Shown here piece after piece: positions 1 through 64,000 of a DNA stretch of 64,000 nt. Each line of letters opens with the position of its first letter. Positions within the stretch are counted from its first letter, which is position 1. Location: assembly GCA_900317055.1 (NCBI GenBank), contig ONFF01000020.1, forward strand, positions 62,001 through 126,000, in the 5' to 3' direction. This stretch comes from an uncultured Bacteroidales bacterium. Lineage in GTDB: Bacteria > Bacteroidota > Bacteroidia > Bacteroidales > F082. The position numbers and the translations under genes are program-made. The notes beneath the pieces were generated by a model. The model had not been told where the DNA came from. It saw only the letters and a program-made list of their open reading frames with translations, and made no database searches.

Positions 1-68
1 ACTGTTTGCATTTCGCATTTAAGTCTCCGTTTCTTTTCGTTTGGAATGATTATTGATTTCTTTTTTGG

Positions 69-76
69 TACTTTTG
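69..76 (+). promoter_or_regulatory. Bacteroidetes -7 box for the repeat protein
   Basis: TACTTTTG matches TAnnTTTG and lies 34 nt before the ATG at 111. Confidence 0.6.
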
Positions 77-110
77 CATCGATAGTTCAAACATATAAAC
101 AGAAAGAAAC

Positions 111-527
111 ATGAAAATATTAAAAGTTTTGATTTTGGCCATAGCCATGATGATGGCTTCGGGTGCCATGGCTCAGGCCGTATATAACAGCAGCGGTTCG
201 CGCTGTGGCACAATTGAGAATGGAGGTACCATCCGTAACTCCAGTGGCTCTAGTGTCGGCAAGTTCGACAGTGATGGCACTATCCGCAACGGTTCTGGTT
301 CCAGCATCGGCAAGATTGATAGGGACGGCACTATCCGCAATAGCAGTGGCTCCAGCATTGGTAAACTTGACAGCGATGGCACGGTGCGCAACAGCTCGGG
401 CGCCAGTATCGGCAAAGTAGAAAGCGATGGAACGGTACGCAATAGCACCGGTTCCAGCATTGGCAAAGCCCAAGGTATTCCCCGTGATTGGGTGGCCGCG
501 TATTTCTTCTTTTTCCCGTTTTATTAG
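111..527 (+). CDS. secreted 17-residue-repeat protein (5-fold beta-flower-like)
   Basis: The 138-residue product begins with a signal peptide ending near MAQA. It then carries about five copies of a 17-residue repeat of the form GTIRNSSGSSIGKxDSD, so the DNA has a 51-bp period. It ends in an aromatic tail (WVAAYFFFFPFY). The pattern resembles small Bacteroidetes proteins annotated as 5-fold beta-flower proteins, which have no assigned role; this match is from memory. The repeat predicts a regular beta structure, probably periplasmic or surface-exposed. A TACTTTTG promoter lies upstream and a strong hairpin terminator follows, so it is likely transcribed alone. Confidence 0.75.
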   Translation: MKILKVLILAIAMMMASGAMAQAVYNSSGSRCGTIENGGTIRNSSGSSVGKFDSDGTIRNGSGSSIGKIDRDGTIRNSSGSSIGKLDSDGTVRNSSGASIGKVESDGTVRNSTGSSIGKAQGIPRDWVAAYFFFFPFY

Positions 528-548
528 GATTTAGCAGAAACAAAACAC

Positions 549-579
549 AAAGCCCGCCAACAACTTGTTGGCGGGCTTT
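549..579 (+). terminator. hairpin terminator
   Basis: A near-perfect inverted repeat, AAAGCCCGCC...GGCGGGCTTT, with a short AACAACTTGTT centre follows the stop of the repeat protein. A T-rich stretch comes after it. Confidence 0.8.
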
Positions 580-668
580 GTTTGTTTTGGATATCCTGTT
601 TTTTATACAGATTTACAATTATTTATAGAAATATATCACTTTTTTTGCGAATATTGGATTATTTGCAT

Positions 669-676
669 TATCTTTG
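669..676 (+). promoter_or_regulatory. -7 box of the higBA-like operon
   Basis: TATCTTTG has a TTTG at 644-647 in the -33 region. The box ends only 8 nt before the ATG at 685, so the transcript would have almost no leader. Confidence 0.6.
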
Positions 677-684
677 CAGCCAAG

Positions 685-1002
685 ATGAAGGTAACTTTCG
701 ACAAGGAATACTTACAGAAGCTGTACACCACGGGCCAATCACCCGACAAAAAACACCGTTTCCAACCCGATGTAATAAGGAGATATGTGAAGGTGATAGA
801 CATCATGGTGGAGGCAGAGAGTGTCAATGTGCTTGCACTGATTGGTGGACTTCATTATGAGCACTTGTCTGGAGATAAAGAAGGCCTTTCCTCTGTTAGA
901 GTAAACAAGAAATACCGCGTTGAGTTTACGGAGCAAACGGAAGGAAATGAAACTGTAGCCACCATCTGCAATATTATTGAGTTGTCGAACCATTATGATT
1001 GA
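685..1002 (+). CDS. higB: HigB-like (RelE/ParE superfamily) toxin
   Basis: The 105-residue protein carries the RelE-fold signature of a G-LHYEHLSGD segment, then SVRVNKKYRVEF, then a short final strand. Family members are mRNA-cleaving toxins. The start at 685 was chosen because the -7 box at 669-676 makes any upstream start untranscribed. The gene overlaps the antitoxin by 8 nt, with the toxin first as in HigBA modules. A chromosomal stabilising or phage-defence role is inference. Confidence 0.8.
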   Translation: MKVTFDKEYLQKLYTTGQSPDKKHRFQPDVIRRYVKVIDIMVEAESVNVLALIGGLHYEHLSGDKEGLSSVRVNKKYRVEFTEQTEGNETVATICNIIELSNHYD

Positions 1003-1354
1003 AGAAACTATGATACACATTAACGGGATTAAGGACGAAATGATTGCCAACAATCTGACTCCTTTCAGATTTACGCACCCTGGGGAGATTATCAAAGACG
1101 AATTGGAAGACCGTGGCATTTCACAGCGCGAGTTTGCCCAAAATGTGGGAATGTCTTATTCCGTGCTCAACGAACTGCTCAATGCCCACCGTCCTCTTAC
1201 CACCAATACGGCCTTGCTCTTTGAGGCGGCTCTCGGCCTGCCCGCCGAGTTGCTGATGCGCATCCAGACCAAATACAATCTTCAGATGGCTCGAAAAGAC
1301 AAGGATGTCATCCGATGGATGGCGAAGATTCGGAATGCGGCGGCGGTGCTGTAA
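995..1354 (+). CDS. higA: HigA-like XRE antitoxin
   Basis: This 119-residue protein has a HigA-type helix-turn-helix: the HPGEIIKDELEDRGISQREF segment followed by NVGMSYSVLNELLNAHRPLT. The C-terminus (AELLMRIQTKYNLQMAR) is also typical. It should bind the toxin and repress the shared promoter. The ATG at 995 overlaps the toxin stop. ATG 1010 and TTG 977 are alternative starts. Confidence 0.85.
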   Translation: MIEETMIHINGIKDEMIANNLTPFRFTHPGEIIKDELEDRGISQREFAQNVGMSYSVLNELLNAHRPLTTNTALLFEAALGLPAELLMRIQTKYNLQMARKDKDVIRWMAKIRNAAAVL

Positions 1355-1450
1355 CGGTCAGCGGATTTCAAATAACCTAATAATTTTCACACCTATACAA
1401 TTCTCCATTTCTTTTTCCGTTTCAACGACACCAACAAAACACAAATCTAG

Positions 1451-2095
1451 ATGAACGAACCTCAATTTTTTAGTTTTTCTCATGGTAGGGGAAGCCTCTT
1501 TTTATTGCCTTGTTTTCGTCAAGATGAATGGGATGATTTGAAAATCAGGATAGACAAAAATATACCTAAAGGAGAACTCAGATTTATTGTAAATCCGTGT
1601 TTTGGTAAAAAGTTTTGGGATGTTGTCACAGCTGGGCAGGGCTTGTTGCTTGGCATTTCAGGAAGGGTAGTTAAATTGTTACAAGACAACAATATAACTG
1701 GTTGCAAATTCTATCCAATAACTATCAATGACCATGAAGATTTGAGTTATTATCTACTTACAATAACAGGAAGATGCGGGGCATTTGACATCTCAAAATC
1801 TAAAGTGATGGAAACCATAGAATATCCTGAAAGTGTCATTCAAAACTCTAACATAGTTATTCCTAAAGGCAAGTTTTCTATAATGAAAGGTTTTCATTTT
1901 CCTTTGGAAAGTTGGGACGGCAGTGACTTTTTCACTCCCGAAGGTGGTGGCGACATCATTGTGACAGAACGCGTAAAAGATCTTCTCAAAAAGCATAAAG
2001 TCACCAATGTCGTTTTGGAAAATATAAAGGATATGGTATGGAATTCTGGCATTTATCCGGAAAATACCGCTCGAGGGATTTTGCAATCCGAATAG
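1451..2095 (+). CDS. hypothetical protein, possibly immunity-related (Imm11/DUF1629-like)
   Basis: The 214-residue protein has no signal peptide or membrane segment. A similar segment occurs twice: VVKLLQDNNITGCKFYPI near residues 75-92 and RVKDLLKKHKVTNVVLENI near residues 175-193. Both follow the pattern VSExxKxLLxxxxIxxVxFxPI that I associate with Imm11/DUF1629 immunity proteins. No polymorphic toxin gene is adjacent, so it would be an orphan. It is more AT-rich than its neighbours, which fits recent acquisition. The family assignment is tentative. Confidence 0.5.
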   Translation: MNEPQFFSFSHGRGSLFLLPCFRQDEWDDLKIRIDKNIPKGELRFIVNPCFGKKFWDVVTAGQGLLLGISGRVVKLLQDNNITGCKFYPITINDHEDLSYYLLTITGRCGAFDISKSKVMETIEYPESVIQNSNIVIPKGKFSIMKGFHFPLESWDGSDFFTPEGGGDIIVTERVKDLLKKHKVTNVVLENIKDMVWNSGIYPENTARGILQSE

Positions 2096-2112
2096 TTACG
2101 CTTTTTTGTTTT

Positions 2113-2166
2113 CGGATTACAAATCCTTATATCCAAGTCCAGCGGATTGCAAATCCGCTGGAACCT
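2113..2166. repeat. palindromic element, GGATTGCAAATCC family
   Basis: It contains CGGATTACAAATCC (2113-2126) and the hairpin AGCGGATTGCAAATCCGCT (2141-2159), between two convergent genes. A clearly related copy lies at 7993-8048 in the same setting. Relatives occur at 6669-6683 and inside the tolC-like gene at 29808-29893. Confidence 0.8.
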
Positions 2167-2202
2167 ATGATTTACAAAAGATTTGTGTTAGATTTGCTTC
2201 CC

Positions 2203-3576
2203 TTATCCAAACAACTCCGCCCCCAACTCATAAACCGATGCCACTGGCACAATCTGAATCTTAAAGCGTTTGGTATCCAATCCCTTGGCATTGTATTTCG
2301 AGACAAAAATCTTCTCGAAACCTAATTTGTCTGCTTCAGCGATGCGAGCCTCAATGCGGGTGACGGCGCGGATTTCGCCCGAAAGACCCACCTCAGCGGC
2401 AAAGGCATAGCGCGAAGGAATGGGAATGTCAGCATTCGATGAAAGAACTGCTGCAATGACGGCCAAATCAATGGCAGGGTCATCCACATGGAGGCCACCA
2501 GCGATATTTAAAAACACATCTTTTACTGATAGTCTAAATCCAGCGCGTTTTTCCAACACAGCCAGCAACATGTTCATTCTGCGAATGTCGAAACCCGTGG
2601 CGGAGCGTTGCGGGGTGCCATAGGCAGCGCTGCTCACCAAAGCCTGTGTCTCAATGAGCATAGGCCTTTGCCCTTCCATGGTGGCGGCGATGGCGATGCC
2701 GCTCACTTCCTCGTCGCGTTGCGAGAGCAGGATTTCGCTGGGGTTGGTCACCTCGCGGAGGCCAGTGGCGTTCATCTCGAAGATGCCTAACTCCGACGCT
2801 GAGCCAAAGCGGTTTTTGATGGTGCGCAAGATGCGGAAGCCATAGTGGCGGTCGCCCTCAAACTGTAAGACCGTGTCGACGATGTGCTCTAGAATCTTCG
2901 GTCCGGCGATGCTGCCGTCTTTGGTGATATGGCCGATGAGGAACACGGGCACCTGATAGGCCTTGGCAATCTTGTTCATCTCGGCAGCGGTCTCACGGAT
3001 CTGGGAGAGGCTGCCCGCCGTGGCGTCCACATAGGGCGATTCGAGCGTCTGTATGGAGTCGACAATCACGATGTCGGGCTGCACATTTTTGAAATGCTTC
3101 AGAATCTCTTGTGTATTGGTTTCAGTGAGAATAAAGCAGTCGGTGTTGTGTATGCCGATGCGCTCGGCCCGCATCTTGATTTGGGTTTGGCTCTCCTCGC
3201 CGGAGATGTATAGTATCTTTCTGCCAGCAAGTTGCAAGGCTGTTTGCAAAAGCAAGGTCGACTTGCCGATGCCAGGTTCGCCGCCTACGAGGGTCAAGGA
3301 GCCAAGAACTAAGCCGCCACCGAGCACACGATTGAGTTCCTCGTAGGGCAAAATGATGCGTTGTTCCTTGGCATTGCCAATCTCGTTGATGGGCGTGGGC
3401 AGACCTTTGTCCATCTCTATTCCGACACTTTTCTTCACCGATTTGCTGTCTTTTCCCGTGACGACGGTTTCTTCCACGCAGGTGTTCCATGCACCGCAGG
3501 CAGGGCATTTCCCGAACCATTTCGGCGACTCATTGCCGCATTCCTTGCAGAAAAAGGCGGTTTTCTCTTTTGCCAT
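2203..3576 (-). CDS. radA: DNA repair protein RadA
   Basis: RadA is a DnaB-like helicase that promotes branch migration in recombination. The 457-residue product shows an N-terminal zinc finger with two CxxC pairs (FFCKECGN, CPACGAW), the Walker A motif GGEPGIGKST, the RadA signature KNRFG and a C-terminal Lon-protease-like domain. The length is normal. A TATTTTTG promoter on the minus strand at 3783-3790 implies a leader of about 200 nt, most of it occupied by a hairpin element. Confidence 0.97.
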   Translation of the reverse strand: MAKEKTAFFCKECGNESPKWFGKCPACGAWNTCVEETVVTGKDSKSVKKSVGIEMDKGLPTPINEIGNAKEQRIILPYEELNRVLGGGLVLGSLTLVGGEPGIGKSTLLLQTALQLAGRKILYISGEESQTQIKMRAERIGIHNTDCFILTETNTQEILKHFKNVQPDIVIVDSIQTLESPYVDATAGSLSQIRETAAEMNKIAKAYQVPVFLIGHITKDGSIAGPKILEHIVDTVLQFEGDRHYGFRILRTIKNRFGSASELGIFEMNATGLREVTNPSEILLSQRDEEVSGIAIAATMEGQRPMLIETQALVSSAAYGTPQRSATGFDIRRMNMLLAVLEKRAGFRLSVKDVFLNIAGGLHVDDPAIDLAVIAAVLSSNADIPIPSRYAFAAEVGLSGEIRAVTRIEARIAEADKLGFEKIFVSKYNAKGLDTKRFKIQIVPVASVYELGAELFG

Positions 3577-3621
3577 AGTGTTTGCCTTAATGACTAGCCA
3601 AGGTACACAACACCATCCTTT

Positions 3622-3736
3622 ACCCTTATTGCGGGCTTGACCCGCAAATCAGAAGATTCGACATAGTCAATCTCCCAAGCGCGGAGACGAATCCCTTGTG
3701 CTTGGGAGATGGCGGATGTTCCTCCGCCATGAGGGT
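3622..3736. repeat. composite three-hairpin element in the radA leader
   Basis: Three hairpins are nested in an outer ACCCT/AGGGT pair: GCGGGcttgaCCCGC, then TCTCCCAAGC paired with GCTTGGGAGA, then ATGGCGGAtgttccTCCGCCAT. Part of it (ATGGCGGA/TCCGCCAT) recurs at 57421-57541. With the flanks it fills the gap 3577-3880, which otherwise holds the two promoters. Confidence 0.75.
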
Positions 3737-3782
3737 AATAGTGTTAGGGTTGTGACCCTTGGTCCAGTGTCCGTTTATGCTG

Positions 3783-3790
3783 CAAAAATA
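3783..3790 (-). promoter_or_regulatory. -7 box for radA
   Basis: On the minus strand this reads TATTTTTG. The hairpin element lies between it and the radA start. Confidence 0.5.
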
Positions 3791-3831
3791 AGAAAAACAC
3801 CTCGTAAAAGAATAGAGTCTAAGATTTTTCC

Positions 3832-3839
3832 TATTTTTG
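3832..3839 (+). promoter_or_regulatory. -7 box for the 3881 gene
   Basis: TATTTTTG lies 41 nt before the ATG at 3881 and is divergent from the radA promoter. Confidence 0.55.
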
Positions 3840-3880
3840 TCCCAAATTCGTAGAATCAACGAAGTAAATCAGATAGTTGG

Positions 3881-4606
3881 ATGAAAAGACATTTACTCAC
3901 CTTTATAGTGTTGCTTTTCTCGCTGCATGCATTCAGCCAACAGGGTGATGTGGTGCTGTGTGAGGGCTTTTTCAACCCTTGGCTCGAAGAAGGCTGGGAC
4001 GCGAAAGGCGACGACTGGGTGGTGTGGTATGTCTCCAACACGACTTTTGCAGGGTGCAAACCTCATGAAATGCAGATGTATCCTGACTTCAACTTTGAAG
4101 GTACGACTCGCTTGGTGACACCTATCGTGGAGTTGGAAAAATACGATTTCATCAATTTCCAGTTCAACCATGCGCTGGAAGCCACTCTAGGAGAAATCAA
4201 CGCGCAAATAGGTATCGGCATTTCCCAAAACGGTGAAGACTGGGAAAGCATCTGGGAAGACACTTTGGTGGGAAGTATCGCGCAAAGCCAATATCTGCTT
4301 ACCTTCGACATGGAGGAATGGACCACCAAGTCACCACAGTTTTGCCTTTATTTTAAAGGGCACGGAGCTTATGTGACAAGTTGGTATATCGATAATATCA
4401 TCGTTTTCGCCTCGAAGAAAAATAAATATGGTGGTATTGATGACACTGACGAGAACGGCTTCATTGCTTCTGCGTCGCATATTACCACTTTGAAAGGTCC
4501 CTCTGCTGGAACGATAACGCATTTTTCGAAGATGCGAAAGTCGCGCAGCCGCTATGCCCGTGTGGTGGAAGGCCGACAAAAGAAGTGGTGGCAGTTCTGG
4601 AAGTAA
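3881..4606 (+). CDS. secreted choice-of-anchor J (MAM-like) domain protein
   Basis: The 241-residue protein has a signal peptide (cleaved near FSQQ) followed by a beta-sandwich module that begins LCEGFFNPWLEEGW and ends SWYIDNIIVF. The same module opens the T9SS protein at 45439, with matching TRLVxP and FxFxHAL blocks. The last 40 residues are instead strongly basic and end KKWWQFWK, with no T9SS sorting domain, so the route across the outer membrane is unclear. It lies 2 nt before the CotH gene and is probably co-transcribed with it. Confidence 0.7.
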   Translation: MKRHLLTFIVLLFSLHAFSQQGDVVLCEGFFNPWLEEGWDAKGDDWVVWYVSNTTFAGCKPHEMQMYPDFNFEGTTRLVTPIVELEKYDFINFQFNHALEATLGEINAQIGIGISQNGEDWESIWEDTLVGSIAQSQYLLTFDMEEWTTKSPQFCLYFKGHGAYVTSWYIDNIIVFASKKNKYGGIDDTDENGFIASASHITTLKGPSAGTITHFSKMRKSRSRYARVVEGRQKKWWQFWK

Positions 4607-4608
4607 AT

Positions 4609-6645
4609 ATGGATATGAAGAAGTACATCATAGCTTTTTTGTTGGTTATCATGTCTTTGGCGGTTAATGCGCAGACCTTCACCGACAGTAACCTGCCCAT
4701 CGTGGTCATTGAGACCGATGGTGGTGCCAGCATTCCTGAGGAGCCAAAAATCTTGGCTACGATGAAAATTATCTGGCATCAGGATGGTTCGCGCAACTAT
4801 TTGACTGACATCGACAACCCCGAATTCCTCAACTACGACGGACGCATCGGCATTGAGCGTCGTGGCTATTCCTCGCAGATGGTTTCAGACAAGAAACCAT
4901 ACGGTTTGACAACACTCCAAAATGACAATACCTCCAACAATAATGTCAGCCTTTTCGGGATGCCTGCCGAAAACGATTGGATCCTCAATCCTTTGGCATA
5001 TGACCAAACTGGGATGCGCGATGTGTTAGCTTATGAGCTATCGAACCAAATCGGCCAATACGCCTCTCGAAGCCAGTATTGCGAAGTGATTCTTAACGGC
5101 GATTACCGCGGCCTCTATGTCTTCATGGAGAAAATCAAGGTGGACAAAAACCGTGTCAACATCGAGAAGATGGACGAGACCTGCAACCAACCGCCCGAAG
5201 TGACCGGTGGCTATATCGTGCAAGCCAATCGCGGCGACAACGACCCCGTGGCATGGACCATGCAGACCTATCAAATGAACTGGTGGTGGCCGGTCTACAC
5301 CGAGTTTATCCATCACTATCCCAAACACGAAAACATCACCAGCACACAGAACGACTATATCCACAATGTGTTTCTCGACCTTGAATCGGTGGCTCACAAC
5401 TATGACACCGACATAACAACAGGTATTCCTTCGGTCATCGACATCCCTTCTTTCGTCGACTTCATGATCATGGCCGAGTTCACTTCCAATGTCGATGTGT
5501 ATCACCTCAGCACTTTTTTCCATAAGGACCGTTGTGGCAAACTGCGGGCAGGCCCCATCTGGGACTATAACCTTGCTTTCGGATACGACGCTTTTGGCAA
5601 CCGAAGCGGCTACGATGTGTGGCAGTTCGACAACCAGGACAACACGGGACCGCGTTTCTGGAAAGACCTGTTCGATACGGATGCGTTTCGCTGCTATTTT
5701 GCCAAGCGTTGGTTTGAATTGACCGAGGAAGGCATGCCTTTGGACTACAACCTTATCTTTAACCGCATTGACGAAATAGACACATTGATTGCCGAAGCTA
5801 TCGGTCGCGACAACCAACGCTGGAACCAGATGTCGCAACACGCTCAGTATGTGAACGACATGAGGACCTGGCTTCAACAGCGCATCAACTGGCTGAACGA
5901 CCATATTGGCTCTTCACAAGGTTGTTCCGATGTCGATGTGCCGCCTTTGGTTATTTCCAAGATCCATTACCATCCCCAAGACTGGTGGAGCATTGACGGC
6001 GACCATCTTGAGTTCATTGAAATCACCAACAATGGGGATGCGGAGGTGGACTTGACAGGCATTTATTTCCGTGAGTTGGGGCTTTCGTACCAATTTCCCG
6101 ATGGAGCCCATCTTGCTGGTCGACAAGCTGTTATCCTATGTTCCGATTCTTTGTTATTTAGCGAATACTATCAAATTATGCCTTTCGGCCAATATATGCG
6201 CAAGCTCGACAACAAGTCGGAGAATCTCGTCTTGGCTGACGCTTGGGGCAACATCATCGACCAAGTGCAATATTCTGACAGCGAACCTTGGCCAACGGAA
6301 GCCGACGGTAACGGGCCTTACCTTCAACTCAAAGACCTTGACCTTGACAATAGTCTGGCCGAAAACTGGACCACAGGCAATGACTTGACGAATGTAAATG
6401 AATTTACTGACAATCAAAGTTTTACTATCTATCCCAATCCTACATCTGGCAGGATTCACATCGCTTTGGAGGAAAACGCCACGCATTGCCAAATTATGGA
6501 CTTGATGGGTAATGTTTTGCAGGAAACTTCGCCTTCAAGTCCTGACTTCGAGCTTGATTTGAGCGGTTTACCTTCTGGGATGTATTTGGTGAAGGTGCAG
6601 TTGGGTGATGGACGGCGGGTTTTTAGGAAGGTTGTTAAACAATGA
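4609..6645 (+). CDS. CotH-family protein with lamin-tail domain and T9SS sorting signal
   Basis: The 678-residue secreted protein has four parts. A signal peptide (ends VNAQ) is followed by a CotH-type atypical kinase domain at about 30-430, with the characteristic RAGPIWDYNLAFGYD motif. Next come a lamin-tail-like beta domain (about 450-590, LVISKIHYHP...HLEFIEI) and a C-terminal Por sorting domain (YPNPTSG, ending VKVQLGDGRRVFRKVVK). CotH proteins phosphorylate secreted proteins in spore formers; the role in Bacteroidetes is unknown. ATG 4609 was chosen because it follows the previous stop and precedes the signal peptide. ATG 4615 is equally possible. Confidence 0.85.
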   Translation: MDMKKYIIAFLLVIMSLAVNAQTFTDSNLPIVVIETDGGASIPEEPKILATMKIIWHQDGSRNYLTDIDNPEFLNYDGRIGIERRGYSSQMVSDKKPYGLTTLQNDNTSNNNVSLFGMPAENDWILNPLAYDQTGMRDVLAYELSNQIGQYASRSQYCEVILNGDYRGLYVFMEKIKVDKNRVNIEKMDETCNQPPEVTGGYIVQANRGDNDPVAWTMQTYQMNWWWPVYTEFIHHYPKHENITSTQNDYIHNVFLDLESVAHNYDTDITTGIPSVIDIPSFVDFMIMAEFTSNVDVYHLSTFFHKDRCGKLRAGPIWDYNLAFGYDAFGNRSGYDVWQFDNQDNTGPRFWKDLFDTDAFRCYFAKRWFELTEEGMPLDYNLIFNRIDEIDTLIAEAIGRDNQRWNQMSQHAQYVNDMRTWLQQRINWLNDHIGSSQGCSDVDVPPLVISKIHYHPQDWWSIDGDHLEFIEITNNGDAEVDLTGIYFRELGLSYQFPDGAHLAGRQAVILCSDSLLFSEYYQIMPFGQYMRKLDNKSENLVLADAWGNIIDQVQYSDSEPWPTEADGNGPYLQLKDLDLDNSLAENWTTGNDLTNVNEFTDNQSFTIYPNPTSGRIHIALEENATHCQIMDLMGNVLQETSPSSPDFELDLSGLPSGMYLVKVQLGDGRRVFRKVVKQ

Positions 6646-6668
6646 AATGCTATTCGGAGCCGTTCGGT

Positions 6669-6683
6669 CGGATTTGCAATCCG
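6669..6683. repeat. short copy of the GGATTGCAAATCC palindrome
   Basis: CGGATTTGCAATCCG lies just after the stop of the CotH gene. It is a minimal relative of the elements at 2113 and 7993. Confidence 0.6.
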
Positions 6684-6692
6684 CCTCTATAC

Positions 6693-6743
6693 TGTTGCCT
6701 GTAACCAGCACTTTTTAATGAAAAGTGTTGCCTATAACCAACA
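6693..6743. promoter_or_regulatory. paired 18-bp direct repeats upstream of the ATPase gene
   Basis: TGTTGCCTGTAACCAGCA (6693-6710) recurs at 6726-6743 with two changes. The centres are 33 bp apart, about three helical turns. An inverted AGCACTTTT/AAAAGTGTT lies between them. The second copy ends just before the -7 box at 6750, where an operator would be expected. Confidence 0.5.
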
Positions 6744-6749
6744 ATTTTG

Positions 6750-6757
6750 TATCTTTG
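6750..6757 (+). promoter_or_regulatory. -7 box for the ATPase gene
   Basis: TATCTTTG lies 22 nt before ATG 6780. It excludes the in-frame start at 6747. Confidence 0.6.
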
Positions 6758-6779
6758 CAGGCAAAATAAAGACTTTGCT

Positions 6780-7979
6780 ATGGAAACGCTATTTGTAAAA
6801 CACGACCGATTGATTGCCAAAACCTCGTTGGACATCGTCAGGGAAATGATGAGCCGTGTGCATTGGGATGCCCGACTGCTATCCATCCAAGGAGCTAAAG
6901 GTGTGGGCAAATCGACACTGCTCAAACAATTTGTCAAACAGAACTACCAACCTGGCGACAGGAAAGTGTTGTACTGTTCCGCCGACACTATCGATTTTTC
7001 TCGCCGAACCTTAGTTGACCTTGCCGGAGAGTTTGTCATGAATGGCGGCGAAAGACTTATTATCGACGAAATCCACAAATATGAAGGATGGAGCCGCGAA
7101 ATCAAGGAGATTTACGACCTTTATCCCGAATTGAAAATGATTATCAGTGGCTCGTCGCTATTAAGCCTGCTGGCTGGTGATGCAGACTTGTCGCGCCGAT
7201 GTATCAAATACACCATGTCGGGCTTATCTTTCCGCGAGGCATTGAGATTCTACGAAAACCTTGAATTTCCTATTTGGACCTTGGAGGACATTCTCGCGCG
7301 TCCATACGAATTGTGGCAGACCGTCACCGCTCAATGTAAACCCGTTGAGCAGTTCAAGAAATACCTTCAATATGGCTACTATCCCTTCTTTTTGGAAGGT
7401 CAACAGGATTATTTTACGCGAATCGAGCAGGTAGTCAACTATGTCGTGGAAACAGAACTCCCTTTGATTTGCAAAGTCGATGTGGCTTACACCCGAAAAC
7501 TCAAGGCCTTGATTTCCATCATTGCCGAAAGTGTGCCTTACGAAGTGAATGCCAATCGATTGGCTGCCGCCATTGAGATTGGCAGAGATACCGTTGTGGG
7601 CTATCTGAAGAATATGGGCGATGCCAAACTACTGAACTTGCTCTATTCTGACAAGAAAAGCATCGGCAAACTCACCAAACCCGACAAGGTCTATCTCGAA
7701 AACACAAATCTGCTTTATGCGTTAAGTCCTACTTCGGTCGAAATCGGGACGGCGCGCGAAACCTTTGCCATCACCCATCTTTCCGAAAACCACATTGTCG
7801 AATATGGTAAGGACAAAGGCGACTTCAAGGTGGATTCCAAGTACCATTTTGAAATCGGTGGCAAGGACAAAGGCTTCGCCCAAATAGCGGCTTTGCCTGA
7901 TTCCTACATCTTTGCCGACGACATCGAATCGCCCATTGGTGCCAAGTTGCCCCTTTGGATGCTGGGGTTTTTGTATTAG
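6780..7979 (+). CDS. AAA ATPase with DUF4143 domain
   Basis: The 399-residue cytoplasmic protein has Walker A GAKGVGKST, Walker B RLIIDEIHKYE, a sensor-like MIISGSSLLSLL strand and a C-terminal DUF4143 region. The latter has features of a nuclease-like fold near HFEIGGKDKG. Proteins of this archaeal-ATPase type are common in Bacteroidetes, often accessory, with no established function. The start at 6780 follows the promoter at 6750. Possible operators lie upstream, and a palindromic element follows the stop. Confidence 0.85.
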   Translation: METLFVKHDRLIAKTSLDIVREMMSRVHWDARLLSIQGAKGVGKSTLLKQFVKQNYQPGDRKVLYCSADTIDFSRRTLVDLAGEFVMNGGERLIIDEIHKYEGWSREIKEIYDLYPELKMIISGSSLLSLLAGDADLSRRCIKYTMSGLSFREALRFYENLEFPIWTLEDILARPYELWQTVTAQCKPVEQFKKYLQYGYYPFFLEGQQDYFTRIEQVVNYVVETELPLICKVDVAYTRKLKALISIIAESVPYEVNANRLAAAIEIGRDTVVGYLKNMGDAKLLNLLYSDKKSIGKLTKPDKVYLENTNLLYALSPTSVEIGTARETFAITHLSENHIVEYGKDKGDFKVDSKYHFEIGGKDKGFAQIAALPDSYIFADDIESPIGAKLPLWMLGFLY

Positions 7980-7992
7980 TTATGAGTTTGTT

Positions 7993-8048
7993 TTCCGAAT
8001 TACAAATCCTTATATTCATAGCTAGCAGATTGCAAATCCGCCAGAACC
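7993..8048. repeat. palindromic element, GGATTGCAAATCC family
   Basis: It shares most positions with 2113-2166, including the ATTACAAATCCTTATAT block, the GATTGCAAATCCG hairpin and the GAACC end. Like that copy, it lies between convergent genes (ATPase and recJ), where it may act as a two-way terminator. Confidence 0.8.
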
Positions 8049-8072
8049 ATAGCCAAAACTATAAGGAAAACT

Positions 8073-9851
8073 TTACAACTCCTCCTCAAACTTAATGTCC
8101 TTAACATTAAGCTGCAAATTGGTCTTGCCTTGCCAGGTGTTATATTCCAGATGGTAGCAGATGCTGAAAGGCTCACCGTCGTGGATGCGGTTAAAGAGGT
8201 CGCCTTTCTGGAAGGCAATGCCCGAAAATGGAGGTACACCTAATTCAGCATCGCCCACTTGCGACACGGTGAGTTTCAAGTGTTTGTGACCTCCCACGGG
8301 TCGTGAGCCGCCTGCGTCGATGACATTGTCGGTCCAAAACACGGGAGCCATATTGCCCGGGCCGAAAGGTGCAAACTGGTTGAGGATACGCATGAACTTG
8401 GAGGTGATGTCGCTGAAGTTAATCTTCAAATCCACCTCAAGTTCGGGCACAAAGTCTTCATCCACAAGGTGTTCGCTGACATATTCCTCGAAACGACGGC
8501 GGAATTCGGGAAGGTTCTCGGGCTTCATCGACAGGCCAGCGGCGTACTTGTGGCCACCGAAATGTTCCAACAAGTCGGAGCAATGATCGATAGCATCATA
8601 GATGTCGAAGCTTCTGATGGAACGGGCCGAGCCAGTAACTAAACCGTTGGCTTTGGTCAGGACGATGGTGGGACGATAATAGTAATCAGTGAGACGCGAG
8701 GCCACGATGCCGATGACACCACGATGCCATTTTGAATTGAAGACCACAGTACTCTTGGCATCACGCAGTTCCACATCGTCTGCAATCATGCCCAAGGCTT
8801 CCTCGGTGATGCGGTTGTCGAACTCGCGGCGCTCATCGTTGAGGTCATTGATGGACGCTGCCAGTTTTTCGGCATGTTCCTTTTTGTCGGCGATGAGCAG
8901 GCGCACCGAGTCAGAGGCTTTGGCGATACGGCCTGCCGCATTGATTCTGGGGCCAATGAGAAATACCAAATCACTGATAGTCAGTTCTCTCGTCAGTACA
9001 TTTTCGTCCTCATCAATCTGGTCTTCATCGCGGCGATAGATGTTGGCGTGTTGCAGGATAGCCTCAATGCCCGGACGCGGTTTCTTGTTGAGTTGCTTTA
9101 AGCCGAAATAAGCCAACACACGGTTTTCACCTGTGATGGGGACGATGTCGGCGGCGATGCTCACAGCCAAAAAGTCAAGCAGCTCATATACTTGCTCGAT
9201 GGTACCCAAACCCTTCATTGACAAGGCGGTAACCAGTTTGAAGCCTACGCCGCAACCAGAAAGCTCATCGTAAGGATAGTTGCAATCGGGGCGCTTGGCA
9301 TCAAGCACGGCTACAGCGTTTGGCAGCACATCGCCGGCGCGGTGGTGGTCGCAGATGATGAAGTCGACGCCACGCTCGTTGGCATAGTCGATGCGCTCGT
9401 TGGCCTTGATGCCGCAGTCGAGGGCGATGACCAGCTTGAAACCGTTTTCGGCGGCATAGTCGATGCCTTTAAAGGAAATGCCGTAGCCTTCCTCATAGCG
9501 GTCGGGGATGTAAAACTCAATTTTTTTCTTCTTGAAGAAAGGTTTGAGGTAGGTATAGACCACTGCAACGGCTGTCGTTCCGTCAACATCATAGTCGCCA
9601 TAGACCAAAAGTTTCTCGCCATTGTTGATGGCTTGCAACACACGGTCGACTGCCTTGTCCATGTCCTTCATGAGGAAAGGATCGTGAAGTTGGGATAGGG
9701 AAGGACGGAAGAAAGTTTTGGCTTCCTCGTAGTTGGTAATTCCGCGTTGGACAAGCAAAGTGGCAAGGTTCTCATCGATATTGAGTACCTTGACAATTTC
9801 AGCAACTTGCTGTTTGTCAACTGATTGGTTTAAAATCCACTTCGTTTCCAT
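8073..9851 (-). CDS. recJ: single-stranded-DNA-specific exonuclease RecJ
   Basis: RecJ is a 5'-3' ssDNA exonuclease of recombination and mismatch repair. The 592-residue protein carries the DHH-family motifs VYGDYDVDG and CDHHRAG, a DHHA1 domain with the glycine-rich FGGHKYAAG motif, and a C-terminal OB-like domain. The length is normal for Bacteroidetes. It faces purH across a shared AT-rich promoter region and converges with the ATPase gene. Confidence 0.96.
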   Translation of the reverse strand: METKWILNQSVDKQQVAEIVKVLNIDENLATLLVQRGITNYEEAKTFFRPSLSQLHDPFLMKDMDKAVDRVLQAINNGEKLLVYGDYDVDGTTAVAVVYTYLKPFFKKKKIEFYIPDRYEEGYGISFKGIDYAAENGFKLVIALDCGIKANERIDYANERGVDFIICDHHRAGDVLPNAVAVLDAKRPDCNYPYDELSGCGVGFKLVTALSMKGLGTIEQVYELLDFLAVSIAADIVPITGENRVLAYFGLKQLNKKPRPGIEAILQHANIYRRDEDQIDEDENVLTRELTISDLVFLIGPRINAAGRIAKASDSVRLLIADKKEHAEKLAASINDLNDERREFDNRITEEALGMIADDVELRDAKSTVVFNSKWHRGVIGIVASRLTDYYYRPTIVLTKANGLVTGSARSIRSFDIYDAIDHCSDLLEHFGGHKYAAGLSMKPENLPEFRRRFEEYVSEHLVDEDFVPELEVDLKINFSDITSKFMRILNQFAPFGPGNMAPVFWTDNVIDAGGSRPVGGHKHLKLTVSQVGDAELGVPPFSGIAFQKGDLFNRIHDGEPFSICYHLEYNTWQGKTNLQLNVKDIKFEEEL

Positions 9852-9870
9852 CCGCGTAATTTTGAATCGG

Positions 9871-9878
9871 TAAAGATA
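9871..9878 (-). promoter_or_regulatory. probable -7 box for recJ
   Basis: On the minus strand this reads TATCTTTA, one base off consensus, 19 nt before the start. Confidence 0.4.
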
Positions 9879-10068
9879 AGAAGAAAAACAATGCGAAAAG
9901 ACGATTTTTGTAGTTTATAATCAACTTTTATTTTATGACATTCATTTTCAACGGATTATTTTCCATCATTTTCTGACAATTCTACATAACAATTCGGTTT
10001 TTAAAAGGGTGAAAAAATGTTGAAATCTTTGTTCAAAAAAAATGCTTTCAACCCTTGCATGGTGTGCA

Positions 10069-10076
10069 TATTTTTG
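10069..10076 (+). promoter_or_regulatory. -7 box for purH
   Basis: TATTTTTG lies 38 nt before the TTG start at 10115. The overlapping TAATCTTG at 10078 is a weaker alternative. Confidence 0.5.
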
Positions 10077-10114
10077 GTAATCTTGCAGTTTAAAATCACC
10101 TTAATTTTCTACCC

Positions 10115-11632
10115 TTGAAAAAGATTAAAACTGCTTTAATATCAGTATTTTATAAAACAGGCATCGATACCATTGTCGACTTGTTGAAGCAAAATGGAGT
10201 GCAAATTTACTCCACGGGAGGAACATATGACTTCATCAAGCCTTTCGACCCCTCGGTGAAGACTGTCGAGTCGCTCACGGGCTATCCGTCTATCCTTGGT
10301 GGTAGGGTCAAAACTTTGCACCCCAAGGTATTCGGTGGCATTTTGGGTCGCACCCAGCTTGCCTCTGACCAGAAAGAGATGCAGGAATACGACATTCCTG
10401 CATTCGACCTCGTCATTGTTGACCTCTATCCTTTCGAGGAAACTGTGGCCAAGACCGAAGACGCTTCGCAAATCATCGAGAAGATTGACATTGGCGGCAT
10501 CTCGCTGATTCGTGCCGGAGCCAAGAACTTCAATGATGTGCTCATCGTGCCTTCACAAAAATATTACGGAGAACTCATCCAGTTGCTTAGAGACCAGCAA
10601 GGAGAGACCTCTATCGAAGACCGTCGTCGTTTTGCTGCCTACGCCTTTGGCGTGAGTTCGCACTACGACAGCGCCATTATGAACTGGTTTGTGAAAGACG
10701 ACGACAACAAGCCTCTGCGAGTTACTGAAGAAGAAGGCACCACTTTGCGCTACGGCGAAAACCCGCACCAAAAAGGCACTTTCTATGGCGACCTGGATGC
10801 GATGTTTGAGAAGTTGCACGGCAAAGAGCTTTCGTACAACAATTTGCTTGACCTTGATGCAGGTCTTAACCTCATCCGTGAGTTTGACGAGCCCACTTTT
10901 GCCATCCTCAAGCACAACAATCCATGCGGATTGGCTTGCCGCAAGACGGTGAAAGAGGCCTATGTGGATGCCTTGGCTGGTGACCCTGTTTCGGCTTTCG
11001 GAGGCGTGTTGGTCTGCAATCGTCCCATTGACCTCGAAGCCGCTGAGGAAATCAACAAGCTCTTCATTGAAGTCATCGTGGCACCGAAATATGAAGATGG
11101 TGTGCTCGACCTGCTCTTCTCCAAGAAGAACCGTGTGGTGTTACGCCTGAAGGCCGACCTCTATAGGCTTCAGACCGTGAAGTCCGCCTTGAATGGCTAC
11201 CTTGTGCAAGATCGCGATCTGCACACCGAGACGGCCGATGATTTCAAGGTCATCACTGAAAAGGCACCAACCGCTGATGAGATTGAAGACATGGTTTTCG
11301 CCAATAAAATTGTGAAGCACAGCCGCTCAAATGCCATCGTCCTTGCCAAAGGCAAACAACTCTTCGCTTCGGGTATCGGGCAGACTTCGCGTGTGGATGC
11401 CCTGCGCCAAGCCATTGAGAAGGCCAAGTCGTTCGATTTCGATTTGAGGGGTGCCGTTTTGGCCTCCGATGCCTTCTTCCCCTTCAAGGACTGTGTCGAG
11501 CTGGCTCATGGAGCGGGCATTACTGCCATCGTGCAGCCTGGTGGCTCGGTGCGCGACCAAGAATCCATCGACTGCTGCAACGAACACGGAATCAGCATGG
11601 TATTTACTGGATTTAGACATTTTAGACATTAA
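10115..11632 (+). CDS. purH: bifunctional AICAR formyltransferase / IMP cyclohydrolase
   Basis: PurH catalyses the last two steps of IMP synthesis. The 505-residue product has an N-terminal MGS-like cyclohydrolase domain (ALISVFYKTG, YSTGGTYDFI) and a C-terminal AICARFT domain with the catalytic KHNNPCG motif, ending MVFTGFRHFRH. The start appears to be TTG at 10115, because a stop codon lies 22 nt upstream and no ATG precedes the conserved KIKTALISV segment. Upstream of the mre genes is a common Bacteroidetes position for it. Confidence 0.95.
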   Translation: MKKIKTALISVFYKTGIDTIVDLLKQNGVQIYSTGGTYDFIKPFDPSVKTVESLTGYPSILGGRVKTLHPKVFGGILGRTQLASDQKEMQEYDIPAFDLVIVDLYPFEETVAKTEDASQIIEKIDIGGISLIRAGAKNFNDVLIVPSQKYYGELIQLLRDQQGETSIEDRRRFAAYAFGVSSHYDSAIMNWFVKDDDNKPLRVTEEEGTTLRYGENPHQKGTFYGDLDAMFEKLHGKELSYNNLLDLDAGLNLIREFDEPTFAILKHNNPCGLACRKTVKEAYVDALAGDPVSAFGGVLVCNRPIDLEAAEEINKLFIEVIVAPKYEDGVLDLLFSKKNRVVLRLKADLYRLQTVKSALNGYLVQDRDLHTETADDFKVITEKAPTADEIEDMVFANKIVKHSRSNAIVLAKGKQLFASGIGQTSRVDALRQAIEKAKSFDFDLRGAVLASDAFFPFKDCVELAHGAGITAIVQPGGSVRDQESIDCCNEHGISMVFTGFRHFRH

Positions 11633-11644
11633 CGAATGATGATG

Positions 11645-11672
11645 GTAGAGATGGTGCATGCACCGTCTCTAC
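11645..11672. repeat. GTAGAGA palindrome between purH and mreB
   Basis: GTAGAGA and TCTCTAC flank the GGTGCATGCACC core, giving a hairpin just after purH. A relative with GTAGGGA and a CGATTAATCG core is at 24739-24762. Confidence 0.65.
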
Positions 11673-11697
11673 AAAGGAACAATTAACGGATAATAGA

Positions 11698-11725
11698 ACA
11701 ACTGACAACTAACCACTAACAACTG
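11698..11725. repeat. four heptads ACAACTN upstream of mreB
   Basis: Four uninterrupted heptads read ACAACTG, ACAACTA, ACCACTA, ACAACTG. They end 6 nt before the mreB ATG and have no inverted partner arm nearby. Confidence 0.65.
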
Positions 11726-11731
11726 AAGATT

Positions 11732-12754
11732 ATGGGAGCATTTTCATTCCTGAACAAAGAAATCGCTATTGACCTTGGTACGGCCAATACGATTATCATA
11801 TACAACGACAAGGTCGTCGTCGACGAGCCTTCCATCGTGGCGCTACAGCGCGACACGAAGAAAATCATTGCCGTCGGCAAGCGTGCCATGATGATGCACG
11901 GCAAGACCCATGAAAACATCAAGACCATCCGTCCGTTGCGCGACGGCGTCATTGCTGACTTCCAAGCCGCCGAATATATGATGCGCGAGATGATCAAGAT
12001 GATCAATTTCAAGAATACCCTGTTTCCGCCTAGCCTCAAGATGGTCATCTGCATCCCTTCGGGTATCACCGAGGTGGAGGAGCGCGCCGTGAAGGACTCT
12101 GCCGAACAGGCTGGCGCCAAAGAGGTGCGTCTGATTCACGAGCCTATGGCTGCTGCCATCGGTATCGGTATCGATGTGCTTGAGCCGACGGGTAACATGA
12201 TTATCGACATCGGTGGTGGTACCTCAGAAATCGCCGTCATCGCCTTGGGTGGTATCGTCAACAACAAGTCCATCCGCATCGCTGGTGACGACTTCACTGC
12301 CGACATCGAGGAATACATGCGCAAGCAACACAACATCATTGTGGGTGAGCGTACCGCCGAACGCATCAAGATAGAAGTGGGTGCCGCCATTCCGCAGCTG
12401 GACAACCCGCCCGATGACTATGCTGTGCAAGGCCGCGACATGTTGACGGGTATCCCGAAAGAAATCCGCGTCAACTATGCTGAAATTGCCCACTGCCTCG
12501 ACAAGAGTATCATGAAGATCGAGACCGCCGTGTTGAACGCTTTGGAGCAGACCCCGCCCGAGTTGTCGGCTGATATCTATCGCACGGGTATCTACCTGAC
12601 TGGTGGTGGTGCCTTGTTGCGTGGCCTCGACAAGCGTCTCAACGCCAAGACCAAGCTGCCTATCCATGTGGCGGAAGACCCGTTGCGTGCTGTCGCTCGT
12701 GGTACTGGCATCGCCTTGAAGAACTTCGACCGCTTTACATTCTTGATTAAATAA
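11732..12754 (+). CDS. mreB: rod-shape-determining actin-like protein MreB
   Basis: MreB is an ATP-dependent actin homologue that directs lateral wall synthesis. The 340-residue product shows the phosphate-1 loop IDLGTANT, the phosphate-2 region MIIDIGGGTSE, the adenosine motif LTGGGALLRGLD and the KSIRIAGDDF block. The length is normal. It is the first gene of mreBCD. Heptad tracts lie immediately upstream of both mreB and mreC. Confidence 0.97.
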   Translation: MGAFSFLNKEIAIDLGTANTIIIYNDKVVVDEPSIVALQRDTKKIIAVGKRAMMMHGKTHENIKTIRPLRDGVIADFQAAEYMMREMIKMINFKNTLFPPSLKMVICIPSGITEVEERAVKDSAEQAGAKEVRLIHEPMAAAIGIGIDVLEPTGNMIIDIGGGTSEIAVIALGGIVNNKSIRIAGDDFTADIEEYMRKQHNIIVGERTAERIKIEVGAAIPQLDNPPDDYAVQGRDMLTGIPKEIRVNYAEIAHCLDKSIMKIETAVLNALEQTPPELSADIYRTGIYLTGGGALLRGLDKRLNAKTKLPIHVAEDPLRAVARGTGIALKNFDRFTFLIK

Positions 12755-12758
12755 TGCT

Positions 12759-12835
12759 GAATTATGAATGCGGAATGAGGAATGTCGTATGACAAGTTTT
12801 CCTCATTCAGCATTCAACATTCTGCATTCAGCATT
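12759..12835. repeat. CATTCNN inverted-heptad element between mreB and mreC
   Basis: The left arm is GAATTAT, GAATGCG, GAATGAG, GAATGTC (12759-12786). The right arm is CATTCAG, CATTCAA, CATTCTG, CATTCAG, CATT (12804-12835). The spacer is about 17 nt. The right arm ends 9 nt before the mreC ATG. Other copies: 21038, 26584, and 32122 with a gene as spacer. Confidence 0.85.
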
Positions 12836-12844
12836 AAAACAACC

Positions 12845-13660
12845 ATGTACAACCTGCGGCGTTTCATCATTAAACATCACTTCGTCATCTTGTTCATCCT
12901 GCTCGAGGTGATTTCCGTCTTGCTGCTCGCCAATAGCCAACGCTTCCATCGCGACCGCATGGTGAACACGACTAATGATGTCGTGGGGAAAATCTACGAG
13001 TGGAGTAGCGAGGTGGGCAACTATTTCCGCCTCAACAACGCCAACGAGCAACTAGCCGAAGAGAATGCCTTGCTCAGACAAAGGCTGTCGGTAGTTTACG
13101 ACACCACGACTTGTACCTTCGACATCAGTGAGGGCGACACCTTATATAAATACATCCCCGCGCAGGTCGTCAACAATAGTACCAATCAAGCCAACAATTA
13201 TATAATTATTAATAAAGGTAAGGTTGACGGTATTGAGCGCGACATGGGTGTCATTTCCACCGATGGTATCGTGGGTGTGGTGACCGATGTGAGCCGCCAT
13301 TTTGCCTCCGTCATGAGCCTATTGCACAGCAAGTCGGTGGTTGGTGTGCGCATCAAGGAAAGCCAGGAACTTGCCAGCCTGAAATGGGAGACCAACAACT
13401 ATCGCTATGGTATGGTGGAGGACATACCGACACATATCCTTTTACAGAAAGGCGATACCATCTTGACCAGTTCGCATTCCTACATCTTCCCCGAAGACCT
13501 TATGGTGGGTACGGTTGAGGAGTTTTACCCCACCGCCGTCGATGCCTTGAACAAGGCCAAGGTTCGGTTTGCCACCGACTTCGCCACCTTAAGGCATGTC
13601 TATGTGATTAGAGATTTGCACAAACCCGAGCTCGATTCGCTCAAAGCCAGACTCAAATGA
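12845..13660 (+). CDS. mreC: cell shape protein MreC
   Basis: MreC is the bitopic scaffold that links MreB to the wall-synthesis enzymes. The 271-residue product has a short cytoplasmic N-terminus, one membrane helix (about 10-30), a coiled coil (LNNANEQLAEENALLRQRLS) and the paired beta-barrel domains with GKVDGIERDMGVISTDGIVG. ATG 12845 was chosen because upstream in-frame codons only translate the heptad repeat. The next gene starts 1 nt after the stop. Confidence 0.92.
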   Translation: MYNLRRFIIKHHFVILFILLEVISVLLLANSQRFHRDRMVNTTNDVVGKIYEWSSEVGNYFRLNNANEQLAEENALLRQRLSVVYDTTTCTFDISEGDTLYKYIPAQVVNNSTNQANNYIIINKGKVDGIERDMGVISTDGIVGVVTDVSRHFASVMSLLHSKSVVGVRIKESQELASLKWETNNYRYGMVEDIPTHILLQKGDTILTSSHSYIFPEDLMVGTVEEFYPTAVDALNKAKVRFATDFATLRHVYVIRDLHKPELDSLKARLK

Positions 13661-13661
13661 T

Positions 13662-14177
13662 ATGAACAAGACCGTACTACAAATCATCCGTTTCGTCGTG
13701 CTCGTACTCTTTCAAGTGCTGGTCATCAACCATATCCGCCTTGGAGGGTATGTGCATCCGTATATTTATCTGGTTTTCATCATGTTGCTACCGTTCAGCA
13801 CACCCAAATGGCAATTGTTGGTTTTGGGATTTGCCTTGGGTTTGACCGTCGACTTGTTTACGGGAACACCAGGGCTTCACGCCGGAGCCACCACCTTGAT
13901 GGCTTTTTGCCGACCATCCATAATCAAGCTGGTTTCGGGCAACATCAAGTTTGAAAACATCACCGAACCGAATCTTGGTCAGTTGGGAGGACTTTGGTTT
14001 TTCCGGTATGTGCTATGCATGGTGTTTATCCATCATTTTGCGCTGTTTTTCCTCGAGTCGTTCAGTATCAGGCTCATGGGTCAGGTGCTGTTGCGCATCT
14101 TGCTCAGCGTGCCCGTTTCCATCTTCTTGATCATGATGATTCTATACATCTTCAAATCGGAAAAGAAAAGAGAATAA
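13662..14177 (+). CDS. mreD: rod-shape-determining membrane protein MreD
   Basis: The 171-residue polytopic protein has about five membrane helices and the Bacteroidetes MreD pattern of PFSTPKWQLLVLGFALGLTV followed by DLFTGTPGLHAGATTLMAF. It works with MreC in the elongasome. Its ATG lies 1 nt after mreC. The mrdA/rodA genes that often follow in this phylum are absent here; thioredoxin-like lipoproteins follow instead. Confidence 0.9.
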   Translation: MNKTVLQIIRFVVLVLFQVLVINHIRLGGYVHPYIYLVFIMLLPFSTPKWQLLVLGFALGLTVDLFTGTPGLHAGATTLMAFCRPSIIKLVSGNIKFENITEPNLGQLGGLWFFRYVLCMVFIHHFALFFLESFSIRLMGQVLLRILLSVPVSIFLIMMILYIFKSEKKRE

Positions 14178-14199
14178 CACAATAAATATTTGATTTACA

Positions 14200-15285
14200 A
14201 TGAAAAAACATCTACTATTTCTATTTGCTGTGGTCCTTGGCCTGACAGCCTGTAACGAGAAGAAAACCTTTAAAGTCAATGTGGGTTTGACAAATGGCAA
14301 CGAAAAGACTGTTTACTTGCAAAAATATGTCGACAATGTGCCCGTCACCATCGACTCGGCTGTCATTGTTGCCGACCAAGCCGTATTGACTGCGCCTGTT
14401 GACAATCCGCAGCTTCTTTACGCTTTGAAAGTGAAAGGGAAACGAGGCTCTATGCCTTTCTTTGCAGATAACAAGGATGTCGCTTTTGTGGGCGATATGA
14501 ACAACCCGCAAGATGTTGAGATCATCGCTTCGGAAACGCAAGCTGAACTGGATGCCTATAACGACCAGCTTAAAGCTTTTGACACCCAAATTCGCGATCT
14601 GTACGCCGACATGCAGCAAGCTTTTGCAGACAACGATTCCATCATGATGGATTCGCTCAACAAGGTCGGCACGGCATTGATGGAGCAACAAGACAACTTC
14701 CGCGACGATTACATCAAAGCGCATCCGGAGAGTTTTGTCACCCATTACATCCTCGATGGCGTTAAGCAAGACTATCCCATCGACCAGTTGAAAGAATTGG
14801 TTGGCATGTTTACCACCGAATCCATCTATCGTGACCACCTCAATGACTATATCGCCAAGCAGCAGCGTTTGGATGTGGGTCAACCGTTCATCGATTTTAC
14901 CCTGAAAACCAATGATGGCACGGAGGTTGTCTTATCCGAGATGATTCCTCAAAACAAACTCACCTTGGTCGACTTCTGGGCTTCGTGGTGTGGTCCCTGC
15001 CGCAAGGAGAACCCTGTTGTGAAGGCTGCTTATGAGCAGTATCATGGAGCAGGCTTCAATGTCATTGGTGTCAGTGTTGACCAAGATGAAGCCGCTTGGT
15101 TGCAAGCCGTCGAGGAAGACCAGTTGCCTTGGACGCAGGTGCGCGATGCCGAAAACAAGGCCAGCGAAGACTATATGATCTATTACATCCCGTCCAATTT
15201 CCTCTTCGACCAGAACGGCACCATGGTGGCCAAAGGCTTGAGAGGGGAAGACTTGACGGCAAAACTTGCTGAAATCCTGAATTGA
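14200..15285 (+). CDS. TlpA-like thiol-disulfide lipoprotein with DUF4369 domain
   Basis: The 361-residue protein has a lipoprotein signal (LGLTACNEK, Cys near 18), an N-terminal DUF4369 beta domain (about 25-120), a helical linker and a C-terminal thioredoxin domain with active site WASWCGPCRKE. Family members act as periplasmic or surface thiol reductants. It lies 22 nt after mreD and may share its transcript. The next gene is a paralogue. Confidence 0.9.
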   Translation: MKKHLLFLFAVVLGLTACNEKKTFKVNVGLTNGNEKTVYLQKYVDNVPVTIDSAVIVADQAVLTAPVDNPQLLYALKVKGKRGSMPFFADNKDVAFVGDMNNPQDVEIIASETQAELDAYNDQLKAFDTQIRDLYADMQQAFADNDSIMMDSLNKVGTALMEQQDNFRDDYIKAHPESFVTHYILDGVKQDYPIDQLKELVGMFTTESIYRDHLNDYIAKQQRLDVGQPFIDFTLKTNDGTEVVLSEMIPQNKLTLVDFWASWCGPCRKENPVVKAAYEQYHGAGFNVIGVSVDQDEAAWLQAVEEDQLPWTQVRDAENKASEDYMIYYIPSNFLFDQNGTMVAKGLRGEDLTAKLAEILN

Positions 15286-15360
15286 CAATGACTTGTGACA
15301 ATGACTATGACTGCTTTAACATTCGTAAAAGCGGTCATAGTCATAGTCAACAGTCATAGT
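15285..15360. repeat. 36-bp inverted repeat (GTCATA words), copy 1
   Basis: The arms at 15285-15320 and 15325-15360 match at 30 of 36 positions around a 4-nt loop. They consist of tandem 6-7-nt words (AATGACT/AGTCATA). The left arm begins on the last base of the tlpA-like stop codon. Copy 2 is at 40171-40266. Confidence 0.85.
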
Positions 15361-15376
15361 AAATACAACATACACT

Positions 15377-16426
15377 ATGAAAACAAAACTTATACTATTT
15401 GGTGCACTTGCCCTAGGGCTTTTTGCCTGCACCTCAACCCCTAAGACTGAGACTTTTAAGGTCAATGTGAACCTTGCCAATGCCGATGGCAAGATGGTCT
15501 ATCTGCAAAAAGACGGTCAAACCCTTGACTCGGCTGTGATTGCCAATTGGGACGCTGTGTTTGAGACACCGGTTTGCAAAGATAACGAGATGTACAGCGT
15601 CATGCTGCAAGGCTGGCGCCGTCCTTTCCCATTCTTCACGGACAATGTGGATGTGACCCTCGAAGGCGATGCACAGAATCCTAACGCCATCTTAGTGAAA
15701 GGCTCAGAGTCACAAGACCGTCTTAATGCTTTCACTCAGAGCTACAACGACCTTGAGGCCAAGCTGGAAGCCGACAGTACGATGGCTCAAGCTGACAAGG
15801 ATGAGATCCTGAAGATGCACTGCTTCGACTATGTGTGGGAAAACCCGACCGACCCCGTGGCGCATTATGTGATGTACCGCTACAAATGGGCCTTTGGTCC
15901 CTGCGAATTGCGCACGATGATTGATAACATTCACCATGCCGACAGCACCCTCAGCACCGCTAACTTGAAACTGGCTGAGGAATATGTGGAGAAGCAAGAA
16001 CGCGTGCAGGCGGGTCAGCCCATCATCGACTTCACCCAAAACGACCCTGACGGCAACCCCGTGACACTCAGCGAGCTCGCCCAAGGCAAACTCCTTTTGG
16101 TCGACTTTTGGGCTTCGTGGTGCCCCGACTGCCGCAAGGCCAATCCCGATGTGGTGGCAGCCTATCAGAAGTTCCATGATCAAGGCTTTGATGTGCTCGG
16201 CGTGTCGTTCGACACCGACAAGGAAAAATGGCTTGCTGCCATCGAGAAGGACGGTCTCACCTGGACCCATGTCTCCGACCTGCAAGGCTGGAGCAACGCT
16301 GCTGGAGCCTTGTATGCCATTGCTTTCATCCCGCAGAACGCCTTAATCAAGGACGGTATGATTGTAGCTCGCAACTTGGAAGGGGAGGAGTTGATGGAGG
16401 AGATTGGAAGACAGTTGGAAAAGTGA
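15377..16426 (+). CDS. TlpA-like thiol-disulfide lipoprotein, paralogue with CPDC motif
   Basis: The 349-residue lipoprotein (LGLFACTSTP) has the same DUF4369-plus-thioredoxin layout as its upstream neighbour, with whole blocks conserved (TFKVNVNLANADGKMVYLQK, YVEKQERVQAGQPIIDFT). The active site is WCPDC rather than WCGPC, which should alter redox potential; that is inference. It probably arose by tandem duplication. A bidirectional terminator separates it from cysQ. Confidence 0.9.
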   Translation: MKTKLILFGALALGLFACTSTPKTETFKVNVNLANADGKMVYLQKDGQTLDSAVIANWDAVFETPVCKDNEMYSVMLQGWRRPFPFFTDNVDVTLEGDAQNPNAILVKGSESQDRLNAFTQSYNDLEAKLEADSTMAQADKDEILKMHCFDYVWENPTDPVAHYVMYRYKWAFGPCELRTMIDNIHHADSTLSTANLKLAEEYVEKQERVQAGQPIIDFTQNDPDGNPVTLSELAQGKLLLVDFWASWCPDCRKANPDVVAAYQKFHDQGFDVLGVSFDTDKEKWLAAIEKDGLTWTHVSDLQGWSNAAGALYAIAFIPQNALIKDGMIVARNLEGEELMEEIGRQLEK

Positions 16427-16448
16427 TTTGAGCAGATTCCGTAAATTG

Positions 16449-16480
16449 AAAAATGACGCGAATTATTTCGCGTCATTTTT
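16449..16480. terminator. bidirectional hairpin terminator
   Basis: AAAAATGACGCGAA and TTTCGCGTCATTTTT flank a 3-nt loop between convergent genes, with A and T tracts on both sides. Confidence 0.85.
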
Positions 16481-17209
16481 TTAGTATCCAGCTGCCCAAG
16501 CCACAAACGGCGGGTTAGGATAGTCTTCTTTGCTGTATTCCAAAGGCTGCCCGTCGCTGATGCGAAGCACTTTGCCACCAGCGACGCGGAGGATGGCATC
16601 GGCGGCGGCAGTGTCCCATTCCTTGGTCTTGCTGTAGCAGACATAGACATCGGCGCTGCCTTCGGCCAAACGGGCGAATTTGAGGCTGCTGCCCTGGGTG
16701 TCAATAACCAAATCGGGATGGGCGGGTCGCAATACCTTATTAATATATGCATCTACCTCGGGCGTACGGTGGGAACGACTGACCAATACCGTGAACGGAC
16801 ATTCTGTGTGGCTGCCACGGTGTGACAGCCCTATATGAACGGAATCCCACATTTTATCCATCACTGGCGCATAAATCACACCCATAACGGGCTGCTTGTC
16901 ATCAATCAGCGCGATGTTGACGGTAAATTCGCCATTGCGGTTCACGAATTCAACGGTGCCGTCAAGTGGGTCGACAAGCCAATAACGATTGTACTGCGAA
17001 CGGTCGGGAGGCAGGTCTTCCTCGCTGATGAAAGGTATTCCTGTGGGCTTCAGTATCTCCTTGATGATGTTGCTGGCACGGAGGTCGGCTTGCGTGACGG
17101 GCGAGTTGTCGTCCTTGGTATAGACCTCGAAGGGCTGCGCATACACTTCCATGATGGCTTTTCCAGCTTCGAGGGCGGCATGTTGAGCTAATTTGAGTAG
17201 TTGTTTCAT
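16481..17209 (-). CDS. cysQ: 3'(2'),5'-bisphosphate nucleotidase CysQ
   Basis: CysQ dephosphorylates PAP in sulfur metabolism. The 242-residue protein shows the inositol-monophosphatase fold motifs: DDNSPVTQAD, the metal-binding ISEED and WLVDPLDGT, and the C-terminal EWDTAAADAILRVAGG. The -7 box ends 4 nt before its ATG, so the mRNA would be leaderless or nearly so. Confidence 0.93.
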   Translation of the reverse strand: MKQLLKLAQHAALEAGKAIMEVYAQPFEVYTKDDNSPVTQADLRASNIIKEILKPTGIPFISEEDLPPDRSQYNRYWLVDPLDGTVEFVNRNGEFTVNIALIDDKQPVMGVIYAPVMDKMWDSVHIGLSHRGSHTECPFTVLVSRSHRTPEVDAYINKVLRPAHPDLVIDTQGSSLKFARLAEGSADVYVCYSKTKEWDTAAADAILRVAGGKVLRISDGQPLEYSKEDYPNPPFVAWAAGY

Positions 17210-17213
17210 GGTG

Positions 17214-17221
17214 CAAAAGTA
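17214..17221 (-). promoter_or_regulatory. -7 box of cysQ, next to the start codon
   Basis: On the minus strand TACTTTTG is followed by CACC and then ATG. Transcription should start at or within a few bases of the AUG. Confidence 0.6.
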
Positions 17222-17231
17222 GTGTTTTTTT

Positions 17232-17332
17232 GACTATGGTCTATAGCCTATGGCTTACGGCAGCTACACGAAAAGCGTAAACACCTACCCTTATGTGAAG
17301 CTGCCATAGGCCATTAGCCATCTGCCATAGTT
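17232..17332. repeat. GCCATNN inverted-heptad element, copy 1
   Basis: The left arm 17232-17269 (CTATGG words) pairs with the right arm 17295-17332 (CTGCCAT, AGGCCAT, TAGCCAT, CTGCCAT) at 28 of 38 positions. The spacer is 25 nt. It lies between the divergent cysQ and topA promoters. Confidence 0.8.
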
Positions 17333-17407
17333 AATTTTATTATGCTGCAAATCAATAATATAAGAAAAAAACTCTAAAAAGATTAGCTTTGTCAACTTTT
17401 ATTCCAC

Positions 17408-17415
17408 TAATTTTG
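17408..17415 (+). promoter_or_regulatory. -7 box for topA
   Basis: TAATTTTG, with a TTTG at 17388-17391. Its position rules out the upstream in-frame start at 17389. Confidence 0.55.
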
Positions 17416-17466
17416 CACGCGAAAACGAGGGGTTGCAGGAGCATCCTTAGTGTAAAAATAGAGACT

Positions 17467-19785
17467 ATGGCAAAGAATTTAGTTATCGTGGAGTCACCGA
17501 CCAAGGCCAAGACCATCGAGGGCTTTTTAGGTAAGGAATATACGGTGAAAGCAAGTCAAGGCCATGTGCGCGACTTGAACAAGAACACCTTGAGTGTCGA
17601 TATTGACAAGAACTTTGAACCCGAATATGAAATTCCCGACGACAAGAAGGCCCTTGTGGCTGAGTTGCGCAAGTTGTCAAAGGCCGCCGACACGGTGTGG
17701 TTGGCATCCGATGAGGACCGCGAGGGAGAATCCATCTCATGGCATCTCTATGAGGTGCTCGACCTAAAGAAAAAGGACACCAAGCGTATCGTCTTCCACG
17801 AAATCACTAAATCGGCCATCACCAACGCCATCGAGAACCCGCGCGACATCAATATGGGACTCGTTAACGCGCAACAGGCTCGCCGTGTGCTTGACCGCCT
17901 TGTAGGTTATGAGCTGTCGCCGCTGTTGTGGAAAAAGGTGAAGCCCGCTCTATCGGCAGGCCGTGTGCAGTCGGTGGCTGTGCGCCTCATCGTTGAACGC
18001 GAGGAAGAAATCAAAAACTTCGTGCAAGGTAGCGCTTATCGTGTGACGGCTCAGTTCACCTTCACCAAAGACGGACAGGAGTACAACCTCGCCGCCGAGC
18101 TTCCGCATCGTTTTGAGAGCGAACAGGAAACAAGGAAGTTCTTGGAATCGTGCATCGAGGCTGTCTACAAGGTGGACAGCATTGAAAAGAAGCCCACTGT
18201 GCGTTATCCTGCTCCGCCATTCACTACCTCGACATTGCAGCAGGAAGCGGCCCGCAAACTCGGCTTCTCGGTGGCCAACACAATGCGTATTGCCCAGCAG
18301 CTCTACGAATCCGGTAAGATTACCTATATGCGTACCGACTCGGTCAACCTGTCGAGCCTTGCTCTTGGTATGGCCAAGAAGGAAATCGAGAAGAATTATG
18401 GTGCCGAATATGTCAAGACGCGCCAATACCACACCAAGTCGAAAGGCGCACAAGAGGCCCACGAAGCCATCCGTCCGACCTATCTCGACCAACAAACCAT
18501 CAAAGGCACTGCTGATGAGCGTCGACTCTACGAACTCATCTGGAAACGCACTATCGCTTCACAAATGGCTGATGCTCAGATGGAACGCACCAATGTGAAC
18601 ATTGGCATCTCGACTAACGACAAGCAGTTTGTGGCCACAGGTGAAGCCATCCTTTTCGACGGTTTCCTCAAGGTTTACCGTGAGAGTTACGATGACACGA
18701 CGGAAGAAGATGCCGCTATCCTGCCGCCTATCGAAATTGGCACATCGCTCGACATGGAAAAGATGGAAGCCCAGCAGCGCTACACACGCCCGCCGTTCCG
18801 CTACAATGAGGCCAGCCTTGTGAAGAAGATGGAAGAATTGGGTATCGGTCGTCCTTCGACCTACGCGCCCACCATTTCCACCATTCAGAAGCGCGAATAT
18901 GTCACCAAGGGCGATGTGAAAGGCACTTCACAGGAATTTCAGATTATCACATTGAAAAACAATAAGATATCAGAAAAGAAAGGCAAGGAAACCATCGGCT
19001 CCGAAAAAGGCAAGCTCATGCCAACTGACATTGGTGTATTGGTTAACAAGTTCCTGTTGCAGTATTTTGAGAGCATCATCGACTACAACTTCACCGCCAA
19101 CGTTGAAAAGGAGTTCGACCAGATTGAAGAAGGCCAGCGCGAATGGAATGCCATGATTCGTGACTTCTACAAAAACTTCCACAACCAAATCGTCTCCACC
19201 ACCGAAAACTCGGGCAAGTTCAGCGGAGAAAAGCTTCTTGGAGTAGATCCTACCACGGGCAAAAATGTGTATGTGAAAGTCGGCCGTTTTGGTCCAGTGG
19301 CACAAATTGGCGACACTGAATCGGAAGAGAAGCCTCGTTTTGCCGGCCTCAAGAAAGACATGAGCATCGAGAGCGTCACCTTGGAAGAAGTGCTGAAATT
19401 GTTCGACTTCCCGCGTATCCTTGGTGAGTTTGAAGGCAAGGAGATTGTTGTGGCTGTGGGTCGTTTCGGGCCGTACATCCGCCACGATAACAAGTTCTAC
19501 AGTTTGGCCAAGACCGACAACCCCGCCTTGGTGGAGTATGACCGCGCCGTCGAAATCATCAACGAGAAACGGCAGAAGGACTTGGACAACATCATCCTCA
19601 CCTTTGACCAAGACCCCGACATGCGTGTCTTGAACGGTCGTTTCGGGCCATATATCGCCTACAAGAAGACCAACTATAAGATCCCGAAAGGCACTGAGCC
19701 CTCCACTTTGACCTACGAACAGTGCTTGTCCATCGTGGAAGACCCGAAGAACGCACCGAAGAAAAAGGTGGTGAAGAAGAAATGA
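17467..19785 (+). CDS. topA: DNA topoisomerase I
   Basis: This type IA topoisomerase relaxes negative supercoils. The 772-residue product begins with the Toprim domain (IVESPTKAKTIEGFL, SDEDREGESISWHL). The catalytic tyrosine is Tyr287 in ITYMRTDSVNLS. The C-terminus has GRFGP-type repeats (GRFGPVAQIG, GRFGPYIRHD, GRFGPYIAYK) instead of zinc fingers, as usual in Bacteroidetes. ATG 17467 opens the conserved MAKNLVIVESP. Confidence 0.97.
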   Translation: MAKNLVIVESPTKAKTIEGFLGKEYTVKASQGHVRDLNKNTLSVDIDKNFEPEYEIPDDKKALVAELRKLSKAADTVWLASDEDREGESISWHLYEVLDLKKKDTKRIVFHEITKSAITNAIENPRDINMGLVNAQQARRVLDRLVGYELSPLLWKKVKPALSAGRVQSVAVRLIVEREEEIKNFVQGSAYRVTAQFTFTKDGQEYNLAAELPHRFESEQETRKFLESCIEAVYKVDSIEKKPTVRYPAPPFTTSTLQQEAARKLGFSVANTMRIAQQLYESGKITYMRTDSVNLSSLALGMAKKEIEKNYGAEYVKTRQYHTKSKGAQEAHEAIRPTYLDQQTIKGTADERRLYELIWKRTIASQMADAQMERTNVNIGISTNDKQFVATGEAILFDGFLKVYRESYDDTTEEDAAILPPIEIGTSLDMEKMEAQQRYTRPPFRYNEASLVKKMEELGIGRPSTYAPTISTIQKREYVTKGDVKGTSQEFQIITLKNNKISEKKGKETIGSEKGKLMPTDIGVLVNKFLLQYFESIIDYNFTANVEKEFDQIEEGQREWNAMIRDFYKNFHNQIVSTTENSGKFSGEKLLGVDPTTGKNVYVKVGRFGPVAQIGDTESEEKPRFAGLKKDMSIESVTLEEVLKLFDFPRILGEFEGKEIVVAVGRFGPYIRHDNKFYSLAKTDNPALVEYDRAVEIINEKRQKDLDNIILTFDQDPDMRVLNGRFGPYIAYKKTNYKIPKGTEPSTLTYEQCLSIVEDPKNAPKKKVVKKK

Positions 19786-19792
19786 CCAAACG

Positions 19793-19822
19793 AAAGCGGC
19801 GGAATCAATTCTGCCGCTTTTT
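19793..19822 (+). terminator. topA terminator
   Basis: AAAGCGGCGGAAT and ATTCTGCCGCTTT form a hairpin followed by T-rich sequence, 8 nt after the topA stop. Confidence 0.8.
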
Positions 19823-19855
19823 CTTTGATTTTTTCACGCTAACCGAATAAATTCC

Positions 19856-19863
19856 TATCTTTG
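19856..19863 (+). promoter_or_regulatory. -7 box for the DHS-like gene
   Basis: TATCTTTG lies 134 nt before the ATG. The leader contains a palindromic element and a heptad tract. Confidence 0.55.
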
Positions 19864-19888
19864 CAATCTTGAAATTAAGGTACGGCTC

Positions 19889-19938
19889 TTCGACAAGCTC
19901 AGGGACCTGCAAAAGCTAAGGTCGTTGAGCCTGTCGAA
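19889..19938. repeat. TTCGACA...GGACC inverted repeat (PEPVEG-type), in a leader
   Basis: TTCGACAAGCTCAGGGACC (19889-19907) is mirrored by GGTCGTTGAGCCTGTCGAA (19920-19938) with a 12-nt loop. Related sequence lies in frame inside the genes at 44404 and 54499, where one copy encodes PEPVEG. Confidence 0.85.
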
Positions 19939-19963
19939 ACGCCGACAGAATCTTTAAATTTAT

Positions 19964-19991
19964 AATCTTGAATTTAAAATCTTAAATCTGA
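19964..19991. repeat. four heptads AATCTNA upstream of the DHS-like gene
   Basis: AATCTTG, AATTTAA, AATCTTA and AATCTGA run without interruption and end 6 nt before ATG 19998. The same AATCTTA word recurs in the argF leader on the other strand. Confidence 0.6.
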
Positions 19992-19997
19992 AATACA

Positions 19998-21032
19998 ATG
20001 GAGAAAAAAGACTTACTGAAAGATGTTGTCGAACATATCGACATTAAGAAGTACGACTCAACCGAACTCATCAACGCCATGCGTAAGATGTCGTTCACCT
20101 CGCGCGACACCGCTCGCGCCGCCGATATCCTCTGTCAGATGATTGCGGAGAAGGACTGCACCAACATCCTTACCATCGCCGGTTCCACATCGGCCGCTGG
20201 CTGTATGCAGGTGTATGTGGAGATGGTCAGAAACAAGATGGTTGACGCCGTGGTCAGCACAGGTGCCAGCATCATCGACATGGACCTCTTCGAAGCCCTC
20301 GGCTACAAGCACTACATCGGCACGAAGGAAAATGTCATCCCCGACACCAAACTGCGTGAACTCTACATCGACCGTATCTATGATACCTTCATCGACGAGG
20401 AAGAGCTGCAGGCCTGCGACCAAGCCACCTGCGATGTGGCCGACACCCTGGAGTGCCGTCCCTACAGCAGCCGCGAGTTCCTTTATGAGGTCGGCAAATG
20501 GCTGGCCAACGGTCACGGCGTAAAGAAAGAGAGCCTCATCCAGACCTGCTACGAATGCGGCGTGCCGATCTTCTGCCCCGCTTTCAGCGACAGCTCGGCT
20601 GGTTTCGGCATCGGCAAGCACCAGTGGCTTCGTAAGAAAGCCGGCAAGCCTTATGTCAGCATCGACTCGGTGGCCGATTTCCTCGAATTGACGGAAATCA
20701 AGATGAACAGCCCGCAATCAGGCCTCTTTATGGTCGGTGGCGGCACACCCAAGAACTTCGCACAGGACACCGTTGTCTGCGCCGAAATCCTTGGCCATGA
20801 AGTGCCTATGCACAAATATGCCATCCAAATCACCGTGGCCGATGTGCGCGATGGTGCCTGCTCATCATCGACATTGCTCGAGGCTGGCTCATGGGGCAAG
20901 GTGAGCGAAGAGCTCCAACAGATGGTCTACGCCGAAGGCACCACCGTCATTCCCGCCATTGTCAGCTACGCCTACCACAACGCACCATGGCAAGAGCGTG
21001 AGTATAAGAACTGGCAGAAGTTATATAAGTAA
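19998..21032 (+). CDS. deoxyhypusine synthase-like protein
   Basis: The 344-residue cytoplasmic protein belongs to the deoxyhypusine synthase family: NAD-binding LTIAGSTSAAG, VVSTGASIID, MVGGGTPKNF. The catalytic lysine is kept in AGSWGKV. Bacteria lack the eukaryotic substrate eIF5A, and bacterial homologues are linked to homospermidine or other aminobutyl-transfer polyamine chemistry. The adjacent arginase-fold gene fits a polyamine role, but the substrate is inference. Confidence 0.88.
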   Translation: MEKKDLLKDVVEHIDIKKYDSTELINAMRKMSFTSRDTARAADILCQMIAEKDCTNILTIAGSTSAAGCMQVYVEMVRNKMVDAVVSTGASIIDMDLFEALGYKHYIGTKENVIPDTKLRELYIDRIYDTFIDEEELQACDQATCDVADTLECRPYSSREFLYEVGKWLANGHGVKKESLIQTCYECGVPIFCPAFSDSSAGFGIGKHQWLRKKAGKPYVSIDSVADFLELTEIKMNSPQSGLFMVGGGTPKNFAQDTVVCAEILGHEVPMHKYAIQITVADVRDGACSSSTLLEAGSWGKVSEELQQMVYAEGTTVIPAIVSYAYHNAPWQEREYKNWQKLYK

Positions 21033-21037
21033 ATTCT

Positions 21038-21135
21038 GAATTAGGAATTATGAATGCTGAATGGGAGCAAAGCCCAGAGTGCATTGCACCATTCAGCATT
21101 CTTCATTCAGCATTCCACATTCATCATTCATCATT
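21038..21135. repeat. CATTCNN inverted-heptad element
   Basis: The left arm has four GAATNNN heptads (21038-21065). The right arm has six CATTCNN heptads plus CATT (21090-21135). The 24-nt spacer contains GGTGCAATGCAC. The right arm ends 5 nt before ATG 21141. Confidence 0.85.
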
Positions 21136-21140
21136 AAAGA

Positions 21141-22316
21141 ATGGACATCAGCATTTTCCTTGAGCCCGTATCCGAAAAGTGTTTCGGCAAGAGCCAACGT
21201 CCGGGCAAGAAAACCTTGGGCGAGAGCATCAATATCTACCGCAGCGAGGACACTTTCCCTGACCTCGAAGGTGTGGATTTGGCCATCGTCGGCGTCAAGG
21301 AAGAACGTGGTGCGGTCGACAACAAAGGCTGTGCCGATGGTGTGGACTACATCCGCAAGGCACTCTACCAGCTTTTTAACCACTGGCCCCAGCTCCATAT
21401 CATCGACTTGGGTGACATCAAAATAGGGAAGGAGTTGAACGATACCTATTTTGCTTTCAATCAAGTCCTTACAGAACTGCTGAAAAATAAAATTGTGCCC
21501 ATTGTCATCGGGGCGGGGCAAGACCTCACCTACACGATGTACCAAGTGTATGAGCCCACTGGCAAGCTCATCAACATTGCCGCTATCGACCCCATGTTCG
21601 ACATTGGCAATGACAAGGAAGCCCTCAACTCACATTCCTATTTGAGCCACATCATTTTACATCAGCCCAATTTCCTGTTCAATTTCACCAACATTGGATA
21701 CCAGTCGTATTATGTTGATACCGAGAATATTGAACTGATGAAGCAGTTGCTCTTCGATGCTTGTCGTTTGGGCAACATCAAGCAGAACATGGAGCTGACA
21801 GAGCCGCTTATCCGCAATGCCAACCTCTTGAGTTTCGACATTTCAGCCGTCCGCGCTGCCGATGCACCAGGTGTGAAAAACGCGTCGCCCAATGGCTTCA
21901 ATGGTGAGGAGGCCTGCCAAATGACGCGCTATGCCGGACTAAGCTACAAGCTCTCGTCCATCGGTTTTTTCGAATACAATCCGCATTACGACATCAACTC
22001 GCGCACAGCCAACCTCATCGCTGAGATGATTTGGTACTTCATTGAGGGCTTTTCAGGCCGCAAGGACGACATTCCTACCTTGGGAAGCAATGATTTCAAG
22101 CGGTACATCGTACAGATTAGTGATAATCAAAATGATATAGTCTTCTTGTGCAATAAGATTACAGGCAAGTGGTGGATGGACATGTCGTTCCTGCAAAATG
22201 ATGACCAGAAATACGAGAGGCACCATTTCATCCCCTGCTCGAAAGAAGACTACGACCAAGCCATGCGCAACGAGTTGCCCGATAAGTGGTGGCAATTCTA
22301 TCAGAAGTTGATGTGA
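21141..22316 (+). CDS. arginase-fold (ureohydrolase family) protein with altered metal ligands
   Basis: The 391-residue protein has the ureohydrolase layout but not its usual metal ligands. GGxHD reads IGAGQDLTY, DAHxD reads AIDPMFDIG, and SxDxDxxDP reads SFDISAVRAADAPG. I recall this variant in Bacteroidetes proteins labelled formimidoylglutamase. The lost histidines make the usual two-manganese hydrolysis doubtful. It sits 108 nt after the DHS-like gene, probably in the same transcript, which points towards polyamine or guanidino chemistry. Confidence 0.8.
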   Translation: MDISIFLEPVSEKCFGKSQRPGKKTLGESINIYRSEDTFPDLEGVDLAIVGVKEERGAVDNKGCADGVDYIRKALYQLFNHWPQLHIIDLGDIKIGKELNDTYFAFNQVLTELLKNKIVPIVIGAGQDLTYTMYQVYEPTGKLINIAAIDPMFDIGNDKEALNSHSYLSHIILHQPNFLFNFTNIGYQSYYVDTENIELMKQLLFDACRLGNIKQNMELTEPLIRNANLLSFDISAVRAADAPGVKNASPNGFNGEEACQMTRYAGLSYKLSSIGFFEYNPHYDINSRTANLIAEMIWYFIEGFSGRKDDIPTLGSNDFKRYIVQISDNQNDIVFLCNKITGKWWMDMSFLQNDDQKYERHHFIPCSKEDYDQAMRNELPDKWWQFYQKLM

Positions 22317-22406
22317 TTTTATTAATCGCCTCCACCTCATTTTTCATCATAAAATAATCATCATTTTATGACGAAAAATCAAAACACCTCTTTCAAAACA
22401 TTTTAC

Positions 22407-22414
22407 TACCTTTG
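22407..22414 (+). promoter_or_regulatory. -7 box for the peptidylarginine deiminase gene
   Basis: TACCTTTG lies 18 nt before ATG 22433. It excludes the in-frame start at 22412. Confidence 0.6.
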
Positions 22415-22432
22415 CCGCAAATTTTTCGACCT

Positions 22433-24733
22433 ATGAAAAAAGCACTATCTATTTTCACTCTTTTACTCTTGATGGCCGTTACCATGCAGGCTCAAGACAA
22501 TAAGAAACCCGATTGGATGAGATGGCATTACCTCTCCGAAGAGGAAATGCACGACAAATCTCGTGGCATGACTTTCGTTGAGACCGACCCGCCGACAGGT
22601 ACACCGCGTTTTGTGGCCGAGTTTGAGCCAATGCAAGGTGTGATGATTCGCTATCCCTTGGGTATCCCGGAGAGTCTTGTCGCGCAACTATCGAACAACT
22701 GCATGGTGTATTGCATTGTTAGCAGCGGTTACCAAAGCCAAGCCCAAAGCACTTTCCAAAATGCAGGCGTCAATATGAGCAATGTCACCTTCGTGAATGC
22801 GCAGTCTGACTCCTATTGGGTGCGCGACTACGGTCCTTGGTACATTTTTGAAGACCGCAACCCCGCCATTGTTGACAACATCTATAACCGTCCGCGTCCC
22901 AACGACGACAATATGTCGCAAGTGTTCGCCAATTTTTGGCAGATTCCTATGTACGGAATGAGACTGGAACACACGGGTGGCAACATGATGGAAGACGGTC
23001 GCGGCCACGGCGTGAGCGATGACCTTGTGTTTCAGGAAAACCAGCAAGACTATGGCATCAATGAGGCCACTGTCCGTCAAAGAATGAACGACTATTTGGG
23101 CATCAATCCCTATCATGTCACCATTGACCCGCAAGGCGACTATATCGCCCATGTCGACTGCTGGGGAAAGTACCTCGCTCCCGACAAGATATTGATTGCG
23201 CAATTGCCGCAAAGCAATCCACGCTATCAATATTACGAACAAGTGGCCGAATACTTCGCGACCACCAACTGCTGCTGGGGTTATCCTTACCATGTTTATC
23301 GTGTGCAGGAACCCGGTGGCTACACTTTGGCTCCTTACACCAACAGCCTTATTCTCAACAAAACCGTCTATGTGCCGATTGGCACTAACAGCACTTACAA
23401 CCAGCAGGCTCTTCAAGTCTATCAAGAAGCCATGCCAGGCTATGAGATTATTGGCGTGGCCAACAATACCTACAATGGTTGGGAGAACACCGATGCCCTG
23501 CACTGCCGCACCCGTGGCGTGATGGACTTCCACATGCTTTTTGTCGACCACCGCGATGTGCTCTTCGGTGAGCAGGAATGGCAAGACTCCATCCCAGTGG
23601 TCTCCAAGTTCATCGCCTACAGCGGACAAAACTTAAAGCAAGACTCGCTTCTTGTTTATTATAGCATCGACAATGGTGCCTATCAGGTGGCTCACATGAC
23701 CGCCACAGGCAACCCCGACGAGTATGTCGGCATCAAGGGTTACGAAGGCGGATCGGAGATTGACTACTATGTGTTTGGTGCCGACGAATCGGGGCACCGC
23801 TACACACAGCCCGTCTTCGCCGACCTTGACCCGCACCATTTCACCATGGAGGCACATGAACCTCCTATGCCCCAGGGCGAATTGGTGATTACGCCGGATA
23901 CGCTGTGGTTCACCCAAATGGGACAAGATAGACAGTTTAATATCATCAACGAAACAAACGAAGCTGTCACCATTATCGATGTGGACCCTGAAGCACCTAG
24001 TTTCAATCTTTGGGATAACACTTTCCCGTACACTTTGCAACCTGGGGAAACGCTTACGGTTACCATAAATTTCCAATCCGCTCCTGGTAAAGACACCTAC
24101 ATCCCATACGAGATTCTGGTTCAGACCACATTGGGCGACCGGATTGTGATGGGTATGGTGCTGAACACATCCCTTGACAGTGGTTTTGTGATTGTGGGTG
24201 CGCCCGTTTTGGAATTCAACGACCCAGACGACAGTCCCCAACAAGCGTGCATGCAAAATCGTTTCTTTGGTAGCCAGATTCCTGTTAAGGTGCTGTCTGT
24301 TACCGAAAACGGCACAGACTATTTGAGCTTTGAGCCTCAAGGTACCTTACCTTACATGGTGGAACCTGCGGATTATTTCTACCTTGATGTGTATGTCAAT
24401 GCCATGGTGAAAGGCTATGCAGTCACCACCTTTACGGTTCAGACCGATCAAAATGACTGCACTTATAGTGTCGCTATCAACGAAGACCTCTTGAGCGTCA
24501 CCGAACTCACCGCCGAAACCAAGCTCTATCCCAACCCGACCTCAGGCCAATTCACCGTGGAAGGCGCGAATGTGGCCAAGGTGGAGGTCTATAACCTTGT
24601 CGGACAAAAGATGCACGAAGCCGAAGGCCAAGTGGTGAACATCGATGCCGCCGAATGGCACAAGGGTATCTATCTTGTCAATATCATTGAGGAGAATGGT
24701 GCTGTTGTGACCAAGAAATTGGTGGTGAGATAA
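22433..24733 (+). CDS. secreted peptidylarginine deiminase (PPAD-like) with T9SS sorting domain
   Basis: PPAD converts C-terminal peptidyl-arginine to citrulline outside the cell. The 766-residue product has a signal peptide (ends MQAQ), then the deiminase domain (about 45-385) with all catalytic positions: Asp132 (VRDYGPW), His240 and Asp242 (HVDCWGKYLAP), Asn304 (YTNSLIL) and Cys358 (DALHCRTRG). The NRPRPND substrate-binding arginines are present too. Ig-like domains and a C-terminal Por domain (YPNPTSG, VTKKLVVR) follow. It resembles the Porphyromonas enzyme more than cytoplasmic agmatine deiminase, and has about 200 extra residues. Confidence 0.9.
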   Translation: MKKALSIFTLLLLMAVTMQAQDNKKPDWMRWHYLSEEEMHDKSRGMTFVETDPPTGTPRFVAEFEPMQGVMIRYPLGIPESLVAQLSNNCMVYCIVSSGYQSQAQSTFQNAGVNMSNVTFVNAQSDSYWVRDYGPWYIFEDRNPAIVDNIYNRPRPNDDNMSQVFANFWQIPMYGMRLEHTGGNMMEDGRGHGVSDDLVFQENQQDYGINEATVRQRMNDYLGINPYHVTIDPQGDYIAHVDCWGKYLAPDKILIAQLPQSNPRYQYYEQVAEYFATTNCCWGYPYHVYRVQEPGGYTLAPYTNSLILNKTVYVPIGTNSTYNQQALQVYQEAMPGYEIIGVANNTYNGWENTDALHCRTRGVMDFHMLFVDHRDVLFGEQEWQDSIPVVSKFIAYSGQNLKQDSLLVYYSIDNGAYQVAHMTATGNPDEYVGIKGYEGGSEIDYYVFGADESGHRYTQPVFADLDPHHFTMEAHEPPMPQGELVITPDTLWFTQMGQDRQFNIINETNEAVTIIDVDPEAPSFNLWDNTFPYTLQPGETLTVTINFQSAPGKDTYIPYEILVQTTLGDRIVMGMVLNTSLDSGFVIVGAPVLEFNDPDDSPQQACMQNRFFGSQIPVKVLSVTENGTDYLSFEPQGTLPYMVEPADYFYLDVYVNAMVKGYAVTTFTVQTDQNDCTYSVAINEDLLSVTELTAETKLYPNPTSGQFTVEGANVAKVEVYNLVGQKMHEAEGQVVNIDAAEWHKGIYLVNIIEENGAVVTKKLVVR

Positions 24734-24738
24734 ACCTT

Positions 24739-24762
24739 GTAGGGACACGATTAATCGCGTCT
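24739..24762. repeat. GTAGGGA...GCGTCT palindrome
   Basis: The imperfect inverted repeat has a CGATTAATCG core, 6 nt after the PPAD stop. It is related to 11645-11672. Confidence 0.5.
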
Positions 24763-24775
24763 TATTGAAAAACCA

Positions 24776-24806
24776 AAGAATCCCCGAATTCGTTTCGGGG
24801 ATTCTT
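24776..24806 (+). terminator. terminator after the PPAD-like gene
   Basis: AAGAATCCCCGAA and TTTCGGGGATTCTT form a 13-bp stem with a 4-nt loop, followed by TATTATTTTT. Confidence 0.8.
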
Positions 24807-24808
24807 AT

Positions 24809-24816
24809 TATTTTTG
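24809..24816 (+). promoter_or_regulatory. -7 box for the 24946 lipoprotein
   Basis: TATTTTTG directly follows the terminator. The 130-nt leader is mostly a repeat element. Confidence 0.5.
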
Positions 24817-24826
24817 CAGAAACAAT

Positions 24827-24915
24827 GCGTCGCTTCGCGTCACTGCGAGGAACGAAGCAGTCTAGACCATGTACTGGATTGCTTCGGTCGTGCCTCCCTC
24901 GCAATGACGCAAAGC
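24827..24915. repeat. inverted element with GCGAGGA.../...GATTGCTTC arms, copy 1
   Basis: GCGTCACTGCGAGGAACGAAGCAGTC is mirrored by GGATTGCTTCGGTCG...CCTCGCAATGACGC. It lies in the leader of the 24946 lipoprotein. A relative is at 49734-49826. Confidence 0.8.
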
Positions 24916-24945
24916 GTGTCAAGAACAAACCAATCCAATCCAACA

Positions 24946-25452
24946 ATGAAGAATATCCTCTCTTTATTATTTGTCATTTGCGCCTTCCTGGCCATGACTT
25001 CATGCCAAAAGAAAAATGCCCCGTTGTTTCGTGGCGACTACAGTTTCAAGACCTCAGGCAGCGTCACCTTGGAAGAGATAAATCCCGTAGATGAGCCTGC
25101 CTCCTTTACCGTTAGCCTGCCTAACGAAATCGGGCAACTGGAAATCAGCGCCTTAGACAATGGCAAGGACAGCGTGCTCGTGGTGATGAACACCATGGGC
25201 GGCGAGGTCGTGGTCACCCATGCCTTCTGCAAGGACAACGAAATCTTCCTTCGCGACTACAAGAAAAACACACTGCTCTTCACCGGCGACTCGCTTACCT
25301 TGAAGAACGACCTGCGTGTCAAGGCATCTGGGCAGATGTATGAGGACAACACGCTCATCCTTAACATGACTTACGAAGGCGAAGCTGAGACTAACGAGCG
25401 TAGTTTCAAGATTTATGGCGATGGTATTAGGATGGCGGCGATAAGGAATTAA
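24946..25452 (+). CDS. hypothetical lipoprotein
   Basis: The 168-residue protein has a lipoprotein signal with AMTSCQKK (Cys near 19) and a mainly beta-strand body (alternating strands, GDYSFKTSGSVTL to SFKIYGDGIRM) typical of small Bacteroidetes calycin-like lipoproteins. I cannot name a family. ATG 24946 was chosen because the upstream frame only translates the repeat at 24827-24915. Confidence 0.7.
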   Translation: MKNILSLLFVICAFLAMTSCQKKNAPLFRGDYSFKTSGSVTLEEINPVDEPASFTVSLPNEIGQLEISALDNGKDSVLVVMNTMGGEVVVTHAFCKDNEIFLRDYKKNTLLFTGDSLTLKNDLRVKASGQMYEDNTLILNMTYEGEAETNERSFKIYGDGIRMAAIRN

Positions 25453-25458
25453 TAGAAA

Positions 25459-25535
25459 CAAGACTGCGAGACGCGGGGTTTTTAATCCCCCCGGCCCCCT
25501 TTCAAGGGGGAGTTGTCCCGCGTCTTGCAGTCTTG
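25459..25535. repeat. composite hairpin element before the RND operon
   Basis: CAAGACTGCGAGACGCGGGG pairs with CCCGCGTCTTGCAGTCTTG. Two smaller hairpins sit inside (GGGGtttttaatCCCC and CCCCCtttcaaGGGGG). It lies 7 nt after the lipoprotein stop and 8 nt before the adaptor start. Confidence 0.8.
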
Positions 25536-25542
25536 AGTCAAA

Positions 25543-26610
25543 ATGAATACTAAAATGAAAACAAAACATATTCTTTGGCTCCTTCCCCTGTTGCTGGTGG
25601 GTTGCGGTGAAACTGACCCGCAGCAACTCAAGGAGAAGCTCATTGGCGGTCCCGCCGAGGAGCGCGTCATCACCGTGGGTGTGCAGCGTATCGACACGGT
25701 GGGAGGTTTGGTGCGCAACAGCTACCCTGGCTACCTTGAAGAAGGCAACACCGTCGACATCAGCTTCAAATATGGCGGCACATTGCAGACGCTCAACGTG
25801 AAAGAAGGCAGCACGGTGCGCAAAGGACAAGTGCTGGCGCGTGTGTCCTCGCCACAGATGGAGAGCACACAACGCTCGGCACAAGCCACCCTTGAACAGG
25901 CCCAAGATGCCTACGACCGCCTGAAAAAGGTACACGACAAAGGCAGCCTCCCCGAAATCAAATGGCGCGAGATGGTGGCCAACCTTGAGAAAGCCCAAGC
26001 GGCACTCGACTTGGCCAACGCCATGCTCGCCGACAACACCGTCACTGCCCCCTTCGACGGCACTGTCACCAATTTGAGTGCCGTGAAAGGCGAGAGCATC
26101 ACGCCGCTGAAACCCATCATGCGCATCATCAGTACCGAGGGCTTGGTGGTGAAAATCAGCGTGCCGGAGAATGAAATCTCCAAGGTGCAGATTGGCGATG
26201 AGGCACAAATCCTCATCCCCGCCCTCGACAACCGTCGCTGCAAAGGCCATATCCTCGAAAAGAACATGACTTCATCGTTGCTCACGCATAGCTATCCCGT
26301 CAAAGTGCTCATTGATGAAAGAGACGAGGCTTTCACCCCTGGTATGATTGCCAAAGTGGTGCTGAGTGCGGATGTTGACAATGGCATTGTCGTCCCAGCC
26401 AATGCGGTCCTGATTAACAACGACGGCAAGTTCGTGTGGGTAGCGAAAGACGGTCGCGCAACGAGGCAAAACATCACCATCTCGGGCTATTCAGGCACGG
26501 GTGTGGTGGTGAGCGAAGGCTTGCATAGTGGCGACATTGTCATCGTGGAAGGATATCAGAAGGTTAGTGAAGGAATGAAAGTGGAATGTGGAATGCGGAA
26601 TGATGAATGA
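25543..26610 (+). CDS. RND efflux periplasmic adaptor (membrane fusion protein)
   Basis: The 355-residue lipoprotein (LLLVGCGETD) has the adaptor layout: lipoyl half-motifs (GTLQTLNVKEGSTVRKGQVL and TAPFDGTVTNLSAVKGE), a helical hairpin between them and a beta-barrel domain. It links the inner-membrane pump at 26691 to the TolC-like protein at 29786. Its final residues (ECGMRNDE) and stop codon are supplied by the left arm of a CATTCNN element, so the original C-terminus was probably changed. Confidence 0.92.
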   Translation: MNTKMKTKHILWLLPLLLVGCGETDPQQLKEKLIGGPAEERVITVGVQRIDTVGGLVRNSYPGYLEEGNTVDISFKYGGTLQTLNVKEGSTVRKGQVLARVSSPQMESTQRSAQATLEQAQDAYDRLKKVHDKGSLPEIKWREMVANLEKAQAALDLANAMLADNTVTAPFDGTVTNLSAVKGESITPLKPIMRIISTEGLVVKISVPENEISKVQIGDEAQILIPALDNRRCKGHILEKNMTSSLLTHSYPVKVLIDERDEAFTPGMIAKVVLSADVDNGIVVPANAVLINNDGKFVWVAKDGRATRQNITISGYSGTGVVVSEGLHSGDIVIVEGYQKVSEGMKVECGMRNDE

Positions 26611-26676
26611 TGAATGTCGCGATGCGACGCGGGGCTTCGCCCTTCATTCAGCATTCAGCATTCATAATTCAGCATT
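26584..26676. repeat. CATTCNN inverted-heptad element overlapping the adaptor stop
   Basis: The left arm has five GAATGNN heptads (26584-26618). The first 27 nt are coding and include the adaptor stop TGA at 26608-26610. The right arm has four heptads plus CATT (26645-26676). The spacer is GC-rich (GCGATGCGACGCGGGGCTTC). Confidence 0.85.
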
Positions 26677-26690
26677 AAAAGAAAAACTTA

Positions 26691-29600
26691 ATGAATAAGT
26701 TAAAACGAAATACGGGTATCATCAGCGGAAGCATACTGCGTCAGAAGATAGTCTGGGCGGTAGTGGCGGTCATTGTGGCCTTTGGTATCTATGCCCTCGT
26801 CGACATGAAGAAGGACGAGTTTCCGGCCTATACCATCCGCTTGGGCATCGTGGCGGGCGTATATCCTGGCGCCAACTCTGAGGAGGTGGAAGCCCAGCTT
26901 ACCAAGCCTTTGGAACAGCTGCTGTTTGAAATGCCCGAGGTGGACCGCAAGAACACCTATTCTGTTACCAAGGAGGGGATGTGCTACATCTACACCAGCC
27001 TCGATGAGTCGGTGAAGGACAAGGATATCGCGTGGTCGAAGATTCGGCATAAAATCAACGAATCCAAGGCGTTAAAATTTCCTGCGGGCGTGTTGGCTAT
27101 CGCCGTCATCGATGACTTCGGCAATACCTCTTCGCTGCTCATCGCCATGGAGTCGGCTGACAAGACCTACCGCGAGATGCACGACTATACCGACGACCTC
27201 ACTCATCGCCTGCGTGCCATCCCCGAGATGGGCAATGTGCGCGTGATGGGCGAGCAAAACGAGGAGATCGCCGTCATCATCGACAAGGAAAAACTCTCGT
27301 TCTATGGCATCAGTCCCAACACACTGATGTTGCAATACGCTTCGCAAGGTCTGCTGACCACCACGGGCACCATGCAGGGCGATGATTTCGACCAGCCGTT
27401 GCACATCGAGAATCCCATGGTCAGCGAGCAGGAACTCGAAGAGCAGATCATCTATTCCGACGCGGCAGGCAACACCATCCGCCTGCGCGATGTGGCCACC
27501 GTCGAACGCCGCATGGCCGAGTCATCCAAAGTGGTCAACTTCAACGGCAACGATGCCTTGATTATCAGCGTGGAGATGCGTAAGGGCTACAATATCGTGG
27601 CCTTTGGTCGAGAAGTGGAGAAGGTGCTTTCCGAGTTTAAGGCCACCCTGCCTGACAGCGTGAAGCTCTACCGCATCACCGACCAACCCAAGGTTGTACA
27701 GAAGTCTGTCAGCTCGTTCCTCCGCGACCTGCTCATCTCCATGATTGTCGTCATCGTGGTCATGCTGCTGCTGTTCCCCTTCCGCACGGCGCTCATCGCC
27801 AGCTCGGGACTGCCTATTTGTACGGCATTCAGCATCGGGATGATGTATCTCTTTGGCATTGAATTGAATACCGTTACCTTGGCAGCACTTATCGTCGTGC
27901 TCGGCATGATTGTGGACGACTCCATCATCAATATCGACGGCTATATCGACAAGTTGAGCCAGGGCTACAAGCCCTTTGAAGCTGCAGTGAGTAGCGCCCG
28001 TGAGCTCTTCATGCCCATGTTCATCGCTACGGCCGCCATTGCCTGCATGTTCTTCCCGATGACGCGTATCATCACGGGGCCTTTGGGCGAGTTTGTGCAG
28101 CTCTTCCCTTGGACTGTGGCCTTCTCTCTGATGGCTTCTTTGGCCTACGCCATGCTTGTCATCCCTGGACTTGAGATTATGTTCATCAAGCCGGAAGACA
28201 AGCCACGACACAATGGCTTCGTGAGGGCACAGATGCGGTTTTTCGGTTTTCTGCAGCGCATCTACGACAAAATGCAGAGCCATTGTTTCAAGCACCCGTT
28301 GTTTACCATTGGCATGGGTATTGGCTCTATCGTTCTAGGCGTGCTGATGTTCTTGGCCTTACATGTGCAGATGATGCCTATGGCCGAGCGTGACTGTTTT
28401 GCTGTTGAGATCCGTCTGCCCGAAGGCAGCAGTCTTGAAGCCACCACGAAGGTCAGCGACTCGTTACAACACTTGATGCTTGCCGACAAGCGCGTCACCT
28501 CCGTGACGGCTTTCATCGGCGAGAGCGCACCGCGTTTCCATGTGACCTATTCACCCAGCATACCCGCGTCCAACCTCTCGCAGCTGGTTGTCAACACCAC
28601 TTCAAAGAAGACCACCGAAGCCTTGCTGAAAGAATGGGACGACAAGTATTCCTATTATTTCCCTGAAGCCTATGTGCGTTTTCGCCAACTGGACTATCAA
28701 GCCGTTTCAACGCCTGTCGAGGTTTATGTTTATGGCGATGACTACAGCAAGACCGCGCCTGTGGCGCAGCAAATCAAGGACTATATGCTTACCCTTGACA
28801 AGGAGCTGCGTTGGGTGCACACCGATTACGACGAGCAGCTGTCGTCGGTGAAAGTGACCATGAAACCCGAGGAGTGTGCCCGGTTGGGACTCACCAAAGG
28901 CTTCCTCTCCTTGGATTTGGCCAGTAGCCTCAACGGCCAGCCCTTGACTACCGTTTGGGAAGGCAGTCGAGGCATCCCCGTGCGGTTGTATTCCCAGCAA
29001 AACTACGACCCCAACAACTACGAATCCGTCCAAAACCAACTGATTCCGACCATGGTGCCTGGCACCAATGTGCCACTCCGTCAGGTAGCCGACATCAGTC
29101 CTGAATGGCATCCCGCGCAGTTGGTGCACCGCAACGGCAAGAACGCCATCACCGTAGCCGCCGACATGAAATTCTGGAGGCCGCAGACGGTGAGCATGAA
29201 GAAGATACAGCAATACATCAATACGGAAATCACACCCAACTTGCCCGAAGGCGTGAGCATCGAATACGGTGGTCTTTCATCTCTCAACACCAGCGTCATC
29301 CCGCAGCTGCTGAAGAGCCTGATTGCTGCCATTTTGGTGCTTTTGGTGTTCTTGGTTGCCTATTTCAAAAAGTTGAATCTGGCCATTCTCACCTTGGGTT
29401 CCAGCGCCTTGTGCATGTTCGGCGCCTTCTTTGGCGAGTGGCTCTTTGGACTCGACTTCGGCATGACTTCTTTGTTGGGTATCGTCAGCTTGATTGGTAT
29501 CATCATGCGAAACGGCATTGTCATGTACGAATATGCCGAGACGCTCCGTACCGAGGAGGGCATGCCCACCAAGGAAGCCGCCATGAAGGCTGGTAGCCGC

Positions 29601-29789
29601 CGCATGAGGCCTATCTTCCTGACCTCGGCCACCACCGCTTTGGGTGTGTTGCCGATGATTATCTCACGCAACCCACTCTGGATGCCCATGGGCGTGGTCA
29701 TTTGTTTCGGTGTGGTGCTTTCGATGGTCATCATTTTGGCCGTGATGCCCGTGATGTATTGGCAAATCTTTAGAAAGAGTAAGTCATGA
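26691..29789 (+). CDS. RND efflux transporter permease (AcrB/HAE-type superfamily)
   Basis: The 1032-residue inner-membrane pump has twelve predicted helices in two pseudo-repeats, each with a large periplasmic loop. The proton-relay aspartates are in LGMIVDDSIINIDGY (TM4). The second half has GIIMRNGIVMYEY and the usual FLTSATTALGVLPM. The substrate could be drugs, bile salts or fatty acids; the sequence does not say. It overlaps the TolC-like gene by 4 nt. Confidence 0.95.
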   Translation: MNKLKRNTGIISGSILRQKIVWAVVAVIVAFGIYALVDMKKDEFPAYTIRLGIVAGVYPGANSEEVEAQLTKPLEQLLFEMPEVDRKNTYSVTKEGMCYIYTSLDESVKDKDIAWSKIRHKINESKALKFPAGVLAIAVIDDFGNTSSLLIAMESADKTYREMHDYTDDLTHRLRAIPEMGNVRVMGEQNEEIAVIIDKEKLSFYGISPNTLMLQYASQGLLTTTGTMQGDDFDQPLHIENPMVSEQELEEQIIYSDAAGNTIRLRDVATVERRMAESSKVVNFNGNDALIISVEMRKGYNIVAFGREVEKVLSEFKATLPDSVKLYRITDQPKVVQKSVSSFLRDLLISMIVVIVVMLLLFPFRTALIASSGLPICTAFSIGMMYLFGIELNTVTLAALIVVLGMIVDDSIINIDGYIDKLSQGYKPFEAAVSSARELFMPMFIATAAIACMFFPMTRIITGPLGEFVQLFPWTVAFSLMASLAYAMLVIPGLEIMFIKPEDKPRHNGFVRAQMRFFGFLQRIYDKMQSHCFKHPLFTIGMGIGSIVLGVLMFLALHVQMMPMAERDCFAVEIRLPEGSSLEATTKVSDSLQHLMLADKRVTSVTAFIGESAPRFHVTYSPSIPASNLSQLVVNTTSKKTTEALLKEWDDKYSYYFPEAYVRFRQLDYQAVSTPVEVYVYGDDYSKTAPVAQQIKDYMLTLDKELRWVHTDYDEQLSSVKVTMKPEECARLGLTKGFLSLDLASSLNGQPLTTVWEGSRGIPVRLYSQQNYDPNNYESVQNQLIPTMVPGTNVPLRQVADISPEWHPAQLVHRNGKNAITVAADMKFWRPQTVSMKKIQQYINTEITPNLPEGVSIEYGGLSSLNTSVIPQLLKSLIAAILVLLVFLVAYFKKLNLAILTLGSSALCMFGAFFGEWLFGLDFGMTSLLGIVSLIGIIMRNGIVMYEYAETLRTEEGMPTKEAAMKAGSRRMRPIFLTSATTALGVLPMIISRNPLWMPMGVVICFGVVLSMVIILAVMPVMYWQIFRKSKS

Positions 29790-31225
29790 AGAAGAATATC
29801 CTTTTGTTCCGACGGATTTGCAATCCGTCGGCCAAGAAAAGGGGATTTGAAATCCCCACTTCAATACGGCCGGATTACAAATCCGTCCGAACCGTGGCAT
29901 TAATGATTCTGCTTACATCATTTTCGGTTTCCTTGATGGCGCAAGAACCGCATCACCTCTCTGTTCAGGACTGCATCAAAATGGCCTTGGAGAACAACAT
30001 TGAACTGAAAAACAGCCAGTTGGAAATCGGCAAGGCGAGGGCAACGAAAAACGAAGCCCGAGCTGAATATTATCCCACAGTGTCAGCGCAAGCCGTGGCC
30101 TTCGATGCCTTGAACCCAATGCTTACCTTCGGCATCGAGGACATCGACAATGCACAGTTGAGGCAGCTTCTTTATACGCTTTATGCCGAATATGGCTCCA
30201 ATATGGGTCTGGACAAGGAATATTCCTTCGTGCAGAATGGCGTGATGTTCAACGCGATGGCTACAGAGCCGATCTATGCTGGAGGCCGTATCCGTAATGG
30301 CAACAAACTCGCCAAATTGGGCATCGAAGCTGCAGAGACCCAAGCAAGAGTGAAGGAAGACGAAGTCTGTCTGCAAACCGAGACGCTCTATTGGCAAATC
30401 GTGGCCTTGCAAGAGAAACTGGCCACCTTGGACCAACTTGACCGACTCTTGGATACCTTGGACAAAGACCTGTCGGGAGCCATTGAAGCAGGCTTGGCCA
30501 TGCCCACCGACCAATTCAAGCTGAAAGTGAAGCAGAACGAGAGCCAACTCAACCGTAAGAAAGTCACGGATGGCATCACCCTACTCAAGATGGCCTTGGC
30601 GCAAACCATCGGCACAGATTGGCAAACAATGGTGCTCACCGATACTTTGGGCATGGAGACCGAGCCAACGGCCTACTACAAGCAACCTAATGAAGCAGTT
30701 TCGCTGCGCAACGAAAGCCATCTCCTCGACCTCTCGTTGCAAGCCGAAAAGCTGAAAAAGAAGATGACCCTCGGCGAGGCTTTGCCCTCGCTGTTAGTGG
30801 GTGGCAGTGTAAACTATCATACCATTATGGAGAACACCAAACCCAATGCATTGGTCTTCGCTGTGCTGCAAGTGCCCATCACCGACTGGCACAAGACCTC
30901 TATCAAGCTGAAGAAGCACAACCTCGACGCCGAGATGGCCGAAAACACGCGCCGCGACCTCACCGAGAAGATGGAGATGCAGACCAACCAAGCTTGGTTC
31001 AACCTTGAGCAGAGCTGGCTGCGCATCACCATGGCGCAAACCGCTCTCAACGACGCCGAAGCCAATTTAAAAATCACAGAGGATTATTACGAGGCTGGAC
31101 TGGTGGCTTTGTCGGATGTGCTCGAAGCCCAGACCCTACTTAAGCAAAGCCGTGATGAGTTGACCGACAGCCGCGTGGAGTATCGCATTAATTTGGTGAC
31201 CTATAGGCAGCTGGCAAAGGATTAA
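29786..31225 (+). CDS. TolC-family outer-membrane efflux protein with palindromic insert in its signal region
   Basis: The 479-residue outer-membrane channel has paired outer-membrane-efflux repeats (LSVQDCIKMALENNIELKNS and the coiled-coil repeat later). The signal region is odd. MKKNILLF is followed by about 28 residues encoded by a three-hairpin DNA element, then by MILLTSFSVSLMAQ, an ordinary hydrophobic core with a cleavage site. The element is in frame. Removing it leaves a normal signal peptide. Translation could instead begin at the internal ATG of MILLTSF. Confidence 0.9.
   Translation: MKKNILLFRRICNPSAKKRGFEIPTSIRPDYKSVRTVALMILLTSFSVSLMAQEPHHLSVQDCIKMALENNIELKNSQLEIGKARATKNEARAEYYPTVSAQAVAFDALNPMLTFGIEDIDNAQLRQLLYTLYAEYGSNMGLDKEYSFVQNGVMFNAMATEPIYAGGRIRNGNKLAKLGIEAAETQARVKEDEVCLQTETLYWQIVALQEKLATLDQLDRLLDTLDKDLSGAIEAGLAMPTDQFKLKVKQNESQLNRKKVTDGITLLKMALAQTIGTDWQTMVLTDTLGMETEPTAYYKQPNEAVSLRNESHLLDLSLQAEKLKKKMTLGEALPSLLVGGSVNYHTIMENTKPNALVFAVLQVPITDWHKTSIKLKKHNLDAEMAENTRRDLTEKMEMQTNQAWFNLEQSWLRITMAQTALNDAEANLKITEDYYEAGLVALSDVLEAQTLLKQSRDELTDSRVEYRINLVTYRQLAKD
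29808..29893. repeat. in-frame palindromic element inside the tolC-like gene
   Basis: Three successive hairpins occur: CCGACGGATTtgcAATCCGTCGG (29809-29831), GGGGATTtgAAATCCCC (29841-29857) and CGGATTacAAATCCG (29871-29885), ending CCGAACC. It belongs with the elements at 2113, 6669 and 7993 but lies within codons 8-36. Confidence 0.85.
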
Positions 31226-31258
31226 CGCCCCATATCTTTGAGTTTTGCACGATTTTTG

Positions 31259-31266
31259 TAATTTTG
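31259..31266 (+). promoter_or_regulatory. -7 box for the DUF2147 gene
   Basis: TAATTTTG lies 24 nt before ATG 31291. Confidence 0.55.
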
Positions 31267-31290
31267 CCGCCTGATTCAAAACTCAATCTA

Positions 31291-31728
31291 ATGAAAAAAC
31301 TCCTTTTTTTAGTCCTTTTCGTGGCCACGGCCATGCTCGGACAGGCCCAAGTCAGCAAGATGATTGGCCAATGGAACACTTATGACGACAATACGGGCGA
31401 CCTGCGCTCTACCGTTAAAATCTATGAAGAAAACGGCACATACGAAGCGGTGATCATCACTCTTTATGAAAAAGATGCCAACGGTAAATTTCAGGTAATG
31501 AAGGCCCCTTACGCCAAAGAATACGAAGGCGTGGTCGGCACACACCTCTTCAAGGAGATGAAGGCTGACGATGACCTGTTGAGAGGCAAGATCTACGACC
31601 CCGAAAGCAAGAAGACCTACAATGCCAAGGTGACTTACAAGGCCAAAACCGACGAACTCAGCGTGCGCGGCTCGTTGGACAGAGCCGGACTGCTGGGCCG
31701 TTCGCAAGTGTGGAAACGCAAGAAATAG
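31291..31728 (+). CDS. DUF2147 family secreted protein
   Basis: The 145-residue protein has a signal peptide (ends GQAQ) and the DUF2147 pattern: IGQWNTYDDNTG, a VKIYEENGTYEAVIITLYE strand pair, then GKIYDPESKKTYNAKV and a terminal LSVRGSLDRAGLLGRSQVWKR. The family is predicted to be a small periplasmic beta-barrel of unknown role. It follows the efflux operon but has its own promoter. Confidence 0.88.
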   Translation: MKKLLFLVLFVATAMLGQAQVSKMIGQWNTYDDNTGDLRSTVKIYEENGTYEAVIITLYEKDANGKFQVMKAPYAKEYEGVVGTHLFKEMKADDDLLRGKIYDPESKKTYNAKVTYKAKTDELSVRGSLDRAGLLGRSQVWKRKK

Positions 31729-31735
31729 ATTTTTC

Positions 31736-31912
31736 TCACGCAGAATTCGCAGAACTATTTGAATCTCGATGCGACATATAATTTCTCACGCAGAATTCGC
31801 AGAATAATATGAAGCACAAAGCGACATTTCCTTTCTCACGCAGAAATCGCAGAATTGTTTGACATTAGGTTTGCGTCCGGTAGGTTCTGCGCTTTCTGCG
31901 TATTCTGCGTGA
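31736..31912. repeat. three 50-bp tandem units plus TTCTGCGNN inverted arm
   Basis: The core TCACGCAGAATTCGCAGAA starts at 31736, 31786 and 31836, exactly 50 bp apart, with CGCAGAANN nonamers inside. The opposite arm, three TTCTGCGNN nonamers, is at 31885-31912. A single-unit copy is at 62148-62235. The whole can fold into a long stem. Confidence 0.85.
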
Positions 31913-31917
31913 TATAT

Positions 31918-32079
31918 TTATACATCAAATTTGAATTCGGCATCAAACCAGCCAGTGTCTTCCTTTAAAAGATCGTATTCTTCGCCCGTTTGGTGGTCAA
32001 CCACATGCACGGTGCCTTTGATGTCGTCATAGGTGAAGGTAAACTGTGAGTTTACGTCGTCGTCTTTAGGTACGTCCAT
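31918..32079 (-). CDS. small acidic protein of 53 residues
   Basis: The product begins MDVPKDDDVNSQFTFTYDD and ends TGWFDAEFKFDV. It is strongly acidic with no signal peptide or membrane helix. I do not recognise a family. Support for it being real: a perfect TATTTTTG promoter at 32107-32114, 28 nt before the ATG, and an amphipathic beta-strand pattern (KGTVHVVDHQTGEEYDLLKE) typical of a folded protein. Confidence 0.6.
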   Translation of the reverse strand: MDVPKDDDVNSQFTFTYDDIKGTVHVVDHQTGEEYDLLKEDTGWFDAEFKFDV

Positions 32080-32106
32080 TTTAAATGTTGTCTATAATTG
32101 AGGGTG

Positions 32107-32114
32107 CAAAAATA
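32107..32114 (-). promoter_or_regulatory. -7 box for the 53-residue protein
   Basis: On the minus strand this reads TATTTTTG, 28 nt upstream of the ATG. Confidence 0.5.
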
Positions 32115-32121
32115 CTAATTA

Positions 32122-32152
32122 ATTATGAATTATGAATGCTGAATGCTGAATG
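32122..32152. repeat. left arm (GAATGNN) of the gene-bearing CATTCNN element
   Basis: ATTATGAATTATGAATGCTGAATGCTGAATG is followed by GACGCGAAGCGACGC. Its inverted partner is the array at 32535-32625. The four-helix-bundle gene fills the space between. Confidence 0.75.
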
Positions 32153-32169
32153 ACGCGAAGCGACGCTGA

Positions 32170-32517
32170 TTATTTATGCTGGTTTTTTGTTATGGCTGTT
32201 AGGATGCTTAATAGCTCTTCACATTTGTCATTCAGATCATTAAACATTTCGTCTGGAAGGTAATCTGTAGCATGGATAATGTCAAGCCAATAACTGGTTT
32301 CACTTGCTTCTTTCAAAGCAATGCTCATTTTGGCATAGAAATCAGGCTTGGTTTGTGCCCTGACTCCTTCTGCTACATTAGCACCAATGCTAGTTCCTGC
32401 ACGTAGTACCTGTTTAGACATAACATATTCATGCTTCTCTTCACATAACCATTGATATGCTCTAATGATATCTATGGCAAAGTCTCTGCTTTTAGTCTTT
32501 ATTATATTATCTCCCAT
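32170..32517 (-). CDS. four-helix-bundle protein (23S rRNA intervening-sequence protein family)
   Basis: The 115-residue all-alpha protein has the family hallmark QVLRAGTSIGANVAEG and a C-terminal WLDIIHATDYL...ELLSILTAITK. Family members occur in rRNA intervening sequences and as scattered chromosomal genes; the molecular role is unknown. The gene lies exactly between the two inverted arms of a CATTCNN element, as if it were cargo. It is AT-rich compared with pgi. Confidence 0.9.
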   Translation of the reverse strand: MGDNIIKTKSRDFAIDIIRAYQWLCEEKHEYVMSKQVLRAGTSIGANVAEGVRAQTKPDFYAKMSIALKEASETSYWLDIIHATDYLPDEMFNDLNDKCEELLSILTAITKNQHK

Positions 32518-32534
32518 TTCGTTTTATTTTTAAT

Positions 32535-32625
32535 CATTCCACATTCCACATTCCACATTCAGCATTCAGCATTCCACATTCAGCATTCAGCATTCCACAT
32601 TCAGCATTCCACATTCAGCATTCCA
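32535..32625. repeat. array of 13 perfect heptads (CATTCCA/CATTCAG)
   Basis: Thirteen uninterrupted heptads, each CATTCCA or CATTCAG, occupy 91 bp and end 3 nt before the pgi stop codon. They are the right arm of the gene-bearing element. Pure arrays of this kind often vary in copy number. Confidence 0.9.
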
Positions 32626-32628
32626 CAT

Positions 32629-33960
32629 TTAAAGATTCAGCCGTTTATTCAGCGCAGCCGTCTGCTCCTCAAACCCTTTCTTGCCCAGCAAAGCGAACAT
32701 GTTCTTCTTGTAGGCTTCCACGCCGGGTTGGTCGAAGGGATTCACATCCAGCATGTAGCCGCTGACGGCGCAGGCCATCTCGAAGAAATAGATCAGTTCG
32801 CCGAGGACCTTTTCGGAGACTTCGGGTATGACGATGCGCAGGTTCGGTACGCCGCCGTCCTCGTGGGCCAGCACGGTGCCGAGTTCAGCCTTGTGGTTCA
32901 CCTCGCTGATGCGCTTGCCGGCGATGTAGTTGAGTTGGTCGAGGTCTTCGTTCTCCATGGGGATACGGAGCTCGTGGTTCGAGTTCTCCACCGAAATCAC
33001 CGTCTCGAAGAGGTTACGCAGACCGTCCTGGATGTATTGTCCCATCGAATGCAAGTCGGTGCTGAAGGTGACCGAAGCGGGGAAGATGCCCTTGTGCTGT
33101 TTGCCGTGGCTCTCGCCGTAGAGTTGTTTCCACCATTCGCTGAAATACACCAGACGCGGCTCATAGTTGACCATGATCTCGTTGGTCAGGCCTTGGGCGT
33201 AGAGGGCTTGACGCACCACGGCATATTGCGTGACGGGGTTCTCAAGGGTGGGGCAGGCTTTGCATTGTTTCTCCATTTCGACGGCGCCCTTCACCAAGGC
33301 GCGGATGTCGATGCCCGCCATGGCGATAGGCAGCAAGCCCACGGGAGTGAGCACCGAGAAGCGGCCGCCCACATCGTCGGGGACGATATAGGTCTTGTAG
33401 CCTTTTACGTTGGCTAGTTGCTTCAAAGCGCCACGAGCCTTGTCGGTGATGGCAATGATGCGCGAGGCGGCCTCCTGTTCGCCGTATTTGTTGATGATAT
33501 GTTGCTTGAGAATACGGAAGGCGATGGCGGGTTCCGTCGTCGTGCCCGACTTGGAAATGACGGCCAACGAGTAGTCTTTCTTATCGAGGATGGCCATGAG
33601 GTCGTGGAGGTAGTCCTCGCTCATGTTATGGCCAGCATAGACGATGAGCGGCTTCTCGCCAGTGAGTGGTGCGAAGTGGTTCTGCAACGCCTCGATAACG
33701 GCACGGGCGCCGAGATAGGAGCCGCCTATGCCGATGACGACGAAGATGTCCGACTTCTTGCGCAGGTCGGCAGCCGTCTTCTCAATGTCGGCTAACAGGC
33801 TTTCATCGATTTCGGAAGGCAAGTTCACCCAACCCAAAAAGTCGTTTCCGGCACCAGTTTTATTAAAAACCGTCTCGTAAACATTTGATATTCTTGATTC
33901 TAATGAATTGACGACCGCTTTGTCCAAAAACGGTTCGGCGTGTGTGAGGTCGATTTTCAT
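32629..33960 (-). CDS. pgi: glucose-6-phosphate isomerase
   Basis: Pgi interconverts glucose-6-phosphate and fructose-6-phosphate. The 443-residue product, a normal length for this phylum, shows VVIGIGGSYLGARAVIEAL, SKSGTTTEPA, GGRFSVLTPVGL and the C-terminal signature with FDQPGVEAYK. ATG 33960 was chosen because it starts the conserved MKIDLTHAEPF and has a near-consensus TATCTTCG box 25 nt upstream. Confidence 0.97.
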   Translation of the reverse strand: MKIDLTHAEPFLDKAVVNSLESRISNVYETVFNKTGAGNDFLGWVNLPSEIDESLLADIEKTAADLRKKSDIFVVIGIGGSYLGARAVIEALQNHFAPLTGEKPLIVYAGHNMSEDYLHDLMAILDKKDYSLAVISKSGTTTEPAIAFRILKQHIINKYGEQEAASRIIAITDKARGALKQLANVKGYKTYIVPDDVGGRFSVLTPVGLLPIAMAGIDIRALVKGAVEMEKQCKACPTLENPVTQYAVVRQALYAQGLTNEIMVNYEPRLVYFSEWWKQLYGESHGKQHKGIFPASVTFSTDLHSMGQYIQDGLRNLFETVISVENSNHELRIPMENEDLDQLNYIAGKRISEVNHKAELGTVLAHEDGGVPNLRIVIPEVSEKVLGELIYFFEMACAVSGYMLDVNPFDQPGVEAYKKNMFALLGKKGFEEQTAALNKRLNL

Positions 33961-34310
33961 GATATTTGAGTTTTGTTGATGCTGCGAAGATAGGAAAAAA
34001 TGCAAATCCTGTGACAAACATATGTTTTTTTGCATCTAAATAACGGATTATTATTTAAAAATACATCTAAATCACAGATTTTTATTATTTTACAAGGATA
34101 TATGAAGTAACATGATGACATTTATTAAATATAGAGGCTCTTGAACAATATTTTTTTGTTTTTGGTGTTGTATTATTGTGAAATTCTTAACTTTGCACGC
34201 TCTTTATAATGAGAAAAGTTTTTGCTTATATGACACTGGTTTTTGACTAATGTTAGACTAATATTGAACTAATTAAAACTGTAATTTTGTTTTTATTTAT
34301 TTTATAATTT
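33961..34310. other. 350-bp intergenic region, divergent promoters only
   Basis: This AT-rich gap holds the probable pgi -7 box (TATCTTCG, minus strand, 33985-33992) and the response-regulator promoter at 34188. I see no gene or repeat in it. Confidence 0.6.
34188..34195 (+). promoter_or_regulatory. -7 box for the response regulator
   Basis: TAACTTTG, with a TTTG at 34161-34164. It leaves a leader of about 115 nt. Confidence 0.5.
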
Positions 34311-35003
34311 ATGTCACGTTTAAAGATTTTATTGGCCGAAGACGATCGTGGATTAGGTATGATTGTCAAGGCTTTCCTTGATTCCAAGGGCTATCCCACC
34401 ACCTTATTCCAAAATGGCGAAGAGGCTTGGAACAGCCTACGCGACGTCCAGTATGATTTGTGCATTACCGATGTGATGATGCCCGTGATGGACGGTTTTA
34501 CTTTAGTCAAACAGATTAAGGCGGTGCAACCCATGATGCCTGTCATCTTCCTGACTGCCAAGAAGGAGGAGGACGATGTTTTGGAAGGCTTCAGTTTGGG
34601 TGCCGACGATTATATCACCAAACCCTTCAGCATGGACGAGCTGTTGGCACGTGTCAAGGTTTTGGAGCGCTGGTTGACCTACACTCCTACAAGCACTTCG
34701 ACATGTGAGTATCGTCTCGGTGGCTTCACTTTCGATGTGCCGCATCTCACTTTGACCGATTTCAAGGGCGAAAGACGCAAGCTGACTTCCAAGGAGATGG
34801 AATTGCTGTACATGCTTTGTGAGCACAAAGGCGAGACCTTGGAACGCGGTCTTGTTTTGAGGACCATTTGGGAGGAGGAAAACCGCACCAACGCCCGCTC
34901 GATGGATGTCTACATCACCAAGCTCCGCAAGTACTTCAAGGACGACCCTGACATCGACATCCTGAATGTGCACGGCGTGGGATTTAAGCTGGTGGTGAAG
35001 TAA
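34311..35003 (+). CDS. OmpR/PhoB-type response regulator (RprY-like)
   Basis: The 230-residue protein has a receiver domain with acidic pocket AEDD, phospho-acceptor Asp54 (ITDVMMP), Thr in FLTAK and Lys in TKPFS. A winged-helix DNA-binding domain follows (LTSKEMELLYMLCEHKGE, ARSMDVYITKLRKYF). It resembles Bacteroides RprY. No histidine kinase is adjacent, so its partner must be elsewhere. A terminator follows the stop. Confidence 0.93.
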   Translation: MSRLKILLAEDDRGLGMIVKAFLDSKGYPTTLFQNGEEAWNSLRDVQYDLCITDVMMPVMDGFTLVKQIKAVQPMMPVIFLTAKKEEDDVLEGFSLGADDYITKPFSMDELLARVKVLERWLTYTPTSTSTCEYRLGGFTFDVPHLTLTDFKGERRKLTSKEMELLYMLCEHKGETLERGLVLRTIWEEENRTNARSMDVYITKLRKYFKDDPDIDILNVHGVGFKLVVK

Positions 35004-35031
35004 GGCCACAGGCAAAATTGCAAGAAAGAAG

Positions 35032-35070
35032 GACGCAAAGAATCTCGAAAGGGATTGTTGCGTCTTTTTT
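35032..35070 (+). terminator. response-regulator terminator
   Basis: GACGCAAAGAATC pairs with GGATTGTTGCGTC and is followed by eight T. The next gene's -7 box starts 3 nt later. Confidence 0.75.
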
Positions 35071-35072
35071 TA

Positions 35073-35080
35073 TACCTTTG
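35073..35080 (+). promoter_or_regulatory. -7 box next to the start of the TPR regulator
   Basis: TACCTTTG ends 5 nt before ATG 35086, predicting a nearly leaderless transcript. Confidence 0.55.
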
Positions 35081-35085
35081 CAGGC

Positions 35086-36783
35086 ATGAAACGTTACGCT
35101 TGGATAGGGTTATTGGTTTTACTGGTTTTGGCGGCTTGCGACAGCGCTACGCGTGAGGCGCGGCGCATGGTGAAGCGTGCCGAGCTGTTGGCCGACACCC
35201 TGCCCGACAGCACCGTGCGCCTGATTGACAGCGTGCTGCGCATGCCCGCGAGCTTCAGCGAGCGTGAGCGCATGGACATGGCCTTGCTGCAGGCCGAGGC
35301 CTTGTTTGGCGACCGTGGACAGGAAATCTCGCCCGTGATGGACGACGATTTCTTCGATGAGCATGCCAACCTCTCCACCAGCCCCGAATTGGAGCGTGCC
35401 GCCGTCTATTACGCCGGTAAAAAGCAATACCCCAAGGCCGCCCATGCGGCACTCTACAGCGGCTTCGTGCAGCAGCACTACAACGAGAAGGAATCCGCCA
35501 TGCGCTCGTTTAAGGAGGCGGAGCAATATGGTAAACTATCTATAGACAGCCTTACAGTGGCTCGGGCGGAGTATAAGATAGGAAAAATGCTTCTAGATGA
35601 TGGCATGGAACTAGAAGCCCATGCTATATTTCAAACAGCTCACCTCAATTTTGGTAATCGCTTTGTCGATAAGGCTTTGACACAAAACATAATGAGTGTA
35701 TGTTGTCTTTTGCAAGGTGATTATGATAATGCTGAAACATACTTGCACCAGAGTTTATTGGATATGGAGAATAGCCATTCCAAAATAAATAAAGTGAATC
35801 GTAAAATATGGAATAACTATGCCGTTTTGTATCGTATACAAGGGAAATATGACCAAGCCATTAATTACTTGTATCGGATGATGGAGGACTCAGGTCTCGA
35901 CGAAAACGAAATCTTCATGTCAAGCTTAAATTTAGGCAATGTGTTTTTTGTTATGAAGGAAATGGATTCGGCAGCTAAGTATTACCAACATATAGAGGGT
36001 ATTTTGCCCACTCTTGATGTAAAGAAAGAAACAATAGCTTCTGCATATAGTGCTCTGTCCCGTTTTGCCGAAAACCAAAACAATGCAGCTTTAGCCTTGC
36101 AATACCGTGAAAAACATGAAAAGATTCTATATGATTTGATGATTCAGCGGCAAGAGCAAACTATTTACCGGATTCAGCAGCAATATGATTACGAAAGCCT
36201 CCAGAATAAGATGAATAAGAAAATCATCCAAAGGCATTTTACAATATTGATTATCAGCATATTATTACTTATCACAACCATCATTATCTTGGTTTTGCAA
36301 AACAGGCATAAACAATTGCTGAAATCAGAGGAAGAAATGAAGCAACAACTGGATGACCTGAAACAGGATTTGCTGCAAACAGTGAAAACCTCTGTGTTGG
36401 ACCATGAGATTTCCTCTCGATTAAGGATGATTCTCAAAGTCCACGATAAGGCTCTCCAAGGAAATGACCCCAAAAAGGAATGGCAGTCTTTGGCATGGCA
36501 AATCATGAACGGTGAGCAAGAAGCCTTTGAGGCCGCAAGAAGTGTTTTGGAAACGGCTTATCCTAAATTGTATTCAACCATCAAGGAAAACTATCCCGAC
36601 TTGACCGAAACCGAAGCCAAGATATGTCTGCTCTCTTGTTCCGACCTCTCCAATACAGAGATAGCCGAATTGTTAGGACTGAGCACAAATACCGTCAACC
36701 AAAACCGTAGTAACCTGCGCAAGAAGCTGAACCTGAAACCTGACCGAATGAAGGAACAACTGCGTTCGGCATTGTCCAAGTAA
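35086..36783 (+). CDS. membrane-bound TPR and LuxR-type HTH regulator
   Basis: The 565-residue protein has a lipoprotein-like signal (LVLAACDS), TPR-type helical repeats (about 30-360), one membrane helix (about 385-405), a short coiled coil and a C-terminal LuxR-like HTH (LTETEAKICLL to EIAELLGLSTNTVNQNRSNL). Such one-protein sensors are common in Bacteroidetes, with TPRs in the periplasm and the HTH in the cytoplasm. Base composition shifts sharply near 35,525 from GC-rich to AT-rich. It may control the secreted proteins downstream. Confidence 0.85.
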   Translation: MKRYAWIGLLVLLVLAACDSATREARRMVKRAELLADTLPDSTVRLIDSVLRMPASFSERERMDMALLQAEALFGDRGQEISPVMDDDFFDEHANLSTSPELERAAVYYAGKKQYPKAAHAALYSGFVQQHYNEKESAMRSFKEAEQYGKLSIDSLTVARAEYKIGKMLLDDGMELEAHAIFQTAHLNFGNRFVDKALTQNIMSVCCLLQGDYDNAETYLHQSLLDMENSHSKINKVNRKIWNNYAVLYRIQGKYDQAINYLYRMMEDSGLDENEIFMSSLNLGNVFFVMKEMDSAAKYYQHIEGILPTLDVKKETIASAYSALSRFAENQNNAALALQYREKHEKILYDLMIQRQEQTIYRIQQQYDYESLQNKMNKKIIQRHFTILIISILLLITTIIILVLQNRHKQLLKSEEEMKQQLDDLKQDLLQTVKTSVLDHEISSRLRMILKVHDKALQGNDPKKEWQSLAWQIMNGEQEAFEAARSVLETAYPKLYSTIKENYPDLTETEAKICLLSCSDLSNTEIAELLGLSTNTVNQNRSNLRKKLNLKPDRMKEQLRSALSK

Positions 36784-37055
36784 TTTGGTTTTGCCTTCAC
36801 AAGCCTAAATGCTTGTCTGTTTTGTCATTATTTTGCCTTCCAACACTTATATCCAAAGCTAAAACAACTATATATTTGTTTTTGTTTCTTGTTGTTTTTC
36901 AATAGTTTATATTTTCTCCATTGGAAAAAAGCTATATGAGACAAAATTAAAACTATATCTCAATTGACAGATATGTTTGACTCAGTAATTTCGTGCTGTG
37001 AATTGTTTCACGACACGTGTCAATCCCTATTGTTAACCATAAAAATCAAACGACA

Positions 37056-37466
37056 ATGAAAACAAAAACATTACTTCTCGTTGGCCTCTGTGCCATTGGC
37101 CTTTGCAGTTGGGAAGCGAAAGCCGTAAACACAACCTCTTTACCTATTAATAAAACTGAAATAGCAGACCCTCCACAGGGGTATGAAAAAATCGATTTAC
37201 AAGGTTCTTTGATGTATGGCATAGGTCCCAATTCTATCGTAGCTGGTGCCAGCGAAGATGCCGTCTACATCGGCTTCAACCAAAGCTTCGGCAATGTGAA
37301 TATCTCTATCTACAATGGTATGGGTGGCCTTGTCTACAGTACTGTGGTGAACACCGATGTGCAGCAGGTAATCATTATCCCCTTCACTTCTGCCGCAAGC
37401 GGCTCTTACATCGTTGAACTCAGCAACGCCAGCGGCTACGCCGATGGCGATTTCGATAAAAATTAA
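37056..37466 (+). CDS. DUF3244 family secreted protein
   Basis: The 136-residue protein has a signal peptide (ends near EAKA) and an Ig-like beta domain of the DUF3244 type, with VYIGFNQSFGNVNISIYN and GGLVYSTVV strands and a GSYIVELSN ending. This layout resembles the beta-sandwich of T9SS sorting domains but occurs alone. ATG 37056 is the start just before the signal peptide. The 270-bp gap upstream is AT-rich and only a weak TAATTTCG at 36986 suggests a promoter. Confidence 0.75.
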   Translation: MKTKTLLLVGLCAIGLCSWEAKAVNTTSLPINKTEIADPPQGYEKIDLQGSLMYGIGPNSIVAGASEDAVYIGFNQSFGNVNISIYNGMGGLVYSTVVNTDVQQVIIIPFTSAASGSYIVELSNASGYADGDFDKN

Positions 37467-37509
37467 TCTTTAATTCACTTAATTACTAACAAATTAAATT
37501 CAAATCATC

Positions 37510-38511
37510 ATGAAAAGATTTAATTCAATTATTGCCATCATCGGTTTGGCAATCGTGGCCACTGCCGTGGCCTTCGTGTCTTGCAAGAAAGAGAAGCAGG
37601 AACAGAAATCGTATAACGTGGAACAGAGTGTACAAAACCCTGACAACATGGACGAATACCTGATGTCGTTCAAGAAAAGACTGCTTTCCGCCCAAAAAGG
37701 CGAGGAAACCATCGGCCTCGAACAAGCACAACGTGACTTGGGCAACTTGCTCAATTTCGACTTCGGAGATATTTATCATGTCACAAATGCGTTCCATAGC
37801 GATACGCTGCATCTCGAACTTGCCCTTTCACAAGGTCAGGTGGAACTTTCGCAACTAGCAAAAACGTACACCCTTGCCTACGAACAAATTGAGGAGGCTT
37901 TTAATTTGGTCGAGCTTCCAAACAAAACCGTGTACTCTATCTATTGCGTTTTTAATCAACAGGTCAAAAACGACGATTTGGTGGATGTTGAGTTGGTAGT
38001 CACCACCAGGGGTTTTAACGAAACAAACAACCAGCGTGATTTACCCAACCTATACGATTGTTGGAGTGTGTATCACGGACGAGGAAATTGTGACGGTTTG
38101 TATGTCGGAAAAGACCATGTCTCAGTACTACAAAGCGTGTACTTTCTCAACATGCCTCATTATGGATGCCCCGATGGTACGGTGTATTTCACGGATGTGG
38201 TAATAACTGAGATTTACGCCATTAACTACCCAGAAACGGGCTCTCAAACGTATAATCAAGGTTTCCGCCTATGGGTCGGCAATCAATGGGAATACGAAAA
38301 CGGATACGTTGATGTTGACGAAATGGTTTACTATTATCACAATTTATGCGATATCATTGATGACGAGATAGACGCATTGAACGACGATGATTTCAAAGTA
38401 TCGACCATCTCTTGCGCAATTCACCCAAGTCCTATCTTAGCAAATACCTATTGTTTTGCTTTCAAACTTCAATATGGCAAGATTAATTGTAATCACAACA
38501 ACAACGATTAA
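37510..38511 (+). CDS. hypothetical lipoprotein
   Basis: The 333-residue protein has a lipoprotein signal (AFVSCKKEK, Cys near 25) and no family I recognise. The N-terminal third is helical; the rest is rich in aromatic residues and cysteines (for example YDCWSVYHGRGNCDGLYVG). It ends in NHNNND. It lies in line with the DUF3244 gene upstream and the T9SS gene 7 nt downstream, so all three are probably co-expressed. Confidence 0.7.
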   Translation: MKRFNSIIAIIGLAIVATAVAFVSCKKEKQEQKSYNVEQSVQNPDNMDEYLMSFKKRLLSAQKGEETIGLEQAQRDLGNLLNFDFGDIYHVTNAFHSDTLHLELALSQGQVELSQLAKTYTLAYEQIEEAFNLVELPNKTVYSIYCVFNQQVKNDDLVDVELVVTTRGFNETNNQRDLPNLYDCWSVYHGRGNCDGLYVGKDHVSVLQSVYFLNMPHYGCPDGTVYFTDVVITEIYAINYPETGSQTYNQGFRLWVGNQWEYENGYVDVDEMVYYYHNLCDIIDDEIDALNDDDFKVSTISCAIHPSPILANTYCFAFKLQYGKINCNHNNND

Positions 38512-38518
38512 TAGCTCT

Positions 38519-40159
38519 ATGAAAATCCATAGAATCATTGCCATCGTCACACTATTGCTATGCGCAACCCCCTCTTTCTCGCAAGAGGGATTTTTCCGCA
38601 TCTATTCCACCGAAGGGAACAGGATTAGTAGGAACTCATGCATCACCTATGCGGATAAAGGTTGTTACATCGTGGCGTTCAACTTCACCGACGACCATTA
38701 CAATGAGACCTGTGCGAAACTGTACAAGTTGTCACCCGAAGGGGATATTGTCGGCAGCACATTTGTCGACGAATCTGACAGCGCATTCTCGCTTTACAAC
38801 ATCTTCCGTCATCCAACCCTTCCCGATTCGTATGTAGGCACAGGCCTGTACTATTTCCCCGACTCCATCCCATATTTTTACGATCTATCGTTGCCCTATT
38901 TCATCCAATTCGACGGCCAACTGAACATCACCCGGCGAGATACCCTGGAACACGAACTATTCAACCACAGATGCATTTTAGGCATGAGGACAATGCTCAA
39001 TAAAGACCGCAACATCTTCGGCGAATACCTGAATCACGTCCCCACCACCCCGCCAAGCGACTTTCATCGCATCTTCGTGGAAATGAGCCCAGACGGCGAT
39101 TTGCTTCGCATTGTGGACGACCCCGACACCATCGACCTTCAACCGTTTGGGAGCATGTCCTCGGCCCTCTTCGAGATCCCCTTGACCCATGAGACCGTCT
39201 CATACCGTTATGGAAAACCGGAACTGACACCTGGCTACCATGGGCAAATACACAAGTTCATCAAGATACACGACGATTACAGCACTGAGGTAATCAACGA
39301 ATTCTCCCGCTTCGGCGACGACACCTTGTCATACAACGTTCACTACATAAGCACCCGATTTGATCAGCTGAGAGGAGACAGCCCAGCCACCGTCCTCCCC
39401 TTGAACGACTCCACGCTGTTGTTCTCCATTCAAGCCTGGGAGGAATGGTACCAAGGATGGCCGACCCTCGACTCCAACCTGTTCATCTCCGACGTTGCAT
39501 CCGTCTTGTACAAGACCGACCTTGAGGGCAACATGAAAGACTTCCACATCTTCAACAGCTACAACGACACCATCGATGTCGTTCCGTTCACATCCATCGC
39601 CCTCACGAAAGAGGACGCGACAGGCCACAAGATGATTTTCCATTGCCGCTACAGCCAATACAATGAGTCGTGGGAAAACCCCAACACGCTCACCATCACC
39701 AAACTGACAGACGATTTCGAAATCCTGTGGCAAAGGTCGTACACCGTCCCCGACATCTACCTTGAAGCTCACCATCTGCTGCCCACTATCGACGACGGCT
39801 GCCTCGTGACAGGTTCGGTCACGCGAGGGTGCAACTTGCCCTATTCCTTCGGTGTGCGCGAGGAATGGTTCGCCCTCAAGCTCAACGCCGACGGCACGGT
39901 GGGCACAGACGAGGATGGCTTGGTGGTGCGCCCCTACGCCTGTTATCCCAACCCCACGCATGATATGCTCCACCTGCAATACTCCCCCGATGTTCAGCCC
40001 GCACGAATCGAAATTTTCGACCTGCAAGGCCACCTGGTGCGCACGCAAAGCAAAGCCTTTGAGAGCATCGACATGAGCCAGTTGCCCGCTGGAACCTACA
40101 CGATGCGCGTCACTATGGAGGACGGGAAGACTTATACGGACAAAGTGGTGAAGGAGTGA
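38519..40159 (+). CDS. T9SS-exported protein, unknown function
   Basis: The 546-residue protein has a signal peptide (ends SFSQ), about 440 residues of repeated beta strands that look like a propeller (several FNFTDD, LYKLSPEGD, KLTDDFEILW blades), and a C-terminal Por sorting domain (CYPNPTHDML to TMRVTMEDGKTYTDKVVKE). ATG 38519 follows the previous stop by 7 nt. The upstream in-frame codons lie in the preceding gene. Confidence 0.8.
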   Translation: MKIHRIIAIVTLLLCATPSFSQEGFFRIYSTEGNRISRNSCITYADKGCYIVAFNFTDDHYNETCAKLYKLSPEGDIVGSTFVDESDSAFSLYNIFRHPTLPDSYVGTGLYYFPDSIPYFYDLSLPYFIQFDGQLNITRRDTLEHELFNHRCILGMRTMLNKDRNIFGEYLNHVPTTPPSDFHRIFVEMSPDGDLLRIVDDPDTIDLQPFGSMSSALFEIPLTHETVSYRYGKPELTPGYHGQIHKFIKIHDDYSTEVINEFSRFGDDTLSYNVHYISTRFDQLRGDSPATVLPLNDSTLLFSIQAWEEWYQGWPTLDSNLFISDVASVLYKTDLEGNMKDFHIFNSYNDTIDVVPFTSIALTKEDATGHKMIFHCRYSQYNESWENPNTLTITKLTDDFEILWQRSYTVPDIYLEAHHLLPTIDDGCLVTGSVTRGCNLPYSFGVREEWFALKLNADGTVGTDEDGLVVRPYACYPNPTHDMLHLQYSPDVQPARIEIFDLQGHLVRTQSKAFESIDMSQLPAGTYTMRVTMEDGKTYTDKVVKE

Positions 40160-40170
40160 TGACGAGAGAG

Positions 40171-40266
40171 ACAATGACTTGTGCCAATGACTATGACCGC
40201 TTTAACGAAGCCAAGAATCTTCTATATTTAATAAAAGCGGTCATTGTCATAGTCTATAGTCATAGT
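40171..40266. repeat. 36-bp inverted repeat (GTCATA words), copy 2
   Basis: The arms 40171-40206 and 40231-40266 surround a 24-nt spacer. The left arm is nearly identical to that at 15285-15320. It lies between convergent genes. Confidence 0.85.
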
Positions 40267-40278
40267 AGAAAAAGGTCT

Positions 40279-41472
40279 TTATTCCGGCAACACCTCCGCC
40301 TCAGGCAGCTGTATCGTGGTGTCGCAAAGGAATTCCCAAAGCGGATCGGGTGGGAAGTTGAAGGTGGTGTTGGTCAACAAGGCGAGGAAACGGTTTTTGT
40401 TCGTGTCACGGATGATGGCGCTGCGGTAGCCTTTCCACCAACCGAAATGGAAATACATGCCAGGGCGTTCCTTGCTCATGCGCCAGCCGAAACCGTAGTT
40501 TTCGCCGTTTTTCCACTCGGGCGAGCCGGGTTTGAAGGCCTCGGCCTGCAAGCTGTCGGGCAAAAGCACATGCTTGTCCAAGGCTTGGTTGAACTTCCAA
40601 AGGTCTTCCACGGTGGAGAACATGATCTTGTCGCCCATCACGCCGTTGAGGTAGTCGTTTTGTGTCTTCAGCGGCCCGTTCTTGAAGAGGTCGTGGCCAT
40701 GCGCATCAACGGGCATATACAACGAAACAAGAGTGTCGTTCCGCATCGAATAGATATAGGAATGCGACATGTCGAGCGGCTCGAAGATGCGCTCGCGCAT
40801 GAATTCCTCGAAGTGCTGCCCGCTGGCCCGTTCCACCACCGTTGCCAAAAGGGCATAGTTGATGTTGTTGTAGAAATAGGAGCCATCGGGCGTGCCGTAT
40901 GGCTCGGGTTTCTTTTCGGCCAACATCTTGATCATCGCCTCATTTGAGAAGGGCTTCTTGCGGTCAGGCCAGTGTTTGTCGGCCAAAGCATCGTAGCGCG
41001 GCAAGCCAGAGCGATGGTTGAGCAAATGTCGAATCGTCACGCCTTCATAAGGCAATTGGGGTATGTATTTCCTCACATCATCGTCGTAGTCGAGTTTGCC
41101 TTCGGCTTTCAAGAGCATGATGGCTTCGGCGGTGAACATCTTCGAATCGGAAGAGAGCTGGAAGGCATCGTCAATGCGCAAGGAGTCCTTTTGGCGTTTG
41201 CTTAGGTCGCGCCAACCGAAGGCTTTTTCATAAACTACTTGTCCCTGTTCGGCATAAAGCACTACGCCATTGAGTCCTGCCTTATTCAAACCGGTGAACA
41301 CCTTGTCGGCCTGCTTGGCACGTTTGGCCGCAATCTCATCGTTCAAGTTGATGAAAAGGCTGTCAACATTAATGTCAGGCACGACACGATTGCACCGTTT
41401 TCCGAAGAAGAAAACCGAGGCAACCACTACGATGAACAGCAGTAAAAGGACTAAAAAGGATCTCCGTCTCAT
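40279..41472 (-). CDS. serine hydrolase (class C beta-lactamase family)
   Basis: The 397-residue protein has an N-terminal membrane anchor (about 5-23) and a penicillin-binding-type domain. It shows the SxxK motif SSDSK, the YxN motif YNNINY, and HLLNHRSGLP. This group includes esterases and D-aminopeptidases, so beta-lactam hydrolysis should not be assumed. It is probably periplasmic. Its -7 box (TACATTTG, minus strand, 41483-41490) is divergent from the helicase promoter. Confidence 0.88.
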   Translation of the reverse strand: MRRRSFLVLLLLFIVVVASVFFFGKRCNRVVPDINVDSLFINLNDEIAAKRAKQADKVFTGLNKAGLNGVVLYAEQGQVVYEKAFGWRDLSKRQKDSLRIDDAFQLSSDSKMFTAEAIMLLKAEGKLDYDDDVRKYIPQLPYEGVTIRHLLNHRSGLPRYDALADKHWPDRKKPFSNEAMIKMLAEKKPEPYGTPDGSYFYNNINYALLATVVERASGQHFEEFMRERIFEPLDMSHSYIYSMRNDTLVSLYMPVDAHGHDLFKNGPLKTQNDYLNGVMGDKIMFSTVEDLWKFNQALDKHVLLPDSLQAEAFKPGSPEWKNGENYGFGWRMSKERPGMYFHFGWWKGYRSAIIRDTNKNRFLALLTNTTFNFPPDPLWEFLCDTTIQLPEAEVLPE

Positions 41473-41563
41473 TTTCGAGGGGCAAATGTACGCAAAAATG
41501 GCATAAAACCGCTTTTTTTCGGCAAAATTGTAGTCGGATACGGCTTAATTCGTTAATAATTAC

Positions 41564-41571
41564 TACTTTTG
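41564..41571 (+). promoter_or_regulatory. -7 box for the DEAD-box helicase
   Basis: TACTTTTG lies 31 nt before ATG 41603. Confidence 0.6.
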
Positions 41572-41602
41572 CAGCCTCATTTAAACACCTTAATCATATT
41601 TC

Positions 41603-43738
41603 ATGTCACAATTTACAGATTTTGGATTGAATCCCGCTCTGCTGAGGGCTATTAAGGAGCTGGGGTTCGAGAATCCTATGCCCATCCAGGAAAAGACCAT
41701 TCCTGTGCTCCTGGAGAAAGATGTTGACTTCGTGGGCCTTGCACAGACGGGAACGGGTAAGACTGCCGCATTCGGCTTGCCTTTGTTGAACAAAATCGAC
41801 GCCGAGCAGCGTTGTGTCCAAGCGTTGATTCTTTGTCCGACACGTGAGCTTTGTATGCAGATTACCAGAGACTTGCGCAACTATGCCAAGTACATTCCAG
41901 AAATCCTGATTGTGCCCGTCTATGGCGGCGCCAGTATCGAACTCCAGTTCAAAGACTTAGCCAAGAAACCACAGATTATCGTGGCCACGCCTGGCCGTCT
42001 GCGCGATATGATCCGCCGCAACCGCGTCGACTTCAGCAACGTGAAGACGATGATCCTCGACGAGGCCGATGAGATGCTTAACATGGGCTTCCAAGAGGAA
42101 GTCGATGACATCCTCGAGTATATGCCCAAGGAAGGTCGCCACACCATGCTGTTCTCGGCCACCATGCCGAAGGAGGTGGAAGCCATCCTCAACAAGTACA
42201 TGACCGACCCCGTGAAGGTGGCCGTGGGCGAACGCAACAGCGGCACCGCCAATGTCGACCATATCTACTACATGATGGCTGCCAAGGACCGTTACTCGGT
42301 GCTGAAACGCATCATCGATTACACACCTTCCATCTACGGCATCATCTTCTGCCGCACCAAGTTGGAGACCCAGGAGATTGCCGACAACCTCATCCAAGAC
42401 GGCTACAACGCCGCCGCATTGCATGGCGACCTCTCGCAAGGCATGCGCGACAATGTGATGGACCACTTCCGTAAGCGTAGCCTGCAACTGCTGGTGGCTA
42501 CTGATGTGGCCGCCCGTGGCATCGATGTGAAGGAACTGACCCACATCATCAACTACAACCTGCCCGACGACATCGAGACCTATGTACACCGCAGTGGCCG
42601 TACAGGTCGTGCTGACAAACGTGGTATCTGCCTCAGCCTCATCAACTTGCGCGAGAAGAGCAAGATCAAGAGAATTGAGAAGATTGTGGGCAGACCTTTC
42701 GAAAAGGCCATGATTCCTACGGGTAAGGAAGTGTGCGAGAAGCAGCTCTTCAACCACATCGACCGCATCGAGCATGTCAACATCAACAGCGAGGAGATTG
42801 ACGACTACTTGCCAGTGGTTTTCCGCAAGCTGGACTGGATGAGCCGTGAGGAACTCATCACCCGCATGGTGGCACTCAACTTCAACCGTTTCCTTGAATA
42901 CTACAAGGATGCCGTCGACCTCAATGTCAATGAAAAAGACGAGAAGAAAGACCGCAAGGAGCTCAAGAAAGAGCGCGAGCATCGCGATGAGACCATGATG
43001 CGCCTCTACTTCGGCATGGGCAAGAACGACCACATCCTGCCGCAGAAGATTATTGGCAAGATTAATGACGTCACCCATAGCAAGAACATCCCGATTGGCC
43101 GTATCGACCTTTATGGCGACTATTCCTATGTGGATGTCGAAGAGAGCTTCGTCCCGATGATTCTCGACTGCTTTGCCGACCCGCACAACAACCCGCGCGG
43201 CATCGTGGTGGAGGTGGCCAAAGACCAGCCTGAGCGCAAGAAGAGCAGCGAGAAGAAAGACTTCGGCGAGAAAAAGGAACGCAAGGAACGCCGTGACCGC
43301 GATGACTTCCGTGATGACCGTCGCGAGAAACGCGACCGTCATGATGACGACTTCTTTGAGAAGAAATCGAAGAAGAAAAAGAAGGACTTCGACGACGACA
43401 GGACTTACTATAAGTCGGAGCGTTCGCGCGATGGCCGCGAGTGGCTCGATCCTGACTGGAGAGAACACTTGGACGACATTGAGGTTTTCATCGACGATGA
43501 CGACCGTCCGAGCCGCAAGCAGCGCAACGCCGAGCGTGGCTTTGGGGCTAAGAAGAGCAGCGGTAGTTCTTCAAAGAGCAGCTCATCGAGAGGTGGTAGC
43601 TCAAGAGGAGGTTCATCGAGAGGCGGTTCATCAAGGTCTTCATCGAGAGACTCAGGCCGTGGTCGCCGTGGCGCCAGCCGTTATGACGATGGCGATTACT
43701 ATTCGCCTCGCCGCCGCGGTGGAGGCAGAAGGAGATAG
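41603..43738 (+). CDS. deaD: DEAD-box RNA helicase (DeaD-like)
   Basis: The 711-residue cytoplasmic helicase is involved in ribosome assembly or mRNA turnover. Motifs in order: Q motif (GFENPMPIQEKTIP), AQTGTGKTA, PTRELCMQ, LDEADEMLNMGF, FSATMP, VATDVAARGID, HRSGRTGRA. A DbpA-type RNA-binding domain follows (about 455-535, YFGMGKNDHILPQKIIGKI). The tail has a charged KR/DE stretch (about 540-640) and then a Gly-Ser-Arg stretch with GGSSRGGSSRGGSSR, probably disordered and RNA-binding. Confidence 0.95.
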   Translation: MSQFTDFGLNPALLRAIKELGFENPMPIQEKTIPVLLEKDVDFVGLAQTGTGKTAAFGLPLLNKIDAEQRCVQALILCPTRELCMQITRDLRNYAKYIPEILIVPVYGGASIELQFKDLAKKPQIIVATPGRLRDMIRRNRVDFSNVKTMILDEADEMLNMGFQEEVDDILEYMPKEGRHTMLFSATMPKEVEAILNKYMTDPVKVAVGERNSGTANVDHIYYMMAAKDRYSVLKRIIDYTPSIYGIIFCRTKLETQEIADNLIQDGYNAAALHGDLSQGMRDNVMDHFRKRSLQLLVATDVAARGIDVKELTHIINYNLPDDIETYVHRSGRTGRADKRGICLSLINLREKSKIKRIEKIVGRPFEKAMIPTGKEVCEKQLFNHIDRIEHVNINSEEIDDYLPVVFRKLDWMSREELITRMVALNFNRFLEYYKDAVDLNVNEKDEKKDRKELKKEREHRDETMMRLYFGMGKNDHILPQKIIGKINDVTHSKNIPIGRIDLYGDYSYVDVEESFVPMILDCFADPHNNPRGIVVEVAKDQPERKKSSEKKDFGEKKERKERRDRDDFRDDRREKRDRHDDDFFEKKSKKKKKDFDDDRTYYKSERSRDGREWLDPDWREHLDDIEVFIDDDDRPSRKQRNAERGFGAKKSSGSSSKSSSSRGGSSRGGSSRGGSSRSSSRDSGRGRRGASRYDDGDYYSPRRRGGGRRR

Positions 43739-43747
43739 TTTTCTTTG

Positions 43748-43775
43748 TCACAAAACCGACAAAACCATCAAAACA
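43748..43775. repeat. left terminal arm (ACAAAACCN words) of the GxxExxY element
   Basis: The arm consists of three nonamers, each with CAAAAC at its core. It matches the inverted copy at 44365-44392 at 24 of 28 positions. Two hairpins lie inside it (GCAACGGC/GCCGTTGC and CCCGACtaaaGTCGGG, 43789-43842). Confidence 0.8.
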
Positions 43776-43858
43776 ATAGTTGTGGGAACAAGCAACGGCA
43801 CCCAACCGGGAAGCCGTTGCCACACCCGACTAAAGTCGGGTATTAAAACTCAATTGAT

Positions 43859-44293
43859 ATGATTGATGTTGAGGCTCTAAAGGCTTATGCTTACGTTACA
43901 ATAGGTGCTATTCACGAAGTCCATAAAGAATTAGGGCCTGGACTGAATGAAAAAGTCTATCAAGAAGGACTTCAATTGGAGTTGTCGGAAAGAAATATCC
44001 CTTTTCAGAAAGAGTTGACGTTTCATCCCTTGTATCACGGAAAGGAAATGGAAGCTACTTATAGGCTTGATTTCTTGGTAAACGATGACATTATTATTGA
44101 GTTAAAGTCTGTTGAGAGTTTAACGAGTGAACATAAAGCCCAACTATTCAACTATATGAGACTAATGAAAGCTTCTGTAGGTATTTTAGTGAACTTTTAC
44201 CCAAGGTTTGCTGAAATCGAACGTTATTTCTTTGATTCAGAAAGCAATGAAGTATACGCCTCCGATGGTTTTCCCATCAGAAAATACAGTTAA
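43859..44293 (+). CDS. GxxExxY family protein
   Basis: The 144-residue protein carries the family motif GLNEKVY within HKELGPGLNEKVYQ, plus RLDFLVNDDIIIELKSVE, which looks like a PD-(D/E)xK nuclease core, though activity is not established. It is scattered irregularly among genomes. Here it is AT-rich and sits between inverted 28-nt arms and hairpins, like cargo. No promoter is visible close to the start. Confidence 0.9.
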   Translation: MIDVEALKAYAYVTIGAIHEVHKELGPGLNEKVYQEGLQLELSERNIPFQKELTFHPLYHGKEMEATYRLDFLVNDDIIIELKSVESLTSEHKAQLFNYMRLMKASVGILVNFYPRFAEIERYFFDSESNEVYASDGFPIRKYS

Positions 44294-44364
44294 AGTTCAA
44301 AGTGCATCCGAAGGATGCGTAGGAAAGCATGCCGGTTGGCTGCTTTCCTTGTTTAACAAAAAGA

Positions 44365-44392
44365 TGTTTTGTGAGTTTTGTAGGTTTTGTGA
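44365..44392. repeat. right terminal arm of the GxxExxY element
   Basis: TGTTTTGTG, AGTTTTGTA and GGTTTTGTG are three tandem nonamers, inverted relative to 43748-43775. Two hairpins precede it (GCATCCgaaGGATGC and GGAAAGC/GCTTTCC, 44304-44349). It ends 11 nt before the menA ATG. Confidence 0.8.
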
Positions 44393-44403
44393 AATAAAAA
44401 AGA

Positions 44404-45336
44404 ATGGCAAAGTTTAAGACATGGATAAAAGCAGCCCGTCCGAGGACGGTGCTGCTCTCTTTTTCAGGGGTGCTGTTGGGAGGTTTTTTGGCTTATAAAA
44501 CCGGCCCTTCGACCCTTCGAGAGGCCTCAGGGACCGCAGGCTCAGGGACCTTGCTTTGTGTGCTTTTTGCTGCCCTCACCGCCATTCTGCTCCAAATCCT
44601 TTCCAACCTCGCCAACGACTACGGCGACTTCAAGAAAGGCACCGACAGCGAGAAACGCGTTGGCCCTCAGCGCGAGATGCAGAGCGGCGCCATCACCGAA
44701 AAGGAGATGAAACGCGGCTTGGCTTTCACTGCAGGTTTATGCCTGATTTTTGGTGCTTTGTTAATCTTCGTCTTCGCTGGCTTGACATGGCAAGAACTGG
44801 CCGTTTTCGCGGCTTTGGGCATTGGTGCGGTATTGGCGGCCTTGCTTTATACCTTGGGCAAACGGCCATACGGCTATCGTGGCTTGGGCGATTTGTACTG
44901 CTTCCTCTTCTTCGGCTTGGCAGCCGTGGCAGGCACTTTTTATTTGGCCACCAAATCGCTTGATTTCAGTGTTTTGCTACCAGCCTCGGCCATGGGTTTC
45001 CTTTCCAATGCCGTGCTCAACATCAACAACATGCGCGATTATGAGAACGACAAAGCCTCGGGCAAAAACAGCCTTGTGGTGAAGTTGGGGTTAAAGAAGG
45101 CTTTCGTCTACTATTGCCTGCTCATCATTGGGGCTTTCGTCTGCCTCGCTGTTTATCTCGTTTTGCACCATGCCGCCTGGTATTCCTATCTGTTTGTGGT
45201 GCTGTTTCTTCTCTTTTTGAAGGACCTTATTGCCATCAAAAAGACAAACCCCGAGTTGCTTGACCCGTTTCTGGGGCGGCAAGTGAAGCATAGTTTCTTG
45301 CTTGTGGTAGTTTATGGAATCCTGATGTTAGTTTGA
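44404..45336 (+). CDS. menA: 1,4-dihydroxy-2-naphthoate polyprenyltransferase
   Basis: MenA prenylates DHNA in menaquinone synthesis at the inner membrane. The 310-residue UbiA-family protein has about eight helices and the metal-diphosphate motif NLANDYGDFKKGTD. The second aspartate motif is MRDYENDKASGKNS. Residues 34-49 (GPSTLREASGTAGSGT), in the loop after helix 1, are encoded by a palindromic repeat and look inserted in frame. The catalytic motifs are intact, so it is probably functional. Confidence 0.92.
   Translation: MAKFKTWIKAARPRTVLLSFSGVLLGGFLAYKTGPSTLREASGTAGSGTLLCVLFAALTAILLQILSNLANDYGDFKKGTDSEKRVGPQREMQSGAITEKEMKRGLAFTAGLCLIFGALLIFVFAGLTWQELAVFAALGIGAVLAALLYTLGKRPYGYRGLGDLYCFLFFGLAAVAGTFYLATKSLDFSVLLPASAMGFLSNAVLNINNMRDYENDKASGKNSLVVKLGLKKAFVYYCLLIIGAFVCLAVYLVLHHAAWYSYLFVVLFLLFLKDLIAIKKTNPELLDPFLGRQVKHSFLLVVVYGILMLV
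44503..44550. repeat. in-frame CTTCGA...CAGGGACC repeat inside menA
   Basis: GGCCCTTCGACCCTTCGAGA is followed by GGCCTCAGGGACC and GGCTCAGGGACC. It belongs with the inverted repeat at 19889-19938 and the copy at 54737-54813. Its 48 bp keep the reading frame. Confidence 0.75.
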
Positions 45337-45383
45337 TTAGGTATTTTTCACCTAATTAATGGGATATTATCCAAAATAGTTCT

Positions 45384-45391
45384 TATTTTTG
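45384..45391 (+). promoter_or_regulatory. -7 box for the 45439 gene
   Basis: TATTTTTG lies 47 nt before the ATG. Confidence 0.55.
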
Positions 45392-45438
45392 CATCGAAAA
45401 GAATAATCAAATCAACACAACATTCAATTTTTATCACT

Positions 45439-47793
45439 ATGAAGAAAACCTTACTTTTCGCATTCGCCTTGCTGTTTGCAACGGCAATGATGGCACAAAA
45501 CCGCGCTGTTTTGCTGCAAGAATCTTTTGACGGCTCAACCATGCCTGCTGGATGGTCCATCAACGGACAACCGAACAACTGGTCAGTGTCGGCCACTGCC
45601 AATGCAGGCGGCACTCCCAATGAAATGCACCTTACCTGGAGTCCCCAATTCAATGGCATGACGCGACTCGTCTCTCCTGCCATCGATTTGACCGGTATAA
45701 GCAGTGTCGTGTTCTCATTTAAGCATGCACTTGACAATTACTCGGGCAGTAACACCATCGGTGTGGCTACGTCATCTGATGGTGGTACCACTTGGAACCA
45801 AGGTTGGAGCCAAGGCTACAGCGCCAGCAATAGCTATTCTGTTTCACAGGAAATCAACACTCCCGATATGGGTCAAGCCAGTGTGCAGTTCTGCATCTTC
45901 TTCAACGGCAGCAGCTACAACATTAACGACTGGTTCTTCGACGACATCGTGATCTTCACGCTTGAAAATCTTGACCTCGGCGTTTCAGCTGCTACGCTTC
46001 CTAGCTTCATCAGTAGCGGCGAGACTTCTTTCGGCATGACGGTCTTTAGTTATGGTGTTACCACCGTAACCTCCGTTGAAGCCACCTACGAAGTGGAAGG
46101 CATGGAGCCTGTCACCGAGACCTTTACAGTCAATGTTGCCTCACTCGGCACCGCGACCTTGAACTTCACGACCCCGACTCTGTTGACTCCCGGAAGCTAC
46201 AATGTCAACTACAGCATCAACTTGGTCAATGGCCAAGCCGATGATGACCCAAGCAACAATATGCTCTCGAAAACCGTTAGCGTGGCCGTTAGCTCTGCCG
46301 AACGCAAGCCTATGATTGAACACTTCTCGTCATCGACCTGCGGTCCATGCGTGCAACCCAACACTCTGATGCACAACTTCTGCAACAACAACGATGGTCG
46401 TTACACCTACACCAAATACCAGATGAACTGGCCTCAGCCAGGGGATCCTTATTATACTGCAGAAGGCGGCGTGCGTCGTGACTACTATGGCGTGAATGCT
46501 GTTCCTATGGCTTTCCTTGATTCAGAGTCGTTGAACTTCAACAATGTGCAGAACCAATTCAACCAACATGCAGAAATCACAGCCTTTATGGATATCAAAG
46601 GCTCGTTCTCGGTTGAAGGCAACACCATTACGGTATTGGCCGACATTATGCCTTACATTGACGCCAATGCTCGTGTCTACGTCTCTGTGAACGAGAAGGA
46701 AACCCACGGCAATGTGGGAAGCAACGGCGAAACGGTGTTCCACCACATTTTCATGAAGATGTTGCCTAATGCGGAAGGCACAACGCTTGACTTCGTTTCT
46801 GGCGAACTTCAACATCTGGAATTCACGCAAGACATGTCGGGAACACACGTCGAGGAAATGAGCGACCTTGAAGTCTCCATCTGGGTGCAGGACTACAGCA
46901 CACAAGAGATCTTCAACAGCCGCTATGCCTACGAGTACACCGATATGCACCCTTATCCTGTTGAGAATTTGGCATTGACTGAAGCCGCTGCTCCTAGAGG
47001 TATGTTTGAGGCTACTTGGAATGCCCCTGCCAATGGCAATCCTATCGGATATGATGTTTATGTCAACAATGAATTGGTGGCCGAAAGCATCACTGAAACC
47101 GAGTATGCGTTTGAAGGCGATCCCGACATGTTCTATGTGGTTGGTGTGGTCGCTTTGTATCCCGAAGAAAAATCTTCTGTCAAAGTTGTGGCCGTTGTTA
47201 CGGAAAACCTGCAAGACATGGGATTGTATATTCCCGGCTCACCTTATGTTGAGTTGACCGTCGATGAACCTGAAGCCGATGTCTTTGTGACCAATGGCAA
47301 TTATGCCTCGCATAATCGTATTGAGATTACGGCCATCACCGAATCCAATCCTACGGACGAACAATATTTGATCATTGAACCTGCAACCGAGCTTCCTGTA
47401 GTTATTGAGGAAGGAGAAGAGTTCCACTTCAACATCAGCCCCAATGCGGCTGTTGGCAGAAGTGTGGCAGAAACTGCCGTTAAGGTTGAATCCAATGATG
47501 GAGAAGTAGTCTACTATGTGACCGTTGACGGTGAACTGTTGAGCATCTCCGAGATATCGTCGACAGCCAAGGTTTATCCTAACCCCGCCAACGACCAAGT
47601 GCGCATCGAATCGGCCAAAGGCATCGAGAGCGTGATGGTTTACAACATGATGGGTGTATTGGTGGAGACTATCCCTGCTAACAGCATGATGCTCAATGTG
47701 AACTTGAGCCAATACAGCGAAGGCACCTATTTCTTCAACATCCGCCAAAGCGACGGCACGGTCAGCAACCAACGCGTGGTCGTGAATCATTGA
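45439..47793 (+). CDS. large T9SS protein: choice-of-anchor J, thioredoxin-like and FN3 domains
   Basis: The 784-residue protein has a signal peptide (ends MMAQ) and a choice-of-anchor J module (about 22-175). Next come a CARDB-like beta domain (to about 285) and an Omp28-like thioredoxin-fold region with a CGPC motif (HFSSSTCGPCVQPN, near 295-305). FN3-like strands (YDVYVNNELVAES) and a Por sorting domain (YPNPANDQVRIES, ending VSNQRVVV) complete it. An adhesive or surface redox role is inference. Confidence 0.82.
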   Translation: MKKTLLFAFALLFATAMMAQNRAVLLQESFDGSTMPAGWSINGQPNNWSVSATANAGGTPNEMHLTWSPQFNGMTRLVSPAIDLTGISSVVFSFKHALDNYSGSNTIGVATSSDGGTTWNQGWSQGYSASNSYSVSQEINTPDMGQASVQFCIFFNGSSYNINDWFFDDIVIFTLENLDLGVSAATLPSFISSGETSFGMTVFSYGVTTVTSVEATYEVEGMEPVTETFTVNVASLGTATLNFTTPTLLTPGSYNVNYSINLVNGQADDDPSNNMLSKTVSVAVSSAERKPMIEHFSSSTCGPCVQPNTLMHNFCNNNDGRYTYTKYQMNWPQPGDPYYTAEGGVRRDYYGVNAVPMAFLDSESLNFNNVQNQFNQHAEITAFMDIKGSFSVEGNTITVLADIMPYIDANARVYVSVNEKETHGNVGSNGETVFHHIFMKMLPNAEGTTLDFVSGELQHLEFTQDMSGTHVEEMSDLEVSIWVQDYSTQEIFNSRYAYEYTDMHPYPVENLALTEAAAPRGMFEATWNAPANGNPIGYDVYVNNELVAESITETEYAFEGDPDMFYVVGVVALYPEEKSSVKVVAVVTENLQDMGLYIPGSPYVELTVDEPEADVFVTNGNYASHNRIEITAITESNPTDEQYLIIEPATELPVVIEEGEEFHFNISPNAAVGRSVAETAVKVESNDGEVVYYVTVDGELLSISEISSTAKVYPNPANDQVRIESAKGIESVMVYNMMGVLVETIPANSMMLNVNLSQYSEGTYFFNIRQSDGTVSNQRVVVNH

Positions 47794-47813
47794 TGATGTT
47801 GAAGTCATTCAAC

Positions 47814-47843
47814 AAAAAAGGGAACCCGCGGGTTCCCTTTTTT
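47814..47843. terminator. perfect 30-bp palindromic bidirectional terminator
   Basis: AAAAAAGGGAACCCG and CGGGTTCCCTTTTTT form a perfect palindrome between convergent genes, with A and T tracts at the two ends. Confidence 0.85.
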
Positions 47844-47866
47844 GGTTTGATGCACTTGGACTGTGA

Positions 47867-48865
47867 TTAGTCACCCAACGTGGCCACCATAACGGCCTTG
47901 ATGGTGTGCATGCGGTTCTCGGCCTCGTCGAAGACGATGCTGTTCTCGCTTTCGAATACGTCCTCGGTGACCTCGATGCCGTTCAAGCCGAACTTCTCAT
48001 AAACGTCGCGGCCGGCCTTGGTCTCCAGATTGTGATACGAAGGAAGGCAGTGCATAAACTTGCACTTGGGGTTGCCTGTCTTTTTCATCAGGTCTGCATT
48101 GACCTGATACGGCATCAGCATATCGATGCGCTCTTTCCACACGTTGTCGGGTTCGCCCATCGATACCCAGATGTCAGTGTAGATGAAGTCAAGACCCTTC
48201 ACGCCCTTCTCCACATCGTCGGTAACGGTAAGCTTGGCACCGGTTTCCTTGGCGATTTCCTGGCACTTCTTGACCAGATCTTTGGCCGGCTGCAGTTTCT
48301 TGGGGGCGATAATGCGGATGTCCATACCCATCTTCACACCACCGACCATCAAGCTGTTGCCCATATTGTAACGGGCATCGCCGATATAAGCGAACTTCAC
48401 CTGGTTGAGGGGCTTGTCGGTATGCTCCTGAATGGTGAGGAAGTCAGCAAGAATCTGAGTGGGGTGAGCTTCGGCGGTAAGACCGTTCCATACGGGAACA
48501 CCGGCATATTTGGCCAGTTCCTCGACAGTGGCCTGGTCGAAGCCACGGTACTCGATGCCGTCGAACATACGACCCAGCACGCGGGCGGTGTCAGCCATCG
48601 ATTCCTTGATGCCGATCTGTGAGCCAGTAGGGCCGAGATAGGTGACATGAGCACCTTGGTCCTTGGCGCCAACCTCGAAGGCGCAGCGGGTGCGGGTCGA
48701 GGTCTTTTCAAAGATGAGGGCAATGTTCTTGCCCGTCAGTTTGGGTTGTTCGGTGCCTGCATACTTGGCGGCCTTGAGGTCGGCAGCAAGTTTCAGTAAG
48801 AACTTAATCTCTTCCGGAGTGAAGTCCAACAACTTCAGGAAGTTTCTGTTTCTGAGGTTAAACAT
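47867..48865 (-). CDS. argF: ornithine carbamoyltransferase
   Basis: OTCase makes citrulline from ornithine and carbamoyl phosphate, or the reverse in arginine catabolism. The 332-residue product has the carbamoyl-phosphate motif [23 protein letters not shown], the ornithine-binding DIWVSMG segment and HCLP. It matches the classical enzyme. Bacteroides instead uses an N-succinylornithine transcarbamylase for synthesis, so this copy may be catabolic. Its roughly 165-nt leader contains a GCCAGNN element. Confidence 0.93.
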
Positions 48866-48920
48866 GTTGTCTTTAATTTAAGATTTGATATTTAAAGATT
48901 TAAGATTCAAGAATTTGCAG

Positions 48921-49017
48921 CTGGCTTCTGGCTCTTGGCTTCTGGCAGCTTGTTGACAAAATGTAAACTTTCCTTTATCATAGAGCTGCCAGTAGCCAGA
49001 AGCTAATGGCCAGTAGC
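48921..49017. repeat. GCCAGNN inverted-heptad element in the argF leader
   Basis: The left arm is CTGGCTT, CTGGCTC, TTGGCTT, CTGGCAG (48921-48948). The right arm is CTGCCAG, TAGCCAG, AAGCTAA, TGGCCAG (from 48985). The spacer is about 33 nt. Between the left arm and the argF ATG is a tract of AATCTTA-type heptads on the minus strand. Confidence 0.8.
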
Positions 49018-49029
49018 CTAAAATCGCTG

Positions 49030-49037
49030 CAAAATTA
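49030..49037 (-). promoter_or_regulatory. -7 box for argF
   Basis: On the minus strand this reads TAATTTTG, about 165 nt before the argF start and upstream of the repeat element. Confidence 0.5.
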
Positions 49038-49073
49038 GTCTTTTTTCCTTTACCTTTCAATTAATTAAACAAC

Positions 49074-49081
49074 TATCTTTG
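49074..49081 (+). promoter_or_regulatory. -7 box next to the DUF3109 start
   Basis: TATCTTTG is followed by CGCC and then ATG 49086, predicting a leaderless or nearly leaderless mRNA. Confidence 0.6.
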
Positions 49082-49085
49082 CGCC

Positions 49086-49646
49086 ATGATTATCCTCGAC
49101 AATGTAGTCGTCACTGACGAATTCCTGAACGCCCAGTTCTGTTGCTGCCTTCCGCGTTGCAAAGGCTGGTGCTGTGTGGCTGGCGATGCTGGCGCACCTC
49201 TCGAAGCCTCTGAAATAGAGCAGATTGAAGACAACCTTGAAGCCATCAAGCCGTATATGCGTCCTGAAGGTATCAAAGTCATCGAAGAAAACGATGTCTA
49301 TGATTATGATGAAACAGGTGAGCTCGTCACACCCTTGGTGAATGGCGAGGAATGTGCTTTCGTCTATTTCCACGAGAACGGCACGGCACTCTGCGCCATC
49401 GAAAAGGCCTACTTGGAAGGCAAATGCGACTTTTGGAAACCCATCTCATGCCATCTTTATCCCATTCGCTTAGTCGAGAAAGACGGCTTTACGCACATCC
49501 TCTACCACGAATGGAGCGTCTGTGTACCTGCTAAGCGCAAAGGCGAGCACGAGGGCATTCCGCTGTGGAAGTTCCTCAAAGCCCCGATGGTGCGGAAGTT
49601 TGGGGAGGATTGGTATAGTAGACTTGAAAGAATGATGCAGAAATAG
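49086..49646 (+). CDS. DUF3109 family cysteine-rich protein
   Basis: The 186-residue cytoplasmic protein has an N-terminal cysteine cluster (FCCCLPRCKGWCCVAGDAGAP), then ECAFVYFHENGTALCAIEKA and KPISCHLYPIR. This is the DUF3109 arrangement, related to the zinc/iron-chelating YkgJ type. The cysteines probably bind a metal or Fe-S cluster. The function is unknown. Confidence 0.88.
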   Translation: MIILDNVVVTDEFLNAQFCCCLPRCKGWCCVAGDAGAPLEASEIEQIEDNLEAIKPYMRPEGIKVIEENDVYDYDETGELVTPLVNGEECAFVYFHENGTALCAIEKAYLEGKCDFWKPISCHLYPIRLVEKDGFTHILYHEWSVCVPAKRKGEHEGIPLWKFLKAPMVRKFGEDWYSRLERMMQK

Positions 49647-49733
49647 TTAGACACGCTTTGCGTCATTGACTCCATCGAAATGCTTTGCATTAACTTCGTT
49701 GAATCTGCGATTTCAGCGTAGCTAATCTTCGAT

Positions 49734-49826
49734 TTGCGAGGAGGAACGACGAAGCAATCTAGACATGAAGCAACACTTCTGGATTGCTTCTTCCGTTTTC
49801 ACGGAATGAGGCCTCGCCATGACGGG
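49734..49826. repeat. inverted element with GCGAGGA.../...GATTGCTTC arms, copy 2
   Basis: TTGCGAGGAGGAACGACGAA, GCAATCTAGA and TCTGGATTGCTTC then CCTCGCCATGACG form inverted arms like those at 24827-24915. It lies between convergent genes, where it may act as a terminator. Confidence 0.75.
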
Positions 49827-49839
49827 TACCACACCAAAA

Positions 49840-51705
49840 CTAGAACTGGAAATAAATAAACGCCTGTAAGTCAGCGGTGATGAACTGGTAGATGACGAAC
49901 ACGATGGCGGCACACACCACAATCATCAGCAGGATGGGCATCTTGGCAAACCAAATGCGGTAGCGACGCTTGAAGTTCTCAGGCAGCCAATGGATGACCA
50001 TACCGATCAAAATGAGGGAGAACACCACGCGATAGTGGACAATGATGTTAGGTACGATGCTCCAGTCCCAACGGCTGCCCATCTGGTTGACCATGTTCTT
50101 GGCCGTGCTCCAAGCGGTTTCATTGGCCACGGCAGGGTCGAGGTTGGAGCCGCTGCGGAAGAAGAGTCGGGTGAAGGTGATGAAGGTGAAGGTCTGGAAG
50201 ACCGCCCAAGCATCTTGCAACCACTGCAAGGGCTTCTTGAAGCCAAAGAGGTTGTAAAGCATCCGTAACACATTGCCGCCCAGCACAATCATACACCATA
50301 CGAATAGCAGCGTGAACACGGGCTGTGGCACATAGACGCACAGCACGCGCAGCAGGAAGGTGACCGCCATAATAAATAAGGTGCGGCCGTAGATGCTCCA
50401 GTCTTTCCAGAAATGGTAGAAGATCATGCCGATGCCGTTCAGTCCGCCCCAAATCACGAAGTTCCATGAGGCACCGTGCCACAGACCGCCGAGCAACATG
50501 GTGTCCATGCGGTTGATTTCGGTGGTGATGGTCTTGCGTTTTTCAGGCTTGAAGATGGCCACCAGGGTGAGAATGACTGCCAATACGCCCACGCCAAGGC
50601 CAATCCACCAACTGCCCGACAGGAATACGGCAATGGCGGCCAGCATAATGATGATGCAGAAGGTGCCGAAGGTAGCGTTGCGGTTGCCACCCAAGGGGAT
50701 GTAAAGGTAGTCCTTCAGCCAACGCGAAAGCGACATGTGCCAACGGTTCCAAAACTCACCGGGGTCTTTGGCTTTGTAGGGCGAGTTGAAGTTCTTGGGC
50801 AGGTAGAAGCCCATCAGCATGGCCACGCCGATGGCGATGTCGGTGTAGCCCGAGAAGTCGGCGTAGACTTGTAGCGAATATCCGAACAGGGCCATCAGGT
50901 TCTCGAAGCCGGTGTAGAGTAGGGGTCGGTCAAACACGCGGTCGATGAAGTTGACGGCGATGTAGTCGCTCAGCACGATTTTCTTCACCAAACCGTTCAT
51001 GATCCAGAACACGGCGATGCCGAACTGGCGGCGGCTGAGGAAGTATTTCTTGTGCAGTTGCGGGATGAATTCGTTGGCCCTCACGATGGGACCTGCCACC
51101 AACTGCGGGAAGAAGCTGACATAGAAACCGAAGTCGAAGATGTTGCGGACAGGCTCGATGCGCTTGCGGTACACATCCATGATGTAGCTGATGGCCTGGA
51201 AGGTATAGAATGAGATACCCACTGGAAGCACGATGACATCGACGCTAAATCGGGTGTCGCCCGTGATTTGGTTTCCTGCCCATGAGAAAATATCGAACAC
51301 GCGAAACTCCAAACCCGTCAGGTTGTTGACGACATCGGTGAGGAAATAGGCGTATTTGAAATAGCAGAGGATGGACAGGTTGACAATAACGCTAAGCCCC
51401 AAAATGACATTGCGGCTTCCGTTTTTCTTCCTCGTATTGAGCCATTTGGCCGCGAAGAAGTTATATAAGGTGATGAAAATCAGGATTAAAACAAAGAGTC
51501 CGCTGGTCTTGAAGTAGAAGAACAAGCTGACGAAAAATAGGAAGATATTGCGCAACAGGCACTTGTTCTTGATCAAGCAGAACACGGCGAACACCAAAGC
51601 GAAAAACGCCCAGAAATAGAACTGGGTGAACAGCAAGGGGTGTGCCTTGTCGAACGAGAACAGGTTTTTCAGGAAATCCAATGCTATGTCGGCGAAACTT
51701 ATCAT
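49840..51705 (-). CDS. MBOAT family O-acyltransferase (AlgI/DltB-like)
   Basis: The 621-residue inner-membrane protein has about eleven helices, PVGISFYTFQAISYIMDVY near 155-175 and the catalytic histidine in GLWHGASWNFVIWGG. AlgI-type proteins pass acyl groups across the membrane to a partner SGNH acetyltransferase that modifies a polysaccharide or peptidoglycan. Last gene of a tight four-gene operon with two SGNH proteins. The acceptor is unknown. Confidence 0.93.
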   Translation of the reverse strand: MISFADIALDFLKNLFSFDKAHPLLFTQFYFWAFFALVFAVFCLIKNKCLLRNIFLFFVSLFFYFKTSGLFVLILIFITLYNFFAAKWLNTRKKNGSRNVILGLSVIVNLSILCYFKYAYFLTDVVNNLTGLEFRVFDIFSWAGNQITGDTRFSVDVIVLPVGISFYTFQAISYIMDVYRKRIEPVRNIFDFGFYVSFFPQLVAGPIVRANEFIPQLHKKYFLSRRQFGIAVFWIMNGLVKKIVLSDYIAVNFIDRVFDRPLLYTGFENLMALFGYSLQVYADFSGYTDIAIGVAMLMGFYLPKNFNSPYKAKDPGEFWNRWHMSLSRWLKDYLYIPLGGNRNATFGTFCIIIMLAAIAVFLSGSWWIGLGVGVLAVILTLVAIFKPEKRKTITTEINRMDTMLLGGLWHGASWNFVIWGGLNGIGMIFYHFWKDWSIYGRTLFIMAVTFLLRVLCVYVPQPVFTLLFVWCMIVLGGNVLRMLYNLFGFKKPLQWLQDAWAVFQTFTFITFTRLFFRSGSNLDPAVANETAWSTAKNMVNQMGSRWDWSIVPNIIVHYRVVFSLILIGMVIHWLPENFKRRYRIWFAKMPILLMIVVCAAIVFVIYQFITADLQAFIYFQF

Positions 51706-51710
51706 TTCAA

Positions 51711-52985
51711 TTATTGCTTTGCATTGGCTTTTACATGTTCTATATAGCGGCTGATCAAGGCGTTATAAAGCAGGTCGCCGATGAGCCGGTATCCGCTGCT
51801 GGTGAAGTGCACCTTGTCTTTTTGCGCCAGTTCGGCGTTTTCCCAGTTTTGCATCGAGCGCAACCCGCCCATGATGTCGAACTGGTCCCAAACGGCGGCA
51901 TTATGTTGTTTGCCCAACTCCATGAAAGCCTCCTCAACGACTTTGCCATTGGGATTGACCTCGTAACGCACTTTTTTCCTCCTGCCTTTCACCTTAGTGT
52001 AGCTGTCGTTGTTGGTCACGAAGAGTATGGCACAGTCGGGGTTGACGCGCTTGATGACTTGGATGAGTTCGTTGTAGTTCCTCTTGAAATACTTCACCTC
52101 AAAGTCCTTGTCCGCCGCGTCGTTGATGCCGATGCCGAAGATGATGAGGTCGGGGCGGATGAGGTTGAGGTCGCGCTCGAAGTCGTCGCAGCGCAGGTAA
52201 GAGGACACTCGGGCACCGTTCACGCCCACGCCATGCACGCTGATGCCCGGCATGCCGTTTTCAAGCAGCACGCCTGTGAGGGTGAACTCGCCCGGCATTT
52301 TTTCAAAGAAGATGCAGATGGAGTCGGTATATGTTGGTAATTGGAAAGTGTAAGTGGATAGGCGCTCATCGTATTGTCCTTTAAGGGTGTCGCCTTGTAC
52401 GCCAAGGACGGGCACTACATTTTCAGTCTCCGAAAAGCCAATCAAGGTCACCTTGTTGAATTTGAAATCGGGACTGAGTTCGGTGATACGGCGCTCGCGG
52501 CTGACAATGCTCACTGAGGCCAAGGAATCAGAGGTGGTGATGGCGGCGCCGGCCAGACCCATTCGTTTGTCGGTCTCTTTGCGCACGGCGTTGCGGCAAT
52601 ACTCCCAAAAACCAGTGGAACTGACGCGGAAGTGGGAGGGGTTGTTGGTACCGCCTGCCGAGAAGGGGAAGATGAAGTTTTGTCCGCCAATCAAGTCGGT
52701 GCCGATGCTCAGCAGGTTGTCGCGAAACTGCTGGGTGAACACGCCGGCCTGCACATGTGAGCCACCGATGTGCATGATGCTGACATTGCCTTCGCCGAGG
52801 AAAACCACTGAATCCATCTTGGTGAAGAAACGCTCCATGGCGAGGCTGTCGCCAGGGAAAATGAGACGGTTGCGCTCAAAGTGGGCGAAGCTCAGGTCCT
52901 CGATAGGCCTCAGCAAGGGCTCGGTTTGGGCGAAAACAGGGCACAAAGCCAGCAATAATCCTATGGCTACCAGCAGTTTTTTCAT
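51711..52985 (-). CDS. SGNH/GDSL-family hydrolase, probable O-acetyltransferase partner (1)
   Basis: The 424-residue protein has a signal peptide (ends VFAQ). SGNH blocks: MHIGGSHVQAG (GGS in place of GDS, serine retained), GIGINDA (block III) and DKVHFTSSGY with the Asp-x-x-His pair. It is periplasmic. It starts within the preceding gene (4-nt overlap) and ends 5 nt before the MBOAT gene, which supports an AlgI/AlgJ-like partnership. Confidence 0.85.
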   Translation of the reverse strand: MKKLLVAIGLLLALCPVFAQTEPLLRPIEDLSFAHFERNRLIFPGDSLAMERFFTKMDSVVFLGEGNVSIMHIGGSHVQAGVFTQQFRDNLLSIGTDLIGGQNFIFPFSAGGTNNPSHFRVSSTGFWEYCRNAVRKETDKRMGLAGAAITTSDSLASVSIVSRERRITELSPDFKFNKVTLIGFSETENVVPVLGVQGDTLKGQYDERLSTYTFQLPTYTDSICIFFEKMPGEFTLTGVLLENGMPGISVHGVGVNGARVSSYLRCDDFERDLNLIRPDLIIFGIGINDAADKDFEVKYFKRNYNELIQVIKRVNPDCAILFVTNNDSYTKVKGRRKKVRYEVNPNGKVVEEAFMELGKQHNAAVWDQFDIMGGLRSMQNWENAELAQKDKVHFTSSGYRLIGDLLYNALISRYIEHVKANAKQ

Positions 52986-54502
52986 CTGTTCTTGATTCCG
53001 TAGGGGTTATAAGTCGGCAACTTGATGCGGCCTGCCGTGCGGATGGAGTCTTCTTTGCGGTCGAGGTTGACAAACTCGATGACTTTTTCGCTCGGCACAT
53101 GTTGGCGCAACTTGTAGAAGTCGTAGTAAGTGGTGAACGAACGGGCGAGGTCGGCACCGATTTCCTGGGCACCGTTGAAGGTGAAGTGGATGTAGTCGGG
53201 ACCGGCCAAGGCGGGTTTGTGTTTCACCCATTGGGCCATCGAGCCCTCGCCGCCCATCACATTGAACATGTCCCAATAGGCTACCTTGTTGCGCAGTGCC
53301 ATGGCGCGGAGCGAGTCGTTCAGCTCGGGCAGGCCTTTCCAGGTGCCCATCTTGCCGTTGTATCTGCGACCCATGTCGGCGGGGCCGATGAAGAGCAGCG
53401 TGGCTTTCGGGGCGACGCGCCTCATATAGTGGATTTGTTTCTCGAGTTCGGCCAGATAGGGTGTGATGCTCTTTGGCGAATTAATGTCGGGCATGCGGTT
53501 GCCTCCAAATTGCAGGATGATGAGTCGGGTGTTCAAGAGGTCGAACGACTGGCGGGAGACTGATTCGTTCATGCGGGTGAAGATGGTGCCTGAGCAACCA
53601 CGCAAGGCTACATTGTCGATAGCCACGCCCGGGTCGCCATCCAGCAGGATGGCGTATATTTCGGCATTGCCAGTGAAGGAGATAGTGCCTTTCTTGACAT
53701 CTTCTGGCAGGATCCAGGTGATGAGCGATACGCTGTCGCGGGCAGGCAGCACCTTAGGTTCTGTGGTGAGGCCGTCACATTTCAGTGTGGCTTTGAAGCC
53801 TTTGCTGTTTTTGCCCAACAGGACGGAGACAGTCGATATTTCTTTGGCTTTATTTAAGGCCTGCGAGTGGCTGGTTTGGCGGAAGGTGATGGTGCCACCG
53901 CCGACCACTTGGCTGAACTGTGCCATCACGCCATAACGGTTGTGCGAGGCACGGGCGTTGGTGGCGTCGCCGTAAACGGCATAACGGCTAAGTCCCGAAG
54001 CGTGTTGCGACACCGAGATGGTGGGCACGGGTTGCACGGCGGGAACCATATTGGGGCCCGAGCCGCCAAAGAGCTCTTGCAGGTTTTGGCGCAGCACAGA
54101 CGAGATGCGGTCCATCTCAATCTGCGAGTCGCCATAGTGCATCACGCGGTAGGTCTTGCCTTGGCTTTGGGCTTGCTCCAGTTGATGGAACAGCGGGTCG
54201 AAATAGGTGTAGTCGTCGTTAGGCAGGTAGATGCGGTTGGGGTTTTCCTTGAGGTAGCTGCGGAAGAAGCGCATGCTGTCCAACATATTGTCGGAACAGG
54301 TCATCTCGAAGCTCTTTGTCACCTTGTTCAGCACATCATCGACATCGACTTCCTTTTCGGCGGGTTTGCTGTCTTCGGCATACGATGGGAAGCGGAGGTT
54401 TTGGTTGCCAATGGTGATGCCCTCGGCGGGGAAGAAGAACCAGCCCGCGCCCAAAACCAGGATGATGGTCAGGATAAATGCAAGTGTGCGTATGGATTTC
54501 AT
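52982..54502 (-). CDS. SGNH/GDSL-family hydrolase, probable O-acetyltransferase partner (2)
   Basis: The 506-residue protein has an N-terminal membrane segment or signal anchor (about 7-25). Its SGNH catalytic set is complete: [12 protein letters not shown] (block I), [10 protein letters not shown] (block III) and [10 protein letters not shown] (Asp-x-x-His). An inserted beta domain lies at about 180-300. It is homologous in layout to the next gene but has the canonical GDS. It overlaps the genes on both sides by 4 nt. Confidence 0.87.
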
Positions 54503-55476
54503 TTCTTTATGATCAATGTTTGGCCTTCAAAGATTTTATCGTTTTTCAAGTTGTTCCATTTCATCAAGTCGGAGATTGTGACATGGTGCTTGGCGGCGAT
54601 TCTGGTCAGGTTGTCGCCTTTTTTAACGGTGTATTTCTTCCCAGTGCTTTTTGAAGGATCAGTTGCTTTTTTATTGTTGGTTTGTTTATTAATGGTCGTG
54701 GTGTCTTTTATTGTCGAGTCTTTCATTGTTGGGGTCGGCCCTTCGACAGGCTCAGGGACCTTAGCAGTATCTTTGGTCTTGGTGTCTGGACCTCCGATGG
54801 TGTCAGGGACCTTGGCGATGACAGGGTCGGCAACCTCACCGAACTTGAGCTGACCTTCGTCGCCCAAATAGACGCAGGCGATGAAGTTGGGAATGACTTC
54901 GGTGTTGGGCAAGAGGTTTTGATCCTTGAAGTCCCATAATTCGGGGGTCTCGCCGTGACGGATTAATGCATGTTGCAGCGCAACGGGACTGTTGGTATAA
55001 GCCAAGATGCTATGCCACCAGTCACCATATTTCTGATAGAGTTCATTGAGGCAATCCAAGGCGGCGTTGGTGGAGGCTTCCACATCCGTGCGCTCGTCTC
55101 GGGTTCCGTCAACGGTCAGTCCGTAGTGCAATGCGGTCAAGGTGGGTAGCTGCCAAAAGCCGCAGCGGTCGCCTTGACAATAGTTGCGACGCATCCCGCT
55201 GAGTGCCAAAGGCAAATACCGCAGCTCTGAAGGCATGTTGCGTTGCGACAAGGCGGTGTCGATGAATGCGGAATAGGTCAGGAATTGGTTGGAAAAGGGT
55301 GTGGAAGTGTAGTTGAGCACTGTCTTTTCCAAGCCTTCATGATAGGGTAGGGGGATGCTTTTCTCCGTTTTTTTCAGCCCTTGGGTCAGCTTGTCGCTAT
55401 CCGACGACACACAACAATTGTGTGCCGCAAGGCAGAAAAGGCAGGTCCATATTATGAATAACATCCTGAATCTCAT
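54499..55476 (-). CDS. LysM protein with degenerate lytic-transglycosylase domain
   Basis: The 325-residue exported protein has a signal sequence, an MltD-like transglycosylase domain (about 75-215), a low-complexity linker and a C-terminal LysM domain ([20 protein letters not shown]). The catalytic glutamate expected in PIVES is replaced: the segment reads [13 protein letters not shown] with Leu92 at that position. Binding without cleavage is likely. The linker contains a repeat-encoded PEPVEG. First gene of the acetylation operon. Confidence 0.82.
54737..54813. repeat. in-frame PEPVEG-encoding repeat, with a second degenerate copy
   Basis: GGCCCTTCGACAGGCTCAGGGACC (54737-54760), read on the minus strand, encodes VPEPVEGP. 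A diverged copy at 54788-54811 encodes VPDTIGGP. Both fall in the disordered linker and keep frame. Confidence 0.75.
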
Positions 55477-55539
55477 AAGATTATACCGCTAAAATGCCTC
55501 GCTCGACATCGCTATCCGAGCCTTGAGGCTAAGGAGCGG

Positions 55540-55547
55540 CAAAAATA
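55540..55547 (-). promoter_or_regulatory. -7 box for the O-acetylation operon
   Basis: On the minus strand this reads TATTTTTG. The 63-nt leader contains inverted CTCGA/CTTGAGG sequences. Confidence 0.5.
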
Positions 55548-55582
55548 CACAAAATGTTTGAATCTGACACCCGCTTTTTTAC

Positions 55583-55590
55583 TACTTTTG
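55583..55590 (+). promoter_or_regulatory. -7 box for the MATE exporter
   Basis: TACTTTTG lies 40 nt before ATG 55631. Confidence 0.55.
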
Positions 55591-55630
55591 CACCCTCAAT
55601 TCCGCATCAAGTGCGGAATGAGGTTTGGGA

Positions 55631-57049
55631 ATGGAGCAAATCGACAGGACAAGGGAATTAGAGACACGAAAAATCAGTCAGCTGTTGTGGATGTATGCGT
55701 TGCCCAGCATTGTCAGCCATATCATCGCCTCGATTTATAACATCGTTGACCGTGTGTTTTTGGGACAGTATGTGGGGGCTTTGGCCATTGCAGGCTTGGC
55801 CATCACCATGCCCATCATGAACATCATCCATGCCTTCGGCTCACTCGTGGGCGCAGGCTCGGCGGCGCGCATGTCCATCATCTTGGGCAAGAAGGACTAC
55901 AAATGGGCCGAGGACATCTTGGGTAACAGCTTGCTGCTGACCTTTTTCTTCGGCTTCCTCTTCGTCACCGGCGGCTATCTTTTCATGGACCGCATCCTGA
56001 CGGCTTTCGGTGCTTCCGACGATACCATCGCCTATGCCCGCGAGTATATGGACATTGTGCTTCCCGGCATGTTTATGACCACTTTGTCGTTCAACCTCAC
56101 CGGCTTGATGCGTGCTACGGGCTATCCCAAGAAGTCGATGTGGATCATGGCGGGTGGTGCCATTGTCAACATCTTTTTGGACGCTCTCTTCATCTATGTC
56201 TTGGACTGGGGCATCGCAGGCGCGGCTTGGGCGACCACCATCTCCATGACGGGCACGGGTATCCTCGCAGTGATCCATTTTCTACAAAAGAGTTCGTTCA
56301 TTCGCTTTCGCCGTCATGCTTGGAAACCAAAACTTTACATCTTCCGCAACATCCTGCTTATCGGTATGAGTCCGTTCCTGATGAATTTGGCGGCCTCGGC
56401 TGTGGTGGCCTTGCTCAACAACCAGCTCATCCGTTACGGCGGCGACTTGGCCGTGGGTGCCTACGGCTTGGTCAACACCTTCTGTAGCCTCAGTGTGATG
56501 CTGATGTTAGGCCTGTGTCAAGGCATGCAACCTATCGCGGGTTATAATTATGGTGCGGGTCATCCCTTGCGGTTGAAGGAGGTCTACACCCTGACCATGA
56601 AAATCAACATACTGATTGGTGCGGTGGGTGCCTTGCTTGCCTTGATATTGCCTCATGCCATGTTGCGGCTGTTCACCAAAGAGGAGGAGTTGATTCAAAT
56701 CGGCATCCCTGCCATGCGTTTCATCATGGTGATGTTCCCCTTGGTGGGCTTCACCATCACCAACTCCAACTTCTTCCAGAGCATTGACAAGCCTTGGATT
56801 GCCATTGTCACCAGTCTCTCGCGTCAGGTGTTGTTCCTTGCCCCGATGATCTACCTCATCCCGCCGATTTTTGTCAACGCAGGTGGTCAAGGTCTGACGG
56901 GTGTCTGGGCCTCGATGACCATCTCCGATGTGTTGGGTGCCGTGTTGGCCTTCCTGCTGATGCTGACGCAACGCTATGTGTTTAACACTGTCGAACAACC
57001 GAAACCCTGGAAGCACCTGATCAAGGCCAAAGGGCCGAAAACGAATTGA
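55631..57049 (+). CDS. MATE family efflux transporter
   Basis: The 472-residue inner-membrane protein has twelve predicted helices in two halves. Typical MATE segments include ALPSIVSHIIASIYNIVDRV, GSLVGAGSAARMSI and GLCQGMQPIAGYNYGAGH. It exports cationic compounds or drugs with Na+ or H+; the substrate is not evident. ATG 55631 is preferred over an in-frame TTG two codons earlier. A small gene follows 2 nt later. Confidence 0.94.
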   Translation: MEQIDRTRELETRKISQLLWMYALPSIVSHIIASIYNIVDRVFLGQYVGALAIAGLAITMPIMNIIHAFGSLVGAGSAARMSIILGKKDYKWAEDILGNSLLLTFFFGFLFVTGGYLFMDRILTAFGASDDTIAYAREYMDIVLPGMFMTTLSFNLTGLMRATGYPKKSMWIMAGGAIVNIFLDALFIYVLDWGIAGAAWATTISMTGTGILAVIHFLQKSSFIRFRRHAWKPKLYIFRNILLIGMSPFLMNLAASAVVALLNNQLIRYGGDLAVGAYGLVNTFCSLSVMLMLGLCQGMQPIAGYNYGAGHPLRLKEVYTLTMKINILIGAVGALLALILPHAMLRLFTKEEELIQIGIPAMRFIMVMFPLVGFTITNSNFFQSIDKPWIAIVTSLSRQVLFLAPMIYLIPPIFVNAGGQGLTGVWASMTISDVLGAVLAFLLMLTQRYVFNTVEQPKPWKHLIKAKGPKTN

Positions 57050-57051
57050 AC

Positions 57052-57351
57052 ATGAACCTCTCCAACGCATTAACAGCCAAAGACGGCACACATATCATCG
57101 ATTCCTGCCTTGTCAAGAGCAAGCAGGCCATGCGTGACTATCTGGAACAGGTGCGCGAGATGTCCGATCCTGAAATGGCGATTTGTAAGCGCGACATCGA
57201 GTCGCAGGTGCATGAATGGCGGGCGCACAACTTTTTCTACAACCTTCATGTGTTTCGCAGCCGCACTTGCGATGTCGACCTTGAGCTGAAGCAACCCTGG
57301 TACCGCGAACTGTTTTGCCGTGTGGTAAGTTTCTTTTATTTTTGGGATTAA
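57052..57351 (+). CDS. hypothetical 99-residue protein
   Basis: The product is soluble and mainly helical (SKQAMRDYLEQVREM, ICKRDIESQVHEWRAHNFFY), with an aromatic end (RVVSFFYFWD). I recognise no family. Its ATG lies 2 nt after the MATE stop, so it is translationally linked to that gene. Confidence 0.65.
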   Translation: MNLSNALTAKDGTHIIDSCLVKSKQAMRDYLEQVREMSDPEMAICKRDIESQVHEWRAHNFFYNLHVFRSRTCDVDLELKQPWYRELFCRVVSFFYFWD

Positions 57352-57420
57352 GCAGGCTTCGGAAAGCATGTTATTTCCACGCTCACTATCACTCTTCAAC
57401 GGACTACTACTGTTCTTCTT

Positions 57421-57541
57421 GCCCTCATGGCGGAGAGGCATCCGCCATCCCTCACGCTATTGGGAGACAATCGAAAATCGTCTTTTTCATGCAGTCGTTT
57501 CGTGTCAGGGATAGCGGATCGTGGCCGTCCGCTATGAGGGC
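57421..57541. repeat. composite hairpin element (ATGGCGGA/TCCGCCAT)
   Basis: Outer GCCCTCAT and ATGAGGGC enclose ATGGCGGAgaggcaTCCGCCAT and ATAGCGGA/TCCGCTAT. The first hairpin is shared with the radA leader element at 3622-3736. Confidence 0.75.
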
Positions 57542-57668
57542 CTCGGGGAAAGGATTGTCGTTGAAGGAGTTTCTTTGTTGTTATTGCTTACAGGAATGAC
57601 CTAACATGTAACCGGCCATCATTAAAACTCAAACTCCATTTTGTTTTTGTTTTTCCCAAAAATGTCAT

Positions 57669-57676
57669 TACTTTTG
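57669..57676 (+). promoter_or_regulatory. -7 box for the 57738 gene
   Basis: TACTTTTG lies 61 nt before the ATG. Confidence 0.55.
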
Positions 57677-57737
57677 CAGGGTTAAACCTTTGTTTTGTAA
57701 TGGCACCTTGAATGATTCATAACCAAACCTTACACCA

Positions 57738-58397
57738 ATGAAAAAGACAATATTATCCACTTTGGCTTTGCTCATCATCATGATGGTGGGAGCCACTTCA
57801 GTCAACGCACAAAACGACAAAACCATGAACAATTCAACCACTAAAATTCAAGACGGCAAAGTAAGTATCGAGTCCATTCCGGCCACCCTCGATGAGTTCA
57901 AGGCCCTGCAAGCCGAGTTGGGTACTACTCCCGAAGGCTGCATCATGCTGCAACTCGTGGCCATGGAAATGTATCGCCGCGACAAGAACATTGGCCAAGA
58001 ATGCCTGAGCCTCAACAACACGAGCACCAACCTCTCATCGGTGACACGCCGTTTGAACGAACTGTATCGCCCGAACGACTCTTATGCCAGACCCTATCTG
58101 GTGTCAGCGTGCTTCAAAGGGGCAACGCCCGCTAACGGCTACAATCCTACCAAACCTTTCACCATCGAATTGCGTAGAGACCCTGTCCGTCCCAATGACG
58201 AACGCTCACAGATGCTGAGAGGCTATGTGAAATACTTCCAGCTCTACAGCGACGGCTGGGATACCCATTGGCGCAACGTCGAAGTGGTGCAGCAGCAAGG
58301 CGACCCATACTATCGCGTCTCCAACTGCCCCGCCATCCTCACCCAGTGCAAGGAAATCGACTTCGACGCCACGGACGAATGGCATGGATTGGAATAA
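57738..58397 (+). CDS. secreted hypothetical protein (DUF6935-like)
   Basis: The 219-residue protein has a signal peptide (ends VNAQ). The mature part is well structured: ATLDEFKALQAELGTTPEGC, VAMEMYRRDKNIGQECL and VSNCPAILTQCKEID. It resembles a family I recall as DUF6935, of unknown role and found in gut Bacteroidetes and Firmicutes. Pairs of cysteines suggest an oxidising location. Confidence 0.7.
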   Translation: MKKTILSTLALLIIMMVGATSVNAQNDKTMNNSTTKIQDGKVSIESIPATLDEFKALQAELGTTPEGCIMLQLVAMEMYRRDKNIGQECLSLNNTSTNLSSVTRRLNELYRPNDSYARPYLVSACFKGATPANGYNPTKPFTIELRRDPVRPNDERSQMLRGYVKYFQLYSDGWDTHWRNVEVVQQQGDPYYRVSNCPAILTQCKEIDFDATDEWHGLE

Positions 58398-58412
58398 TAA
58401 TATGCACTCAAC

Positions 58413-58508
58413 GATGGCCTATGGCTAATGACTATGGCAACTTCACCCAAGGCATAAAAGTTTCCCATTTTGTTGAAGTAGCCATAGTCATAGGCCATTA
58501 GCCATAGT
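58413..58508. repeat. GCCATNN inverted-heptad element, copy 2
   Basis: The left arm is ATGGCCT, ATGGCTA, ATGACTA (from 58414). The right arm is TAGCCATAGTCAT, AGGCCAT, TAGCCAT (58479 on). GAAGT and ACTTC pairs lie at the inner ends. It matches 17232-17332 in word and layout. ATTCAAC-type 8-nt words then run to the next start codon. Confidence 0.8.
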
Positions 58509-58561
58509 CCAAACAATTCAACAATTCAACGATTCAACAACCAACGATTCAACAACACCCA

Positions 58562-60700
58562 ATGAAACGCATCACATTATTAATCACCTTCATCCTCACG
58601 CTCTCCATCGGCATTGCCAAGGCCGGCGAAGGCATGTGGATTCCCATGCTGCTGCAATACAACGAGAAAGAAATGCAGGAGATGGGCATGAAAATCACCG
58701 CTGACGACATCTATTCCATTAATCACAGTAGCTTGAAAGACGCCATCGTGCTCTTCGGCGGCGGCTGCACGGGCGAAATCGTCAGCGACTACGGTCTGCT
58801 GCTCACCAACCACCACTGCGGTTTCGACTACATCCAGAAACACAGCTCTGTGGAGCACGACTACCTCACCAACGGCTTCTGGGCCATGAATAGGGGAGAG
58901 GAGTTGCCCTGCCCGGGCCTCAGCGTCATCTTCCTCCGCGAGATGCGCGACGTGACCGAAAAGGTGCTGCATGGCATCACCCCCGACATGCCTGAAGACG
59001 AACGTCAGGCCAAAATCGACGAGAACATGAAGAAAATCATCTCCACCGTCGAGAAGGAGACCCCATATAAGGTCAGCATCAAGCCGTTCTTCTTGGGCAA
59101 TGAGTACTACCTGTTGCTCAACGAGGTCTACACAGATGTGCGACTCGTGGGTTGCCCGCCGAGCAACATCGGCAAGTTTGGCGGCGACACCGACAACTGG
59201 GTCTGGCCCCGCCACACGGGCGACTTCAGCATCTTCCGCGTCTATGCCGACAAGGACGGTCACCCGGCTGTGTACGATAAGGACAATGTGCCCTATAAGC
59301 CCGCCAAGCACCTCGACATCTCGCTGAAAGGCGCCGAAGAGGGCGACTTCGCCTTCGTGTTCGGCTATCCTGCCCGCACCAACGAATACCTGCCCGCCGT
59401 GGCTGTCGACCAAGAGGCCAACCTCATCGACCCCATCACCGTTGACCTGCGTGGTAAGGTGCTCGACATCTACAACAAATACCAAGAGCAAGACCCCAAG
59501 GTGCGCATCCAGTATGCCTCCAAGCACGCCGGACTCGGCAATGGCTGGAAGAAGTGGATGGGCGTGACCGAAGGCATTAATCACTTCCACGGCGTGGAGA
59601 AGAAACAGGCTTTCGAGAAGGACTTCCAGGAATGGGCCTTGGGCGCACGCAACCGCTATATGTACATCGACCTGCTGAAGGACTTCGAGAAAAACTATAA
59701 GGAACTTGAGCCTTACCAGTTGGCTTACACCTACATGGCCGAAGCAGGACTACGAATCGAGTTGGTCACTTTCGCAGGTCGTTTTGCCAAGCTTTCCGAG
59801 GTGACCAAGGACACCCCTCAGGACGACATCGACCGCATGATCCACCAACTGAAAGCCACCTCTGCCAGCTTCTTCAAGGACTATTATGAGCCCATCGACC
59901 GCGAGGTGGCCGTCATGGCACTCAACGAATACCTGAAAGCCCAGCCCGCCGACTTCCGCCCTGCCTTCCTCAACGACATCAAGGATGTGAATGAATTTGT
60001 CGACAAACTCTTCGCCAAGTCGATGTTTAGGGATGAGGAAAAGGTGAACGAGCTGCTGAATGACTTCAAGCCCAGCAAAGCCAAGAAACTGGCCAAAGAC
60101 CCTGCTTTGCAGGTTTACCAGAGCTTGCTTGACTTCTACCGCAATAATGTCTACGAGCACATCTCAAGCATCAATAAGGCTAACGACCGTCTGCGCCGCA
60201 TCTACATGAAAGGTCAGATGGACATGCAGCCTGAGAAGCGCCTCTTCCCCGACGCCAACTTCACGCTGCGCGTCACCTACGGCAAGATCGAAGGCTTCAA
60301 GCCGCAGGACGGCAAGACCTACCGCCACTTCACCACCCTCGAGGGCATCATACAGAAGGAGAACCCCGACATTTATGACTATGTGGTGGAGCCGCGCCTG
60401 AAGCAGCTGTATATTAATAAGGATTACGGCCGCTATGCCGACAAGGATGGCACCATGCATGTGGCCTTCACCGCCAGCGTGCACACCACGGGCGGCAACT
60501 CAGGTAGCCCCATCTTGAACGCCGAAGGACAGCTCCTCGGCCTCAACTTCGACCGTTGCTGGGAAGGCACGATGAGCGACCTCATCTACGACCCCGACAT
60601 CTGCCGCAACATCAGCGTCGATATCCGTTATGTGCTCTTCATCATCGACAAGTTTGCCGGTGCAGGGCATCTCATTGACGAGATGACGATTGTAGAATAA
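58562..60700 (+). CDS. S46 family dipeptidyl-peptidase, DPP11-type (Asp/Glu-specific)
   Basis: S46 enzymes release dipeptides from peptide N-termini in the periplasm. The 712-residue product has a signal peptide (ends near AKAG), the catalytic histidine in LTNHHCGF (84/85), the aspartate in RHTGDFSIFRVY and the serine Ser647 in GGNSGSP. Arg665 lies 18 residues after the serine (NFDRCW), the position that is Arg in DPP11 and Gly in DPP7, so acidic P1 specificity is predicted. No T9SS domain. Confidence 0.92.
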   Translation: MKRITLLITFILTLSIGIAKAGEGMWIPMLLQYNEKEMQEMGMKITADDIYSINHSSLKDAIVLFGGGCTGEIVSDYGLLLTNHHCGFDYIQKHSSVEHDYLTNGFWAMNRGEELPCPGLSVIFLREMRDVTEKVLHGITPDMPEDERQAKIDENMKKIISTVEKETPYKVSIKPFFLGNEYYLLLNEVYTDVRLVGCPPSNIGKFGGDTDNWVWPRHTGDFSIFRVYADKDGHPAVYDKDNVPYKPAKHLDISLKGAEEGDFAFVFGYPARTNEYLPAVAVDQEANLIDPITVDLRGKVLDIYNKYQEQDPKVRIQYASKHAGLGNGWKKWMGVTEGINHFHGVEKKQAFEKDFQEWALGARNRYMYIDLLKDFEKNYKELEPYQLAYTYMAEAGLRIELVTFAGRFAKLSEVTKDTPQDDIDRMIHQLKATSASFFKDYYEPIDREVAVMALNEYLKAQPADFRPAFLNDIKDVNEFVDKLFAKSMFRDEEKVNELLNDFKPSKAKKLAKDPALQVYQSLLDFYRNNVYEHISSINKANDRLRRIYMKGQMDMQPEKRLFPDANFTLRVTYGKIEGFKPQDGKTYRHFTTLEGIIQKENPDIYDYVVEPRLKQLYINKDYGRYADKDGTMHVAFTASVHTTGGNSGSPILNAEGQLLGLNFDRCWEGTMSDLIYDPDICRNISVDIRYVLFIIDKFAGAGHLIDEMTIVE

Positions 60701-60703
60701 GTG

Positions 60704-60866
60704 ATCTCTAACCGAACAGATCCGAATTAATCCGATGGTTTTCTGGTGTTTTCGGGTTGGTTCGGTTAGAGGAATAAAAGAAAGGCAATTGTCGGAAAAT
60801 CTCTAACCGAATTAATCCGAATAAATCCGATGGTTTTCTGATGTTTTCGGGTTGGTTCGGTTAGAG
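60704..60866. repeat. two tandem copies of a CTCTAACCGAA hairpin
   Basis: Copies at 60704-60772 and 60799-60866 (period 95 bp) each have CTCTAACCGAA at the left and TTCGGTTAGAG at the right. TCCGAATNAAT words lie near the left and GGTTTTCTGNTGTTTTCGGG in the middle. They lie between convergent genes. Confidence 0.85.
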
Positions 60867-60881
60867 AAATAGAATCGGTCT

Positions 60882-62072
60882 TTAGTCTATAACTATAACT
60901 CGTTTGGTCACAATACCCTTTTCTGTTTGGATGCCGACGAAATAAAGTCCCGCTTCATGAGGACTGAAATCGTACTCAAAGCTGTTGCCGCTCGCTGATG
61001 CTTCAAACAGTTTTTCTCCCAAAAGGTTGTAAATGCTGACGGCTACGATGTTTTCGGCCTCGATTCTGATTGTCCCACAGGTCGGGTTGGGATAAACGGT
61101 AGCCATCTCCTCGTCCAGTTCGGGCACATCGTTGCAGTCTTCGACGATCGTGGGGAAATATCCATGCCAGTCCGAGTTTTGGTAGGCAGGAATGCAGTGG
61201 CACGACACGGTGAGCGTTGTGCAGTTGCATCCCTCAAACACCTCTTCGTATGAAAACACGGGCGGCACGGTAGCCAAGGAAGCGATTTCCGTAAACCCGC
61301 TGCAATGGTAGAAAGCCATACCTCCAATGCTTTCCAAGGCGTTTCCAAGGGTTAGTTTGCCCGTAAATCCGCAGTTTTTGAAGGCGCTGGGTTCGATGCA
61401 TTTCACAGAATTCGGGATGGTCAGGTCGCCGGTGAAGCCCGTGCAACCCCAGAAGGCGGAAGTGCCGATGGAAGTCACGCCACTGCCGATGGTCAAGCTG
61501 GTGAATTTGTTACACTTATAGAACGCCGCCACCTCGATGCGATTCAATGCATTGCCGATAGTCAGTGCGCCGTCGAAACCCGTGCAACCATAGAATGCGG
61601 CAATCCCTAAAAACCTCACGGAATTAGGGATGGTCAGCGAACCGGTCATGCCTTTGCAACCATAGAATGCAGCGGGTCCGATGGTGTCCACGGAGCTGCC
61701 CAGGTCCACTGAAGTCAGTCCGCTGCAGGCCAAGAAAGCGTTTTCGCCGATATAGGTCACCGTGTTGGGAATGGTCAAATGACCACTCAGTTTTCCGCAC
61801 GAGATGAAAGCGTTCTTTTGGATCCGGGTCACGGTATAGTTGTTTCCGTTGTAGCTGATGCTGGTCGGGAGGTTTAACTCACCGCTTACCCCAGAGGCGT
61901 CAACATGACATACCAGCGTGGCCGAAACGCCGTCGCCATTGAGTTGGTACAGGAAATCCCCTACGGCGAAGATCTCTTGTGCGTGCAGATGCGTCGTTCC
62001 CATAACTCCCAAAAAAAGAACGGATAAGACAGCGCGTGCCGCTATTCTGAATAAGGAAGAAATGCTTTTCAT
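60882..62072 (-). CDS. BspA-like leucine-rich-repeat T9SS protein
   Basis: The 396-residue protein has a signal peptide (ends HAQE), then about seven LRR_5 (BspA-type) repeats of about 23 residues with the pattern LTIPNSVxxIGxxAFYGCxG (about 70-275). A C-terminal Por domain follows (YPNPTCGTIRIEA to TKRVIVID). BspA proteins bind host matrix proteins or other bacteria. A perfect 18-bp palindrome lies 27 nt upstream of its start. Confidence 0.88.
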   Translation of the reverse strand: MKSISSLFRIAARAVLSVLFLGVMGTTHLHAQEIFAVGDFLYQLNGDGVSATLVCHVDASGVSGELNLPTSISYNGNNYTVTRIQKNAFISCGKLSGHLTIPNTVTYIGENAFLACSGLTSVDLGSSVDTIGPAAFYGCKGMTGSLTIPNSVRFLGIAAFYGCTGFDGALTIGNALNRIEVAAFYKCNKFTSLTIGSGVTSIGTSAFWGCTGFTGDLTIPNSVKCIEPSAFKNCGFTGKLTLGNALESIGGMAFYHCSGFTEIASLATVPPVFSYEEVFEGCNCTTLTVSCHCIPAYQNSDWHGYFPTIVEDCNDVPELDEEMATVYPNPTCGTIRIEAENIVAVSIYNLLGEKLFEASASGNSFEYDFSPHEAGLYFVGIQTEKGIVTKRVIVID

Positions 62073-62098
62073 AATGGTACGGTTTTATTCAAGTTTCG

Positions 62099-62116
62099 TA
62101 CATCTCTAGAGATGTA
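62099..62116. promoter_or_regulatory. perfect 18-bp palindrome upstream of the BspA-like gene
   Basis: TACATCTCTAGAGATGTA is its own reverse complement, 27 nt before the start codon. It has no loop, so a dimeric protein site is more likely than an RNA hairpin. Confidence 0.5.
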
Positions 62117-62147
62117 AGATATTGATTATTAGGTGTTTTTTAAGCAC

Positions 62148-62235
62148 GCAGAATTCGCAGAATTATAGGAAATGCAAAGCGCCGTCAACTAAATGTCTGA
62201 TAGGCTTCTGCGATTTCTGCGATTTCTGCGTGAAA
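62148..62235. repeat. TTCTGCGNN inverted-nonamer element, single-unit copy
   Basis: The left arm ACGCAGAATTCGCAGAATT is mirrored by three TTCTGCGNN nonamers ending TTCTGCGTG. It is the simple form of the tandem version at 31736-31912. Confidence 0.85.
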
Positions 62236-62255
62236 TAGATTCTCAGCGAGAAACT

Positions 62256-62792
62256 TTACTTCCCGAAGATACTCCCCAGGCCGCCCAGGATGCTGCCCAA
62301 ACCGCCTGTGTTGCTCTTGCCGCTCGACGACATGCCGCCCAGAATCATGCCTAGCATGCTCTCCAGTCCAGCTGCGTTGGTGCCGCTGCTTTGCTGTCCT
62401 TTACCCAGCAAGGCGAGCAGGCTTGGGGCAATAGAGGCGAGGATGCTACCCACTGCGTTGGAGCCCACGCCCGTGTTCTTGGAGATGCCGCCCAGTATGG
62501 AAGAGAGGTTGCCGCCAAAGATATGGCTCAGGATCTTGTTGCCATCGGTGAGGTCGGCGGCCTTCAGGTTGTTGACGATGTTGCCCGCGTTGCCGGCATG
62601 GTAGCCGAGGGCATCGGCCAGGGAGGCAGCGCCAGCTTGCGAGGAAGCGTTCTTTTGCATCGCGCCTAACAGATAAGGCAGGGCTGCGGTGACGACCGAA
62701 GACACTTGCTTCTGGTCGATTTTGAGGTTTTGCGAGATGGCGTCGATGGCATCATTGCCCGTCAAAGCGCCTAAGATGTTCGTTATGTCCAT
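62256..62792 (-). CDS. DUF937 (YidB-like) family protein
   Basis: The 178-residue protein begins MDITNILGALTGNDAIDAIS with helical repeats (SSVVTAALPYLLGAMQKNA, VGSILASIAPSLLALLGK) and ends in a glycine-rich stretch (GGLGSILGGLGSIFGK). This is the DUF937 layout. No signal peptide is visible. The function is unknown. Confidence 0.88.
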   Translation of the reverse strand: MDITNILGALTGNDAIDAISQNLKIDQKQVSSVVTAALPYLLGAMQKNASSQAGAASLADALGYHAGNAGNIVNNLKAADLTDGNKILSHIFGGNLSSILGGISKNTGVGSNAVGSILASIAPSLLALLGKGQQSSGTNAAGLESMLGMILGGMSSSGKSNTGGLGSILGGLGSIFGK

Positions 62793-62802
62793 ATTTGATC
62801 AG

Positions 62803-62823
62803 TTTATAGTTTATAGTTTATAG
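62803..62823. repeat. three TTTATAG heptads
   Basis: Three perfect TTTATAG copies lie just upstream of the DUF937 start. Hairpins GGCTGTCACaccGTGGCAGCC (62838-62858) and ATTCCCtttcGGGAAT (62875-62890) follow in the same gap. Confidence 0.6.
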
Positions 62824-63045
62824 TTGTTCAGTTGTAGGGCTGTCACACCGTGGCAGCCGATGTATCCAATTGAGATTCCCTTTCGGGAATGGAATTTAAG
62901 ACTGCGTGTCATGCGGCGTTGGAAACAGTTATTGTTTATGTACCGACTCTACCGCCGCAGGAAACAAAAGAAAAACCGCCATTCCCCGCAGGGGAAACTC
63001 CTTGCAAAAATAGCAAAGGAAATCGAAATACCGAAAAAAAAAGTG

Positions 63046-63053
63046 TATTTTTG
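63046..63053 (+). promoter_or_regulatory. -7 box for the flavodoxin gene
   Basis: TATTTTTG lies 26 nt before ATG 63080. Confidence 0.6.
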
Positions 63054-63079
63054 CGGACGAAATTCAAATCCTACGACGA

Positions 63080-63694
63080 ATGAAAAAGATAGCATTATTG
63101 ATTGTCCTTGCAGCGATGACGCTTGGCGCCACGGCGCAAGACTGCTGCTCGAAGGCAAAGAACGAAACGAAAAAAGACTGCTGTTCAAAGTCAAACGAAA
63201 CCAAACAATGTAAAACCATGAAAGCATTAGTGACCTATTTCTCGGCTTCGGGCGTGACCCGCAATGCCGCCAACGAACTGGCGGGCATCATTGGTGCCGA
63301 CCTCTTCGAAATCACCCCTGAAAAGCTCTACACCGACGCCGACCTCAACTGGCGCGACAAGAAATCGCGTTCGACTATCGAGATGAACGACAAGGCCTCG
63401 CGTCCGGCCATCAAGGACGGCGGCAAGGTGAAGAACCTCGCCCAGTATGATGTGGTGTATGTCGGCTTCCCCATCTGGTGGTATACCGCCCCGACCATCA
63501 TCAACACCTTCCTCGAGGCCAACGACTTCACGGGCAAGACCATCGTGCCTTTCGCCACCTCGGGTGGTAGCAGCATCGACCAGGCCTGCAAGGACCTCAA
63601 GGCTGCCTATCCGAAGTACAAGTTCGGTGACGGCAAGCTCTTGAACCGCATCAACAAGGCCGACATCGAGAAGTGGGCTGCAGCGGTGAAATAA
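63080..63694 (+). CDS. flavodoxin with signal peptide and duplicated Cys-Cys segment
   Basis: The 204-residue protein has a signal peptide (ends GATAQ) and a duplicated segment DCCSKAKNETKK / DCCSKSNETKQ (about 20-43). A complete flavodoxin domain follows, beginning MKALVTYFSASGVTRN (FMN phosphate loop), with FPIWWYTAP and PFATSGGSSI near the flavin. Most flavodoxins are cytoplasmic. The promoter at 63046 supports use of ATG 63080, though translation from the internal ATG at 63218 would give an ordinary cytoplasmic flavodoxin. Confidence 0.85.
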   Translation: MKKIALLIVLAAMTLGATAQDCCSKAKNETKKDCCSKSNETKQCKTMKALVTYFSASGVTRNAANELAGIIGADLFEITPEKLYTDADLNWRDKKSRSTIEMNDKASRPAIKDGGKVKNLAQYDVVYVGFPIWWYTAPTIINTFLEANDFTGKTIVPFATSGGSSIDQACKDLKAAYPKYKFGDGKLLNRINKADIEKWAAAVK

Positions 63695-64000
63695 ACCCCA
63701 GGCACAAGCCCGCGATGAGATTCCCTTAGGGGAAAAGAACAATTAATCTGTAATAAGCGGCGGCTTGTAACGTTTACCATCTGTAAGCGTTACCTGCCGC
63801 CGCTGGTTGATTAATGACAACATGCCGTTCCCGCCGGGAACCTCTTTCCTCACTCCCCTCACTATTAATTAATTAGGTGCCCCCCTCGGGACATTTTCCT
63901 TTTCCACAACGAAAATCCCGAAAGACCCCAAAATCTTTTCCGATTCTTCCGTTTCTTACGATGTTTCTTGAACACCCAATTAACGGATCAATTAATGGTC
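63695..64000. other. 306-bp gene-free end region with strong hairpins
   Basis: It contains a long stem at 63756-63804 (AGCGGCGGC, inner TAACG/CGTTA, GCCGCCGCT), extended by ATTAATC/GATTAAT, and a second hairpin GTTCCCgccGGGAAC at 63827-63841. GAGATTCCCTT at 63716 also occurs before the flavodoxin gene at 62873. I see no gene. Confidence 0.6.

Follow-up and report, generated by a model that had tools for sequence, protein, structure and literature searches.

Word-built hairpins in the gene gaps of a Bacteroidales genome: probable gene-less derivatives of IVS-like elements

Several gene gaps in the window, i.e. the whole 64,000-nucleotide stretch of Bacteroidales DNA analysed here, hold inverted repeats whose arms are tandem runs of a short word, which raises the question of what such hairpins are and why different words are set in the same few steps. 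A sequence-only reading had described the words as unrelated, strictly phased at 7 or 9 nt and provided with two free positions. Inverted arms of tandem CATTCNN, GCCATNN, GCCAGNN or TTCTGCGNN were indeed present at eight of the noted sites (Table 1). The arms noted at 32122 and 43748 are real as well, but each is only the left arm of a gene-spanning pair and not part of a compact hairpin; with 0.4-0.6 kb and a gene between the two arms, each site had passed for a single arm. The words proved less unrelated than claimed: judged by eye, units of GCCAT, GCCAG and GTCAT mix within single elements and have inner sequence in common, and parts of the core recur between the CATTC and TTCTGCG elements. 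Likewise, the spacer of CATTCNN varies but is constrained; among 210 spacers, AG occurred 88 times and AT 41 times, while G was found at the first position once and C at the second position never. A comparison of the window with Rfam gave no match at the gathering score.

Table 1. Word-built hairpins and gene-bearing elements in the window
Feature	Position	Strand	Remarks
CATTCNN hairpin	12752..12836	.	mreB-mreC gap; inverted tandem arms
GTCAT hairpin	15288..15357	.	6/7-nt steps
GCCATNN hairpin	17232..17331	.	
CATTCNN hairpin	21038..21136	.	inverted tandem arms
CATTCNN hairpin	26577..26677	.	main core (TCGCGATGCGACGC..GGGCTTCGCCC)
TTCTGCGNN nonamer hairpin	31739..31909	.	left arm three times in tandem
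Left GAATGNN arm	32127..32152	.	gene-bearing CATTC element
115-aa ORF	32170..32517	-	23S_rRNA_IVP (PF05635), four-helix-bundle protein; E=3e-29
Right CATTCNN arm	32535..32630	.	14 units; gene-bearing CATTC element
GTCAT hairpin	40174..40263	.	6/7-nt steps
Left ACAAAACCN arm	43748..43776	.	GxxExxY element
144-aa ORF	43859..44293	+	PDDEXK_3 (PF13366), GxxExxY protein; E=3.8e-36
Right arm (GTTTTGTGAGTTTTGTAGGTTTTGTG)	about 44366..44391	.	GxxExxY element
GCCAGNN hairpin	48921..49013	.	
GCCATNN hairpin	58414..58505	.	
CCGAA hairpin	60712..60860	.	step 10; two tandem copies
TTCTGCGNN nonamer hairpin	62147..62230	.	

A word-blind scan, which asked for any 5-mer repeated 2+2 times in inverted orientation at a constant step, was applied to 864 kb of the genome and to two Markov controls. 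Step 7 was detected at 31 loci and step 9 at 17, a few of which look A-rich or coding rather than like word hairpins; both controls yielded none at either step. There were 8 loci at step 6 (Markov 0 and 0), 2 at step 8 (0 and 2), 4 at step 10 (0 and 1) and one each at steps 11 (1 and 0) and 12 (0 and 1), and the 9 loci at step 13 and 25 at step 14 were mostly 6+7 and 7+7 sums. Chance is excluded as the source of the word-built inverted arms. The phasing at 7 or 9 is not strict, as the GTCAT elements use 6 and 7 and the CCGAA element 10.

At 32127-32630 an IVP/S23 ORF is enclosed by inverted arms, as in the intervening sequences (IVSs) of 23S rRNA, and the gene-less hairpins contain no ORF. The gene-bearing copies encode either a 23S_rRNA_IVP protein, mostly between heptad arms, or a GxxExxY PD-(D/E)XK protein, mostly between nonamer arms. 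The best flank step was 7 at 42 of 52 IVP loci and 9 at 21 of 28 GxxExxY loci. When only steps 7 and 9 were compared, the counts were 42/1 for IVP versus 0/21 for GxxExxY (P=5e-16, for loci that are not independent). With one vote per 70%-identity protein cluster they were 31/1 versus 0/14 (P=6e-11), and with one vote per 50%-identity cluster 22/1 versus 0/6 (P=1.5e-5). Among loci with inverted arms at a z of at least 4, step 7 was displayed by 29/36 IVP and 0/17 GxxExxY loci, and step 9 by 1/36 and 14/17, respectively. Control flanks of mreC had 7 as their best step in 7/30 cases, with weak runs, and inverted arms defined by 2+2 words were present at 25/28 IVP loci of the genus versus 0/30 mreC and 3/27 Y1 loci.

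Outside the genus, step 7 was best in 20/23 IVP loci and step 9 in 2/5 GxxExxY loci, with inverted arms (z at least 4) in only 9/23 and 0-1/5. An HMM search of 119 multi-phylum and 30 viral-contig stretches, which had been picked for CATTC and from which loci with short flanks were omitted, returned three IVP loci, all with step 7, two of them from Chloroflexi with CATTC-like arms, and a single GxxExxY match with best step 6. In gene-bearing elements, the word varies and the step goes with the gene family.

The sequence-only reading had also suggested that one process might lie behind the words, be it slippage, extension on a template or a shared protein that acts on word-built hairpins. The common-protein branch is favoured because the step tracks which protein family is encoded inside, whereas the word varies; copying of arms gained no support. 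The encoded protein would bind the arms, one word per subunit, and for this reason its geometry would set the step while the word drifts. In cis or in trans, it would aid the spread of the element or its tolerance within transcripts. The PDB relatives 2rld and 2gsc each have five chains, and PMC4990558 names the X. campestris protein a homopentameric toroid. A further four-helix-bundle relative is presumably Avd, which serves diversity-generating retroelements as an accessory protein. A word-protein code valid across all taxa was considered and rejected. For IVP, word and protein covaried weakly (r=0.14, P=0.0035; 489 pairs less than 80% identical, with 32/52 loci used), and between the genus and other taxa r was 0.035 (P=0.31); covariation was confined to close proteins.

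Alternatively, palindromes that arose by chance could have had their words expanded by mutation as the polymerase slipped or switched templates, with no dedicated protein, after the model of the cyanobacterial STRR or the TAACTGA heptads. The long near-perfect arrays at 32535-32630 and on plasmids are in agreement with this idea, as are the direct heptads described for Cyanobacteria, Beggiatoaceae and Bacteroidetes in the available part of PMC4679880. Slippage, however, does not account for a step of 7 around IVP genes and of 9 around GxxExxY genes. In addition, identical adjacent spacer units were fewer than expected (26 versus 33.7, P=0.03), and the arms are not mutual copies. Arm-to-arm copying found no support, as the spacers of opposite arms did not match at registers -3 to +3, with 21/93 matches at register 0 versus 22.4 expected. 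We consider slippage improbable.

We read the hairpins in the gaps as, most plausibly, descendants of IVS-like elements that have no gene. More fully, we think it probable that they belong to widespread small and presumably selfish elements in which inverted arms surround a short core or one gene, the gene-less forms having lost the interior by a deletion that would leave both arms and some core sequence in place. Several words are found both in gene-less hairpins and around a gene, namely CATTC, GCTAA, GCTGA, GCCAT and GCCAG on IVP elements and TTCTGCG and ACAAAACC on GxxExxY elements. Moreover, CGCGAAGCGACGCTG, located beside the IVP arm of the window, was compared with 7 CATTC cores selected from 28 and matched all of them over 13-16 nt with 1-2 mismatches (shuffle P between 0 and 0.004). 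Alignment of the ACAAAACC element with the gene-less hairpin L061:8427 scored 41 in the right half and 20 in the left half (shuffle maximum 14 for each). In the two families compared, gene-less and gene-bearing elements therefore have arms and core sequence in common, as do MITEs and the gene-bearing parents whose ends they keep. No clear target-site duplication was detected at the empty sites of relatives, and the element ends are not fixed. The core does not behave as if it were mobile by itself. A 19-nt core piece gave 14 matches in 1.26 Mb when at most 4 mismatches were allowed; 11 were inside CATTC arms, and the other three, all with 4 mismatches, comprised two coding-like sequences and one different hairpin.

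A different possibility is that the hairpins are immobile regulatory or structural RNAs, selected in operon gaps for mRNA processing, stabilisation or attenuation, with the words serving as sites for an RNA-binding protein. Operons do hold hairpins in their gaps (mreB-mreC, and among cas, hsd and DISARM/BREX genes), and in one orthologous pair 0/50 word positions but 6/16 spacer positions had changed. The remaining retained ortholog pairs, however, conserved their spacers about as well as their words, and orthologous gaps of close relatives differ, being empty or holding an unrelated hairpin. Specifically, the hairpin at 12752 was absent from the mreB-mreC gap of relatives or replaced by other hairpin types, the GCCATNN hairpin at 17232 was not found in the orthologous gap of genomes G007, G048, G018, G003, G023 and G049, and the gap orthologous to 26577 measures 4 nt in G023. 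This explanation also leaves the genes inside the elements unaccounted for, and we give it little credence.

The hairpins could also be REP/BIME sequences moved by a Y1 (TnpA-REP/RAYT) transposase, with the IVP and GxxExxY genes as trapped passengers. Six Y1_Tnp matches were present in the genome, and across 24 genomes of the genus the number of CATTC hairpin matches rose with that of Y1 transposases (rho 0.50, P=0.012). By eye, some cores contain CCGGTAGG, which includes a GTAG, a REP tag according to the consulted part of PMC3733652, though not at the hairpin foot. By contrast, CATTC or TTCTGCG arms occurred in 0/32 Y1 flanks, with single ATGGC or GCCAG matches in four, and the two own-genome Y1 loci inspected bear other palindromes. 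Step 7 was best in 0/27 Y1 flanks, 16/27 of which had inverted arms of other kinds, and the passenger model does not foresee that the gene family tracks the word step. The Y1 flanks thus lend no support to a single degenerated REP family, but the link to Y1 number remains; overall, we regard REP mobilisation as unlikely, if less so than slippage or RNA selection.

For IVP, no such numerical link was found, which counts against a role of the encoded protein in moving the elements: CATTC hairpin matches were independent of a CATTC IVP homolog of at least 48% identity (4/9 positive and 6/15 negative genomes, P=1) and of IVP number in the 24 genus genomes (rho -0.10, P=0.66). Genomes G019 and G002, which are 79 and 72% complete, had many hairpins and no CATTC IVP homolog that we could find. 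CATTCNN hairpins were found in many phyla, and IVP relatives in viral contigs numbered none for three queries and 11 loci for one.

Conceivably, and we propose this only tentatively, the elements form a bacteria-wide selfish class in which a ring-forming or nuclease-like protein counts its own arms at one word per subunit, giving 7 nt for IVP and 9 nt for GxxExxY whatever the word. The rRNA IVSs, the cyanobacterial heptads and the environmental word hairpins would then be one family, with the gene-less members non-autonomous. The association of the word step with the gene family offers a testable substrate for the S23/IVP protein and suggests that a large population lies between genes, of which rRNA IVSs are a small, visible fraction. 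Unannotated hairpins in many environmental genomes would find a home there too, as would the heptad repeats of Cyanobacteria, Beggiatoaceae and Bacteroidetes (PMC4679880, as far as its text was accessible). In the open-access literature, as far as its text was available, no link of IVP or GxxExxY genes to word arms was found.

Several known systems resemble these elements in part. REP/BIME sequences with RAYT are likewise short, dispersed, intergenic and at times nested palindromes, but here the arms are word arrays and the RAYT genes are flanked by other palindromes. The cyanobacterial STRR are intergenic heptads like the heptad words of the window. As 28 CATTC elements are inverted, alongside 20 lone arms, the CATTC repeats do not share the direct-only orientation of STRR and TAACTGA repeats. 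The TAACTGA heptamers of Beggiatoaceae, Cyanobacteria and Bacteroidetes are also intergenic and span distant phyla; in the portion of PMC4679880 consulted, they are described as direct repeats, apart from a single inverted one in the BOGUAY genome, and a gene inside inverted arms is not linked to them. The genus studied here has a hairpin with AACTG/CAGTT arms as well as an IVP gene flanked by AACTG arms. BrickBuilt, a MITE of Porphyromonas gingivalis, is similarly intergenic, with inverted ends and inner tandem units in a member of the Bacteroidales, but according to the accessible text of PMC4596501 it has 23-nt direct units between its ends, whereas here 7- or 9-nt words form the arms. In the 23S rRNA IVSs with an S23p/IVP ORF in Coxiella and Leptospira, inverted arms enclose an IVP gene as in the window element. 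In the available part of PMC4990558, tandem heptamers ahead of the S23p gene and RNase III excision from the transcript are reported for the Coxiella IVS, and the function and origin of rRNA IVSs and their S23/IVP protein are termed unclear. An Azospirillum IVP locus inside 23S rRNA (L456), the sole such locus examined, has heptad arms. The window elements differ from IVSs in that they sit between protein genes instead of inside 23S rRNA, are mostly gene-less, and include a second class with nonamer arms that carries another gene.

Inverted arms of step 7 and step 9, described by the sequence-only reading, were recovered in a scan blind to the word, which accepted every 5-mer recurring with constant spacing in one arm, provided that its reverse complement recurred with equal spacing in the opposite arm. 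The window spans 62001-126000 of contig C31 in a 3.5-Mb draft genome, which to judge by its genes and relatives is probably that of an uncultured Bacteroidales-type organism. In the scanned part of this draft (41 stretches, 864 kb), step 7 yielded 31 loci and step 9 yielded 17, versus 0 and 0 for each step in two Markov controls. Other steps yielded 8 (step 6), 2 (step 8), 4 (step 10), 1 (step 11) and 1 (step 12) loci, with 0-2 in the controls. Besides the words first listed, arms were made of GTCAT, GCTGA, GCTAA, CAGTT/AACTG, AGAAGTC and GAAAGGT. Twenty stretches from relatives (313 kb) gave 16 loci at step 7 (controls 0 and 1) and none at step 9.

At two sites, 32122 and 43748, the word arm was as first noted, but its partner lies beyond an enclosed ORF, belonging to the 23S_rRNA_IVP family (PF05635; IVP) and to PDDEXK_3 (PF13366; GxxExxY), respectively. 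Within the genus, IVP matches occurred in 37 of 40 genomes and PDDEXK_3 matches in 27 of 40. The left arm of the window IVP element is adjoined by CGCGAAGCGACGCTG, which all seven compared gene-less cores of the CATTC family (word CATTCNN, NN being the spacer) also have, with 1-2 mismatches. The right half of the ACAAAACC element aligned with a gene-less hairpin (L061:8427) at a score of 41 (shuffle maximum 14), and the left half at a lower score (20 versus 14). The cores thus shared in two families relate the copies with a gene to those without one.

Coordinates of the elements and of other features seen beside them (window positions unless a comparison locus, L, is named)
Feature	Position	Arms and content
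Gene-bearing CATTC element	left arm 32122; array 32535-32630	encloses 115-aa ORF; 23S_rRNA_IVP match, 3e-29
ACAAAACC element	left arm 43748; right arm 44366-44391	right arm GTTTTGTGAGTTTTGTAGGTTTTGTG; encloses PDDEXK_3 (GxxExxY) ORF, 3.8e-36
mreB-mreC gap	12755-12844	
Heptad run	11698-11724	CAACTGACAACTAACCACTAACAACTGA; one arm only; resembles the TAACTGA repeats of PMC4679880
Nested hairpin	25453-25542	GAGAC/GTCTC-type arms enclose a second palindrome, CCCCC/GGGGG
Nonamer hairpin	31739-31909	left arm three times in tandem, units of ~58 nt; a similar hairpin with one left arm lies after the IVP locus in L427
CCGAA-word hairpin, step 10	60712-60860	two tandem copies; a similar hairpin occurs singly at L055 9948 and 12508
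Y1 transposase genes	L126 and L009 11600-12350	own palindromes on flanks (GCATCCCGTAGGGATG; CGTGTCGAAGACACG)

The step proved to go with the gene family. We determined the best flank step (5-12) for 29 IVP loci of the genus (28 of 30 cut, two short ones being omitted, plus the window locus), 16 hand-picked from 48 plasmid matches and 7 of 11 viral-contig loci (near-copies omitted), and for 23 GxxExxY loci of the genus (20 fetched, 3 already in hand) and 5 of 8 on plasmids. For IVP it was 7 in 42 (genus 22/29, plasmid 15/16, viral-contig 5/7), 8 in 5, 6 in 3, and 9 and 12 in one each. For GxxExxY it was 9 in 21 (genus 19/23, plasmid 2/5), 10 in 3, 8 in 2, and 11 and 12 in one each, the support for this nonamer half coming almost entirely from one genus. 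When each protein cluster was counted once, the 7/9 split persisted, at 31/1 for IVP versus 0/14 for GxxExxY with 70% clusters, and 22/1 versus 0/6 with 50% clusters. General hairpin richness of the genus fails to explain the split, because both gene families come mostly from that genus. Three IVP genes with best step 6 (L410, L424, L426) fell in one region of a tree displayed without support values, together with the GCCAT/GCCAG group.

Inverted arms at z>=4 flanked 36/52 IVP and 17/28 GxxExxY loci and, in the control sets, 0/30 mreC and 16/27 Y1 loci (27 of 30 Y1 loci were used). Step 7 was best in 0/27 Y1 flanks and in 7/30 mreC flanks, the latter with weak runs. Hairpin number rises with the number of Y1 transposase (RAYT) genes, a point in favour of REP/BIME elements moved by Y1. 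No link was seen between hairpin number and the cognate IVP, word-protein covariation was weak, and so were the arms flanking plasmid GxxExxY genes. We regard elements like the intervening sequences (IVS) of rRNA genes, bearing an IVP or GxxExxY gene and having gene-less derivatives, as the probable explanation, and movement by Y1 as unlikely; the thin evidence outside the genus slightly weakens the first and slightly strengthens the second.

The CATTC family was represented in 1.26 Mb of the source genome, some stretches of which were picked for containing CATTC runs, by 28 elements with two arms and by 20 lone arms, 15 of the latter having at least three units. Arms comprised 3-7 units, most often five (left 14/28, right 16/28), and a core akin to GGGCAAAGCCCAGCGTCGCATTGCGA was present in 11 of the 28. 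The words were conserved, and the commonest spacers were AG, AT, CG, CA and CT. Facing spacers in opposite arms did not match (21/93 versus 22.4 expected), identical neighbouring spacers were rare (26 versus 33.7 expected, P=0.03), and lag-two repeats were slightly in excess (29 versus 20.9 expected, P=0.02).

Close relatives differ in these hairpins. Of 20 relatives, 10 have an empty gap (-1 to 3 nt) between the genes that we take, from their sequence, to be mreB and mreC (topA was named likewise); three hairpin types fill it in the others, namely CATTC (G044, G046, G019, G021), another hairpin (G016, G012, G018, G045) and, in G002 and G023, a third type that is built of words. Aligned DNA of G016 shares 92.4% identity with the source genome (summed matches 244 kb); G016 retains two of the seven CATTC elements (of 28) with comparable flanks and has other hairpins at the remaining five. 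A hairpin was centred within another in G012 and in L235 of G016. Among 40 searched genomes, CATTC hairpins occurred in 9, the source genome counted, and were absent from all 16 outside the genus.

In a collection of 84,980 species genomes, the pattern GAATGNNGAATG(5-35)CATTCNNCATTC was present in at least 119 stretches, against a chance expectation of about 7 (257 Gb x 31 gap lengths / 4^20). These stretches hold 126 elements, 91 with at least six units (range 4-22, both arms summed). The first 80 matches listed included Acidobacteria, Chloroflexi, Planctomycetes, Verrucomicrobia, Gemmatimonadetes, Nostoc, Nitrospira, Proteobacteria, Clostridia-type and Bacteroidota genomes. In the same stretches (908 kb), a sample that is non-random because it was selected for CATTC, non-CATTC words gave 46 loci at step 7 (Markov 1), 17 at step 9 (2), 14 at step 6 (1), 10 at step 12 (1), 9 at step 8 (2), 6 at step 10 (3) and 6 at step 5 (0), many step-6 and some step-9 matches resembling GC-rich coding DNA. 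CATTC hairpins were also seen on 30 viral-labelled stretches (L371-L400), two with four each, for which host contamination is possible.

At plasmid loci with annotated neighbours, both flanking genes were co-directional with the ORF in 14/19, as in cas6|IVP|cas4, cas10|IVP|cmr3, hsdS|IVP|hsdR, drmD|IVP|pglX and fabD|GxxExxY|fabG. CRISPR, restriction and DISARM/BREX genes surround the IVP genes of L442, L444, L447 and L454. On a plasmid of Azospirillum, one IVP locus is located within LSU rRNA (896 bits) and has heptad arms on either side, read by eye; its arm z was 0 and -0.5, probably because the start used is inside the left arm. This heptad-plus-gene arrangement is like that of the Coxiella IVS, where tandem heptamers precede the S23p gene according to PMC4990558, which also describes the X. 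campestris protein as a toroidal pentamer and calls function and origin unclear. Each of two relatives in the PDB, 2rld and 2gsc, contains five chains. Five units per arm are compatible with a pentamer, although this is only suggestive. Each protein subunit may take one word, which would leave the spacers free and the word changeable while the step stays fixed. Such binding would be comparable to that of TRAP, whose subunits take one spaced triplet each, with a word here in place of the triplet.
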